DNA from: Ischnura elegans
Lineage: Eukaryota > Arthropoda > Insecta > Odonata > Coenagrionidae
DNA length: 64,000 bases
Reading direction: 5' to 3'
Assembly: GCF_921293095.1 (NCBI RefSeq)
Contig: NC_060248.1
Location: forward strand, 137,714,972 to 137,778,971
Shown here in pieces: positions 1 through 64,000 of the stretch (its first letter is position 1; each line of letters opens with the position of its first letter). The notes beneath the pieces were generated by a model. It worked only from the letters and a program-made list of their open reading frames with translations, was not told the DNA's origin and did not search any database. The position numbers and the translations under genes are program-made.

Positions 1-367
1 TTAATTATGTACATGTTGAGGCAGCGGTGGACATACCAAAGATAGATATCTAGTCATCGATAGTTAATCATTATTAATGAAGTGAGTGAAATACTTACAA
101 ACTGAATAGGAAACATCTAAGACAGAAACACTTTAAAAAATTTATGACCCCCTAGGCCACACATGGTAATAACTAAATTACAGAAATCTTCAAAAGGTAA
201 AAACATATTGCTCGAATTTTATCAAAACATTCACAAGTATGCTGATTGGCTTTGAGGATTTAAAATTAAAACTTCATTCTTTTGAATTCTTATTTAGTTA
301 AGGGAGTACAAGGTTGTGCATGGAACTTACATGGTTACTTACTTATAGATCGTTACTGATGAACTTA

Positions 368-2607
368 TTAAGCAAAATTATTGTCTTCATCAGCCTGATC
401 CTCGGTCTGTTTATCCTGCCAATCCCTGAAGAGAAAATAGTAATTACTCCATGTGAAATGATATATCATGTATCATTTGCTTAAATCAGGGAGGTAAATT
501 GAGAAATTATTAACTAATATTCCAAAAAGAATAAGCAATCAGATTCAATAAATAAGATGTCCATATTGTACCCCCACATTCTCATAATGGCGGTAAATGA
601 TTCAACTTCCATGGAACATTATAGTGTATACCTATTGTAAGAGGGAATGGAAGATATGAAGAAAATGTCTGGAATGATCGAATTAATGTGGCAGGGAAAT
701 GAGAAGCGACTACTTACATTCTTATTTTCCTGACTTTAGCCTGGTTGAGCCAATTACTCAGACACCCTTTCAGCACCACATCGGATGCATCAGGGTGGAC
801 CCTTCTGCGTACACCTATGAAATTATAAAAAACATACTTAATGCAGTACGTTAAAAGTTCATTTCAACGATCAATTATTATAATAATCTTAGAATATCTT
901 ATTGGATGCACTCACGAAAAATAACAGGACACACTGAAGTGCTATAAAATGATTTCTTAACCGAATTCTTCTGAAGTTTGCCTGTAAGGGAATACATCTC
1001 TGCTACATAGTCATTCTAAGACGACGCAACATATTTTGTAGAAGTGTTCATTCGTTTCTTCTACCAATTGCTACCAAACATTGCATCTAGAGATAAAAAA
1101 GATCAGATCAATTAAGAGTTAACAGCTTATACAAGAATAACAAAAATCATGTTTATAGCCAGAAGAAAAATTCACCAAAAATTGTCATGGTTAGTATGCA
1201 CATGTAGTATGTGTGCACAAGTGCATATGAAATAACAAAAATCCAATCATACCATAATTGTTTAATATTTCATTGGACAATAATCCATACGCACTTCAAA
1301 ATTATGTTGTACTTGAGTATTTTTATAGCACTTTGAATTCCAAACACCGAGTGTCTGACGAGCTCCAGATTTACATCGATTTGGAAACTTTCTTACAAAA
1401 ACTTAATTGTTCTTTCATTAAAAAAATCATACATTGTTTGAATCAGGATGGCAGCACACAAATTATCATTATTCACTTACCAACTTTGGCTCAAATGAGG
1501 GATCTTCACTTATCCTACGGCAGAGTTTGATGAAATCCTCATCTGCTGTCAATGGCAATTGGCTGAAATTCATCTCCTCCACAGCAGCATCCTGTCGCTT
1601 TGGGTCACATGCCAATAAAGCATCTACTTTCCTCTCCAAGTGAGAAAACCCAGGTGCCATTTCTCCCTTCCACATGAGGAGCTGGCCATTCTGTAGTTTT
1701 AATTTACTGCAGCCTGTAAATATAAAATTGTTATAAATACAATAATACCAATTGATTTGCTTATATTATACTACCTTAGCACACTTGGTACTTAATCATC
1801 ATAAATCCTGCCTAGATGCTTATCAAACAGGTGCTAACCATAGACTTTAATACACCACTAATTTTTCTGTCAACAAACACGAGTAATTGTTTACTTTACA
1901 TCACAAAAATTTTAAGGATTGCAATCTTATTGCACAGAAACAGCTTAGAAATGTGTTACTTATGCCCTTGAGTGCAACATGCCTGTTAAGAATATACTGG
2001 CAGAAATGTACGATATATACATGGGTATTTGTAAAAAAATGAACTAAAGCACAAATCAATGCGTAAATCATAATGATTAGAGAGAGTTCAACTGATGGCT
2101 ATGTTTAGAACAGCTAATTAACTGCTATTATTCTTCGACATATTCCCAATAATTATTCATTTTCCAGAAAAATCCTTCATAAACGAGTTTACTGAGGTTG
2201 AGACTAATACTTTAACGTCATAAAGAACTGCTAACAAAGTGGATTCTACTGCGAGTACCCTGATATTTCTACTTAAACCGTCTGAATGGATTCTTTTCAC
2301 TATGCCAGCGAAAGCAAAAAATCATGCTAAATTGTAATTGCACTGAGAATAAAATAATGAATAATCTTAAATAATTATTGGATAGTAATTGGCGGTCCAT
2401 TAATCATACATAGTATCGAATAGAAAAAAAATGTTCCATTTACTCACATTTACATTTTCAGGACAGCAGAGATGAGTAGATGCTGACAGAGGCAACTTCT
2501 TAAATCTCTTCGTGCCGCTAAAAGCCACTGTTTCCGAGAATTCAGTATTCTTCCAATCCCCTTTTGCCAGTATTCACTATGAAACACGGATTATTTTCTT
2601 CTTCCAT
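368..2607 (-). CDS. Spliced element-borne gene with DUF4806-like features (copy 1, several exons)
   Basis: Read on the minus strand, at least four exons with GT/AG borders can be followed: 1713-1481, about 970-916, 814-718 and 425-368, the last ending in TAA. The first reads ...FSQLPLTADEDFIKL..., a pattern I associate with DUF4806 proteins of arthropod transposons. The next exons join in phase and give VRRRVHPDASDVVLKGC and then LSNWLNQAKVRKIRMDWQ, with an acidic tail ending DEDNNFA. A possible first exon begins at the ATG at 2607 (MEEENNPCF...), but its frame is disturbed after about 20 codons. For exon 970-916 an upstream AG at 982-983 is an alternative acceptor, but the chosen one keeps phase 0. 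The function of DUF4806 is unknown. The same exons recur in the 31-37 kb copy. The family call is from memory of the pattern; the exon structure is seen directly. Confidence 0.5.
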
Positions 2608-2689
2608 AGCATACTTCAACGTAAATTTGCTTGTAAAACAAGATTTTACAGCACAGCTAAATTCAAGCAACAAAGACCGTTAAGGTCAC

Positions 2690-2725
2690 ATGGTACACAA
2701 GATGGCCGCCGGGCGTTTTGGCGCT
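2690..2725 (-). promoter_or_regulatory. Promoter-like patch with YY1/Pho-type motif
   Basis: Just upstream of the possible start at 2607, the minus strand reads GGCGGCCATCTT, which matches the GCCAT core of YY1/Pho sites. The same GC-rich patch stands at the same place in the body of the third copy (55303-55314) and, slightly changed, in copy 2 (near 37171). Its survival in three diverged copies suggests it is the promoter of the element's gene. That is inference from position and motif. Confidence 0.4.
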
Positions 2726-3224
2726 AGTAGATTTTAAATGGACCCTTTCGCATACATTTTTGTATGTACACTGTATTCACTTCTGTACATTTTATACCGT
2801 GTACACACTGTATAAAGTATTATATTGGCTCTAAAAATATATATACATAAATTGTGTAAAAAAAAAATTTTCGCCATATCACCTGAAAGGCACCCTCAAG
2901 GCATCTTTTGGAGGCAGTGTCTTAAGTGGGATATTAATCCAAGAAAATATATTTGTAAATCTAAGCAATTCTCATCTCTGCCTGAGGGTGATCTCATGAC
3001 TGAGTTTTCTGACCAGAAAATATTTCCACCTTGATATGGCAAGGGAAAATCAATTTGGGTAGCTTGACATAGGCTGGACACAGTCTTGAAAAATTCAACA
3101 TTGACATGGCAAGGGTAAATCCTTTTGGGTAGCTTGAAATAGGCTGGAAAGAGGCTTGAAAAATTCAACCTTGAGATGGCAAGGAAAAGTCAAGCTTCAC
3201 GTAAGCTAACATGCTATGTGTGGG

Positions 3225-3500
3225 TAGTAGCAGGTTTGATATGGCAAGTTTGCTGCAGGTGTGATATGGCAAGTTTGGTGCAGGAGTGATATGGCAAGTT
3301 TGCTGCAGGTTTGATATGGCAAGTTTGCTGCAGGTGTGATATGGCAAGTTTGCTGCAGGTTTGATATGGCAAGTTTGCTGCAGGTGTGATATGGCAAGTT
3401 TGCTGCAGGTTTGATATGGCAAGTTTGGTGCAGGAGTGATATGGCAAGTTTGCTGCAGGTGTGATATGGCAAGTTTGCAGCAGGAATGATATGACAAATC
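3225..3500. repeat. 25-bp subterminal tandem repeat array (family D), about 11 units
   Basis: About eleven copies of a 25-bp unit, core gatatggcaagtttgctgca, lie head to tail. Units alternate between small variants (ctgcaggtgt, gtgcaggagt, ctgcaggttt). The second copy has only about five units at 37483-37600, and its opposite end (31383-31740) has related words in inverted orientation. The unit length is not a multiple of three and contains no stop on the minus strand, so all three minus frames stay open and give repetitive false ORFs. Confidence 0.9.
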
Positions 3501-3621
3501 TGCTATGGGTGCAATATGGCATGTATTCTGCAGGTGTGATGTACAAGTCTACGGCTTGTATGTGTTCACATAACTTGTAAGCTTTATTCAAGCTTGTACA
3601 TAGCTTTCGAGCCAGAATAGG

Positions 3622-3660
3622 TTTGTCACAGCAAGTTTGCTGCAAACTTGCTGTGACAAA
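3622..3660. repeat. Perfect palindrome, 19-bp arms around one base
   Basis: TTTGTCACAGCAAGTTTGC is followed by one T and then its exact reverse complement. It sits at the truncated right edge of copy 1 of family D. In copy 2 (from 37711) only the first part is kept and the sequence goes on to the true terminus. Confidence 0.85.
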
Positions 3661-3766
3661 CCGATGTATCCGATGAAGGGCAATATCTGCGGATATTTGG
3701 ATCCGATGAAGGGCAATATCCGTGGATATTTGAATCCGAGGTATCCGATCGGACCATCCCTAGTTC
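3661..3766. mobile_element. hAT-like element edge (remnant)
   Basis: Two near-identical stretches of about 40 bp (atccgatgaagggcaatatc...ggatatttg) are followed by ...ccgatcggaccatccctag. Reverse-complemented, the edge reads CTAGGGATGGTCCGAT, which resembles the ends and subterminal repeats of common hAT MITEs. No partner end was found, so it is probably a fragment. Confidence 0.4.
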
Positions 3767-5690
3767 GAAATAATGTTCATTTACTCATTTTTGATGCATT
3801 TATTTTGAATTAGTGTGCGTTTTAATTTTTCCTCCCATTGCATCAATATGAAAAGTTGACTGTATTTTTTCGTGGGACAACTTTAAAAAGATGTTTTGGC
3901 GATTATTTAAGCATAGGTTTATGTGCTTTTACTGGTATCCCTTATGCTAAATATTTTTGAAAGCGTATACATTGTTGTCCTTGTTGTTAAAAAGGAAATA
4001 TTTAGGCAAAAATGCACAACACAACCGATGTTTAGAACCAGTTGTTTAGAAAATTTGAGCCTCATTTTTTGAATATGGTATCCAACTTTTACATCTCTAG
4101 ATTTTTTTAAACTGATTTAATAGACCATCTTAGCCTTCCCAAACTATCATTAATTTTTGGAATAAGAAGAAAGGACAAATTGTAGTATAAATCATGGAAA
4201 GGTTTTTATAAAACAGTGGAAGAGGGGTAAAGAGCAAAAAGAAGCTGTCCCAAGTTTTTCTTTGTATGAAGTACACCCACTGCACAATAAACTCTGTTCC
4301 TCATGAGTGCCGTGTACGCATATGTTTATACCCTGATCCAGTTTAACGCTCTCCGACTATGTTCCCATGTCATGGTCCGAAAACCGCGGTGTTAGGAAGT
4401 AGCAATCATTTATCTTGCGCTGCATAATACTGTGTTGCTTGAATGGAAGACTATCAGATAACGTTTGGTACATTTTCATTAAAGGTAGAGGGGTAGGGTT
4501 TCATAAAGTCGCTAATAAGAGATGGATTATTGTAACTGCTTGAAGAACGGTTTTATTGTCAATGTAAAGTAGAAGCAAATACTTTAAGTGCACAAGAAAT
4601 TGATGGAGTATCTTGTATTTCTTTGATTCGCTTTCTTAGCATGCTGTACGGACTTACACGCCTTCCCCTGTGCAACAAACAGCCCTGCTTCCCGCGAACT
4701 GTCTATTGCTCGGCTCGGCTCTGTTTGGCAACATGGCATTATAAGAATTTATTTGTATTCACAAATATCAATATTTTTATAGATTACGGATCATAGAAAA
4801 ATTACTAATAAATTAAAAAAATGTTTCTGTCAGTTTTATTTCTTATTTCGGTCTAAACTGTTGGACTAGATAATGTTTAAACATTTTCGTTAATTAACGA
4901 CAAAATATGCGTTCAAAAAATATGCTAAAGCCGTTTTCTTGATCTACATAAATGTTTGCAACTTGTTGTGGAAGATGAATGCTGCAGACGTAGTAGTTTT
5001 CCCTAGGTTGAGTTACAAAGTTGATGAAGTTGACAAAACGGCTAATTTTATGGTGCGCGGAGTCATTTATTGCGCGCGCATGTCTGATTTTTGATTTTTT
5101 CATAAAACAAAAAATAAGTTGAAATTAAGAAAAATATTTTCATTAAAATGACGTATTATTCATCATTTTAGCATGCGCACAAGCTCAGATATAAATTTTC
5201 GAAGTACAGCGGCACATCATTTTGAAGCCGACAGTAATTTTTGGCATCCTCAACCCTTGATGAGGTAAATTTGCCCTCAGAGAGGTCGATTTCCTCCCTG
5301 GAGCCCACCCTCAGACTTTGTTATAGGGACGTTTCGTAATTGAAGAGCTTCGAAAAGGGAGGTTTTTATTCATGCATGAGGAGGCTCGGGATTGAAACAT
5401 TGAGTTTGTAATAAGAAGGTTTTAGTAAAATTTTGGTAAATGTAGGTTCGTTTTACTGAGGTTACGATGCATTATTTTTAAAATGGAATAATGACATGTC
5501 TACGGCGTGACACTTGTGAAAGTGACGTCTCAGGGATGAACTAAGCTCCGTAACGTGTCTTTTTAGGTCTGCTTTCAATAGCACTTGTTTTTCATGACAT
5601 TAATTATGGGTGGTATTTGGGGATTGAATGTACGAGGGCGGTTATTTTCAACCCCCGATGGGTCATGAGCAGAGGACGAAGTGATTGATT
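3767..5690. other. AT-rich stretch without recognisable gene
   Basis: Only short, non-conserved ORFs. The stretch at 4640-4735 is richer in GC. I see no splice-bounded exon, known repeat or RNA gene. Confidence 0.4.
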
Positions 5691-5739
5691 AAAAATTATT
5701 TCATTGCTAAATATTGAGCGCACTTGTGGTGTTTGAAAG

Positions 5740-5900
5740 AGAGAGAGTGACAAACGGGCGTACGCCGCGTGACGTAGTGGAGATTGCCCCGACGTTTCGT
5801 GACCGACAGTCTGGTCACTTCTTCAAGGGAATGATGCTGGGATATGGTTTTTTGCTGCCTACGTCACGCGGCTGCATGCGCTGTGTGGATATCTCCTCTT
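5740..5900. repeat. Nested inverted repeats, possibly a Penelope-like element end
   Basis: A 14-bp perfect inverted repeat (GCCGCGTGACGTAG near 5765 and its complement near 5857) encloses gacgtttcgtgacc...ggtcacttcttcaagg, which has its own smaller inverted repeat. An 'acgtttcgtg...cttcttcaag' block is typical of Penelope-like terminal regions as I know them. No reverse transcriptase is visible beside it. A structured promoter or another repeat is possible. Confidence 0.35.
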
Positions 5901-5939
5901 CATTCATCTCCTTGCATTGCAATGAAATATCATTTTAAT

Positions 5940-7015
5940 TATTTTCAAATCACTAGACTCGAAAGAGTGGAGTTTTGAAGTCTTCATTTCATAAAACATA
6001 GAGTTCGAGAATAATAAAGTTCTTTGTGGGTACCCTAACCCACCCTTTGCCAAATTGTTAGCTGTCAGCGGACTTGCAAATAATTGGATTAGTTAGATGG
6101 GGCTCTCTTCAGCCTGGTCTCCAATGAGCTAACAATGTTACTCTTTGTGGTTCTTGTCAGATATATCTGTCCTCTCCTGTTCTTTCTGTTTCATCAAAGG
6201 CCCAACTATCGATCTTCTTGTCCTCCAACATTTATCTTGTCAGACTGTTGACTCCCCGTGAGGCCCATCATTCTCTTCTGTCTTCTTGTAAAGGCCTCAG
6301 CCAGAATAATTTTGTGGGAGGAAAGGTGGTTTGAAAACCTGTAGTCCATGAAACCTGCCTGGCTTAAGGTTCTCATAAGACTTACTACTACTTACTCCTA
6401 CATCTTACTCATTACTCACACATTCCGCTTATTTGGTGTGCATTATTTGGTACAACTATTTGGATTTTCAGACCAATTAGTTTCCCTCAGCTGTTGTCAT
6501 GTAGAATAAGTGAGGGTGGGGGCATTCTTAAGGTGCCACAAGAGAAGAGAGGCAGGAGAGGTAGTTGCCTCTGTAAGAAGCACCTGCCGTAATCCTTGCT
6601 TCACTTCCTCTTTCCTCTCTAATTCTCTCCGCCCTCTTGTTCCCAACCACTCCACGCAACCAAACCCCTTACAACCTGTGTAAGGTAAGCCTGTGAATGG
6701 GACCTGCCCGTGCATTCGACCTAAGAGCACAAATGCTGACGAGAGAAGTCTGATAGAGTAAGCTGGGCAGTCGGCGTGTGTGCACGACTCAAGTACGAAT
6801 AAAATGCGATCGTTCCTCGACATGAGTTCTTCTGCGCGATTGTCGCGGGCGACGACAACGAGAGGGTCATGGCAACCTGCACCTCTAAATTTAAGAAACT
6901 GTCTTTTGTTTCGAAGTTCCTCTTTCTCTGATTAATGCTACAAGTACATGCTCGCAATGTGTTATTAGTGTCCCTGTATGTTTGCTAACCTTTTTCTATT
7001 CCTTTTTTCTTGCAG
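5940..7015. other. Intergenic or intronic stretch, nothing recognised
   Basis: Several short ORFs on the minus strand (6497-6957) have no known domain and no splice context that I trust. The last 55 bases are a strong polypyrimidine tract leading into the exon at 7016. Confidence 0.35.
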
Positions 7016-7084
7016 GCGGATGTTGACGACAGTGAAACGGAGGGTGTATGGTCAGACATCGACCTTGGATTAAATAGTAGCTAA
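7016..7084 (+). CDS. Putative terminal exon of an unrecognised gene
   Basis: A long pyrimidine tract ending in ttcttgcag is followed by 22 open codons and TAA. The encoded tail reads ADVDDSETEGVWSDIDLG and ends in LNSS. It is acidic, as many transcription-related or transposase C-termini are. No upstream exon could be linked to it with confidence in 3.8-7.0 kb. Several weak AATAAA-type signals follow (for example near 7783). The acceptor and the codon-like composition favour a real last exon, but without homology it could be chance. I do not recognise the gene. Confidence 0.35.
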   Translation, partial: ADVDDSETEGVWSDIDLGLNSS

Positions 7085-8262
7085 TGAATGATATTTGATT
7101 TTGGAGGAATGAAAGTTTCTCTGCGAAAATGCTACTATGTGCGTAGGTTGAATTATTTATCTTATCGTATTATTTTAAGTAGCCATGAAGACTGCATTTT
7201 GAAAAAAATCTTACTTGTAAAATTAGATGTTTTGGCACTTCTAAAAGCAAGTGACTGGAGCTACAATGCTTAATATTTCATTGATATTGATTTTTGAATG
7301 AATATGGTTGCATTTTAATGACTTGAGTTTTTGGAATTTTTACTAATCAAGGGTACTATATTTTTCAAGATTCCGTGTTCAATTGTTTATTAATTTTGTG
7401 CAATCAAAAGTTCTGTATTCATAAATAGCATGAAATGTGTTTTAATTTTATACTTGCCTAAATAGAACATGAATTTATTTTTATAAAAAGTGAGGTATTT
7501 TCATTGATAAATCACTTTTGAATTAATATGGGTTTTGAAATAGTATGTTATGTGGTAGAAAATAAGTATGTTTTTCAACAAATGAATTGTCACCAGCATC
7601 CAAGATTGATCGAACCATGTATTTGAAAAGATAGCACTTAAGTAATTCCCCAGTTTTGTCATTATTAAACTTGGAGAGTATGAGTCTAAATGTTATTGTA
7701 CCCACGAAAATTATGAGCCATGTATTTTTGAATGTATCCTGGCTTTGGAACCATGACTACAGAACTCCATTCAGTATTAATAATAAAAATATCTGTGGAA
7801 TATATTAAGTGCAATCATTTCAGATTTCAAATGTATCATAGATTAAAGTGATGCAGTTACAGAGGGACTTCATCACAGATCAAGCAGGGGTATAGTGGTG
7901 ACCATCACCGATTCCTCTAAAAGTTATGTATGTGAAAGCAGTTAAAAGTTATGTATATTTATCTTATCATGAATTATGATCTCTTTATGTCAGCTCAGAA
8001 CTGAACCGATATGAAGTTATTATTCCTTTGAATATTGCCGAGCAGGCCTCAGAGTAAAAAAAATTAAGATCACATATGCTTGTAACTACAGAACCTTGGT
8101 TTATAAAGCACTGGCTGACCCAGCGAATGCATGCCGGCTAGTTGTACTGATTTGAATAATTTTTGAATTATCATTATAAATTAAGGAAAACAAATTAATG
8201 AAACTACAAAAATAAGCATTTTAATGGCTTGCTAGAAACGCATTTTCTTTATTCAATGTACA
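7085..8262. other. AT-rich stretch after the putative exon, no gene seen
   Basis: Very AT-rich, compatible with a 3' untranslated region followed by intergenic sequence. No conserved ORF, repeat or RNA gene was recognised. Confidence 0.35.
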
Positions 8263-8264
8263 TA

Positions 8265-8636
8265 GGGTAGGCCGGGTCACGCATACACGGATTTATTTCA
8301 ATGAATTTTCTAATTTTTATGTTGTAACTTATGACATTTTAGACATCTTGGTTTTATGAAGCAGTTAATGAAATTTTATGCATTCCATTTTGGCCTGTTT
8401 GCATTTTTAACAGCAAAAAAAAAAGTTTTTGGGTCGAAGTCTTGCCCGGATCTTGGGGCAAGTTAACGCAACGCTAGACCGATGCTTGATTGAAGCTCAA
8501 TATCTCGTGACAATAGCCCCTACAAGCAGCATTAACATGTCACGACTTGTGGCACGCTGGATATAACTTGGTTTAGCAAAGTGCACTGCATAAACCTACC
8601 CCAGTGGCCAATGCATAAACGTGCCCTGGTCTACCC
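8265..8636. mobile_element. 372-bp MITE, mariner-like, TA target duplication
   Basis: The left end reads GGGTAGGCCGGGTCACGCAT and the right end, reverse-complemented, GGGTAGACCAGGGCACGTTT, so about 20 bp of inverted ends with a few mismatches. TA flanks both sides (8263-8264 and 8637-8638). The interior does not code for protein. Size, ends and TA fit a non-autonomous Tc1/mariner element. Confidence 0.7.
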
Positions 8637-8799
8637 TACACATTCGGCTTCATTCACTTGAGTGAAGTACCTTCTGAAATACAGCATTTTTTTGCTGTCA
8701 GGCAGAAGAGCAAATAAAGCGAATGGTTTACCAAAAGGTGAACATGCAACGTATAGTTAACCATGAGAAAAACATGGTGTTTCTGGATTCAGAGCACAA

Positions 8800-9095
8800 A
8801 CACTCACCTTGTGATTTGATAATCATTATCGCGAATGAAACAGGAATTGAGAATTGAATTCATATTAATTCCAAGGGTATGTCGATTGGGATCATGGGAA
8901 TCCTCGGAATGAGAACTTCCTCATCTTCGAATTTTCCATTGAGTATAGTCTCGTAAATCACATTGATTAGTTGTAGTTTTTTAATCACCAAACGCGTTCC
9001 ATTGCATAGTTTTGATTGGTTTGGGTTTCGAAGTATCGTGGACACTGAACCTACCTTCAGCTGTAAATTGTGCCGTGGTACCAAAACCACTCACA
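8800..9095 (-). pseudogene. Helitron Rep/helicase C-terminal fragment
   Basis: On the minus strand the ORF starting at 9090 reads PRHNLQLKVGSVSTILRNPN, then LCNGTRLVIKKL, then LIPRIPMIPIDIP. This is the characteristic C-terminal part of the Pif1-like helicase of eukaryotic Helitrons (consensus 'NLxLKVGxPVMLLRNLNP...LCNGTRL'). The match continues past an in-frame stop into QFSIPVSFAIMIIKSQGE, equivalent to the helicase block 'FAMTINKSQGQ'. The piece is only about 95 codons of a protein normally longer than 1,000, so it is a broken remnant. No Helitron 3' hairpin and CTRR end was identified nearby. Confidence 0.78.
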
Positions 9096-11542
9096 TCTAA
9101 GGAGTATAAAAATTCAGATGGCTAGTTGGTGACTTCGACTTTGTTTGTTACAGAGTTAATATATTTGAATTGCTGCAGAGTACAAACTATTTGATCCTGA
9201 TTTACCAAGTTTCAGTCATCCACATCATCGTTCATAGCCACCAAAATTGCTCGTTCGCAGCAATTGCTTGGAGATTTGTTTACATACATGGTTAAGATGT
9301 GTTTGTTGACACACGGCCGTCTTTAAATAGGCCGGAGTGACCAATGTGGCAACGTCGCGCACCCATCATCTAGGAGGCCTGCAGGATTGCTCTCACCTGC
9401 GACCAAGTCTATTGTTTCGGCGCAGAATATCGGCAAAAGAAATCGCTTTGCGGCAAGGAAATCTACTAAAAAACTGCTATTTTACTTACCACGGGATAAT
9501 CGTGCATCCATTGCTGATTGTGAAGCAGGAGCAGACAGGAATGATACAAATTAGTCATGTATAAAACGGATGATTTTATTGAAATGCAGTCACAGAATTG
9601 AAAGCAGTCACATAATTGTAGAGTATTTTCTCTTGTTGGAAGTGTGTCTAGCGACATCCAACCTGTTATTCCTCACTTTAGTATAATTATTTAGAAATAC
9701 ATTTGTCCGAGTTTTAATAAATTTTGCAAAAAATAACTGTTCGGTACATTGCACTGAAAACAGCTGTCTTCATAAATTCCTCTTAAATTATCGTCAAGGA
9801 GGATAATTTTATTCACCAAGTTTATCAACACATGCCTATGATTTTCTTTTCTAAGAAATGTAGCCTCATTCTTGGGTTCTGTTAGAGTCAGAATCTCGAT
9901 TCGAGCTTACCCTGAATTAAACGATTTTTAAATTATTTTTATATTTTTAATATATTTTAACGATTGAAACATTAAAAATAATGTTAAGAAGCTCATTCAT
10001 TAAAAATGGTTAAAACTAAACAAATCATCTAGTTTTGACCAACTTTATAGGCTTTGCATTGTTACTAACTCCTAAAAAAATAACCCTAAGATCAAGAAAA
10101 ATTTTTTCGTGAACTTTTACTATTTTTAAAATGCTTATTCTTTTAACTGGGGCTGAGGCAAAACAAAAAAACTTAACATCATTAAAATCGGTGCAGCCGT
10201 TCTCGAGTTATAAATGGTGCAACTAGCACGATTTTCGACTTTCTGTACCCTTTGGTGCTTCTACATTCCATTTCCTCACCTTCATTACTTTCATAAGTCT
10301 TTTGAATCTTACATTGCATTTAATGAGTACTAGGTTGAGGTCTGAATGTTTTTAACGTCGATTTTTATAAAATAAGCATCGTTATTTTCCTGAGCAAATG
10401 TTATATATACCTCGATTTTAATCGCAAAAACGTCCATATTGATGTTATGGCTACTATATGGCATCCGCGGCAGGGAAGCTGTGTGAGTTTTTCAGGCTAT
10501 TTCATAACCTCTGTTTTACGATATCTGATATCTCCACACATTCTCAGGAATTTTCCATGTGTACCTACGTTCTTTGCGATGATTGAACCACGTGTATATA
10601 ATGATCCTCTCCCTCATTGGTTGCGAAGACTATTCAGAAAGTTTTTCATATGAGAAGAGGCGGAGCTTCCAAATAGCTCGTGCAATAAACAGCACGGTTC
10701 CATTCCGAAGAAATTTATTGCACAACTTCATTCAGAATAAGGCTCGGTGTAATAATTGCCTGCAAAATAGCAACCGCTATTTGTTCCGACCTCAGAGTAA
10801 GGATTGGGGTAGAGGGCGCTTTCAGGCTGCGCAGTGGCAGATTCTGTAGTCAACATGGTTACCACGTGATCGTGGGAAGAAGTGCAGGAAATTTAAATCT
10901 ACCGTAGCACGGGTGGCATGAAGTTACCGTATTACGGTGATACAATGAGGACTAAATAAATACAATCGGGCTCAATTACTTTGAAAAACTTGAAACTAGT
11001 AACAAAGACTCTTAGAAAAAGTAATCAGTGGAACTATATCTATAATTAATTTCCATTTTTCTCTCACGTATGATTTAAATTTTCAACTACGAAATTCTAA
11101 ATGGTCTATCTAAAATCTAAAATGGTCAACAATTAAATTTTTCAAAAGAATATCAGAAAAAGCAAAGTCTAAATTCAAATTTTGCGTAAGATTCCCAATA
11201 ACTACTCAAGTAAAATATACCTTTTTCAACACTAGGGGCTTACTTTACGACTCGCAGCTCATACATTGCGTCAAGAATATAACGTTTCCAAGATTTGGCT
11301 GTATTTATAATATTAAATATGTAATTTATATAATGATAGTAAAATTATTTCACTATGGAAAGTAAAAGAATGCATAGTTTTCAACTATTACTGGTCTATA
11401 GTATTTGCATATTAACCAAAGCATTAAAATTATACATTTTTCAAGTTTAATAGGATTCCTTCTGGACTAAACAATGCACTTGATGTTTTCCACTTTTATT
11501 TGGAGATAGATGCATATTTTAATGATAAACTTTTTCCTGCAG
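9096..11542. other. Intergenic or intronic stretch with a promoter-like island at 10.58-10.87 kb
   Basis: No conserved ORF. Around 10580-10870 there is a less AT-rich patch with a CACGTG box, TATATAA, an inverted CCAAT box (attgg), a CTCF-like word (tagagggcgct, 10810-10820) and a second CACGTG near 10863. It could be a promoter of the gene whose exon lies at 11543. That link is inference. Confidence 0.3.
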
Positions 11543-11863
11543 AGAGAGCAGGATAAGGCAAAGTTGAGTTGTATAGCATGCCCAATAAAATACAAATTTT
11601 ATACCCCAGCCATGAGAAAGCCATTCTACATATTGAAGCCCACTATTGCCCCGAGTTGTGACTTCATAGATGCCAAGCAAGTCAGCAGCCCTCATTACCA
11701 TTTTAGATTAACTTCACAGAGTCTTGATAAAATCAATGCAAGAGGATACAGGGCAAAGGGATACAATGCCCCTGGAGAAGTAGCAAAATTTGTGCTCACA
11801 GCAACAGTTAATGTCCACTACATGCTGCGCTCCAGGTCACCATATTTCATTCAAGACTGCTAA
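11543..11863 (+). CDS. Unrecognised exon, likely terminal
   Basis: A pyrimidine-rich tract ending tttttcctgcag precedes 106 open codons ending in TAA. The protein begins REQDKAKLSCIACPIKYKF and ends NVHYMLRSRSPYFIQDC. The composition looks like real protein, with regular codon use and no low-complexity runs. I do not recognise the family. The open frame extends upstream through the acceptor to an ATG at 11510, so an intronless start there is also possible. The opposite strand is open over 60 codons but shows no features of its own. Confidence 0.45.
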   Translation, partial: REQDKAKLSCIACPIKYKFYTPAMRKPFYILKPTIAPSCDFIDAKQVSSPHYHFRLTSQSLDKINARGYRAKGYNAPGEVAKFVLTATVNVHYMLRSRSPYFIQDC

Positions 11864-12480
11864 TTAGAAACATATTGAGCATAAACAGAAGGTAGAGAGA
11901 CAAAAAATGAGAGTTTGGGTTTTATTTCTGTTTATTTTCCTTACTGGTCAATACAATACAATGGAAAAAAGAAAACTGTGATTACATGAAAGGAATAGCA
12001 AATTATGTAGTACAAAAAATAAATGAAATCTTGAAGTAACAGTAGACATTATTAAATAAAAAAAACCCATGGCAATGTGGCATCAAGCACACATGATTCA
12101 CCAGGTGAATTGCAAATAGTAATTGCATATCATCCACAATAAATTGGCTGCAAAAAATATCTTTAAAGACCCGATATTATGTATACAAAACAGAAAATGA
12201 ATTGATTATTCCTTGATTAACTCAAGAATGGCACAGAGGCAACAAATCAAGTGTTATACAAAAACACTAGGATCATACGGAAGATTTGAAGAATAAATGG
12301 AAGGAATAAATAAACAGGTCATGGTTACAAAATTAGAGACTCTAGGTTGTATGTACCAATATAAAACATTTTAACAAATGATTTGAAAGATTCAAAATTA
12401 ATCCAAGCAGGAATCTTGGCAACAAAATAATATATGTAAAACAACAGGTATTTACAAGTGGCATGGTACTATAGGTGAGG
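11864..12480. other. AT-rich stretch, nothing recognised
   Basis: Probably 3' untranslated and intergenic sequence after the exon. It holds several A-rich runs and aataaa-like words and no conserved ORF. Confidence 0.3.
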
Positions 12481-12620
12481 GTCAATGTTGGCTACCCCAC
12501 AAAATCCCAAATGGGGAACATGCACAATTTTTTTAAAGTACTGGAATAAGAAGGCCTCTACCTCAAATGTACTCGTCGAAAATTTCGCGTATGAATAATG
12601 CTTTTTAGCTGAGTTATGAG

Positions 12621-15451
12621 TAGGGACATGCAAAAGGTGGGGTTATTTTATAGCCAAAAGTGGTGTTATTTTTCTGCAAAAGCGATGTTATTTTGCCCTG
12701 AAATCGGTGTTATTTTAAAGCCAAAATAATTTATGTTGATTGAGAGCCATCCTTCCAGTGCCCACCATTCGGGCAATGCCCACCCATTGCCCTAAATTTA
12801 GGATATTATTGATTGGGAATAATTAAAGCAATAATGTACATGGAGTATTGACTGAATTAACCTATTTTACATATTTATCCTTCGCGTATACATATATCTA
12901 GCTTACTTAGAGAGAAATTACTTTTAAATGTCTGTAATTTCAAATGAAATATTGCTATTGTGATCAAGTTGTCATCTTTTACATTTGTTCTCTTATCTGT
13001 TAACACAGCGTTATAGCAGGAAAGAAATCTTTCTCAGTCCATGTTTGCAGAAGTGATCCAAATTGCTTAAAGGCACTTAGATGCAAAGGATGTCTCAGAC
13101 ATTTGAGCTCCTGGATTGCTTTAATTACATCCACTGAACCCCGGGAATTTTGCTTTTGTAGTAATTTCTGTAATCCTCCCAACCCCAACATCAACTTCTC
13201 TGTCTCCATTGATTCCAGGCCATGAATTTTTTGTTTTTAAGTCAGGGTTCATGTCTGTAGACGGAACTTCTTGGGGATCAAAAACTGAGATCTTTTCAAA
13301 TACCTATTTTTCTGCTTAGGTCTTCTACCATAAGAGAACTAAGTTTGGTTGACGCTTTTTCAGCCATCTGCATAGGTATTGACTTTACAGCAGCTGCTTT
13401 AGAGGCTTTCATGTTTTGCAGATTTAATAAGTGGTTTTATCTAAAAAAGTACTCTTATGAATTTTCTTGAGGCTCATTTTTAACTTCTTTAACTCTTTCA
13501 AAATGGTGGAGTTCTCTCCTTAACATGAATGCGGGACTGCGCTCCATGAGACTCCTTGGTCCCCTCTGTATGGAGCATTTATGTTGGACATCTGTTAAGA
13601 AAGGTCTTGCAGATAATCAAACACTCTCAACACCAACCTTTTCTGATCCTTCCTAGTGGGCATTTTGCATTATCTTGGACTCAGAGGGTAGTTGGTCTCC
13701 CTCCTTTCGTGGTTTACCACCCTACCAGCATCATTGGTTCGCTGTCAACTCATGCTTTGTTTATGTGAATTAGCTATATGGATGATTGTTGCTTGCACGT
13801 AAATTGCAGACTTCCAATTGAATTCCTCGATTTATTCTGAGAATTTTAAAATTTTGAATGAAGCTCTACCGTCAGCATTAACGAATTTAATGCCTTAACA
13901 ATTTCCATGTTGATTTTATAGTGAAATCGAGATATAAGTTAATATTTTTGGTAGAATTTCATTTAAAAATTGTAAACTCCGCCAAAAGACAAAGAATTCA
14001 ATTCTTCGTTTATATTTTTTTTAAGAAAGAACCATATATTTATTTTGCAAACTAACTGAATGAACAATTGTATTATTGCGGTCCCTTGCCAAAAAGAGGG
14101 GTAATAAGAGACGAGGGTCTAGGTTCATGCTTCCGGATTTCGGCAGTTACAGATTTTGCCAGTCCATGGTGTTGGCCTGTGTTGGGTCCCGAAACTAAGA
14201 CTTTGCGAACCCACGAATGTCATAAAAGGAGGAGAGCAAGGAAATGTATTTTCGGCATTAGGCCTGCGTAGGAAAATCTCAGACGAAAATTTTCGCCTTT
14301 CGTCTCCCGGGTCAAGAAACGTCCTGCCACATATTTTCGTCATTAGCAGCGTAAGGGTTATCTCTTTATAGAATGTGAGTATTTGGATAGTTTGAACCCT
14401 CCAGTAATTTTATTAAGTCAACCATCAGATTCCCATGGCATTTTGGCTACTTTGTGGACATCGTGAATGCGGTTTAGACATCCTCCGGACAAACAAGTCG
14501 CCTTATTTCCTCGAGTGTGTTTCTTTGTGGAAATCATGAATTTTCTCCAATTCATGGGCGATTTTCACCAACTCAGACGCAAATTTCATAATTTTTTTCC
14601 CTCTGCTCTACATGAAATTGTTTTTCGAGGCGTATATTTAAGCCGTAATTTTTTCACGGCATTGGCCGCTCACCGACGGGGCTAATTTCCGCGGCCGCCG
14701 GCCGCCGTTCCCGCCACAGCGCCGTGAAATCCAGAGAGTCGTCTTGTCGGAAAGTGGCCTGAATTTTACGGCGCTGTGCCGGGAACGGCGGCCGGCGATA
14801 AGTCGTTTTGGCTTAAAGCTGCCACAATGTAGCTCCGTGAGTATTTCACGGAATAGACGGCGCACAGCCACTTTTTGCCGCTTTCAGGCTTTTGCTTTGC
14901 TCCGGCCGTCGTCAACGGCACGGCACTGTGCTTTCAAATAACCATTGGCCTCAATGCATGTCTTCAAGCGAGTCGAATCGCGCAGTTGACGGCACGGCGT
15001 TGTTGACGGTCAGCAAGGCAAGGATCAATCCGGCCCGGCGGTGCGCCGTTTATGGCGTGAAATACACATCGTGCTATCTTGAGGCTGCTTTCAAACGCAA
15101 CGACTTTTCGCCGGCCGCCGTTCACGGCACGGTTCCGTGAAATTCAGGCCACTTTCAAACGAGACATCTCACGGCGCTGAGCCGTGAACGGCGGCCCATG
15201 GAAATTCGTCGCGTCGAAAAGCGGCCAATGCAGGGAAAATATTACGGCTTAAATGTATGCCTCGAAAAACAATTTCGTGGGAGGAGCATGAACAGAAGAA
15301 AAAAATTGTGAAAATCGCGTCTGAGTTAGTGAAAATCGCCCATGAATTGGAGAAAATCGCAATTAATACGAAATTCGCGTATTTCGCGGGAAAATCCCGG
15401 AATTCGCGTTAAAATTCGCGTTATCGCATTTGCGACTTTTGCATGTCCCTA
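12621..15451. mobile_element. Non-autonomous hAT-type element with 8-bp target duplication
   Basis: The ends are TAGGGACATGCAAAAG and its reverse complement, 16 bp and exact. The 8 bp gttatgag stand on both sides (12613-12620 and 15452-15459), as expected for hAT. The left part has short words on ggttatttt (ggggttattttat, gtgttatttt), and the right part has short words on aattcgcg. A minus-strand ORF at 13000-13209 (METEKLMLGLGGLQ...) has no recognised domain. The centre is a GC-rich inverted repeat described separately. No transposase is visible, so it needs one from elsewhere. Confidence 0.75.
14537..15358. repeat. Large inverted repeat with GC-rich core inside the hAT element
   Basis: Arms of about 135 bp (14537-14670 and 15220-15358) are inverted copies. 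The roughly 550 bp between them are strikingly GC-rich against an AT-rich background and are built from variants of GCCGTGAACGGCGGC and CGGCACGGCG in both orientations. It may be a second foldback element inserted in the hAT element, or a high-copy subterminal word array. The ORFs crossing it are by-products of base composition. Confidence 0.65.
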
Positions 15452-16198
15452 GTTATGAGTCTTTAAAAATTGATCTTCATCGGCTGATTGAAAACACGAC
15501 ATCATCGGAGCGTGACGTCACGGAACGGCATCCACTGATGACAGACTGAGGAAGTGGATAGAAAATCGATCTACGACGGCTCAAATGCAAATTTGGCGAT
15601 AATAATTGCAATTTTTACTTTAAATATCTTGCATTCAAGCCTCTAGCACTCTACTCTCTTAGCGAAGTGAATGGTGTTCCGTGCGATGACGTCAGAAGGC
15701 GTTTCAGGTCACGTGACTTCAAGCGTATTCGAGCATTTTTAATTAGCGTTTATTGACGTTTGTGGAGTACCAGGAGAGTTTTGGGTTATATATTTGGACT
15801 CGTGAGAAAATTTTCTATTCAATGAGACTTACTAGGATGATGAACAAATTCCATGCATGTTCCCCATTGGCTAGCCCACAAAACTATATGGGCTGCGTTG
15901 GTTACATTGATCACCACATAATTACAATAATCTGAACATATATTTTACTCCATGAAACTCAATTTTGGCTACCCTTTAATAATTCTAATGGTAAATCTGA
16001 GAATTTACTAATATTTTAAGCCTCAGCAATAGTTTTCACCCTAACATATTATAAATATGAATAATAATTGTTGGTCTATATTTTTTACAAAGAGGAAAAT
16101 ATGTAACAATTTCATCCATCCTTTCCAACCTTAGCCAGAAAAACTTTGATGCTCATTAATGATATATGTTAGGCATCTCAGAATAAAGAGGACTACAT

Positions 16199-16393
16199 AG
16201 CCGGCCTCAGTGGCGCCGGGGTAAAGTCCCCGACTGCTAACGTAGAAGTCGCGGGTACGAATCCCACCTGGGTGATTTGACCACCATCCTGGGCATGGAT
16301 TTATGTGATTGTCAAATAAGCTAATTGTAAGAGAGGACTATCTAGTCCTAAATTCACTTGTGAAATAAAGACAACATTATTATTATTATATTT
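16199..16393 (+). mobile_element. tRNA-derived SINE with (ATT)n tail
   Basis: The 5' part resembles a tRNA: a box-A-like block tggcgccggggt near 16211, and a good box B, gggtacgaatccc, at 16253-16265. These are followed by an unrelated body and the 3' tail attattattatta. This is the plan of a Pol III-transcribed SINE. The family name is not known to me. The tRNA-like half does not fold into a clean cloverleaf by eye, so it is not a functional tRNA gene. Confidence 0.75.
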
Positions 16394-16796
16394 ATCTTAT
16401 TGTTAGTGAGTTCTTATTGCTTTCAATGGTTGCATTCCTCTACAAGCAACCAAATCAAGAATGCAACAGTACATATCTTGGGTAACCCCAGATACTTCTT
16501 CTATATCAAGGGAATTTAAGTTCATAGGGTCAAGATGTAGAGACACCAATGATATAAGATAAAACAACAGTGCTCCAATAGTAAAAGTAAATAGTACTAA
16601 TACAAATATGTATAGTAAATGGTAAGTTCCGATAGTAAAAAGTACTTCTGCAAATTAATAATTTATGCTAAAAGAAATTTTAATGCAAAACAAATATCTT
16701 CTTCTAAAAATAAATCCAAATCAGCATGGGAAATTATCAACAACTACCCCGGTTAATCACAGTAAAAAATTTCTAAATAACCCTGTCCTTCTTGAA

Positions 16797-17274
16797 CCCA
16801 GTGAGAAATGGGTGGTGGAATCCACGTGGAACCCACATGGAAAATTAACGTGGATACCACGTGTTTTTGGTCGTGGAATCAACGTGGAACCCGCGTGGAA
16901 ATTTGGTGGAAAAATTAAAACAGCAGTTGGTGCTGTCCTAAAACCATTAAAACCTCAACCACTCTATATCTAAACCTTCTATATATGTGTCTACGATTTT
17001 TCATGTGCTCTCATGGTTGCCTTTCCACAAATTGTATAAAAATAGAATGTGCGATACATTTTCACATAACTAGCGTGGTTTCAGGATGATAAATGACGCA
17101 ATGTCACCAGAGAGTTAAGTTCCACAAATTAGAAATTCTGTTTAACATTTTATGATAATCACCACAAATCCACTTGAAATCAACGTGGATTCCACGTGGG
17201 TCCAACCACTCAATATCCACCACCACCAAATATCCACCACTCAACGTGGATTCCACCACCCATTTCTCACTGGG
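16797..17274. mobile_element. 478-bp CCCAG-type MITE rich in CCACGTGG words
   Basis: The first 31 bases, starting CCCAGTGAGAAATGGGTGG, are matched exactly in reverse complement at the right end. Each side is flanked by aa. Inside, variants of tggaatccacgtgga, aacgtggaacccgcgtgg and ccacgtgggtcc recur near both ends. It shows the CCCAG start and short A/T duplication of the larger elements in this window, but no coding sequence. Confidence 0.8.
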
Positions 17275-17509
17275 AAAAGGACCTTTGAAAGGTGTCTGAA
17301 CCCAATGATATAGCCAACCATTTCAATCACCATTTTCTTAGCTTCCTTGAAATGACATTTCATCCAAATCTTGCTCCCCAACTACCTAGAGGACAATACC
17401 CAGTCATCTCAGTTTCTAATAACATTTACCTTTGTCCGATATGTGATAAGGGAAGTTAAATTAAGTAGAGTCCCAATTTGGCTTTATAAAAGGACTTTCT
17501 GCTGAGCTT

Positions 17510-17960
17510 GCTGTATACATATTTATTGACTCTGTTCTTGATGGAATAGATAATAATGCAAATATAATTAGCATATATTATATCCTAGAAAAGTTTTTGA
17601 CTCTGTTGACCATGTAAACTCCAGTGCTATGGACTAAGAAGTGTTGCAACAGAATTAATTAATGATAATGAGAATGCAATATGTAACTACATATTGCCTG
17701 TGGAGAAATGAAAAAATTGTCATCCTCGTACCTGGAGGTTATCAGAGGGGTTCCCCAAGGGCTCCATCCTGGGGCCACAGCTATTTCTGTTTTACATTAA
17801 TGACCTACCAAACTCCTTAAATGATGAGGATTTTATGTATTCAGACGATACCAATCATCTGTTAAAGCAGACTGGAAATGTAGTTTTTCCACCTCAAGAG
17901 GGTATCACGAATATGTAGAGTTGATGTATTAAAAATAAGGTTTTAATGCATAAAAGTAAA
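17510..17960 (+). pseudogene. LINE reverse-transcriptase fragment (Jockey/CR1-like)
   Basis: Reading + strand pieces gives KVFDSVDHVN (equivalent of motif A, 'KAFDTVDH') and, about 45 codons on in another frame, SYLEVIRGVPQGSILGPQLF then LFYINDLPNSL and YSDDTNHLL. GVPQGSILGP is the hallmark motif B of LINE reverse transcriptases and YSDD occupies the catalytic position. Frame changes and stops separate the blocks. It is a short, decayed piece of the RT domain with no endonuclease or 3' tail recognised. Confidence 0.75.
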
Positions 17961-18147
17961 TCATCCTATATGCTGTTTCATCCGCCATAAATTAATAAAT
18001 GTATCCGCCTGGAGTGAAGTTCTCAATGCAACTATGGAATAGATAGTCATTGTAACAGAAAATGGCATAATAAAGATAACTACTAATATTTCTGTAGAAG
18101 GTTATTACAAATGTAATTTATGAGGTGCTGTATGGACCGATGTATTA

Positions 18148-18515
18148 TCCCCAACAACACACATTTGGATATACATATGTATATATATTGTATTTTCATG
18201 GGTCACATACATATATATTTTTGTTATGTATTACATCTGTAGTACATATGTATTATTGAATGTATTTCCTTTGTATTCATACATATGTAAAAGTGGCACA
18301 TGTTACACGATAAATACATTTGTATTTTTTGTGTATTTTTGAAATTTGGATACTTATGTAAATGTGGTCAAAAATACACAAAAATACAAATGTATTTATC
18401 GTGTAACACGTACCACTTTTACATATGTATGACTACAGAGGAAATACATACCTATTTAATGTGGTCAAAAATACACAAAATATACATTATGTATATTTCC
18501 TGTAATACTTGGGAG
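18148..18515. mobile_element. TA-rich element with tacatatgta words (CCCAG-like, uncertain ends)
   Basis: The left edge ccccaacaacacacatttgg resembles the end at 57733 read inwards (cccagataacacggcatttg). Both are followed by many copies of tacatatgta/tgtattac words. A possible right edge is gtaatacttggg near 18514. A long hairpin (18285-18432) fills the middle. The target duplication is not clear, so the boundaries are tentative. Confidence 0.4.
18285..18432. repeat. Long hairpin, arms about 65 bp
   Basis: Arms running from catacatatgtaaaagtgg to its complement near 18432 pair with only a few mismatches around a short loop. The ORF across it arises from this AT-rich inverted repeat. Confidence 0.75.
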
Positions 18516-19175
18516 GTAGATTTTCGTGGCGTCTTGCGAAATGTTCATAAACATTTTTTCCAGAAATAATATGTTCACAGCAAACGCCAGATTTCCCTAT
18601 TTTAATGATCATTCATCCATTCGAATTTATACCCAGAAAGCTTAAAAATAAATCATATACTAGTCGATGTGAGCAAGGGTAGTAAAGATGGCGGCTATTT
18701 ACGTTAATTTGTAAATGCACGCGAAATACAGACGTATTACATATGTAAAATTCAGTTTCTATCCGCGAAATATACACATGGAAAAATGGTCCACAATACA
18801 TGAAAAATACAAAACATAGTACTTGCACAGATCAAAAGTAAAAGCGAAGTTTGATTTTTTAAACAATATTTTAATGTAACTGTTTAGACAAAAAATTAAA
18901 TTCTCAATTCCGCGGCTCACTGTCGCTAGGGAAGTGAGTGGGAGTGATACAGTTATAATCTCGTTGACAGTAAACCTCGGCATTTCGTTCGAGACTACGA
19001 GAACGTGCTGTTGGAGGAACTCCGGCATCTACGCTAATAAACAAAAGGAAATCCGTTATTAACTATCTACTGATGTATAGTTAATTTTATATTTGTTTGT
19101 ATTATTATACTTATTGGAAGAATTGACATAGTGTTTTAATCCTCAATAACCGGTGCGTGTGGATGGTGTGCTCAA
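18516..19175. other. Stretch without recognised gene
   Basis: Short minus-strand ORFs only (18613-19028), without known motifs. It lies directly left of the P-like element. Confidence 0.3.
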
Positions 19176-19201
19176 CCACGACCACCGAGAGACAAGGCCT
19201 G

Positions 19202-21816
19202 CACCCTTATTCCAGAACTCGGGTGGACGCGAGCTACTTAAAGCGCGAAGGGTTTACAGCTAACGGCAGTCACTTTGCCATCGTATTCTGGTGACCGGGC
19301 GGTTAAGTGAAAGTCCATGAATCCGTCTCTCTAATGGCCTAGCCATAGACGTCACTGATGTTGGTGGCGTAGATCGTTGCGACCAATAGGAATCTAAGAA
19401 GAAAACAAGTGAAGAGTAAAATACGCAAGATCCAGAAAAATAAGCGCTAAAAAGGCGCTAATGTAACTGTTGTTATAGTTATCATACTTTTATTTTGAAA
19501 ACTATTACTTGTGCATACTAACTTTATCTTAAATTAAAATATCGATTTAAATATTCTGAAATGTGAGACGTGCATGTGTCCATCTTTAATATATGTTATT
19601 ATTATGACTAATGATAACTAGACCATGAAATATATTTACCTAAGGAGTAATAACTTATATTTATTTATTTATTTTATCACCAAAAATGGCACAAAGGCCT
19701 TTACATTGGCTGTTCCTAAATAAATAATATATAAAAGATAGCAAACAATAGCACAGTAAATGAAAAGTAACAGTAAACAAAATTTTTAAACGTGAGAAGG
19801 GGCACATGTGATGGAAGGTAAAATTTTCAATTACTTTTACAGATACGGAAGAAATAGGTGACAAATTATTTAGTTTATCTGGCATGTATTGGCGACTTCT
19901 TTGTTTACGTATGGCTCCGATAGTTATAGTAGTTAGTTATTTTGATTTTGACGTCTTGCTTGTCTTAGATTTTTCACTGGATATGGGTAGCGAAAGGATG
20001 AAACAGAAGAAAAGGTGATGGGTAAATGGAAGGATTAGATGAAAAGGCGCCGAATGCATGAAGCGCGAGAATCGTCCAAGATTGAGATCCAAATGATCGT
20101 TAAAAAGAAATAAAAAAGCATTTGATATACAAAGAAATAAGTTTCAAATACTATTTACGCTGTATTTACTCGAGTTCCTGTTTTTGAACCGAGACCGACA
20201 GCAAAAACGAGTTGAAATTTTAGGTTCTGCTTTGGCATGCAGCGAACTTTTTGGGCATCGCAGTAATAAATATTGAATTTACCCTGCCAAAAGCCTCATA
20301 TTTCTTGTGTATTCCTGTAGCGTGCGCCGATTCACAGGGGAAGGATGGAGAGAAATCACGACACACTCGCTTTCAGGTCTATGACTCAACTGCCTTTATT
20401 ATATCCTGTTTATTATGTCACAAGGCTTATGGGCACGAGAAATTTTGAAAATGTGCTTTTATTATGGAACACTACTACCCTACAAAATTTGAAAGATATC
20501 GGCGAAAGACACTTCGTGAATGTTCCTTGTTAGGGGCTCCTTCCGACGAGAGGTCGGCCATCCGTTACATTCCTTATCTTTCCGCGTGGTTTAATCATAA
20601 TCAGTATTTGTTCTCGTAATAAGCCACTTTCCGTATAATTTGATCCTATAATATACAAAATAATAGGTATATTTATAGGGTTGTTTACAAAATGAAATAA
20701 GAGATTCATCCAAAATTTGGTGGTCATCCGAGAAAAACTGGCGACTCGATTATAACCCTACGGTAATCCTTATTTAAAAGTGTACTTACGTTGAGAATAT
20801 CCCATTGACAATATAGATAATGTATTTAACTCCATTCTGTGGATCATCGACCACTTATTCCTCTTATTTTTGTTCTTTGGAACACAAGCAATTCTCCAGC
20901 GAGTAAACAGAGGTACTAGACGACGGGGCACTTTATACGGTTTTGTAGGATTCACGATATACACGATTTAAAAGGTTTTCACACGTTTTTCTATTGAATA
21001 TCATGCCGTAATACACTTACTGCATTCAGCAAATGATGTAGGTGTATAACGTAGATCACAATCTGCAATCAACTTATATCAATGTAATATTTCCAAATCT
21101 CCCAAAACAATCTCCTTTATTTATTTCAACAATGCCTTGGCAACCCAGTATATTCACAATCCGAAGTTTGACGTTAAAACAGCAATTATATTCGCCAAAT
21201 TTGCGTTTGAGCCCCTACATTGACAGTTTTTCTATCCACTTCCTCAGTCTGTCATCAGTGGATACCGTGGCGTGATATAACGCGCCCACGCTCCGTCACG
21301 TGTTTTCAAGCAGTCGATGAAGAATATTTGTTATTGACTCAAAATTCAGCTAAAAACATAATTCATCCGCGAAAATTTTGGCGAGCACATTTGAGGTAGG
21401 AATCTTCTTATTCTAGTACTTTTAAAAAGCGTGCATGCTCCCCATTGGTTTATAGGCCTTAAGAGGTAACATGCAAGTCACAGTATATATACAGAGTAAA
21501 TTCTAAAGTTCCACGTACCTGTAATCAGTTTTTTGGTGATAATTAGCTCCAATAACGCGTACGATTTTGCACTTGAAGCGAGGAAGATATGCGCTATATG
21601 ATAACTAGCCCCTTAAAGTTCCCTGCTTTAAGAATATTTGCTAATGCCAGTCCCAGAATGCAATTTTTAGCTTAAAGCGCCAATAACGGTATCGGTAATG
21701 GCTTTCCTCACGTTAGTGAGTTTTGGAATATGCCTGTAAAGTGAGTGCCTTTAAGCGCAGTTAACGTGTCCATTAGTAGAAAGTACGAATCGTTAGAGGG
21801 TTCCAGAATATGCGTG
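19202..21816. mobile_element. 2.6-kb TIR element, copy 1 of a head-to-tail dimer
   Basis: It starts CACCCTTATTCCAGAACTC and ends, reverse-complemented, CACGCATATTCTGGAACCCTC, imperfect inverted ends. CTG stands before it (19199-19201), between the two copies (21817-21819) and after the second. Words on cttaaagcgc recur near both ends. Copies 1 and 2 differ by scattered substitutions and one indel of about 145 bp. No transposase was recognised. The short duplicate ORFs (20345-20533 and 22815-23003) show no known domain. The 3-bp duplication and CAC start recall CACTA-type elements, but that is a guess. Confidence 0.7.
19660..19808 (-). mobile_element. LINE/SINE 3'-tail-like insertion present only in copy 1
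   Basis: Copy 2 lacks about 145 bp that copy 1 has here. Read on the minus strand the extra piece ends ...ttttggtgataaaataaataaataaa, the kind of simple A-rich tail that closes non-LTR elements. It could be an insertion after the duplication or a deletion from copy 2. The tail favours insertion. Confidence 0.5.
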
Positions 21817-21819
21817 CTG

Positions 21820-24293
21820 CACCCTTATTCCAGAACTCGGGTGGACGCGAGCAACTTAAAGCGCGAAGGGTTTACAGCTAACGGCAGTCACTTTGCCATC
21901 GTATTCTGGTGACCGGGCGGTTAAGTGAAAGTCCGTGAATCCGTCTCTCTAATGGCCTAGCCATAGACGTCACTGATGTTGGTGGCGTAGATCGTTGCGA
22001 CCAATAGGAATCTAAGAAGAAAACAAGTGAAGAGTAAAATACGCAAGATCCAGAAAAAATAAGCGCTAAAAAGGCGCTAATGTAACTGTTGTTATAGTTA
22101 TCATACTTTTACTTTGAAAACTATTACTTGTGCGTACTAACTTTATCTTAAATTAAAATATCGATTTAAATATTCTGAAATGTGAGACATGCATGTGTCC
22201 ATCTTAAATATATGTTATTATTATGACTAATGATAACTAGACCATGAAATATATTTACCTAAGGAGAAATAACTTATATTATGTGATGGGAGGTAAAATT
22301 TTCAATTAATTTTACAGATAGGTTCCTACGGAAGAAATAGGTGACAAATTATTTAGTTTATCTGGCATGTATTGGCGACTTCTTTGTTTACGTACGGCTC
22401 CGATAGTTATTTTGATTTTGACGTCTTGCTTGTCTTGGATTTTTCACTGGATATGGGTAGCGAAAGGATGGAACAGATGAAAAGGGGATGGGTAAATGGA
22501 AGGATTAGATGGAAAGGCGCCGAATGTATGAAGCGCGAGAATCGTCCAAGATTGAGATCCAAATGATCGTTAAAAAGAAATAAAAAAGCATTTGATATAC
22601 AAAGAAATCAGTTTCAAATACTATTTACGCTGTATTTACTCGAGTTCCTGTTTTTGAATCAAGACCGACAGCAAAAACGAGTCGAAATTTTAGGTTCTGC
22701 TTTGACATGCAGCGAACGCTTTGGGCATCGCAGTAATAAATATTGAATTTACCTTGCCAAAAGCCTCATATTTCTCGTGCATTCCTGTAGCGTGCGCCGA
22801 TTCACAGGGTAAGGATGGAGAGAAATCACGACCCACTCGCTTTCAGGTCTAAAACTCAACTGCCTTTATTATATTCTGTTTATTTTGTCACAAGGATTAT
22901 GGGCACGAGAAATTTAGAAAATGTGCTTTTATTATGGAACACTACTACCCTACCAAATTTGAATGACATCGGCGAAAGTCACTTCGTGAATGATCCTTGT
23001 TAGGGGCTCCTTGCGACGAGAGGTCGACCACCCGTTACATTCCTTATTTTTCCTCGTGGTTTAATCATAATCAGTATTTGTTCTCGTAATCAGCCACTTT
23101 CCGTATAATTTGATCCTATAATAGACAGAATAACATGGAATAATTATAGGGTTGTTTACAAAATGAAATAAGTGATTCATCCAAAATTTGGTGGTCATCC
23201 GAGAAAAACTGGCGACTCGATAAATCCTACGGTAATCCTTATTTAAAAGTGTACTTACGTTTAGAATATCCCATTGACAATATAGATAATGTATTTAACT
23301 CCATTCTGTGTATCATCGACCACTTATTCCTCTTATTTTTGTTCTTTGGAACACAAGCAATTCTCCAGCGAGTAAACAGAGGTACTCGACGACGGGACAC
23401 TTTATATGGTTTTGTAGGATTCACGATATAGGTTTATACACGATTTATAAGGTTTTCACACGTTTTCCTATTGAATATCATGCTGTAACACACTAATTGC
23501 ATTCAGCAAATGATGTAGGTGTGTAACGTAGATCACAATCTGCAATCAACTTATATCAATGTAATCTTTCCAAATTTCCCAAAACAATCTCCTTTATTTA
23601 TTTCAACAATGCCTTGGCAACCCAATATATTCACAATCCGAAGTTCGACGTTAAAACAGTAATTATAATCGCCAAATTTGCGTTGGAGCCCCTACATTGA
23701 CAGTTTTTCTATCCACTACCTCAGTCTGTCATCAGTGGATACCGTGCCGTGATATAACGTGCCCACGTTCCGTCACGTGTTTTCAAGCAGTCGATGAAGA
23801 TTATTTTTTATAGACTCAAAACTCAGCTAAAAACATAATTCATCCGCGAAAATTTCGGCGAGCACATTTGAGGTAGGAATCTTCTTATTCTAGTACTTTT
23901 AAAAAGCATGCATGTTCCCCATCGGTTTATAGACCTTAAGAGATAACATGCAAGTCACAGTATATATACAGAGTAAATTCTTAAGTTCCACGTACCTATA
24001 ATCAGTTTTTTGGTGATAATTAGCTCCAATAACGCTTACGGTCTTGCACTTGAAGCGAGGAAGATATGCACTTTACGATAACTAGCCCCTTAAAGTTCCC
24101 TGCTTTAAGACTATTTGCTAATGCCACTCCCAGAATGCAATTTTTAGCTTAAAGCGCCAATAACGGTATCGGTAATGACTTTCCTCACGTTAGTGAGTTT
24201 TGGAATATGCCTGTAAAGTGAGTGCCTTTAAGCGCAGTTAACGTGTCCATTAGTAGAAAGTACGAATCGTTAGAGGGTTCCAGAATATGCGTG
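21820..24293. mobile_element. 2.5-kb TIR element, copy 2 of the head-to-tail dimer
   Basis: Same orientation and same ends as the copy at 19202-21816. A single CTG separates them and another CTG (24294-24296) follows. Without both copies and one CTG, the P-like left end becomes continuous and matches the uninterrupted right end. High similarity of the copies indicates a recent dimer formation. Confidence 0.75.
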
Positions 24294-24504
24294 CTGAGCG
24301 CTGATGCCTTCTAATTGTCATGACGTCACGAGCCGTAGGTTATCAACCACGCCTTCCGACAATGCTTGCAGTTGTTTATATTTATAAGCCATTGCGGTGA
24401 AAATGGTGATTGGGTTGCTGAACGCTAAGTTATTTGGAGTTTTAAAGCTTTTGCGATGGTTTTGTGGGCAACAGTATTGAATATAAGTGTTCAACAAATA
24501 GTGT

Positions 24505-24650
24505 ACTAGTGTTGTCTGCCTCTGTGCAGAGGAAAATACACGGAGGTAACGAAAGTGTGCGTTTTCAAATTTCCCAAGGACGAAGAGACGAGGAGGAAAT
24601 GGATACTTACCATTCCAAGAAAAGACTTCCAGCCGACGAAATATTCCAAG
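24505..24650 (+). pseudogene. P-like transposase, THAP-domain exon
   Basis: The + strand reads CCLPLCRGKYTEVTKVCVFK then FPKDEETRRKWILTIPRKDF and ends QPTKYSK before gtgagt. It has the paired cysteines, the FxFPKD block and the RxxW helix of the THAP C2CH zinc finger, the DNA-binding module of P-type transposases. The donor directly follows the 'YSK' codons, so the CxxH half should lie in the next exon, which I did not find between here and the Gypsy insertion. No ATG stands in frame directly before CCLPLC, and a stop lies two codons upstream, so the exon start is uncertain or degraded. Confidence 0.75.
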
Positions 24651-24999
24651 GTGAGTTACTATCTTTTTCTTTCTATTTGGACGGCGTGATTATTCAGGGA
24701 AATGTTAGTATAATGTAAATGTTGATCGTCATTAAAAGTGAATTAAAAAGATGTTTGATATAAGCATTGACCGGTAGACGAATTGTTATGGTTTCTGAAA
24801 CAATTCTACTCTCGAGTGTATTTGCAGGTTGATTTCAATATTATTTGCGTTATCGCTTGAATAATTAATGGTTTTAATTATTTCATAGTACTTGAATGTC
24901 TTTGAAATTCTCGAATATCAACGCTAAATAGAATACGGCGCTTATCCTCGTGTTCTAAGTTGTTGTTATTAAGAAGAACTTGATTTTTTTAGGGTGTTA

Positions 25000-25395
25000 T
25001 GAATAGTTTTGTTATTAGTAAATTGTGGAAACATGTGAAACACTCGGGATGAATAAATGAGGTACCTACTTGTGTAATAAATATGACCCATGCCTACGAT
25101 GGCATTTTACATTATTTGTGTGTTTACGCATGCATAGGGTAGTATTACTGTTTTAGAAAAGAAGATTTTTTTGCATTAAGCAGTTCTTACATAGATGATA
25201 TGTGCTAACTAATCGTGTTTATCTGAGAACGATTGTTTGGAGAGCAAAATCTAAAAGTCTTCGAGGGTATTAAATGAACGATTCTTCAGTAGTTAATAAA
25301 TTATGGAAACATGTGAAACGCTCGGGATGAATAAATGGGGTACCTACAAACGAGATAAATATGGCCCATGTCTAAGTTTCCATTTTAGATCAAAT
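25000..25395. repeat. Two diverged direct repeats, about 100 bp each
   Basis: 25000-25110 and 25270-25390 share aaacatgtgaaac, tcgggatgaataaatg, ggtacctac and atatg(a/g)cccatg in the same order. They lie in P-like core sequence between the THAP exon and the Gypsy element. A local duplication is the simplest explanation. Confidence 0.6.
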
Positions 25396-25538
25396 ATTGT
25401 TAATCTAACTACCATTGTGTGCACAGCGAATTATTTAAGTCGACTTAAGATCTTGTTTACTACACCCTTATCAGACGAAGGTATTCTTCACTTGAAATAC
25501 AGTTGATTTTCCGTCTACCAATAAAATTATCTCTATTT

Positions 25539-28500
25539 TTAAGGTGTGCATTGAGGTGTGAGTTTGACAGGCAATCTTAACTGGGACCTATCACGCAATT
25601 CACGCCTGGGTGGTGTGACTGCAATTGGGCTAGAAACAGTAAGAACATCATTATTAACTGGTACAGAGATTTGTTCTGGCCTATTTATGGGTGATACTAC
25701 TTGCACATCAGGTGCTATTACTTGTTTGGGTAACACAATGGGCACAGCATCTCGAGAGGGTTCTACCATAAGAGGAAATTGGAATTTGTCATCCTCCTGA
25801 TGGTTGAAACCAACATTTGATGTAAGCTGAATTTGATTAGTGCTCACCTTTATGATTTTACAGGTGTCAAACATTTCAACATGCACCAGTGTAGGACCAA
25901 CTACTTTAACAATTTTAGCAAGAAACACATCATGATTCTTTGATAGTTTGACTTTAACAATGTCATTGATTTTGAACTCTCTTTTAGATGGCACATACTT
26001 TCTAAGCTTTGGTTTGATAGCATTCACTAAAGTCTTTGGCTCAAATGCTAACATGAATTCTGAAGGACATTTCTTTGTAACAGTGGACGGTGTGGTCCGC
26101 AAAGCTAACAAATAATTTGATAGTTTGATAGATAGAGAATTACCATCAACCTTAGCCAATTCCTTGCCTAACCCTGCTTTAACTGTTTCGACAAATCTTT
26201 CTGCCAATCCATTTCCTTGTGGATGATATGGTGCACTCTTAGAGACAACAATTAAATTCCGTGTGCAAAAGTCAATGAATTCCAAAGAGTTGAATGGTGG
26301 ACCGTTGTCACTCACCACTTCCACAGGCAACCCCCAAATGGAAAAACTGAGACTTAATTTGTCTATTACAGCGGATGCATTGGTCTTGTCCATAGTCCAC
26401 ACCTCGACCCATTTAGAAAAACTATCAACGCAGATTAAATATGTGACACTGTTCATAAAATAAAAATCTATATGAATCCGTTCCCACGGTTGAGTGGTAG
26501 GTACCCACGGGATGGTTGTTGTTGAAGCTGCTTTGAAGTTGCATTTGGAACATGGATCACAAGCCTCACACACCCTTTCTATGTCACTGGTGATGTTCGG
26601 CCACCACATGATAGATCGAGCCCTAAGTTTCATCCTCAGAATACCAGGATGACCTTCATGTAAATTGCGTAAAACCTTTTTTCTCAAACAAAAGGGAACC
26701 ACTACTCTGTCTCCCAGCAAAATGCAATCATTCTCAAGTGATAAAGCATACCTCACATCAAAGTAAGCTTTTAGATCTAAACTAGGACAAGCTGCGGGCC
26801 AACCATTTAAAACATATTTCTTCACAGCTGATAATTGTGGATCATTGTCAGTTTCCTCAACTACTGCTTCAAATGACACTGGCAAGTCCGGCAAATCTAC
26901 CACAACATTACAACTTTCATCACAAGCATACTCTTTTACGGGCAACCTCGAAAGCATATCTGCGGCACCCATTTGACTGGACTTCCTATACTCCAATTCA
27001 TAGTGGTAGTTTCCCAGAATTACAGACCATCTTTGAAGCCTTTGAGCGGATACCTTAGGCGTTGTTTTCGTAGGAGAAAACATGGACTTTAGTGGCATAT
27101 TATCCGTTACAATGGAAAACTTTCTCCCCCACAAATATTTGTGAAACTTTTGCAAAGATACTATTATTCCTAATGCCTCTCTTTCTAATTGTGAATACCT
27201 CTGCTGTGTTGCAGTCAACATTTTTGACATGAACTCTATTGGCCGCTCTTCCTTCCCATCTCTTTGAGCCAACACGGCACCTATGCCCACAGGGGATGCA
27301 TCACATACTAAAACTAGCTCCCTGGATGGATCATACACAGCCAATGCATTACTATTAACCAACATTTGCTTACTCAAATTAAATGCTTCTTCACATCGGT
27401 CATTCCATTCCCACACTGCATCCTTTGCCAACAAGTCATACAACGGCTCGAACAGCGTACTAGCTCTAGGAAGAAACTTGGAATAGAAGTTTAACATTCC
27501 AACATAGGAGTGAACCTCAGAGGGATTTCTAGGTGTAGCACAGTTGAGAATAGCTTTCACCTTCCTAGGTGATGGTTTGTAAAAATTATGGCCCAGTACA
27601 TAACCCAATATGTCAACCTCACTTTGGTACAATTTTAACTTTTCAAACTTGACCCTTACCTTGTGCTTCTCCAACCTACTCAAGACTGCATTCAAGTTAT
27701 GCCTACAGTCTTCGACATCTTTCCCCCCCACAATAATGTCGTCAATATACGCCCTTGTACATTTCAAATCTTGCAAAATTTGATCAATGACAGATTGAAA
27801 GCACGCACTTGCACTAGCTAGTCCATATGGCAATCTAGTGGGCTTGAGCAAACCAATGCAAGTATTAAGAACCAATATACCCTGGGACTCCTCATCCAAT
27901 TTCAGCTGCATAAACGCATCAGTACAATCCAACACACAATAACATGAACATCCTTTCATGGCATTAAAAATATCAACAGGTACAGGTAAAGGATAATGGT
28001 CGACAACAATGCAAGGATTAACAGTTCGCTTGTAATCATGAACTACCCGTATGTCACTACTGTTGGGTTTAGGCACTGGCCACACAGGCGATGCCCACTC
28101 TGACCTTTCCACCCTGACATACCTCCCTTCCTGCACTTTCTGCCTTAGCACAGTAGTTACTCTCTCTCTCTCACTGTAGGGAACAGAATACCCTTTATGA
28201 AACACTGGACGAGAATTTGGCTTTAACACTACTGAGGCCGTGAACCCCTCAATACATGAACTGCCATCATCATTAAACACAGACGGGTACTTTGCTTTCA
28301 ACTGTCCCAACTCAGCACTCACGTTATCATTCTCAGCGTTGAACACTGCCTTTACTTGAGACTCCTCAGAAATTTGTTTGAAACCTAGCAATGAACGCCA
28401 TTCGGGCACTATGGCATCCAACCATTCCCTGCCTAGCAAAGGGAAAAAATCATCTGGATTATCACAAATGATTAACCTCAACCTATGTTTCTGCCCTCGC

Positions 28501-30172
28501 TCATGAACAACCACTGGCACTTCACCTGCCGCACACAACGAATGCCCACTCAATGATGCAATTTTCACATTTGTGCCTCGCACAACAATACCTGGAAACA
28601 TAGTAGAAAATCTAGTACGTGTAATTAAACTATGTCTCGAACCATTATCTACTTCCATGGCCATATCCTTTCCATTTATATTAATTTTCACCATCAAGCT
28701 CTGACCACTCTTGCCTTCATGCATACCTTCAACTAACTTCACCACGTCATAATGCATACAAGAATCACTTTCCCCTCTGAAATTTGCACAATCAAAGTCC
28801 GTAATATCACTAATATTTCCCTCATGGCCTTCACATATTTGCATTTGACTTTGAATACACATTGACAATTTTGTAGCTTCAAACTCAACATCAAGCTCGT
28901 CATCACACACATTTTCCCAACATCTATCACTGTTACCTACACTGACTTCACGAATCCTCTTACTCTCCACATGGTGGGACAACACATACTTCGAAATGTA
29001 AACTTCATCTTGTAAGTGGCTCAAATCCTCGATTTCATCACTTTGCTGCAGCTCATCATCCACCACAGCTTTGGTCCTGGACACGGGACACGCCTTCTTA
29101 ATGTGCCCCTGGAGGTGACACATATTACAAGTATAACTCTTGAACCGGCAGTTAAACGATTTGTGACCCTCATCGCCACAGGCATAGCACCGCACGGACC
29201 CTCCATAGGCCCTTCCTCTAGACTGCTGCGATGGCTGAGATCTCTTCCCTCTTGGATCTCTAGGTTGTTGCGGTTCATATCCACCATGACTCCCGCGCTG
29301 ACTAAAGCCGCCACGATTCTGCGCGCCATCTCGGCTGTAGAGCTGGGAAGCTCCACGCCCTCTCACAAAGGGAACACGCGCCCTGCTGGACGTCTTACAC
29401 ACTACGTCCGTAGCCCGGCTCTGCTTGGCTTCCTCAAAGCTCTCGAACAATCTAGCTAGCTCCAAACACTTGGAAAGCGTAGTGATGTCGTCAGCCTTGG
29501 CCTTATCAAATTTTGCCTTTAACTCGGCACTTCTAACATTGCGCGTAAACGTGTCCACCAACACAGTTTCCAAATAAGCATTAGGATAATCACATTTGCT
29601 GACTAGAACACGCAGCGCATTCGCAAATTGAGTCACTGACTCACTCGGATGCTGAACACGGATAGCCAATTTGCGCCGATAGGATCTGGAAAGGGGCTGG
29701 GACTCATAATTTGCCCGGAAAATGTTGCACAGTTCATCAAAAGTCTTCTCCGCAGGCTTAATGGGCAAACAGGCTTGGCGCAGTACGGTATATACTCTGG
29801 GGCCACTGAAGTGAAGCAGCGCACTAATTTTGTCCCGTTGTTCAGTCACATTCATTAAGCTCAAATAAACTTCCAATCGTTCTAACCACTCGTCGACTGT
29901 CTGCTCGTCCGGATTAAATTTCTCAAGATCGTCCGTCTTGAAATTGACCGCCATTGTCACACACGTGCTTTTTCACAGTTGACGCAAAAAATATCAAACA
30001 ATTAAGTTACTATCAATGTCCCAAATAAAACAATACACGCAAGTTCGATTAATCTCGTCGCCAATGTCGTGTCTTCGAGGATTCGCCAGCTTTCAGGGGA
30101 TCAATCACTAACTCCAGGGGACAACGTGGTTCTACTTCAACGGCTTTTATTCAGACTCCCATTCTCATACAA
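25539..30172 (-). mobile_element. Ty3/Gypsy LTR retrotransposon, Mag-like, inserted in the P-like element
   Basis: One continuous frame of 1,473 codons on the minus strand holds, in order, gag with two CCHC zinc knuckles (roughly residues 255-295), an aspartic protease region, reverse transcriptase, RNase H and integrase. The best fit from memory is the Mag-like group of Gypsy elements of invertebrates. Before the start codon, the minus strand shows a short LTR-like piece with AATAAA (about 30068-30172) followed by tggcgacgag, a common invertebrate primer-binding-site type. No matching LTR was found on the other side (25.0-25.54 kb). The coding part looks whole, but the element as a unit looks incomplete. 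It is younger than the P-like element it interrupts. Confidence 0.88.
30068..30172 (-). repeat. 5' LTR or LTR remnant of the Gypsy element
   Basis: On the minus strand it begins about tgttttgtatgag, contains aataaaagccg, and ends ...gacacgaca immediately before the primer-binding-site-like ttggcgacgag. The TG...CA borders and the position between host-element sequence and the gag leader support an LTR edge. It is short, and no second copy was found in the window. Confidence 0.55.
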
Positions 30173-30177
30173 AACAA

Positions 30178-31372
30178 TTGACAAGCATAATTCGTAAAAC
30201 AAAAGCACAACCTGTGCCGCCAACACATATTGGCTTAGAGATACCACAGTACCTTACCACTTCAGAGCAGACCAGGGATGCGCCATCAATGAGGGAACAG
30301 CGTCTTGAAAGTGCTACTGTGGAAGCTGCTTTAGCTGAGAGTTTGAAAACTCAGGAAGCATATAGGGCTTAGAAAAAGCTAGACTCTTTCGGAAACGTAA
30401 ATTCTCTGGTGAAGATGAATAAGCATTCAGCATTTTGGGATGTGGTCGTGAAGCCATGTGCTATAATATTAAAGCATTTGGAAGAGTGTGCACCACCTCT
30501 TATTACTTACTCATTAATAGTATACATTCATAATAATATCAAAGTATACCACTGAAAAAGGGAATTAAAAGCAATAGGCAAATTCACTCCACTTTTTCAA
30601 GCCTATTTCATGTATGAAAAGTACCTATGATGTGTTGAATAGAATTTAAAAACTCAGCAAATAATATAAATATTTATAGCGATATTGTAGCTCTACTGGA
30701 AGAATGAAAAATTAAAGACTATGCAAATCAATCTTTGAATAACTTTATCAAATCACAAATGTCTCTTGTTCCAGAAAAAAAAGGTAAGTAGGTTCAAGAA
30801 AAGAAAGTAAGTAAGGTTCATCTGTGACATATTTGTATTTGCTGCAATGTTTTTTAAATATCTCCTGAAGTTCATATATTTGCTCGCAATTCTGGTCATT
30901 TGGTTTTCCCACATCCAGTTACTATCAAACGGCTCTGCACTTCTTTTAAAATTGGTCCAATTAATGAGCAAAATGAGCATGGGTTTCTATTTTACGTGAG
31001 GCACCGAGTATCTCATTACAGAGTCACGAGCGTTATATCACCCTTATGATGGATGAAGTTCATTTGAAACCCTTTCTTGACTACAAGGGCAGATGTTTAG
31101 AAGAACCTGCATATAACTCCAGCAGTTTAGCTTCTAGTGCTCATGTGTTCGCGGTAGAGAGCTTACTTCATTCATTTAAAGAAATTGTCCATATTTTGCC
31201 AGTGAGTACTCTGTCAGCCTCTGTTCTAAAAGATACTCTGAAGAAAGTCATCAATTGGTCTCGAAAAAGTTGGTCTGGATGAAGTTTGTATTTATGTGAA
31301 AACAAATCCATCAACAGGAAGGCAGTATCTCTCTTCACCAATCCACCAAGGCTGAGTATAGTTTATCCACAT
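30178..31372 (+). pseudogene. P-like transposase, middle part
   Basis: After the Gypsy insertion the + strand resumes with a Gln/Glu-rich segment (30178-30372, ...SMREQRLESATVEAALAES...), then LVPEKK just before gtaagt (30784). It continues with FPHPVTIKRLCTSF, then HERYITLMMDEVHLKPFLDY, then SSAHVFAVESLLHSFKEIVH, then IGLEKVGLDEV, then INRKAVSLFTNPPRLSIVYP. The MMDEVHLKPxxDYKG and INRKA...LSIVYPHP blocks are signatures of P-element/THAP9-type transposases. At least three frame shifts separate these blocks (before HERYITL, after LKKVI, before NKSINRK) and there is a stop after the first segment, so the gene is dead. The coding sequence continues after the family D insertion at 37820. Confidence 0.85.
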
Positions 31373-31382
31373 CCCAGATAGC

Positions 31383-31740
31383 ATGCTAAACTTGCTGCAA
31401 GCTTGCTGCAACCTTGTCATGACAAAGTTGCAAGTTTGCAGCAAGCTTGTCATGACAAGCCTGCAAGCTTGCGGCAAGCTTGAATCAAACCTCCTAGTTA
31501 CGCTTTTTCAAACTTGCAGCAAACTTGTCGCAACAAACCTGCGGCAAACTTGTCGCATCAAACCTGCAGCAAACTTGTTGCATCAAACCTGCAGCAAGCT
31601 TGTCATGACAAGCCTGCAAGCTTGAATCAAACCTCCTAGTTACGCTTTTTCAAACTTGCAGCAAACTTGTCGCATCAAACCTGCAGCAAACTTGTCACAT
31701 CACACCTGCTGAAAACGTGTAGTGTCACACCTGCTACATA
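31383..31740. repeat. Subterminal word array, left end of family D copy 2
   Basis: Words such as cttgctgcaa, cttgtcatgacaagcctgca and aaacttgtcgca(t/a)caaacctg recur at least fifteen times. A stretch of about 135 bp (cttgtcatgacaagcctgc ... aaacttgcagcaaacttgtc) appears twice, near 31446 and 31600. These are the inverted counterpart of the right-end array at 37483-37800. Confidence 0.85.
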
Positions 31741-33445
31741 CTAGGAAAACTAGTTCCACACCTACCATTTCTGTAGTGACACTTGCTGAGGAAAAACTGC
31801 CTTAAAATTTCTGCTAAATAAAATGCTCTCCTAAATAATGATCAATTTACAACAACAAAATTGAAAATTTTCTACTCTATCAATTTTTAGTCATTTCACA
31901 TGCAAAAAATTTGGCTGCTAAATTTATTTAATAAAATGGGCAACAAATAAATGCTGAAGAGTTTATTTTTCTCATTAATTATGTACATGTTGAGGCAGCG
32001 GTGGACATACCAAAGATAGATGTCTAGTCATCTATAGTTAATCATTATTAATGAAGTGAGTGAATTACTTACAAACTGAATAGGAAACATCTCAGACAGA
32101 AAAACTTAAAAAAATTTATGACCCCCTCGGCCACACATGGTAATAACTAAATTACAGAAATCTTCAAAATGTAAAAACATATTGCTCGAATTTTATCAAA
32201 ACATTCACAAGTATGCTGATTGGCTTTGAGGATTTAAAATTAAAACTTCATTCTTTTGAATACTTGTTAAGTTATGGGAGTACAAGGCTGTGCATGGAAC
32301 TTACATGGTTACATACTTATAGATCGTTACTGATGAACTTATTAAGCAAAATTATTGTCTTCATCAGCCTGATCCTCGGTCTGTTTATCCTGTCAATCCC
32401 TGAAGAGAAAATAGTAATTACTCCATGTGAAATGATATATCATGTATCATTTGCTTAAATCAGGGAGGTAAATTGAGAAATTATTAACTAATATTCCAAA
32501 AAGAATAAGCAATCAGATTCAATAAATAATATGTCTATATTGTACCCCCACATTCTCATAACGGCGGTAAATGATTCAACTTCCATCAAATCGAATTAAT
32601 GTGGCAGGGAAATGAGAAGCGACTACTTACCTTCTTATTTTCCTGACTTTAGCCTGGTTGAGCCAATTACTCAGACACCCTTTCAGCACCACATCTGATG
32701 CATCAGGGTAGACCCTTCTGCATACACCTATGAAATTATAAAAAACATACTTAATGCAGTATGTTAAAAATTCATTTCAACAATCCATTATTATAATAAT
32801 CTTAGAATATCTTATTGGATGCACTCACGAAAAATAACAGGACACACTGAAGTGCTATAAAATGATTTCTTAACCGAATTCTTCTGAAGTTTGCCCGTAA
32901 GAGAATACAGCTCTGCTACATAGTCATTCTAAGACGACGCAACATATTTTGTAGAAGTGTTCATTCATTTCTTCTACCAACTGCTACCAAACATTGCATC
33001 TAGAGATAAAAAAGATCAGATCAATTAAGAGTTAACAGCTTATACAAGAATAACAAAAATCATGTTTATAGCCAGAAGAAAAATTCACCAAAAAAATTAA
33101 CACAATTGTCATGGTTCCCAGACGGCACAGAACCCTCCGTATCTAATTCGTATGTACATAGTACCCATTGACTAAGGGGATACTATGCCGCTTCGTCGCT
33201 TTTCGTCAATGGATAATTTCCGTTCGCGGCCTGTCGACGAAGCGCGTACGCAGCATGTGAATGCCCGCTACTAAGCACGTACGATTGGATACGAAGCGCG
33301 CAGGAACACGGCACTCAGGCTAATCTCAATCGATTAGGTCGACATTAGATATATCGTAACTCGCACGATCGAAAAATGTATCGAACGCAACACAATCGAT
33401 AGCTACCGACCGTAGCGAGAACCTTGATACGAATCATTATGAATT

Positions 33446-33591
33446 GTAAGTTCTCAATAGGTAAATAACACCATATCATGAATTCTAATTACCATGAAAG
33501 ACTCACGACCGACAAAGTTTTGTCGGTTGTGAGTTTTTCATGGTAATTAGAATTCATGATATAGTATTATTTACCCATTGAGAACTTACAA
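33446..33591. repeat. Long hairpin, arms about 70 bp
   Basis: The arms begin gtaagttctcaatagg and end cccattgagaacttac, and pair with only a handful of mismatches around a tiny loop at cgacaaagttttgtcg. Whether the sister copy has it is unknown, because the window ends before that point. It may be a small foldback MITE inside the element or part of the element. Confidence 0.8.
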
Positions 33592-34371
33592 AACTTACTC
33601 GGCCACTTAAATAACTCTGCGAAAAATGAGATTCTCGTGGCTAATTCACGCACCCCCAGCATCCAGCATTGTTAAGTGGCTCGTACTTACTTGGAAACCT
33701 TGAGATGTTAATGAGAGTAAATTCTTATTAATTTTGACATTAATAAGACATCACATAGCCCACGAGCATTAAAAAGCTTACCCTAAAGCCTGACGAAATA
33801 AAATTTTTAAATAAAAATTGCCGATGAAACAGGATTGCTGACACATCTGCTATTAGTATGATCGAATTCATCAAAATGCAAGCAAAAATTAACGTATAGT
33901 TCAGTCTCAGCTACTAAAACTTACCCATATCAGGCGCTAAAGTATTTGAAAAATTATTTGGGATGAGTAAAAGTCCCTAGGTCACTGCAGTAAATGTATC
34001 ACCCTCTTAAAAATATGAAAGTCCTGCCAAATCACTAGCATAAACACTTGTAAAATAAAACATGTTATCTCTTAGATCACACCTCCGATTTTATACTTAC
34101 TTTGCATGAAGTCACCACCGCAAGAAATTTTAAAGAGGCAGGAAAGAAAAAACCCACAGAAATACAATACATATATTATGTATTTTCTATTGTCAACCAC
34201 AATAATATTTCCAATTTTCTCTTCTTTCCCACATCTAATTTAGCGAAACAATTACTCTTATTCTCTTTCGAATAGAAAATTATTTAAAAGAGGACTGGTC
34301 GATACATACAAACTATCGTCAATACTTTCTCCGATGAACGTCCACTATCACTGCACCAACTTGCACAAATC

Positions 34372-35188
34372 AAATCCACATCCACAAATATGTCACTTCT
34401 GCCACAATGTCTGTCTTCTTGGCGACAGGTAACAGTGAAGCAATGGTACCTTCCTCCAATCTGGGCACCTCCAATTCAGCAAGAATTTTCTCCTCGTCTT
34501 CTCGTCCAAGGCCACAGATTATTTTCTGATATCACAAGGTGCGATGTGAAGCTCAGACACCTAAAATTAATAAATAATAAAATACCATGTAACTTATTAG
34601 GTCAAATCATTTCCAATTTTTGGTATTTCTGCATGAGAAATCAAATTACTAGGCTCGTAAATATAGTAAATATTTTTATGCCTGATATTTTTATTGTTTT
34701 AAACTATAGCATAAGATAATTTGAAATGATGAAAGCCGACGTGTAATACACCATAGGGCAAGCTAAGAAGCAATATTCGAACCTATAAACTTGGCAGCTT
34801 ATTCCTAGTTTCTCCTTTAACCACACGTTTACCGAATGAATTAATACAAAAAAGACAACTAAAATGCAAGAATTTTCAAAAGAATTGCTGCTACAATATT
34901 TTGAATCACCATTTTTAGTACTGAATAGTACTATAGTACTTCAGTACTGAATAGTTCGGGATGTTGATGCATCAACATCCCGAAGCCACTTCTAACTTAA
35001 AATTACATCCAAATAATTACAGCGAGAAAGAGTACATACCTCACAGCTTTTCGTAGGGGTGAAATGTTTTCTTCTTATCGCCCAAATGCACTTCTTCTTC
35101 AACTCAGGATCTTTTGGAAAGCTAAAACCTTGAACCATGTCCCGGAGTTTCCATTACGTCATCCCGACAATAAACACACGAAAGGCAT
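34372..35188 (-). pseudogene. THAP-domain gene of family T, copy in 33-35 kb
   Basis: Exon 1 runs from the ATG at 35188 (MPFVCLLSG) to a donor after 35040, reading FSFPKDPELKKKCIWAIRRK and HFTPTKSCE. Exon 2 starts at 34560 after ttaattttag and reads ELHIAPCDIRK. This supplies the N-terminal cysteine half, the FxFPKD block, the conserved W and the CxxH half of a THAP zinc finger. Exon 1 has a stop and a frame change near its start, and exon 2 a stop after DIRK. The piece is only the DNA-binding module. A catalytic domain is not seen in the element. Confidence 0.7.
34957..34982. repeat. Perfect 26-bp palindrome in family T body
   Basis: A spacerless palindrome centred on TGCA, half-site cgggatgttgatg. 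The sister element has it near 62646-62671 with a single change. It stands about 60 bp beyond the THAP exon 1 donor, in the intron. Confidence 0.85.
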
Positions 35189-37482
35189 TTTTAACAAAAA
35201 TATCTCACAAACACGTTTCTGAAGCCCAGTGAATGAAATTAAAGAATAAGGGAAACTTCACTATTACCAGACACTCTATTTTTCACAAACTTAACCACAA
35301 AAATCCCTGAAATGTGGTAAGACGTTACGTAAACGACGCGATCTCCAACGCCTTGTGCTAGCTTGTGAAGACATGTGATCTTTCTAGGAGGATATGGCAC
35401 GATGGCACCAGATGGCACCACCCGCGTAAGAAAATAGTCCCAGACCGAATACAGTTTTATCGATGAGATACAATTTTATCGATGCATATGAATTTGCCAG
35501 TCCTCTTGCATCTTTATTCGTCATTAAAGGAAATAAATAAACAAAACCTTCTAAGTAACTTCCTAAGCGCGATTTTTGTATCTTGATTGTCCACCCTCGT
35601 ATTTAGGTACGAAAACTTCCTGTGCCGTCTGGGTAGTATGCATATGTAGTATGTATGCACGTAAGTGCATATGAAATAACAAAAATCCAATCATACCATA
35701 ATTGTTTAATATTTCATTGGACAATAATCCATACGCACTTCAAAATTATGTTGTACTTGAGTATTTTTATAGCACTTTGAATTCCAAACACCGAGTGTCT
35801 GGCGAGCTCCAGATTTACATCAATTTTGAAACTTTCTTACAAAAACTTAATTGTTCTTTCATCAAACAATCATACATTTTTTGGATCAGGAAGGTAGCAC
35901 ACAAATTATCATTATTCACTTACCAACTTTGGCTCAAATGAGGTTTCTTCACTTATCCTACGGCAGAGTTTGATGAAATCCTCATCTGCTGTCAATGGCA
36001 ATCAGCTGAAATACATCTCCTTCACAGCACAAGAAAGCAGGTGTGATATGGCATTCCTTTTGCTTTGGGTCATAAGCCAATAAAGCATCTACTTTCCTCT
36101 CCAAGTGAGAAAACCCAGGTGCCATTTCTTCCATCCACATGAGGAGCTGGCCATTCTTTAGTTTTAATTTACTGCAGCCTATAAATATGAAATTGTTATA
36201 AATACAATAATACCAATTGATTTGCTTATATTATACTACCTTAGCACACTTGGTACTTAATCATCATAAATCCTGCCTAAATGCTTATCAAACAGGTGCT
36301 AACCATAGATTTTAATACACCACTAATTTTTCTGTAAACAAACACGAGTAATTGATTACTTTACATCTCAAAAATTTTAAGAATTGCAATCTTATTGCAC
36401 AGAAACAGCTTAGAAATGTGTTACTTATGCCCTTGAGTGAAACATGCCTGTTAAGAATGTACTGGCAGAAATGTACGATATATGCATGGGCATTTGTAAA
36501 AAAATTGAACTAAAGCATAAATCAATGCCTAAATTATAATGATTAGAGAGAGTTCAACTGATGGCTATGTTTAGAACAGCCAATTAACTGCTATTATTCT
36601 TCGACATATTCCCAATAGTTATTCATTTTCAAGAAAAATCCTTTATAAACGAGTTTACTGAGGTTGAGACTAATACTATAACGTCATAAAGAACTGCTAA
36701 CAAAGTGGATTCTACCGCGAGAACCCTGATATTTCAACTTAAACCGTCTGAATCGAGTCTTTTCACAATGCCAGCGAAAGCAAAGATCATGCTAAATTGT
36801 AATTACGCTGAGAATAAAATAATGAATAATCTTAAATAATTATTGGATAGCAATTGGCGGTTCATTAATGATACATAGTATCGAATAGAAAAAAAATGTT
36901 CTATTTACTCACATTTACATGGTTAACACAGCAGAGATGAGTAGATGCTGACAGAGGCAACTTCTTAAATCTCTTCGTGCCGCTAAAAGCCACTGTTTCC
37001 GAGCATTCAGTAATCTTCCAATCCCCTTTTGCCAGTATTCACTACGAAACACGGATTATTTTCTTCTTCCATAGCACACTTCAACGTAAATTTGCTTGTA
37101 AAACAAGAATTTACTTCACGGCTAAATTCACAATCAAAAATAACGGCAACCGTTAGGTCACGTGGTACATAAGACTGCCGCCGGGCGTTTTGGCGCGAGT
37201 TCAAAATATTAAAATCCAAATCCAAAATATTAAAATAAGTTCGTAATATAATGGGAAAAGTTTTGTACTTGAGTTTTTTTATGAGTATGAAGATAATTAT
37301 ATCAAATAACATTATATTTTTATATTACTATAAATCTCATTAGGTATATATGTATTATTAAAATCTTACAACCAAGCCAAATAGGCTGGAAAGAGGCATG
37401 AAAAATTCAACCTTGAGATGACAAGGAAAAGTCAAGCTTCACGTAAGCTAACATGCTATGTGTGGGTAGTAGCAGGTTTGAT

Positions 37483-37800
37483 ATGGCAAGTTTGCTGCAG
37501 GTGTGATATGGCAAGTTTGCTGCAAGTGTGATATGGTAAGTTTGCTGCAGGTTTGATATGGCAAGTTTGCTGCAAGTGTGATATGGCAAATCTGCTATGG
37601 GTGCAATATGGCATGTATTCTGCAGGTGTGATGTACAAGTCTACGGCTTGTATGTGTTCACATAACTTGTAAGCTTTATTCAAGCTTGTACATAGCTTTC
37701 ATGCCAGAATAGGTTTGTCACAGCAAGTTTGCTGCAAACTTGCCACGACAAGGCTTGTCGTGACAAGCCAAGGACAAGCCTATGACAAGTTTGCTGCAAG
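37483..37800. repeat. Subterminal word array, right end of family D copy 2
   Basis: About five 25-bp gatatggcaagtttgctgca units, then shorter words on cttgcagcaa and gacaagcc up to the TIR. Copy 1 has about eleven units at the same place, so the array changes length between copies. Confidence 0.85.
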
Positions 37801-37819
37801 CTTGCATGCTATCTGGGAT

Positions 37820-38460
37820 CCTTCTCATCATTCTTGACCATTATTCTAAAGGCTTGACTCTGTCCATATGTTTAAATGTATTCGCAACAACTGGATCAAT
37901 GAGAAAAACTATAATTTTCCCAACTGAATGCATTATATGCTACATTTCTGTGTTATCAGGTGAGACATGGTATTTTTCCACTCAAAACAATTTCCCCAGG
38001 TACTTTAAAGCAGCAAATCCTAGTTCACCGTTTCTTAAAAGGCTACAATTCGCCCCATTAAGTGATTAAATTGCCAAGAAATTATAGTTTGCAGATAGGT
38101 CTGATCAAAACAATCCCTATATAATTTAACAGAAGCACAATCTAGTTTTATCCTTATCTTGCGCATGTGTAAGAACATAACTTTTTTATTTCATCATCGT
38201 TTAATGCAGCGATGCTGAAAAAATAGAAGCCCCGTGAAGGATGTAAATATCCTATGACTTCTATGTTAAAAGAACCACTGATGTGTAAAAAATGTTTTAC
38301 TGTATATAAGACTTTTAATGATATTCTCGAGGTTTCGAATGCATTTGGAAGCAAGCTGTTTCTCTTCAAAGAAGATTTATCGGCGAAGGCGTTGGTCCAG
38401 TCGAAACAATTATGTTTCCCGAGGTAGGGATTTACTGTTAAGATCATTTAAATGTAATTA
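37820..38460 (+). pseudogene. P-like transposase, C-terminal remnants
   Basis: Directly after the family D insertion the + strand gives LDSVHMFKCIRNNWINEKNY, which follows ...LSIVYPHP in P-type transposases (consensus 'FDSVHLLKCIRNNW'). A stop interrupts just before LDSVHM and another soon after. Beyond about 37920 no P-type block is certain. A weak open stretch at 38290-38425 (CFTVYKTFNDILEVSNAF) may be part of the C-terminus. Confidence 0.7.
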
Positions 38461-38641
38461 CATATGATATTATATAAGGAAAATTGTAGCCGGAGAAATG
38501 TCTGTTCACATATCGTTTGGTTTTCTTACGCATTCCCCACCAATCGGCGCTATCAATGGCAGTCTTTGCTACTCCCTCCGTCCGCCTACGACTCGTGACG
38601 TCACGATTCAGCGCTCAGGCCTTGTCTCTCGGTGGTCGTGG

Positions 38642-39244
38642 CTCAACCCGAAGCCAAGCTATGTTTTGCTGGAAATGTGCTTCAATCCCACACGTTATTG
38701 CGATTCGTGCAAGCCAGCTCCAGCAGTTTCCTGTCACTGGATTATTAAGGTAAGGTATGATTTATCTTTTATTGTATTGTACGCCTACATAGACTACATT
38801 AATTATGTTATTTGAGTATATTTGGATACAACTATTGGCGCAATGTGGTCAACACATTGCGCCAATAGAGGTAATTATTTTGTTTATGTTTGGCTATTGT
38901 TTTCCTTTTTTGTTGAGTTATGTATCGAGGAAACTGGTGTCCATTGAAGTTATATGGTAAAACATAGTAATGTCAATCTTGTACGTATAAATTAATAGAT
39001 CATGCGTCGTTTAGTAATTCCGTGCTTCGCGGCTGAAGTTACATTTTTTCTTCTCTTAATTAAGAGCAGAAAAAATTGTTTAAAGGAATGTTTTCGTTCA
39101 CGTGTAAGTTGTTTTATCGCTGTTTATTACCACAACCTACTGTATTGTAGTTCTTGCATTCCTAGTTATCCTATGCTTTAGTCATAACATCTTTGACCTT
39201 AGACTTATCAGCGTAGCCTTGTCACTAATAGCATAGAGTAAGTA
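38642..39244. other. Spacer between the P-like element and the next element
   Basis: No gene seen. It contains the 37-bp hairpin at 38832-38868. Confidence 0.4.
38832..38868. repeat. Perfect hairpin, 16-bp arms, 5-base loop
   Basis: CTATTGGCGCAATGTG, loop GTCAA, then the exact reverse complement. The arms contain ttggcgc, an E2F-like word. Confidence 0.85.
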
Positions 39245-41219
39245 CCCAGCCAGCACACTCGCCGACGTTTATGTAAACGTCCAAGACAACGAAGCGGCAA
39301 CAGTTTATCCTTTGACGTTGCGCCGTGGATGATATCAACATGACGGCAACGCGTTGCCGTGAAGTTGCTCAGTTTGGACGGCTGCTTCATATCCTATTTT
39401 ATGTGAATGCATTCGCTCTAATTAACGATCTGCTAGAAATAAAAGGTTTCACGACTTACGCAATTAACTTTGCATAATGTGTTTTATGGGATAAGTTGTA
39501 TTTATTCGACTATTTTGTGGATTTATAAATTAATATGTCTCCAAGTCACTCGGTGGCGATGGAAAAAGATTGAGATAATATAATAAGCGTCTCTCAAGGT
39601 TGACGATTCTCTGGATATTTATTATCGGCGAAGTGAAATTACTAAAATACCATTGATAATTAAAGGCTGTACCATTACGATTTCCTCCTTCGCATGAAAT
39701 TTTACGCTCGATCATATCGTCTGCTCACGACAGCGAGGCCATGCGAAACCATCGTGCGCGCAATGCGAAATGCACTTTGGGAAGAACCCGTTATCCGCCG
39801 TTGCCGGTAGCCATAGTAACTTTGGTACATAGCTTTGTTGATATGTGAATTCATGCTTTGTGTTCGTCGTGATGCTTTTCTCCTTTTTGAATGGTCGAGG
39901 GACGGTTTTCGTTCACCAAACCTTTAGTAAATAGATTTTTTCAAGAACTTTAATTTTACTTAAATTGTTCATTTACTTCATCCGTCAAACTTAACGTGGT
40001 TTCAGCTTCTCCATTTTCACTTTTCATTTCATTTTACCTTCATATCCGATTATCATGTCCACCCGTCGTACTCTGACCTTATTGTATTCCTAATTTTCAC
40101 TGACGTGAATTTTCGTTTGTAATTTTCACTAACTTAAGTTTTCGCGAGTGATTTTAACTCTTGTTAAATCGTGTTCTTAGTGAGAAAAAGTGTTCAGTGG
40201 TTACAAGTTTTTTTGGCTTTGGCTAGGGCAGTGCAAGTTAGAAGCCTCTTCGAGAGTTCAACCACCGTATTCCGCCAGGATTCGTGAAAGGTAAGTCTAG
40301 ACTCTGTTTACCGTCGTTCATTATGAAATTCATTAACAGTACACTTAAGTTTTCATTACCATTGAGTTGGTTCTGTTGTGTTTCTATAGTATGGATCGAT
40401 GTATGTCTGGTGGGTGCTCATACTGCGAGTTTGTGGGTGCACGATGGAACGCTTAAGTTTTTCATTCAATGGAGTGCAACGTTCAGTACTGCACGTTGGT
40501 GAGAACTCACCCCCTACCAAACACTCTTGAAATATTGAGTTGAGCAGTAAAATTTAGCATAATCGCAGAGATATTTCCTCAATTACTGGAGTGTGCAATC
40601 ATTTAATGCATCACTATTAACTAGTCTTCATATACAATAATTAACTTTACTTTCAATGGAATTTTATGATCTCATGTTTTTAAGTAACTGAAGAGTGAAC
40701 GCCTCATAGTCATGATTTTTTTTCCTCTTTTTTTCAGGATGCCTTGGCAAGTGTTAATATTTCTTCCACATAAAAAAATTTACTGGCCTCACAGTGCAGG
40801 CTTTTGCATAGTCATGGGTAAAATTGGATGGAGATAAGAATATTGAATATTACCCTAGGTTATAACTGGTCTTCAGTGTCACAGGTCATAAAATGGCTCT
40901 CGACTCAGTGAGGAATGGGGTATCTTGGGCGTGAAGTTCTGCATGCCTCCATTTGGTGAGTTTGCAACAATATTTGTGAGCATTTGTTTTGATTAAAGGG
41001 AGGGTTAACATCTTTGACTTGCAAGGGCAGGGTGCCTTTTAAATGTATTCAAAGGGGTTGTTTCATGGTGTGTGTGTGTGAGAGCACTGACTTGGTTGTA
41101 CATGTTAAACTAGTTCTCTAAGCCAAGTATTAAATATTTTTATTTTAGTTAATTTTGACATTGACTTCATGCTTTGAAATGTGTGGCTAATGGTGGCATT
41201 TTATAATAATCATCTTCCA

Positions 41220-41422
41220 GAGACTGTAGTGGCAGCTGTCGCTATTGAACAGAGATGGCTACTTGTGAAGACTGAGAACAGACATGGAGGCATTTTAGTC
41301 ACTGAAATCAAAAAATACTGGGAAAGGAAAAGGACAAAAAAGAATTGAAAGTATCCTGATGTAAGTAATTCTTCATCTATGGAGACTGATGATGACAGAA
41401 TACTGAAACCACCATCACCTGG
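41220..41422 (+). CDS. Putative exon inside family A element, unrecognised
   Basis: After ttccag the + strand reads ETVVAAVAIEQRWLLVKTEN then RHGGILVTEIKKYWERKRTK. It continues past a stop into METDDDRILKPPSPG before gtaaatg. It may be an N-terminal segment of an element-borne protein such as the one in family D, but I cannot assign a family. Polarity and splice borders are suggestive only. Confidence 0.3.
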
Positions 41423-41737
41423 TAAATGTTTGCATATAAGAATTTGCTTTTTTGAGTGCTTTATCATGTGCAAATGTAAGTGTAAAGCTTATCTATTCTG
41501 TTTTCAGTTGCATGAGTGCCTCCTAAGAAGGAAAGGTTGCACTTAAAGATTCCTCAAACAATGTTGGAGTGAAGGAGCCTTAAACTTTTCTATAGAATTG
41601 GAGTGTTATTTCTGAAGAATCAGTGAAGTCCAATTGTTAGCACTTGGTGCACCCAATGAGGTCAGAGGTATCGGGGAAGATTTCTCAGGATTTGCACCAG
41701 GTAAGGTCCTCCATTTCTCCTTCCAATGTTTCCGCAA

Positions 41738-41842
41738 GCAACTCACCAATCGTCTCCAGGGATTCTGGAATCCAAGGTTGGATTCCTAAATCGTTTGGTT
41801 CTTGAATCCCTGAAGACGATGGGTAAGTTGCTTGTCGAAACG
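41738..41842. repeat. Imperfect inverted repeat, possibly Penelope-type terminal piece
   Basis: aagcaactcaccaatcgtct ... and its near-complement cgatgggtaagttgcttg enclose ggattc...gaatcc, followed by tcgaaacgttt. Hairpins with cttcaggg and cgaaacgtt are typical of Penelope-like terminal repeats in arthropods as I know them. No coding part is attached. Confidence 0.35.
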
Positions 41843-44359
41843 TTTGAATGAGATCTGGAGGACCTTATCCAGTGCAAATCATGAGAAATCTTCACTGCTA
41901 TTGTTTGCTGGGAAAGAACCTGAAAGAGGAGTATTTGGTTGGTATTTCATTTACATTGTCAACTGTTTGACTTCATAGCCTCCTAAGTGTTAATATGCTC
42001 ATGGTACTTTGTATAGATTATCACTTTGAGTCTTAAACTTAAGTTATGGTACCATCATCACCTCCTTGTTGATATTTAATTTTATGATAACTCTGGGATG
42101 TACTTAGAAATTAAAAATGCTGTGCCACTATGTTCAATGGTTCTCAGCAATTACCATAGATAATTAATTATCTGGTCATCTCATTTTTCAGATTTTATTT
42201 CATGAAGGAAAGATCTTCGAACATCATGTTTAAGAGCAGTCAGAACAATCAAATGAGGACTGGGCTTAACAAAAGTCAAAAACAAGTGTTCTACCCTAAC
42301 ATAGAATGAGTTAGCTGAGTCTTTCTGTTTGAAGGGACACTCAGAAAACAAGAAGTGCATTTTAGCTCCATTATAAATGTCTCATTTGGTAAGTATTTTT
42401 TAATCATTGGTGCTTTCGATTTACTCTTCCCTTATCTTGGAATACAGTTGAATGAAAAGAGCTTTTCAGCATATGTTCATATTTCATATTCAGCATAATA
42501 TCTAATCCAATTATGATTACCTTGCAGGGAGTGTAAAAGCCAAAATAAGCCTGATTTGATACTATCAGTGTGAAAAGAAGCATCAGGGAATGATCCCAGG
42601 CCTCAAAATACAGAGCAGAGAAAGGGAATAAGAAACGAGAAAGTGTTCTGAAAGGCAACTCAAAGGGGATCTCGAAGAAACATGATTCTTTCAATTTGCC
42701 TATCTCAGAACCTGTCAGTGTGGAAAGGCAGTTTTGTTTGTAGTCTCATAACATGATTGTGGGATAAGGTGAGGTCAGCGACTGATCACTGTTACGACAG
42801 ACACAGCTATGTCATTAATGCTCCTTGATTTTTGCCTGACAAGGGAGAAGGAATGTTTCTTCACCTTCTTAAATGCCCTATTTTTTATGATTTTTCAAAA
42901 TGCCAAATGCTGCTAGGAATAGGTCCAAGTTTGGTTGAATAGCCTTTCGTATAGCTGAAATAAATTAATTTTACTTCATTTCTTTCCTGTGAACCTAGCT
43001 CAAATGCTATAGAATGCCCTACCCTTAAACTGCTCCATGGAGTGGTGAAGCTTACGTCTTATTCCATATATGGAGGCATAAAATGCTGCAGGAACGCTAG
43101 GGTGTGTTAGCTTGTGGTGATCAGCTTCCTTATTGTCATAGAACACAGCAATTTAATAATAGGGCATTCATAATAGGGCATCGTGCTTGCTATGGCAGTG
43201 AACAACTGAATGTGTACATTGTATGAAGAAAACTTCTTTAAAAATAACATTTCCTAATTACCACATGCTAATGTTCCCTGTCACCACAACCTTGAATGTG
43301 TATGTCCTTGTATGAAATGGCTGTGTTCCATGGTAATTAAGTAGTTGACCACTAAAATGAGAGGCCACATTAAATAGTGCACACTGGTGTTGCTATTGCA
43401 TTTCATGCCTCCGTGTTCGGAATAAGACTTCAATATGTTATGTCAAATATAACTTTACAAAACATTCCCCTGCCTGTTAGGATCTGCTGCAACAGAAAAT
43501 TTGAAAGTAAATTAAATCTAGACTCCAAAAAATTGAATGCAAGTTTCTGTTAAGACCTCAACCCTTACTATGTAATTAATGATGTAAAACTATAATTTGT
43601 TTATTCTCCTATTTTGATATTGGAGTCATGTGTGAGATTGATATTTTTCGTACTGTTCCTCGTGGGGGATCTATTGTACTTGAGGCTTTAACATAAATAT
43701 TGCTGTAATTCTATAATTTCCACTTGAAAATGATCATGCTATCTTTTGGCTAGCATTATATTTTGTTTTGTATTGATGGAGACCTATTTCTTTCCATTTT
43801 CGGTTATGAACTACCCTGTAGCTCATTGTTTTTTCCAACTGTCATTTCCCCAGGTGGGGCTGCTCTGATTACAAAATCAGTTGCTCTGTGGTGTGTTAGG
43901 TGCTTTTGATATCATTGCTGTTGTGACCTCTTAATACCGTTTGCTTGAATATCTAATGGATTTTAATGTTTGCAGCGAAAATAAAAGTTTATTTTCAAAA
44001 TTCTGTCAATGATTGATTTCTCTATTAAACCCAGACCTATCAATTATTATTTGAATTTATTGGAATACCCCGCCATGGTAGCAGTATCAACGTGGTATCA
44101 AAAAATCCCGCTAGATGGCGCCACAGTCGCGATGCTGCCCAGTTAGTTCTCGAAAGTGCCGGTAGGTGTCCCTTGTGTCTGTGACGTCACCGAAAAGAAA
44201 CTGTTGCTTTATCGTTGGCGACATTTAACGGCATTTTTGCCCCTTCGTTGCTGCCTCGTTGCCGTCACGTTTATAGCAACGTATTCAGCCGTTTCTTTAT
44301 CGTTGATGGAAAGTTGCCGTAATTTAAGGGGCAACGTCCTGTTCTGTGCTGGCTGGGTA

Positions 44360-46478
44360 CCCAGCAAGGAAAAACGGATTTCCATCAGATTTGACACTGA
44401 TTTCCAACAGGTTTGACGCACTGATTTTCTTCTCCTTTGAATCTGTTTTGAAAATTGAAACAGCTGGAAATCAATAGGAAGACAGTGGGAAATCAGTTGT
44501 GAAGGTCCAACATGGCGGCTGTTTTCCCACTCATTTCCATGAATGCATGGTTTAACTCTGGTTTCCACTGTTCAACAGATTTGAATCCCGTTTCCCCGTT
44601 TAAGCTATTTCGAATCTGTTTTCCACCTTCATACCTATCTGAATCTTGTTTGCGACTCGATTCTCACCTCCTTATGACCTGCTGATGCATAAGTTAACTT
44701 CGGATACATGAGTTAACTGCTGATACCCGAGGCGGAAATAATTATTTCCGCCAATTCCAAGTTTCGCAGAGCTGCACTTAACATAGGTTTCTAACTTCAC
44801 ATACTAAATCTCTATCGTCAATCTGGATGTAGACTCAGCTGAAAAAAGTTTACAAAATACAGCCTAACAAAATGAACTTCATGTAAGTCTCCCACCACAA
44901 CAAAATAACACAGTCTCTATTAACGTATTTATTTAGTATGCACAAACCATATTGGAAGTACATATTCAATTGAAAATACATAGTCATCTAATTTGGTAAA
45001 CTTCTGAGGCAGAATACACTTAAAATCTCAATTTTATGCGTTAGAAATAATTTAGGAAAACACAGAATTTACAGATGAAATCTCATTAGAAGGAGAGTTA
45101 GACAAACTAGTTGTGCTTTTTGTAATTGTTTATCAGTTCTTGAAAAGTCATCGAAAGGCAAAAGTTTTGCCAAGAGTAACAGAACAGTCACTGCACCAGA
45201 ACAACAACAACTTACATCAGATTCCACAATCTTGAATTATCGAAGAGCACAAATTTTTCCGTGATTAACAGAAGAATCACAACACTAGAAAATATTTCAG
45301 ATGCCTTTATGAAAGAAAGACTTCTTTACGTGACTTATGAAAATAATGCTGGTTCAGCATTAAGCCAACGATATCTGTATGTTACACTACAGAAACTTGC
45401 CATTAATGTTTAAAAACATGAACACGGTCGTTTCACTTAGCACAAACAAACCAGCAATATACACAATACTCTGAAAATCCTGGTAGGTTCTCTTCGGCGA
45501 CGTAACGCAAGTACATATTATACATATTGCATACAAAAATATTAGTAATCGCTCAAAATCTGTTGACACAAGATAAATTATTCAATGAAAACACAAAAGA
45601 TCGAAATCACATCAGGCTTCCACTGTCGCTTGAAGACCAAAGAGACGCACGAATGGCTTAATTCAACGCTGCGGGAATTTAGCACTGGTTAAATAATACT
45701 GATATGATTATTTTTTCTCCGTGCCCTAATACTTAAGCACAAAACAGAACCACAAGCACGTAAACCATTCGTAAACATTCAGAACGGAATCGGCGTTGCT
45801 ACTTTGGTTTTCTATCTTTTGTAGTTAGGTGGCAGCACTATGCCCGTTATATTTTTTTTAAAGGCGAAGTCGCAAAGTGAGGTTTAAACGTGCTTAAGCC
45901 GTATTAGCCACTTAAATTGCATGCCCGGTGAGTTCCAGCAGGTGAAATGATGCACAATACAAAATGTGGATGATGTACAGTAAATTTTTTTCATCACCCG
46001 TAAATTTTTGCAAGACGGCAAGGTATACATATGTCCTCTACGTCATTATTTTATTTCTGACCATGATTTTGAACTTACATTTGTATACTCATTGACACCT
46101 CAGAATAAGTAATTTTCCAATCAACGCAGTCGTAAAGCCTGTGTGAGATAGGTTTTTGTAAGACACTCATTTCAATAGAATTTCAAATTCATTCTACAAT
46201 TCAACTCTGTTGGAAAGCACTCGTGGAAAACACTTTCAAGCCAATAAATAAGGAAAAGAGTTTCAAATGACATTCAATTCAGTGTCAATACAGTCCATGT
46301 GGAAGACGGCTGGAAACCAGTTACAATTGAAATGAGGTTCAAATCACTTCCTTCCATTTCCTGTCCGCTGGAAACCAGTGGAAATCAGTGTCAAGACAGA
46401 GTCAAATCAGATTTTAAGGATTCAGATCAGATTCAAATGAGGTTCAAAACTGTTGGAAATGAGTTTTTCTTTCCTGGG
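44360..46478 (+). mobile_element. CCCAG-type element, family B, copy 1
   Basis: The left end CCCAGCAAGGAAAAACGG and the right end, reverse-complemented, CCCAGGAAAGAAAAACTC are imperfect inverted ends. TA stands on both sides. The left TA (44358-44359) is the same TA that ends family A. Words on ggaaatcagtgtcaa and gattcaaatgaggttcaaa fill both subterminal regions in inverted orientation. The body is non-coding apart from stray ORFs and carries a CTCF-like word (45826-45840). Confidence 0.8.
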
Positions 46479-46607
46479 TAAAAAGTTAGACCAGTGGAAA
46501 TCAGTGTCAAGACAGAGTCAAATCAGATTTTAAGGATTCAGATCAGATTCAAATGAGGTTCAAAACTGTTGGAAATGAGTTGGGACTAAAAGATCAGTCA
46601 ATCTCAT
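46479..46607. repeat. Spacer with a second copy of the family B right-end array
   Basis: 46491-46581 repeats 46375-46463 almost exactly but lacks the terminal ttttctttcctggg. It looks like the truncated edge of a third family B copy between the two complete ones. Confidence 0.7.
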
Positions 46608-48713
46608 CCCAGGAAAGAAAAACTGATTTCCAACCGTTTTGAACCTCATTTGAATCTGATCTGAATCGTTAAAATCTGATTTGACTCTGTCTTGACACTG
46701 ATTTCCACTGGTTTCCAGCGGACAGGAAATGGAAGGAAGTGATTTGAATCTCATTTCCATTGTAACTGGTTTCCAGCTGTCTTCCACATGGACTGTATTG
46801 ACACTGAATTGAATGCCATTTGAAACTCTTTTCCTAATTTATTGGCTTGAAAGTGTTTTCCACAAGTACTTTCCAACAGAGTTGAATTCTAGAATGAATT
46901 TGAAATTCTCCTGATATGAGTGTCTTGTAGAAACCCATCTCACACAGGATTTACTACTGCGTTGATTGGAAAATTACTTTTTCCGTGGTGTCAATGAGTA
47001 TATTTAATTCAAAATCATGGTCAGAAATAAAATAATGACGTAAAGGAGGAAACATTTACTTTGCCGTCTTGCAAAAATGCACGGGTGATGAAAAATATTT
47101 AATGTACATCATCCGCACTTCGTATAGCACATCATTTCACCTGTTGGAACTCACTACCACCGATATACCAAACGGTACATTACAAATAAATTTTGTACAA
47201 ATAATTGAAAAGTAACTTGGGGACTTGGGATTGAAAGCACGTAAAAACCTCACTTCGCATTTAAAAAAATATAGCCGGTATAGTGCTGCCACCTAACTAC
47301 GAAAGATAGCAAACCAAAGTAGCAACGCCGATACCAGATTTCGTTTTGAATGTTTACGTGCTTGTGGTTGTCTGTTTTGTGCTAAAGTTATAGGGTGTGG
47401 AGAAAAAAATAATCATATCAGTATAATTTAACCAGTGCTAAATTCCCGCAGCGTTGAATTAAGCCATTCGTGCATCTCTTCAGGTTTTAAGCGACAGTAA
47501 AATTCTTGATGTGATTTGGATCTTTTGTGTTTTCTTTGAATAATTTATCTTGTGTCTACAGTTTTTGAGCGATTGCTAATATTATTGTATGCAATATGTA
47601 TAATATGTACGTGCGTTACGTCGCCGACGAGAACCTACCAGGATTTTCAGAGTATTGTGTATCTTGCAGGTTTGTTTGTGCTAAGTGAAACGACCGTGTT
47701 TATGTATAAACAGTATGGCAAGTTTCTGTAGTGAAACATACAGATATGGTTGCCTTAATGCTGAATCAGAAATATTTTCATAAGGCATGTAAAGGAGTCT
47801 TTCTTTCATAAAGGCATCTGAAATATTTTCTAGTGTTGTGGTTTTTCTGTTAATCACGGAAAAATTTGTGTTCTTCGATAATTCAAGATTGTGAAATCTG
47901 ATGTAAGTTGTTGTTCTGGTGCAATGATTGTTCTTTTACTCTTGGCGAACCTTGTGCCTTTCGATGAGTGTTCAAGATTGTTAGAACTGTTAAACAGTGT
48001 GGAAAAGCACTACTAGTTTGTCAAACTCTCCTTCCAATGAGATTTCATCTGTAAATTCTGTGTTTCCCTAAAATATTTCTAATGCATGACATTGAGATTT
48101 TAAGTGTATTCAGCCTCAGAAATTTACCAAATTAGATGACAATGTATTTTCAATTGAATATGTACTTCCAATAGGGTTTGTGCATACCTAATAAATACGT
48201 TAATAGAGCCTGTGTTATTTCATTGTGGTGGGAGACTTACATGAAGTTCATTTTGTTAGGCTGTATTTTGTAAACTTTTTTTCTGCCGAGTCTACATCCA
48301 GATTGATGATAGAGATGTAATATGTGAAGTTAGAAACGTTGGTTGAGTGCAGCTCTGCGAAACTTGGAATTGGCGGAAATAACTCATGCATCAGCAGGTC
48401 ATAGGAGGTGAGAATCGAGTTGCAAACAAGATTCAGATCGGTATGACGGTGGAAAACAGATTCGAAATAGCTAAAACGGGGAAACCGGATTCAAATCTGT
48501 TGAACGGTGGAAACCAGAGTCAAACCACATTCATGGAAATGAGTAGGAAAACAGCCGTCATGTTGGACCTTCACAACTGATTTCCCACTGTCCTCCTACT
48601 GATTTCCAGCTGTTTCAATTTTCAAAACAGATTCAAAGGAGAAGGAAATCAGTGCGTCAAACCTGTTGGAAGTCAATGTCAAATCTGATGGAAATCAGTT
48701 TTTCTTTGCTGGG
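46608..48713 (-). mobile_element. CCCAG-type element, family B, copy 2 (inverted)
   Basis: It begins CCCAGGAAAGAAAAACTG and ends ...tttctttgctggg. AT stands on both sides (46606-46607 and 48714-48715). It is the inverted copy of 44360-46478 along its whole length, with several percent of differences. The mirror CTCF-like word is at 47281-47295. Confidence 0.82.
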
Positions 48714-48963
48714 ATTGATCTGACTGGTTCAGTTCAGCTAGTAAGGAAAAGGGAACAGCCTTAACAAATAAATCTGAGAAGCATACTGAAGGCATTTCCC
48801 AGCCAACCAAATATGACAGAGATAAAGGCATACTGGATAGCAGTAATCTTCAATTGTTACAATATCATTCTTACATAATCAATTTAATACATTGTAAAAT
48901 TTGAAAAGCGACGATACATCTCTATGGATGTCTTCAGCAGTAAGGGGCAAGAAAGTTAAGTCA
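48714..48963. other. Short stretch between elements
   Basis: No gene. It includes cccagccaaccaaatatgac at 48798, which resembles the reverse complement of the end at 56772 (cccagctagcacagatttgac), so it might be the far left end of a large older CCCAG element. The match is only about 16 of 22 bases. Confidence 0.3.
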
Positions 48964-49724
48964 GGTAAGGTGGGGTAAGTGCGACCCCTAAATAGCATAC
49001 ATCAACTTTAACTAGCTTAGGAAAATTTTCTAGGCTAGCTAAAAACAGGAGATTCAATGTATAATATGTATGTATATCACTGAAAATGATAATTAGATTA
49101 AAAATCCTCTCTTTGTAAAGTGGTAATTTTTATAAATTTTTACTTACAATCCTGTAGAGGGATCGCACTTACCCAGTACATGGGGCAAGTGCGTCCCATG
49201 GCTGATGTGCAATATATTTATACATTACGCGGTACATGGGGTAAGTGCGATTTGCCCAGATATTCAGCTGTACATTACTTTTTAAATTACCAAATTATGT
49301 TTAACCATTCTTGAGAAATCAACTTTTATCTTGGGTAATGTAAGTAGATTTTTTTTCGCGTTTTTTGGTTAATTATGGCACAGTATGGAATTGTTGTTTA
49401 ATGTGTTTTTTTAATGATAGTAACAGTATTCAACTGTTACACATTAATTCAAAAGTGCATTTAAAATATCTAGTGTGCATAAAAGTTGAATAAATAAATA
49501 AAAAAATTATAAATCTTGCATATGACAACAAATCTGAATACAAACTAGATTGTAATGAACAAAGAATTTCTTCTCTAATGTAATTTACGTTATTAATATA
49601 AAAAAGCAAAATGCAAAAGCAAAAAACTCATGGTCTTCAACCAATTGAACATTGAATATTTATTTGTTAATTTTAAGTTTTACCCCGAGAAAGATAGGCA
49701 AAACGTTAACTGTCCTCGACGGCC

Positions 49725-51073
49725 GACAGAGGGCTTCGGTAATATTTTTACATCATCTTCCCTATGTCTGTGCCCATCTGGAAGGGTACAGGTGACGTCG
49801 CAGAATGCTCCAACTACCGCCCGATCCGGCTTTTATGACACGCCATGAAAATATTCGAAAGAGTGATTGATGCTAGGCTCAGACACATTGTTCACATCAC
49901 ACCCAAACAGTGTGGATTTGTAAAGGGGAGTGGCACAACAGACGCAATACACGCAGCTAGGCTGCTCTTGGAGAGGCACCGAGAGAAGAACAAGCCAGTG
50001 CATGTGTCTTTCCTTGATCGGGAGAAGGCCTTCGATCGCGTGCCACACGACCTTATCTGGCATGCCCTCAGATCTCACGACGTCCCTGAAGTCTACGTGT
50101 CATAGGTGAAGCTTCTCTACACCAACGTCATCAGCTCCGTCCGTTGCCCATCAGGAATATCACCGCCTTTCCAATAACTGTTGGCGTCCACCAAGGATCG
50201 GCCCTCTCTCCGCTCCTTTTCATCCTGTGCATGGACACACTCACGGGCTGTCTCCAAGAATCACATGCTTGGTCACTACTATTCGCCGATGATGTCTTCC
50301 TTGCCAGCACCACCAGACCCGAATTACAGCAGCGAACTCAACTATGGAAGGTACGACTCGACAACTTTGGGTTACGATTAAACACCAAGAAGACTGAGTA
50401 CATGGAGTGTGGACCTCAAACCGATGGCATGATCAGCATCGACGGCGAGGACCTTGAAAAGGTCGAGAAGTTTAAATATTTGGGCTCTATCATCAGCAAC
50501 GATGGAAACACAACCGCCAACACACGAGCTCTAATTAATGCAACATGGCTGAAATGGCGCCAAGTGACTGGCGTATTGTGCGACCATCGAATGCCCGAAC
50601 GATTCAGGGCCAAAGTATACAAGACCGTAGTCCGCCCAATGGCCCTATATGGAGCAGAATGTTGGCCAGCCACAGCAAATCAAGAACAGGCCATGCATGT
50701 CATGGAAATGAGGATGCTGCGATGGATCCTAGGCATCTCCCGCCTGGATCACATCAGGAACGAAGACATTCGGAAAAGAATGGGAGTTGCACCGATCACA
50801 GACAAGATGCGGGAGGCTCGACTGCGGTGGTATGGGTATGTGGTGCGTAGTGATGAGAGCTCCGTGGCCAAAACAGCAATGTGGCTGAGTACTGAAGGAC
50901 GCCGACCACGAGGACGACCAAAGATGCGCTGGCTCGACAAAATTAAGGCGGACATAAAGACCATCAACGCCACGCCAGTAGACGCCCTGGATCGAGCCAA
51001 GTGGAGAAGACTTTGCAGAACAGCGGACCCTGCAATAGCGCGGGACAAACGCTAGGATGAAGAAGAAGAAGAG
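49725..51073 (+). pseudogene. RTE-clade LINE, 5'-truncated, reverse transcriptase
   Basis: The + strand reads VPIWKGTGDVAECSNYRPIR, then MKIFERVIDARLRHI, then FLDREKAFDRVPHDL (motif A), GVHQGSALSPLLFILCMD (motif B) and LLFADDVFLAS (catalytic FADD). The RTE-typical tail follows: YLGSIISNDG, KVYKTVVRPMALYGAECW, MRMLRWILGISRLDHIRN. The last 303 codons (50144-51055) are open; upstream there is a stop after WHALRSHDVPEVYVS (50103-50105), another near 49838 and a frame change. The apurinic endonuclease is absent. The 3' end is atgaagaagaagaagag, a short trinucleotide tail as in RTE elements. Confidence 0.92.
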
Positions 51074-51597
51074 ATCTTCCCTAGGTGTTTCACTGGAATC
51101 CTCATTCCGTGGACAGGTGAAACTTAATTCAGTTCCAAAAAATGTCCTCAAAAAGCAAACCACAGCATCACCTTATTCATTAATCTCCAAAATTTTCCCT
51201 ACATAGTGAGCAACTGACTTTTTGCTGCTGAATGTAGCCAGAACCCAATTTCCACTTTGAACGTCAGTCACCGAATTTGTTAAGCTTTTTCGACTCATGC
51301 CATCTTGTTTCAGGCATTAATAGCATGTCGTCCACATCCTCCTCGTCAGAAGACATGATATCCAATGCCCTATCATACTAAATCAACAAACTGAAGTAAG
51401 CTATCTTTATCAGATAAACCTTCAAAATAAGAGTTAATGAGAGGACTAATTAAAAGACCTAGTTTTATAAACTTCGGTGTTTTGCAACATTTATTTAAGA
51501 AAGTTTAACGCAAGAACTGCCAGACAGAATCTAAAAGTTTAATGCAAGAACTGTTAGAGAGAAACTAAAAATTCAATCCATACTTCAACCTCGTAGC

Positions 51598-51705
51598 CTG
51601 GGGTAAGTGCGACAGGGGGTCGCACTTACCCCAGGCAACGGGGTCGCACTTGCCCCGGAAGGTAGGAATGGATGGTTACGACGGGGAAAGTGCGACCCCC
51701 CATCT
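51598..51705. repeat. Cluster of GGGGTAAGTGCGAC words in both orientations
   Basis: Four to five copies within 110 bp, including a head-to-head pair (ggggtaagtgcgac, aggg, ggtcgcacttacccc). This may mark the former end of one element and the start of another, or an internal transposase-binding cluster. Confidence 0.7.
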
Positions 51706-52882
51706 AAACTTAATATAATGACCCGAGTTCCTAAATTTAAATTAAAGCAAGGAAAACCAATCCATGAAGAAGAGAAAACAACATATGGTTCTTACCTAAC
51801 ACCTTCGATGCGTTGATTCAGAGGAAACTGCGGTATAGCCTCTTCTCACAACCAACTAAGACTACGAGATGAACGGACGGGTATATTTCCTAAGCATGTG
51901 GAACGAGAAATTAAGGGATAAGTATTACAAAGTCGTTGGCTCTGGTTTCATTACTATGTGTAGAATATGTTGTACGACCGCCACCTGCTTCGAGAACGGA
52001 AATACGATTTTCCTGAAGGGGGGTCTCAGGGAAAAATTTCTGCTGTGTAAGTCATTTGGAACTGTCATCTATCTGCTTTGTACCACTGATTTGTATGTGC
52101 TTTTGACTACTGTGTAATTGAAACACGGTACACAGCAGTTCATGACGTCATAGCATCCTACCATGTCATCAACTCATTTGAAACATATTTTGAACTGCCT
52201 TGGATTTCCATTGGAAACTGCTATGGGACTCATTTGGATTTAAATTTGGAACTCGTTTGTACCACTCGTTCATCCGTTTTGAAACTGATTTGTACCAGTT
52301 GGACACCCATTTGGAACTCATTTGTACACCATGCCACCTGCTTTGTGGCAGTTCAAGATGGCGTACTCAATTTTCTTGAAGTTTATTTTAGTCTGTTTCG
52401 GATATTTAGGCAAGATGAATATTACGAATTGAAGTGCGGCACTGCCGCCATTGCTCCATTATTGCTTTGCAAAGCTTTAGTCATAAACGAAAGACCTTCA
52501 AGATCGACACGCTTAACACAAGCTTCATGTTTTCATGTTGCGGAGTGAGGGGTAACTCACTTTGGTGGTCAAGAAAGTCCTTATCGAGAGCTTAATTCCG
52601 ATCTTACGTGGTTGATGTGGATCATTCAGTGTCCATTTTTGAGTGAAATGCCTTCGTTTCTGGATATTTTTACTTGAAAACCGTCATGTTAAATATCTGA
52701 AAATGCAATGGGAAATGCGAAAAAAGGCCTTTCCGGGTAATCGAACTTGTCAACCTCGACATTGAAATATATTTTCGAAGGAGGGATTCATGGCGATAAA
52801 ATTCAGCCCTTAAATACGGATCCAAATATGGACATAAACCATTTCCAAGGGATCGCGAAGACAATACATCGGTATGTTTTAT

Positions 52883-52915
52883 CATAGAGTAAGTATATTA
52901 TATACTTACTCTATG
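52883..52915. repeat. Perfect hairpin, 16-bp arms around one base
   Basis: CATAGAGTAAGTATAT, one T, then the exact reverse complement. Non-coding. Confidence 0.85.
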
Positions 52916-53292
52916 GTTTTATGTATATTAATCTATGCAAAATACTACTTTTCCGGTAATATCAAAGAACGAAAGCAATGAAAGAAAAGGTTGCAAATAT
53001 GCCGTAAAATTCGCAATATTTATAATTGCGAAGTATACTTTGAAAGTATAGACATTGAATTTTTACGATAATAATATACTTGGAAACGCAAAAAAACGCG
53101 AGCGCTGTGAATTTGTTATTGAATACCTTTATTACACGCAACCAAAATTCTCGGTACGTAGTGAATATAATCTTGTCGCATTTCAAATCGGACCCAAAAA
53201 TACGATTTAAGCCACAAGGAAAATAGAATAATTTTAAAACTAATTCGAGTGATTATTTGGGAGTTCCGTTTCTATTAACTGCGACTTGCGAT

Positions 53293-53491
53293 CATAGGCG
53301 GATCCAGGGGGGGCCACGGGGGCACGTGCCCCCCCCCCCAGACCCTTAAAAATATGATAGATTTTTAATACGGTCCCATTATAATTTCGTTCGTTTTGTA
53401 TAACAAGGTATCCTTGTGCCCCCCCCCTGAACAAAATCCTGGATACCCTTGCTTGTGCCCCTCCCAGAAAGAAATCCTGGATCCGCCCCTG
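53293..53491. mobile_element. 199-bp hAT-type MITE with C-rich ends
   Basis: The left end reads CATAGGCGGATCCAGG and the right (reverse-complemented) CAGGGGCGGATCCAGG. The 8 bp cttgcgat stand on both sides (53285-53292 and 53492-53499). Poly-C runs lie inside both ends. This is a widespread type of arthropod hAT MITE. Confidence 0.85.
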
Positions 53492-54108
53492 CTTGCGATT
53501 ATTTCTTATTAAACCACTATAATGCATTTTTATTGCATATATTAAAGAATTTCCGTTTTCTCGACCAAACGTATCAGACTGAACCTGGCCATGGTATGTT
53601 GGCGCGTAGAAGACAGTTCCAAAACAAATGATGACGTATATAAATCGCATGGATTTGTTCACAAAGAATTACAAACGTATGGAAAGCCGTTATACATGAA
53701 TCTTCTCAGTACACAACAGTTACAATACGAATGATGACGCCCGGAAATCCTGTCATCTCGTTCAAAGGGAGTTCCAAATGAATTTTCTCCGTACACAGCA
53801 GTTACAATACGAATGATGACGTCTGGAAATCCTGCCGAATCGTTCAAAAGTAGTTCCAAATGAGTAGAAAGCAGTTCCAAACGAACACACTCTGTACAAA
53901 GGAGTTCCAAAGGGGATCACAAATGAGTTACAAACGTCTTCATATTTCTAATTTTTGGTACAAATGAGTGAAAATGAGTTTCACAGCAGTTCCAATGCAG
54001 ATTTTGGTGTTCCAAAGCAGTTTCAAAAGGGTTCCAAAGCAGTTGCAAAGCAAAAATTTTTCCCTGAGGTCGCACTTACCCCGCAGTCGCACTTACCCCA
54101 CCTCACCT

Positions 54109-56747
54109 TAATTCTAACTACAATCAAAAGCTCAGAGTTGATGTACCTCTAGATTATACCAGTATGAGTGCAAATGGAATTCAGAATTTAACAAATGTCA
54201 ACCCGATCGTAAGATATTCATTGTACTCACACATGGCAACTGCATTTCAGCTGTGAACTCCCATCTAAGTTCTAAGTTGATAAAACATGTTAGCATATGA
54301 CTTTTGACAAACCATCAATAACATATCCCCTGCAACGGGAAATTTTGGATTCGTATGGAGGTGGATGATTTTCATGCAATAAAATAAATCCATACAGGCA
54401 ATTTAACATTTATTGATGTACTCAAAACATTCTCTAATACTAGTAACACAGTTAACATGTATTGTAGTAGAGAAAACGTCTAGTGTCCATCGCCATCAAT
54501 CCTGGAAAATGAGAATTGTAACATTTAATAACCAGCTAAGTAATAAGTACTTAAAGTAACTTAAAATTGTTCCACATATTCTCTAATATGGTTATTCAAT
54601 TTCAAGAAAAACACTTCATGCACGAATGAATTTATAGTGAGACTAATTATACTTTTATGCCATGAAAAACTGCTAACATAGTGGTTTCTAACGCGAGAAC
54701 GCTAACTTGAAATATTTCAACTTAATCGATCTAAATGAATTGTATTTTAAATATACAAGTTAAGCCAAAGATCAACCTAAATTGTAATCACAGTGAGAAC
54801 GAAGTAATAAATAATCTTATATAACTATTGGGTGGAAAGAAGTAGTTCATTAATTGCATTAGTCCTAAAAATTGTTGATACTTAAGTTCGTTGATTTACT
54901 ATCGATTGTAAAAATATGTTCCATGTACTTACATTGAAATAGTCAGCGCAGCAGAGATGGGTTGATGCTGACAAGGCATCTTCTTCAAATCTCTATGTGC
55001 TGCAAGGATCCACTTTTTCCGCAAACCCGGTGAATAAAAACTTTATCCGGCGTTGATTGCATTGTGATAGTATGCAATTGGCATGAAACAGTACTTTTTT
55101 CGATTCCTTTTTGGAGGTTTTCACTTAGAAAAACGTTATATTTTCCTCATCCATACGTTCTTAAACATACAGCTGCTTGTAAAATATTGTCTTAAGGCAC
55201 AGATTAATTCACAAAGTCGGAAACTACTGTATCTACGAGTGTAAACATCATTCATGGTAAACATAATTCCAGTGCCAATGGCTGTTAGGTCACGTGGTAT
55301 AGAAGATGGCCGCCAGTTGTTTTGGCGCAAGTTTCAAAATACGATTTTTAATACGTTATCAGTACGTTATACAATGGGAAAAAATTGTAACTCAAATTTT
55401 TAATTCGCAAAATATGTATTTACCGCAGTTACTACATTCTTTTACAGAACTAAATTTCTCTGGAACAGGTGCACCTGCTTCTTAGAGGTGCGAGGTGTAC
55501 CTTCTCGAAGGTACCTGGGGGACTTTTCAGATATTTTCCTCTTCAACAAATGCTTTAATTTTAATGGGTTACTGAAATGATGCATTACGTTCACCTTATT
55601 ACCATTTTATACACGGTGTTCTGAATTGAGATCCATTAGCATTTGAGGGGGCAAATAGATACATAAGTATATTATTTTATGCTTCCATAGCCCAAATAAA
55701 GTGTGTAAGCGCTACTAGCTGGAAGATATTAAATTTTTCTTAAAATCAGCTCATTAACTGCACCCCTTCCCTGCAGAAATGCAATGCAATTTTTTTAAAG
55801 ATGTAGGTATGATAGTATGTAACATGTAAGTGTAGATGTTTGGTGAGTGAAGGAGGTCTAAGGAAAAGTAGTGCCATGGGTGGAAGTTGCGGGCAAAAAG
55901 TTTTGCCTGAAATTGGTAAATACATTGGAATTAGAATAAACCATTGCAAATTATTTTATTGGCTGCTAACTACTTTGAAAAACCCTATTTGATATTTCAA
56001 CTTTCATTGCTTGTGCAATCATTTAGAAGTACTTATTATTTATTTTTACCTCGTATATTCATTTTTTACTATCTTACCAAGCTTACTTAAATGCTTAAAG
56101 TTTGTATCATAAATTGAGACTAATATCAGAAGTACTTCTGATATTAGTCTCAATTTATGATGCAGCCCTTTCTAATGCCATCCAAATAACGCAACTCTCC
56201 ACAAGCCATGATTGTGGGCAGTGGGTACCTTTGAACCCATGTGAAATTCATCTATGAAATAACAAATATAAAATTGTAACCCTTCTTGAAAAAAATTAAT
56301 GGACATTAAAAATTGACCACTCCATAGCCCAGGATTCCTAATTCCATTAAGTATCAATGGCTGATAAACATTATAATAATTTCACTGTTACAAATAAATT
56401 TAAGAACAATTGCAGATGAGCAAATAAAATATCAGATCTCATGTCACATTAGAATCCAGACCAGTTGACTCACTTGGAACTTTTCCAGAATAGTTCCAGA
56501 CCAGTTGAAACTCATAGAATATTTCAGCATAGTTACAGAATAGATCCAGACTAGATGCAGACCATCGATAATTACAGTACAGTTACAGACCAGAATTCCA
56601 GACTAGTTACAGACCATTTTCCTTTGCCTCTCTGAAATCCAGACCAGTCCAGTTCTGTTACAGACCAGTTACAGAACAAAATTTAGCCTTTCAGACCAGT
56701 TACAGACCAGATCCAGATTAGTTACAGACCAAATATTTTTACCTGGG
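54109..56747 (-). mobile_element. Relative of family D with different ends (family E)
   Basis: 54420-55330 aligns over long stretches with the right half of family D (for example gcagcagagatgggttgatgctgac, split at the usual variants, and the ggtcacgtgg...gatggccgcc patch). From there to the right end the sequences part. Instead of the gatatggcaag array, words on ccagaccagttacag fill 56455-56735, and the element ends ...ttttacctggg at 56747. The left end was not found; it may lie left of the nested element. The strand is that of the shared gene. Confidence 0.6.
56106..56161. repeat. Perfect spacerless palindrome, 56 bp
   Basis: The half-site of 28 bases starting atcataaattgagac and ending cagaagt is followed at once by its exact reverse complement. 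No mismatch and no loop. It lies inside family E. Confidence 0.9.
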
Positions 56748-56772
56748 CAAGGTCAAATCTGTGCTAGCTGGG
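56455..56772. repeat. Subterminal word array of family E and an outer CCCAG end
   Basis: About fifteen variants of ccagaccagttacag lie in direct order. After the family E end at 56747, 25 bases later a second end of the same kind appears (tgtgctagctggg, ending 56772), suggesting family E inserted just inside the terminus of another CCCAG element. Confidence 0.65.
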
Positions 56773-57330
56773 ACCTCGACATAATTGGTAAATGAAAAAA
56801 TTTAAAACTTATGTCTGGAATCTAGCAGAGAAGCCAAACTTTCATTTGCATTCAGAATACAGAATTAGTACTAAAATTACAGACTTCACAGAATACTGAC
56901 TGCCTATATGAATTGAAAAAAAATAAAATTGAAAGGCCTTGAGCTCCTATTCAGGTCTTACAAAAAGATATATTTTTGCATGACTTTTAAACTTGACTTC
57001 TTCTTTTTCACCTTTCAGAAAGTGGCTAATTGTGCAGAGTTGGTTTCCTTAATTCAGGTTTCTTCTTGTGCAATGGGTTACAACGCTTGTTCCGTTCTAA
57101 CATTTTTTTCTATTTTCCAACTCAAACCATTGTTTGTACTTGATTTATCTTTGTGCCATTTGTTTTAACTAAGTTTCACCTACTGTTTGCTGGCCCTTAA
57201 TGCTTGTTAGCAATATTCATGGCCACACTTGTTATTTGTGTGTATTATTTTATTTTTCTCTTTGAATAAATGTTTTATTATCTGTATGTTCTGGTTTCCT
57301 TATATTTATTCATCCGTTTGATCCATATTG
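56773..57330. other. AT-rich stretch without recognised gene
   Basis: The open frame at 56929-57168 is Phe/Leu-rich and lacks any motif. An aataaatg word at 57265 could be a polyadenylation signal. Nothing else was seen. Confidence 0.3.
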
Positions 57331-57359
57331 ATATTAAGTGGATGTGGGTCAGAAAATCA

Positions 57360-57733
57360 ATATGTATAATTCGTGTACGAGGGCCTGCAGATACATATGT
57401 ATGTTACATGTAAGGATATTCAGATTTCCAATTTGTAATACGCATGTATACATACATCCTGAGGGACTTTTGAGCCACTTTTACGTGAAATATACAGACG
57501 TAATACGATTGTATTCCATTGTATACATATGTATAATTCATGTATGGGTATTCAGATTTCCAATTTGTAATACGCACGAATACATACATCCATAGGGACT
57601 TTTGAACCACTTCTACGTGAAATATACCGATGTAATACGATCGTATTCCAACTTATACATATGTATTTGGGCACGTATTTTTTGTGTATTATTGATGTAA
57701 TACAGATGTAATACAAATGCCGTGTTATCTGGG
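57360..57733. mobile_element. Right end of a TA-rich CCCAG-type element
   Basis: It ends ...aatgccgtgttatctggg at 57733 followed by at. A 132-bp unit (attcagatttccaatttgta ... tacatatgtataattc) is present twice in tandem, at 57418 and 57550. Words on tacatatgta and gtaatacag recur. The left end is not in view. Related to the element at 18148-18515. Confidence 0.6.
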
Positions 57734-57786
57734 ATATGTCTGATTTTTTTCATAAATTCTAGCTGAATTTAAGGACACAGGTCTAT

Positions 57787-57836
57787 GAGAGAAGGAGGGA
57801 GGAAGAGAGGGAGAGAGAAAGTGAGAGAGAGAGGTC
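57787..57836. repeat. GA-rich low-complexity run
   Basis: agaaggagggaggaagagag followed by (ga)n-type sequence on the + strand. Confidence 0.85.
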
Positions 57837-57959
57837 CACTTGATTCAGAGATATCTACAACAAATATAAATCCGAGAATACAAATTTTTTTTCTGACTAA
57901 GTTTGGAAAGGCATGACATCGATAAAATTTTCAAATATTTTCCCTTAGTAAATGAATGT

Positions 57960-58640
57960 ATACCAACAAGGATGATTTCTATTTTGCAGCAACTTGTCAC
58001 ACCATTCTACTTCCTTCCTCCAACCAGAATCACTTATCTCTGCATTTCTCCAGGGTTTTCTTCCGCGTCAGGTTGTTGGTTGATTGAAAACAGTTTCGCT
58101 GGCTGTCCTTCCAGCGTCTTCAGGTCGAAGGTGTCGGCTGTTGGTTTCTGCCTCGCTTATATACTGTAGGCTGGATGGGAGCTGCACTGTGATTGGCTGT
58201 CTGACTGGGTGCTTCTCTCTGATTGGCTCTCTCTTTGATGACTCTTTTCCAGGCGCTGTGAAGGAAGTATCCATCTTCTCTATTGAAATTCAAAGGTGTT
58301 TTTTGAATATCTATCTCTTCCCTGATTTGTGTAGGGAAGTATCGGCACTCCTTAACTAAAAGTTTCTTCTCCTCAAATTTTATGTCGTGGCCAGGTTCCG
58401 ACCATGCATGTTCGGCGATGGCAGAGAGCTGAAACTGCTTGTTATTGGTCGCCCTTTGATGTTCTTTAATCCTCACATGCATGGAGCGGCAAGTTTCCCC
58501 TATGTAGGATTTTCCGCAGGAGCAGGGCACCTTGTATACCCCCTCATACAGTTCTTGGGGAATGATATCCTTGGGCCCGGGGAGGAAGTTTAACAATGTA
58601 ATGCATATTGATCTTTTGAATAAATGAGTATTTGTTACTT
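57960..58640 (-). pseudogene. Penelope-like element, GIY-YIG endonuclease fragment
   Basis: On the minus strand an ORF ending at 58120 contains NFLPGPKDIIPQ, then EGVYKVPCSCGKSYIGETCR, MHVRIKEHQRA and FNREDGYFLHSAWKRVI. GVY...SYIGET with the downstream arginine and the short Cys pair is the GIY-YIG nuclease at the C-terminus of Penelope-like elements. The reverse transcriptase that should precede it is missing, so this is a 5'-truncated copy, as is usual for this class. The 3' untranslated part, with ctggaaggacagccagcgaa, runs to about 57960. The first about 35 residues of the open frame are probably chance sequence before the truncation point. Confidence 0.85.
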
Positions 58641-58680
58641 GAGAGTGAGTGTAGAGAAAAATATTGGATAAACTGCACAC

Positions 58681-59350
58681 TCACTACAGAGGTAATGAAA
58701 ATGACCAACTTTAAAAATGTATAATTAACAACAAATGTATTTACAAGTAATGCGACTCACTTTAAAAAATACTTCCATACTTTATTTACATATCAAAAGC
58801 TATAAAATTAATCACAGATACGAAATATAATTTTCTTGAATTTTTATAAATCTGTTCCCAAATGGGAACATTGGGCTGTAAACGTTGAAGTAAAAGCCCA
58901 TATTTTAAAGGAATAATAAAAGGTTAAAATATCCCCATGTCAAGGCGCGTCAAACATTCCAAACACACTACACACAAATTCCATTATAAAAGGAATACCA
59001 TTGAGGCTAGAAGGATACGGAAATTATATGAACACTATGAAGAATCAATCTAAAAAATTATCAATGAAAAGGAATTCCACTTCCTTTCGCGAAACATTGT
59101 TTACAGCTCCATGCATAGCAAAACATTACCATGCTGACTCTACGGTATTTTAGAAATTTTAGGGGAGAAAAGAATCTAAACGCCCCAGATATATTCAGTA
59201 TAACAAATGAGAAACATCGAGAAAGGAAATAATTATCATTCACTGTAAGATCACGGTTTTACTTTAAAAACTACTCACCTTCTCGGAAATTCGTATGTAT
59301 TCGTATCTTATGGCGATATTTCTGCTTCCTATCCAACCGTATCTAACGTT
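58681..59350. other. AT-rich stretch without recognised gene
   Basis: No conserved ORF, repeat or RNA gene was recognised. Confidence 0.3.
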
Positions 59351-59357
59351 TCAAGGT

Positions 59358-59507
59358 CACGTGACACTTGACTACATGCGCAGTGGCCAAAGCGCACTCT
59401 CCCCATCCCTCTGAGCTTCCTTCCCACGATAACGTGACACCATCTCGACTACATGCGCAGTAGCCAAAGCGTACTCTCCCCCTCTGAGGTTCGTCCCACG
59501 GTTTTTG
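59358..59507. repeat. Tandem duplication of a promoter-like segment, about 77 bp
   Basis: cgtgacac...actacatgcgcagt(g/a)gccaaagcg(c/t)actctcccc occurs twice, 77 bp apart. Each copy includes catgcgca, an NRF1-like word, and a pyrimidine-rich stretch. It may be part of a duplicated promoter; no gene can be tied to it. Confidence 0.65.
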
Positions 59508-59605
59508 ATCATTCCTTTCTATCTTTTACGGCTTCATACTTGTACAGCGTTTCATTTTGAATATGTTTGGCGCCCGCCGCCATTTTCTGTGACGTAGGCC
59601 TGTGA

Positions 59606-59651
59606 GGTTATCTCTCCCTCCATTCGGAACGACTCGGAGGGAGGGATAACC
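59606..59651. repeat. Hairpin with 16-bp arms
   Basis: ggttatctctccctcc pairs with ggagggagggataacc with one mismatch, with a 14-base loop. Confidence 0.7.
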
Positions 59652-60041
59652 TTTTTGGCATACCCATGGCCCTTCCTTGGGCATACCTGACACCAGCGCC
59701 ACTGTGACGAATACGGCCAACGTCAAACCATGGAAGAAGGAGGGGAGGAAGCGCAGCTTCGACATTTTTTCGTATGCCGGTAGATGTCTCTTTCTCGACA
59801 GTGCTGCCTCCAAGGCAATTCGGCTTCGTTCACTTTCACCTAGCACGCCAACGTGTGTGGACGACGTGTGTGAATAACGCGACCATAAATACACTACACA
59901 GGATTCTCCACTCCCTTGGTTACTGTGATTCCCACCGATCGCATCAAATAGCGGCGCTGATGTAGCGAGCCCCGGTTGTGAACAAACAACAAAACAACCT
60001 TTGGTTGGGGACATTAGTATTCCTATTAATTCAAAACATAC

Positions 60042-60650
60042 CTCTATGACCTCTGACCCCATTGTGACCCTCGCTGGTAATAAAAAGTCGACAATATGGA
60101 TTTAAAAACAGCAAAACTGACTTGGGCACCCTTTAAAACACATTGTTACACTCTTTTGCTGTCATGGTGGGCCGATTTAACTCTATGACCCTTGACCCCC
60201 ATTATGACCTTCGAAGGTCAAAATATCAACAATACGGATGTACGAACAGCCTAACCGACTTTGGCACCCTTCAAAACCTATGGTTTGACACCTTGGTTGT
60301 CATGATGGCTCGACGTTTGACTCTATGACCTTTGACCCCAATTGTGACCTTCGGAGGTCAAAAAATCAACAATACGGATCTACGAACAGCCTAACCGACT
60401 TTGGCACCCTTCAAAACCTATGGTTTGACCCCTTGGTTTTTATGATTGCCCGACTTTTAACTCTATGACCTTTGACCCCCGTGGGGACCCTCGGAGGTCA
60501 ATTAGTGAATAATACGGGTATTTGGACAATACCAATGACTTGGGCACCCTACAAAACCCATGGATCGACACCTTTGTTGGTATGCTATTCCTTTTGCCAC
60601 CCTTATGACCTTGACGGTGACCTTACTGGGTCAACGGTTGAATATTCGTA
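60042..60650. repeat. 140-bp tandem satellite, about 4.5 units, with nuclear-receptor half-sites
   Basis: Units start at 60042, 60181, 60321 and 60461, with a worn fifth at about 60601. Each holds tgacc(t/c)(t/c)tgacccc and tgaccttcggaggtca or close variants, then aacaatacgga, cgactttggcaccct and caaaacctatggtttgac. The first motif is a DR1 arrangement of AGGTCA half-sites, the second an everted pair with four bases between. No terminal repeats of a transposon are seen around it. Confidence 0.85.
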
Positions 60651-60850
60651 AATAAAAGTGTTATTTTCGGGTTTCTTGTGTCCGAAACCCTAAGAATTGA
60701 CATATTGGTCAATGAAATTCACACTTTTGTCTATCTCGATTTTTTTAACATTGAAACCCCAAGAGGCAAATTCAAATTTTTGGTTTGGACCTACTTTGTG
60801 AGGTCAAAAGGTCAAAATTGTAAAATTTTGCTTACACTCAACAAAACTTA
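60651..60850. other. Edge of the satellite, AGGTCA-type words continue
   Basis: Non-coding. It includes tgaggtcaaaaggtcaaaat near 60798, again a pair of half-sites, before the THAP exon on the other strand begins. Confidence 0.4.
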
Positions 60851-61060
60851 GGACCTTTCCCCATAAGTGTGACAATTTTCATGAATATTGCTCCATGCAA
60901 AGCTACTAAAATTACAGGTCAAAAATGACTCACGACCCTTGGGACAGTCTGTATGATAAAAATTCTTGCTATGGTCCTGTATCCCCAACCGCTTATTTTC
61001 CCTCAGCTCCCAATCGTAGCCGGAGCTGCATCCGGGCACAAAACACCGAGATTTACCCAT
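60850..61060 (-). CDS. THAP-like N-terminal exon, possibly broken
   Basis: From the ATG at 61060 the minus strand reads MGKSRCFVPGCSSGYDWELR, then NKRLGIQDHSKNFYH and CPKGRESFLTC. The start (CxVPGCxSGYD) is the usual beginning of THAP zinc fingers in arthropod THAP proteins, and PKGRE stands where FPKD is expected. No good splice donor was seen and the conserved W is not clear, so the exon may be decayed. A longer open frame reaches 61216, but I prefer the internal Met because it gives the typical THAP start. Confidence 0.45.
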
Positions 61061-61271
61061 GATATTTCGTAAATATCTTACTGGTGGAGAAATACTAAAA
61101 AAACACCAAAATCGGTGAAATTCTCGGCTCACAGAGGATGATAACAGCCGATCACTCATAAGCCGCCACTGACAACAAGCCAAATGAAGGGGATGGTAGT
61201 GTCGGTCGCGCCACAAGTGGCAAAAGTTGGAGTTTGAATTAATGCGCGGGACCCGTGTTCAAATTTTGACT

Positions 61272-61290
61272 GCTACCGCCACCTAGTGGG
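61272..61290 (-). promoter_or_regulatory. CTCF-like motif between divergent THAP exons
   Basis: The minus strand reads CCCACTAGGTGGCGGTAGCA, a close match to the animal CTCF core CCA(C/G)(C/T)AG(A/G)(G/T)GGC. It lies in the 280-bp gap between the two divergent THAP starts. Motif match only. Confidence 0.4.
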
Positions 61291-61341
61291 GCCTCCTTGG
61301 TAATGTAAACTCTATGAACGCGACTTGTGTGTTAGGCGGCC

Positions 61342-61736
61342 ATGATGGCGAAAACTTGCTCGGGAACGAAGAGGAAGCGTGGTGTGTATTGCGCTGCTTT
61401 TTGGTGCAATAATTTTTTTGGGTGCCGGATAGATGAACCGGTATCCTTATTTTATTTTCAAAAAGATCGTAACAGGTAAGTGAAATCCTTGAAGTTGGAG
61501 GTATCAATGAATTTATTGTTTCCTTATGCACACTCTCACGGCATGCTTTTTTTTGAGGGCGGTTGAGTGGCTGAAGTTTGCTCTCCGGGAAGATTTGCTG
61601 GAGAAAGACATTAAAAATATGAGGCTCTGTAGCGACCATTTCGTTGATAGAGATTATAAATGCAAGACGCCACGTGCATTATTGCGGGCAGATGCAGTTC
61701 CCAGCCGTTACGAGTGGAAACCAAGCGAGCGTTGTG
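61342..61736 (+). CDS. THAP-domain gene, two exons, 3' part unknown
   Basis: Exon 1 is 61342-61475 (MMAKTCSGTKRKRGVYCAAF, then WCNNFFGCRIDEPVSLFYFQ, then KDRNR), ending AG before gtaagtg. Exon 2 is 61558-61736 (AVEWLKFALREDLLEKDIKN, then MRLCSDHFVDRDYKCKTPRA, then LLRADAVPSRYEW) and ends before gtgagt. Together they make an intact THAP finger: Cys pair, FxFQKD, W, LCSDHF (CxxH), and the closing AVPxxY. Both frames are open and the phases agree. No ATG in frame lies further upstream nearby. The following exons are not seen; a CCCAG-type element starts 340 bp downstream. It may be a host THAP gene or the first exons of a transposase gene. Confidence 0.78.
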
Positions 61737-62075
61737 GTGAGTACCTAATTATAATTTTGTTAGTGCACATTTATATGTAAATGTATTTAAGTAACGGAAA
61801 ATGGCCGATTTCTTCATTCTATGGATTTCCTCGTGGTCACGCTTTGAAGTTAGAAGGACATACTCGGGCGAAAATATGACTTCGTTAATCTTATCTAACC
61901 AGGTTCCCACCTTTGTATTCGCATAACAGTCCGTATAGCTCTGCTTAAATGTTATAATTAAATTTGTTCGGAAGAACGCAGTTCCATGCGGTCGGCCGCC
62001 ATTCCGTGAATGCACACCACGCTTTTTGATGGGCATGCTTCGATGGACGCTTTGGTTTATAATTTAGAATACGTA
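61737..62075. other. Intron-like stretch between the THAP exons and the next element
   Basis: No conserved ORF. The sequence ends tacgta before the CCCAGACGG terminus. Confidence 0.35.
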
Positions 62076-64000
62076 CCCAGACGGCACAGGAAGTTTTCGT
62101 ACCTGAATACGAGGGTGGACCATCAAGATACAAAAATCGCTCTTAGGAAGTTACTTAAAAGGTTTTGTTTCTTTATTTCCTATTACCTTTGTTTCTTTAT
62201 TGACTATTTTCTTTCGCGGGTGGTGCCATCGTGCCATATCCTCCTAGAAAGATCACATGCCTTCACAAGCTGGGAGAAGCCGTTGGAGATCGCATCGTTT
62301 ACGTCACGTCTCACCACATTTCAGGGATTTTTGTGGTTAAGTTTGTGAAAAATAGAGTGTCTGGTTATGGTGAAGTTTCCCTTATTCTTTAATTTCATTC
62401 ACTGGGCTTCAGAAACGTGTTTGTGAGATATTTTTGTTATAAATGCCTTTCGTGTGTGTATTGTCAGGATGTAATGGAAACTCCGGGAAATGGTTCAAGT
62501 TTTTAGCTTTCCAAAAGATCCTGAGTTGAAGAAGAAGTGCATTTGGGCGATAAGAAGAAAACATTTCACCCCTACGAAAAGCTGTGAGGTATGTACTCTT
62601 TCTCGCTGTAATTATTTGGATGTAATTTTAAGTTAGAAGTGGCTTCGGGATGTTGATGCATCAACATCCTGAACTATTCAGTACTAAAAATGGTCATTCA
62701 AAATATTGTAACATCAATTCTTTTGAAAATTCTTGCATTTTAGTTGTCTTTTTTTGTATTAATTCATTCAGTAAACGTGTGGTTAAAGGAGAAACTAGGA
62801 ATAAGCTGCCGAGTTTATAGGATTGAATATTGTTTCTTAGCTTGCCCTATGGTGTATTACACGTCGGCTTTCATCATTTCAAATTATCTTATGCTATAGT
62901 TTAAAACAATAAAAATATCAGGCATACAAATATTTACTATATTTACGAGCCTAGTAATTTGATTTCTCATGCAGAAATACCAAAAATTGGAAATGATTTG
63001 ACCTAATAAGTTACATGGTATTTTATTATTTATTAATTTTAGGTGTGTGAGCTTCACATCGCACCAATTGTGATATCAGAAAATAATCTGTGGCCTTGGA
63101 CGAGAAGACGAGGAGAAAATTCTTGCTGAATTGAAGGTACCCAGATTGGAGGAAGGTACCATTGCTTCACTGTTACCTGTCGCCAAGAAGACAGACATTG
63201 TGGCAGAAGTGACATATTTGTGGATGTGGATTTGATTTGTGCAAGTTGGTGCAGTGATAGTGGACGTTCATCGGAGAAAGTATTGACGATAGTTTGTATG
63301 TATCGACCAGTCCTCTTTTAAATAATTTTCTATTCGAAAGAGAATAAGAGTAATTGTTTCGCTAAATTAGATGTGGGAAAGAAGAGAAAATTGGAAATAT
63401 TATTGTGGTTGACAATAGAAAATACATAATATATGTATTGTATTTCTGTGGGTTTTTTCTTTCCTGCCTCTTTAAAATTTCTTGCGGTGGTGACTTCATG
63501 CAAAGTAAGTATAAAATCGGAGGTGTGATCTAAGAGATAACATGTTTTATTTTACAAGTGTTTATGCTAGTGATTTGGCAGGACTTTCATATTTTTAAGA
63601 GGGTGATACATTTACTGCAGTGACCTAGGGACTTTTACTCATCCCAAATAATTTTTCAAATACTTTAGCGCCTGATATGGGTAAGTTTTAGTAGCTGAGA
63701 CTGAACTATACGTTAATTTTTGCTTACATTTTGATGAATTCGATCATACTAATAGCAGATGTGTCAGCAATCCTGTTTCATCGGCAATTTTTATTTAAAA
63801 ATTTTATTTCGTCAGGCTTTAGGGTAATCTTTTTAATGCTCGTGGGCTATGTGATGTCTTATTAATGTCAAAATTAATAAGAATTTACTCTTATTAACAT
63901 CTCAAGGTTTCTAAGTAAGTACGAGCCACTTAAGAATGCTGGGGATGCGTGAATTAGCCTTGAGAATCTCATTTTTCGCAGTTATTTAAGTGGCCGAATA
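62076..64000 (+). mobile_element. CCCAG-type element with THAP gene (family T), second copy, cut by window end
   Basis: It starts CCCAGACGGCACAGGAAG right after ta. It matches 33700-35633 in inverted orientation throughout, so it is the same family as the element nested at 33117-35633. The right end lies beyond the window. It carries the same two THAP exons on its + strand and the near-perfect palindrome at 62646-62671. Confidence 0.88.
62443..63235 (+). pseudogene. THAP-domain gene of family T, second copy
   Basis: Exon 1 is 62443-62588 (MPFVCVLSGCNGNSGKW...; after a frame change DPELKKKCIWAIRRKHFTPT and KSCE). Exon 2 starts at 63043 after ttaattttag (VCELHIAP) and a late frame gives ILAELKVPRLEEGTIASLLP, ending YLWMWI before TGA at 63233. 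This copy keeps the initial CVLSGC intact, unlike the other. One frame change in exon 1 and others in exon 2 break it. Only the zinc finger and a short tail exist; no catalytic domain is seen. Confidence 0.72.

Follow-up and report, generated by a model that had tools for sequence, protein, structure and literature searches.

The CCCAG-ended elements in a 64-kb stretch of the Ischnura elegans genome (the window) probably belong, in non-coding or decayed form, to TRC, the branch of the CACTA/EnSpm cut-and-paste transposons known from animals, and the short words repeated inside their tips would be sites of a second element-encoded protein, for which a BEN-domain protein is the candidate. The coordinates of all features are compiled in Table 1.

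Table 1. CCCAG-ended elements and associated features (window positions, except for the coding element in the last line)
Feature	Position	Strand	Remarks
Second F2 copy	1..3651		Cut at window start, right tip missing
F1, complete	16797..17274		478 bp; flanks AA/AA; palindromic word around CCACGTGG
F2, complete	31373..37817		Flanks AT/AT; words around CTTGCTGCAA / AAACTTG; interrupted by F3
F3, complete, nested in F2	33117..35633	-	2,517 bp; target TA, one left base lost
THAP-like exon of F3	35032-35135	-	0.4 kb inside tip
Decayed THAP exon and intron of F2	about 36532-36980	-	
F4, complete	39245..44357		5,113 bp; flanks TA/TA; without coding match
F5a, complete	44360..46478		2,119 bp; flanks TA/TA; directly at right flank of F4
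F5b, inverted second copy of F5 family	46608..48713		2,106 bp; flanks AT/AT
THAP-exon-like and intron-like DNA beside F6	54566..55031	-	Opposite strand to transposase pieces
Decayed TRC (Transposase_21-type) transposase pieces	55533..55936	+	Precede F6 right end
F6 right end, word array and tip	56380..56747	+	Tip on other strand CCCAGGTAAAAATATT
Terminal 25 bp of another CCCAG element	56748..56772	+	End at 56772, cut by F6
F7	56773..57733	+	Right end at 57733; word TACATATGTA
Second F3 copy	62076..64000	+	TA precedes left end; continues to window end
THAP-like exon of second F3 copy	near 62475-62633		
Complete coding CCCAG element (C13)	G000:C13:7208904-7217912		9,009 bp; TA on both sides; tips CCCAGGTAAAAATT... 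and CCCAGCTAAAATTT...

The window contains six complete CCCAG...CTGGG elements. An earlier note on this DNA had named ten positions for the motif, and it stands there on the given strand in all ten cases; one of them, 62076, is the left end of the second F3 copy. The pentamer shows no clear excess (73 occurrences versus 61.7 expected, with seven of 100 shuffles equally high), and the signal resides in paired, inverted and flanked ends rather than in the raw count. Identical 2-bp A/T flanks border five of the six complete elements (AA, AT, TA, TA, AT), as previously listed; the target of F2 reads C|AT|C. F3 is flanked by TT/TA, unlike the other five. Two empty copies of its site read CATGGT-TA-GTATGC and show that F3 is a TA insertion that has lost one left-hand A. 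The F3 site is empty in the second F2 copy (about 1171-1260). The 2-bp duplication, which the empty site thus extends to the sixth element, is also present in all four long F4 copies and in the C13 element. About 40 genomic copies of F4 were scored for each end; a supposed empty F4 site at locus L048 was ruled out, the likeness ending 11 bp short of the insertion. CCCAG is present at both 56747 and 56772, which had been listed as right ends, but the latter does not end the element that terminates at 56747: F6 sits within a different element, 25 bp from the end of the latter at 56772.

TRC (SmTRC1 and its kin) is characterized by a CCC core, a 2-bp duplication and a Transposase_21 enzyme, according to the accessible text of PMC1636069. 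The terminal inverted repeats (TIRs) of all six complete window elements and of the C13 element start with CCCAG and hence with CCC. The C13 element, the sole complete coding CCCAG element found, contains a 774-aa frame that scores 31 bits for Transposase_21 (cut-off 28.6). The first 13 bases of its left tip are shared with the tip of F6, and the decayed transposase pieces preceding the right end of F6 extend to the final codons (VNTLELE-stop), match TRC transposases in tblastn (E = 7e-7 and 0.018) and reach 78% identity over 201 bases at the DNA level (E = 2.8e-25). F7 matches, at 97% identity across 961 bases, an insert adjoining a TRC transposase at L048. Genome-wide, Transposase_21 was located at 42 places, 26 of which exceed the cut-off. 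The 13 open TRC frames (638-882 aa) conserve the D, D, E and D-x-M-H-x4-G columns, and at least 13 open transposases are well separated, no pair exceeding 54% identity. A search of the window at E 0.1 retrieved matches to TRC transposases, whereas the ISL2EU DDE and YqaJ proteins of the same genome gave none. No transposase remnant of any class was found inside F1, F2, F3, F4, F5 or F7, nor was any coding copy found to end in the tips of F2, F3, F4, F5 or F7. Assignment to TRC is very likely for F6 and the families with A-rich tips (F1, F5) and likely for those with CCCAGNNAGCAC-like tips (F2, F3, F4, F7).

The proposal that each family fills its subterminal regions with a word of its own holds clearly for five of seven families, but the words are weak in F4 (39245) and nearly absent in F3 (33117/62076). 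When 15 window ends were each compared with 200 dinucleotide shuffles, eight exceeded all of them (F1 and F2 at both ends, F5a and F5b at one end each, and the ends at 56747 and 57733), to be read against one of the 15 window segments serving as controls, which likewise exceeds all its own shuffles. The F3 end at 33117 was equalled by 1/200 shuffles and the remaining ends of F5b and F5a by 10/200 and 25/200, while no excess over the 200 shuffles was found at 35633 (25/200), 62076 (43/200), 39245 (47/200) and 44357 (200/200); a 5-mer test of F4 was weak (left 30/300, right 11/300). The 8-mers common to both ends are mostly inverted rather than direct in F2 (54:17), F5a (30:8), F5b (31:10) and F4 (8:3); the ratio is 11:11 in F1, whose word is palindromic. 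The array of F6 comprises ten CAGACCA and eight TTACAG copies in a single orientation. Among nine right ends linked to transposases, words exceed all 200 shuffles at eight and the ninth gave 3/200; most of these ends were sought as GGG beside word-rich DNA, so that their CCC start and words are partly given by construction. The C6_12.7 end was placed one base too far in this shuffle test and corrected in the correlation of words with transposases. The nine tips are alike, and the words follow the transposases less well than the tips do. This bears out the earlier idea that families keep their tips and differ in their word, word likeness not following transposase identity across the nine families. 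The correlation omits eight of 17 transposase loci (L043, L044, L046, L047, L048, L051, L054 and L057), whose right ends are unclear, interrupted or part of a close repeat.

We predict with moderate confidence that the words are protein-binding sites. The tandem-like arrays of F2 and C9_103, and the movement of F4 as many near-identical copies despite its weak words, would also fit arrays without any binding role that arise when transposon ends undergo local duplication. We consider this rather unlikely, as words occupy both ends in inverted orientation in F2, F5a and F5b and recur at eight of the nine transposase-linked ends, and TNPA binds subterminal repeats in maize En/Spm (accessible text of PMC2613891).

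A candidate for the binding protein comes from the C13 element, whose word is TTC(A/G)GTAG-like: a gene with a BEN domain lies upstream of its transposase and on the opposite strand. The BEN profile of eight relatives (alignment A2) retrieved two BEN structures as its top matches in PDB (7yul, E = 7.4e-6; 4ix7, E = 1.5e-4), the next match having E = 0.07. RE55538p (4ix7) is the BEN domain of fly Insensitive; the opposite-strand first exon of C13 may resemble BEND5, a likeness given no weight here. On its own the C13 exon scores 19.0 bits in Pfam, below the cut-off of 23.2; one of the five relatives submitted passes and one is without a match. BEN relatives lie on the opposite strand within 12 kb of three of the 42 Transposase_21 places, with 0.04 pairs expected within 15 kb, and the gene was observed in just a single group of related families. 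A comparison of opposite-strand first exons from six TRC elements, chosen by eye, yielded one convincing pair (E = 4e-4), the other pairs being unconvincing. A weak BEN call at L045 (E = 0.081) was discarded, since it does not align with the C13 exon, and the structures predicted for the BEN exon (mean pLDDT 42.6 and 52.5) were too poor for a fold search. We found no report of a BEN gene in CACTA/EnSpm elements in the open-access literature searched. The BEN protein is the best candidate for a reader of the words, a role that we propose only tentatively.

The earlier note had likened the elements to ISL2EU. Published marks of this group are an AT duplication within A|AT|T, TIRs usually starting with GG, a THAP-DDE transposase and a YqaJ protein (accessible text of PMC4482050), and the CCC tips and AA, AT, TA and AC duplications found here do not fit them. 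The extra length of the four long F4 copies read consists of a non-LTR element and other unrelated inserts, so that they were rejected as autonomous elements. A narrower version, in which only the A-rich-tip families belong to TRC and THAP-DDE transposases mobilize the CCCAGNNAGCAC-tipped families F2, F3, F4 and F7 as non-autonomous ISL2EU elements, can draw on THAP remnants. These occur in F2, in F3 (close to the tip) and beside F6, and those of F2 and F6 resemble an ISL2EU THAP exon and intron. Exon and intron DNA of F2 is 76-80% identical to the THAP exon of the ISL2EU gene L035; the match of this exon in the window is a likeness of DNA only, the THAP call for L035 itself resting on a score of 25.6 bits (cut-off 23.9). 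Moreover, 18 neighboring DDE_Tnp_4-YqaJ pairs document that such elements exist in the genome. Against it stand, besides the misfit of tips and targets and the missing DDE and YqaJ matches in the window, the published TRC tips of Tribolium, Aedes and Hydra, which look like the CCC tips reported here (accessible text of PMC1636069 and PMC4298943). The YqaJ survey scored 150 of 309 candidate places, and no CCCAG borders were found at the six YqaJ loci read, whose true borders lay beyond reach; an F3 end at L031 is part of a separate insert and not the border of a YqaJ element. Three YqaJ frames sent to Pfam (L032, L034, L036) were set aside, each being fused to a Mutator domain of another transposon type. 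Altogether, we regard ISL2EU membership of the CCCAGNNAGCAC-tipped families as improbable.

As a clue to the reader of the words, the THAP remnants are ambiguous: they are present in or beside three families, but F3, with a THAP exon of its own, is nearly without a word array. A reading by family-specific THAP-domain proteins, whatever the transposase class, is very doubtful, for although THAP is common in the genome (150 of 2,278 first-look candidates were scored), it is a BEN gene that the complete C13 element contains, and none of the 42 Transposase_21 places lies within 15 kb of a scored THAP place, the latter being weak evidence because only 0.1 were expected. None of the CCCAG elements was found to contain an intact THAP gene, and a THAP gene considered as part of the transposase element at L041 was rejected: it occupies the DNA between two distinct elements, the borders of which are visible in copies.

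Under the preferred TRC reading, a Transposase_21 enzyme supplied by coding relatives would recognize the near-constant tips with their CCC core, and insertion would occur at 2-bp, mostly A/T targets that are thereby duplicated. The word arrays inside the tips would be bound by a second element-encoded protein, comparable to TNPA in maize En/Spm and possibly the BEN protein in the C13 element, and families would diverge by changing the word while retaining the tip. The value of the system lies in a single animal genome with at least 13 separate TRC transposases, similar tips and different words where ends were found, together with a candidate reader in one group of families; changes of end recognition thus become testable by matching proteins to words. 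More speculatively, and on balance not probably, animal TRC elements might carry a divergently transcribed BEN gene reading a family-private word, with rapid joint change of word and BEN domain against constant tips and transposase. One genome would then offer a naturally evolved collection of BEN recognition specificities, and a common origin of BEN transcription factors and the proteins that bind transposon ends would be conceivable.

The element class itself is already known and most likely the animal CACTA branch. With TRC as described in the accessible text of PMC1636069, which gives CCCAGTCAAC as the Aedes TIR and does not use the term "subterminal", our elements share the CCC core, the 2-bp duplication and, in the C13 element and as decayed pieces at F6, Transposase_21; they differ in the many families side by side, the strong word arrays and the opposite-strand BEN gene of the C13 element. 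Hydra Spongebob/EnSpm-4N1_HM, called a TRC member, has the TIR CCCAGCCAACATTGAC and a 2-bp duplication; it represents other families, and its own transposase is unreadable in the accessible part of PMC4298943. ISL2EU shares the 2-bp AT duplication and, with some of our elements, THAP DNA, but differs in its GG tips, A|AT|T target, THAP-DDE_Tnp_4 transposase and YqaJ protein (PMC4482050, as far as accessible). Conserved tips with family-specific subterminal repeats, as found here, have already been described for plant CACTA elements such as maize En/Spm and soybean Tgmt, which differ in their CACTA tips and 3-bp duplication (Tgmt). The second, poorly conserved DNA-binding protein of maize En/Spm is TNPA, whose candidate counterpart here is the BEN protein; plant TNPA-like proteins derive from spliced parts of one gene, whereas the BEN gene here lies on the opposite strand (accessible text of PMC2613891).

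Inverted CCCAG ends pair into six complete elements in the window (C3:137714972-137778971 of a genome of 1.72 Gb in 110 contigs), five of which carry the same 2-bp flank on both sides; the pentamer alone, counted within the window, is not clearly over-represented. The sixth element, F3, lies within F2 and is flanked by TT and TA. A search with its joined flanks spanned all 240 bases at 40 places (of 42 rows), and the two empty sites that were read (L067 and window positions ~1171-1260) each contain one single TA, indicating that F3 is a TA insertion minus one base. The borders of F4 are fixed, since all 40 scored matches to its left end (67 candidates) start at the first C of CCCAG and 39 of 40 to its right end (64 candidates) reach the last G. 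Four further F4 copies show the duplications TA, AT, AT and AC. The insertion point of F5a coincides with the right flank of F4, and one TA is thus common to both. The observation of CCCAG elements with 2-bp duplications in the earlier note is a good one.

Coordinates of elements and neighboring features (plain numbers are window positions)
Feature	Position	Strand	Remark
F1	16797-17274		CCCAG-tipped
Open frame, 1,477 aa	25539-29972	-	by eye like gag-pol of a retrotransposon, with integrase, reverse transcriptase and zinc knuckles
F2	31373-37817		CCCAG-tipped
F3	33117-35633		within F2
F4	39245-44357		CCCAG-tipped
F4/F5a junction	44357-44360		F4 right flank, F5a insertion point
F5a	44360-46478		CCCAG-tipped
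Array piece	46490-46581		92-bp exact repeat of the inner array at the F5a right end; between F5a and F5b, outside the element, without tip
F5b	46608-48713		inverted F5 copy
Frame, 321 aa	50090-51055	+	by eye like a piece of a non-LTR reverse transcriptase
F6	ends 56747		CCCAG right end
Frame, 186 aa	58120-58680	-	GIY-YIG nuclease-like by eye, perhaps from a Penelope-like element
Two stretches	61336-61740	+	jointly THAP-like by eye, just left of F3 copy; first has only a weak, unrelated Pfam match
Second F3 copy	from 62076		
Complete CCCAG element with Transposase_21	C13:7208904-7217912		read from contiguous stretches
THAP exon fragment	L041:6991-7157		related to the F3 exon; lies between two distinct elements, of which one ends in CCCTTACAG (rc) and the other begins with CCCCAACG, and both have words of their own
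CCCAG-tipped stretch	L043:7235 (start)		different word (AAGGGTA/CTTACC)
Frame, 394 aa	L037:3547-4728	+	no Pfam family above cut-off; in an insert in F4, with an 8-base overlap between the F4 flanks on its two sides

The elements resemble TRC, the animal branch of CACTA, whose traits according to PMC1636069 and PMC4298943 are tips starting with CCC, duplication of 2 bp and a transposase of the Transposase_21 type, the TIRs printed there including CCCAGTCAAC and CCCAGCCAACATTGAC. This is a better fit than ISL2EU; the earlier note most likely named the wrong superfamily. Transposase_21 was found at 42 places in the genome (26 above cut-off), and F6 retains pieces of a TRC transposase on the expected strand, last codons included. 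Both F3 copies have a THAP-like exon (E 0.0061, below cut-off), and DNA in F2 and beside F6 shares 76-82% identity with portions of the ISL2EU gene at L035, namely of its THAP exon and intron. These findings leave some room for a derivation of the NNAGCAC-tipped families from ISL2EU, but we consider it rather unlikely because tips and duplications match TRC better. Outright ISL2EU membership is not supported: YqaJ and DDE_Tnp_4 genes are numerous in the genome, but no CCCAG borders appear in the sequence read at six YqaJ loci, ISL2EU proteins gave no match in the window, and the ISL2EU tips described in PMC4482050 usually start with GG, with the target A|AT|T. At L032, L034 and L036 the YqaJ nuclease domain is fused with a Mutator-like transposase domain (PF20700).

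The complete element on contig C13 is flanked by TA on both sides, has the tips CCCAGGTAAAAATTTTTTC and CCCAGCTAAAATTTTCTAC and words (short subterminal repeats) centered on TTC(A/G)GTAG, and encodes a 774-aa frame with Transposase_21; a second copy of frame and right tip is present on C14. It also includes an apparent inserted foreign piece, and seems to hold a piece related to the 394-aa frame of L037.

The proposal that each family has its own inverted word holds in part. At 8 of 15 window ends, versus 1 of 15 control pieces, the word array scored above every shuffle; F4 and F3 show little of it. The F2 and F5 words, read from the tip inward, agree between both ends and are hence inverted. 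Right ends could be assigned at nine of the 17 fetched transposase loci. Two of them start with CCCAG. The CCC start common to the nine is partly by construction; beyond it an A occupies positions 10-11 without exception and position 9 at eight of the ends. Two families share the first 14 bases CCCTGGTGAAAATG, while their transposases are 33% identical and their words differ (GGCCACA versus ACTGTTC). When families are compared in pairs (36 in total), the similarity of their tips correlates with the identity of their transposases (r 0.48, p 0.016). The similarity of their words shows no such correlation, with r 0.03 (p 0.40) at k=7, r 0.23 (p 0.16) at k=6 and r 0.32 (p 0.11) at k=5; words thus seem to change more quickly than tips, in a weak test over nine families only. 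The most alike words belong to the closest transposase pair (54% identical). The earlier idea that families diverge by changing their word is a fair one.

Upstream of its transposase, the C13 element carries a second gene on the opposite strand, with one exon coiled-coil-like by eye and one with a BEN domain. This exon alone scores 19.0 bits, below the Pfam cut-off of 23.2, whereas one of five relatives submitted exceeds that cut-off; a profile of eight relatives retrieved BEND6 (7yul, E 7.4e-6) and RE55538p (4ix7, E 1.5e-4) as top matches, the third reaching E 0.07. Pfam marks BEN at 13 places in the genome, and 7 of these overlap with the 49 relatives of the exon. At 3 of the 42 transposase places a BEN relative lies on the opposite strand at most 12 kb away (0.04 pairs expected within 15 kb), all three from one related group; in a fourth pair, transposase and BEN relative share a strand at a distance of 18 kb. 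Because the C13 element contains this gene and BEN domains are able to bind palindromic DNA sites, such as ACATGT for NAC1 according to PMC7764960, we propose the BEN protein as a candidate TNPA-like reader of the words. What merits further attention is the BEN gene, together with the number of open families. The kind of element is already known; for plant CACTA, PMC2613891 states conserved tips and family-specific subterminal repeats, with a second, poorly conserved protein as their reader.
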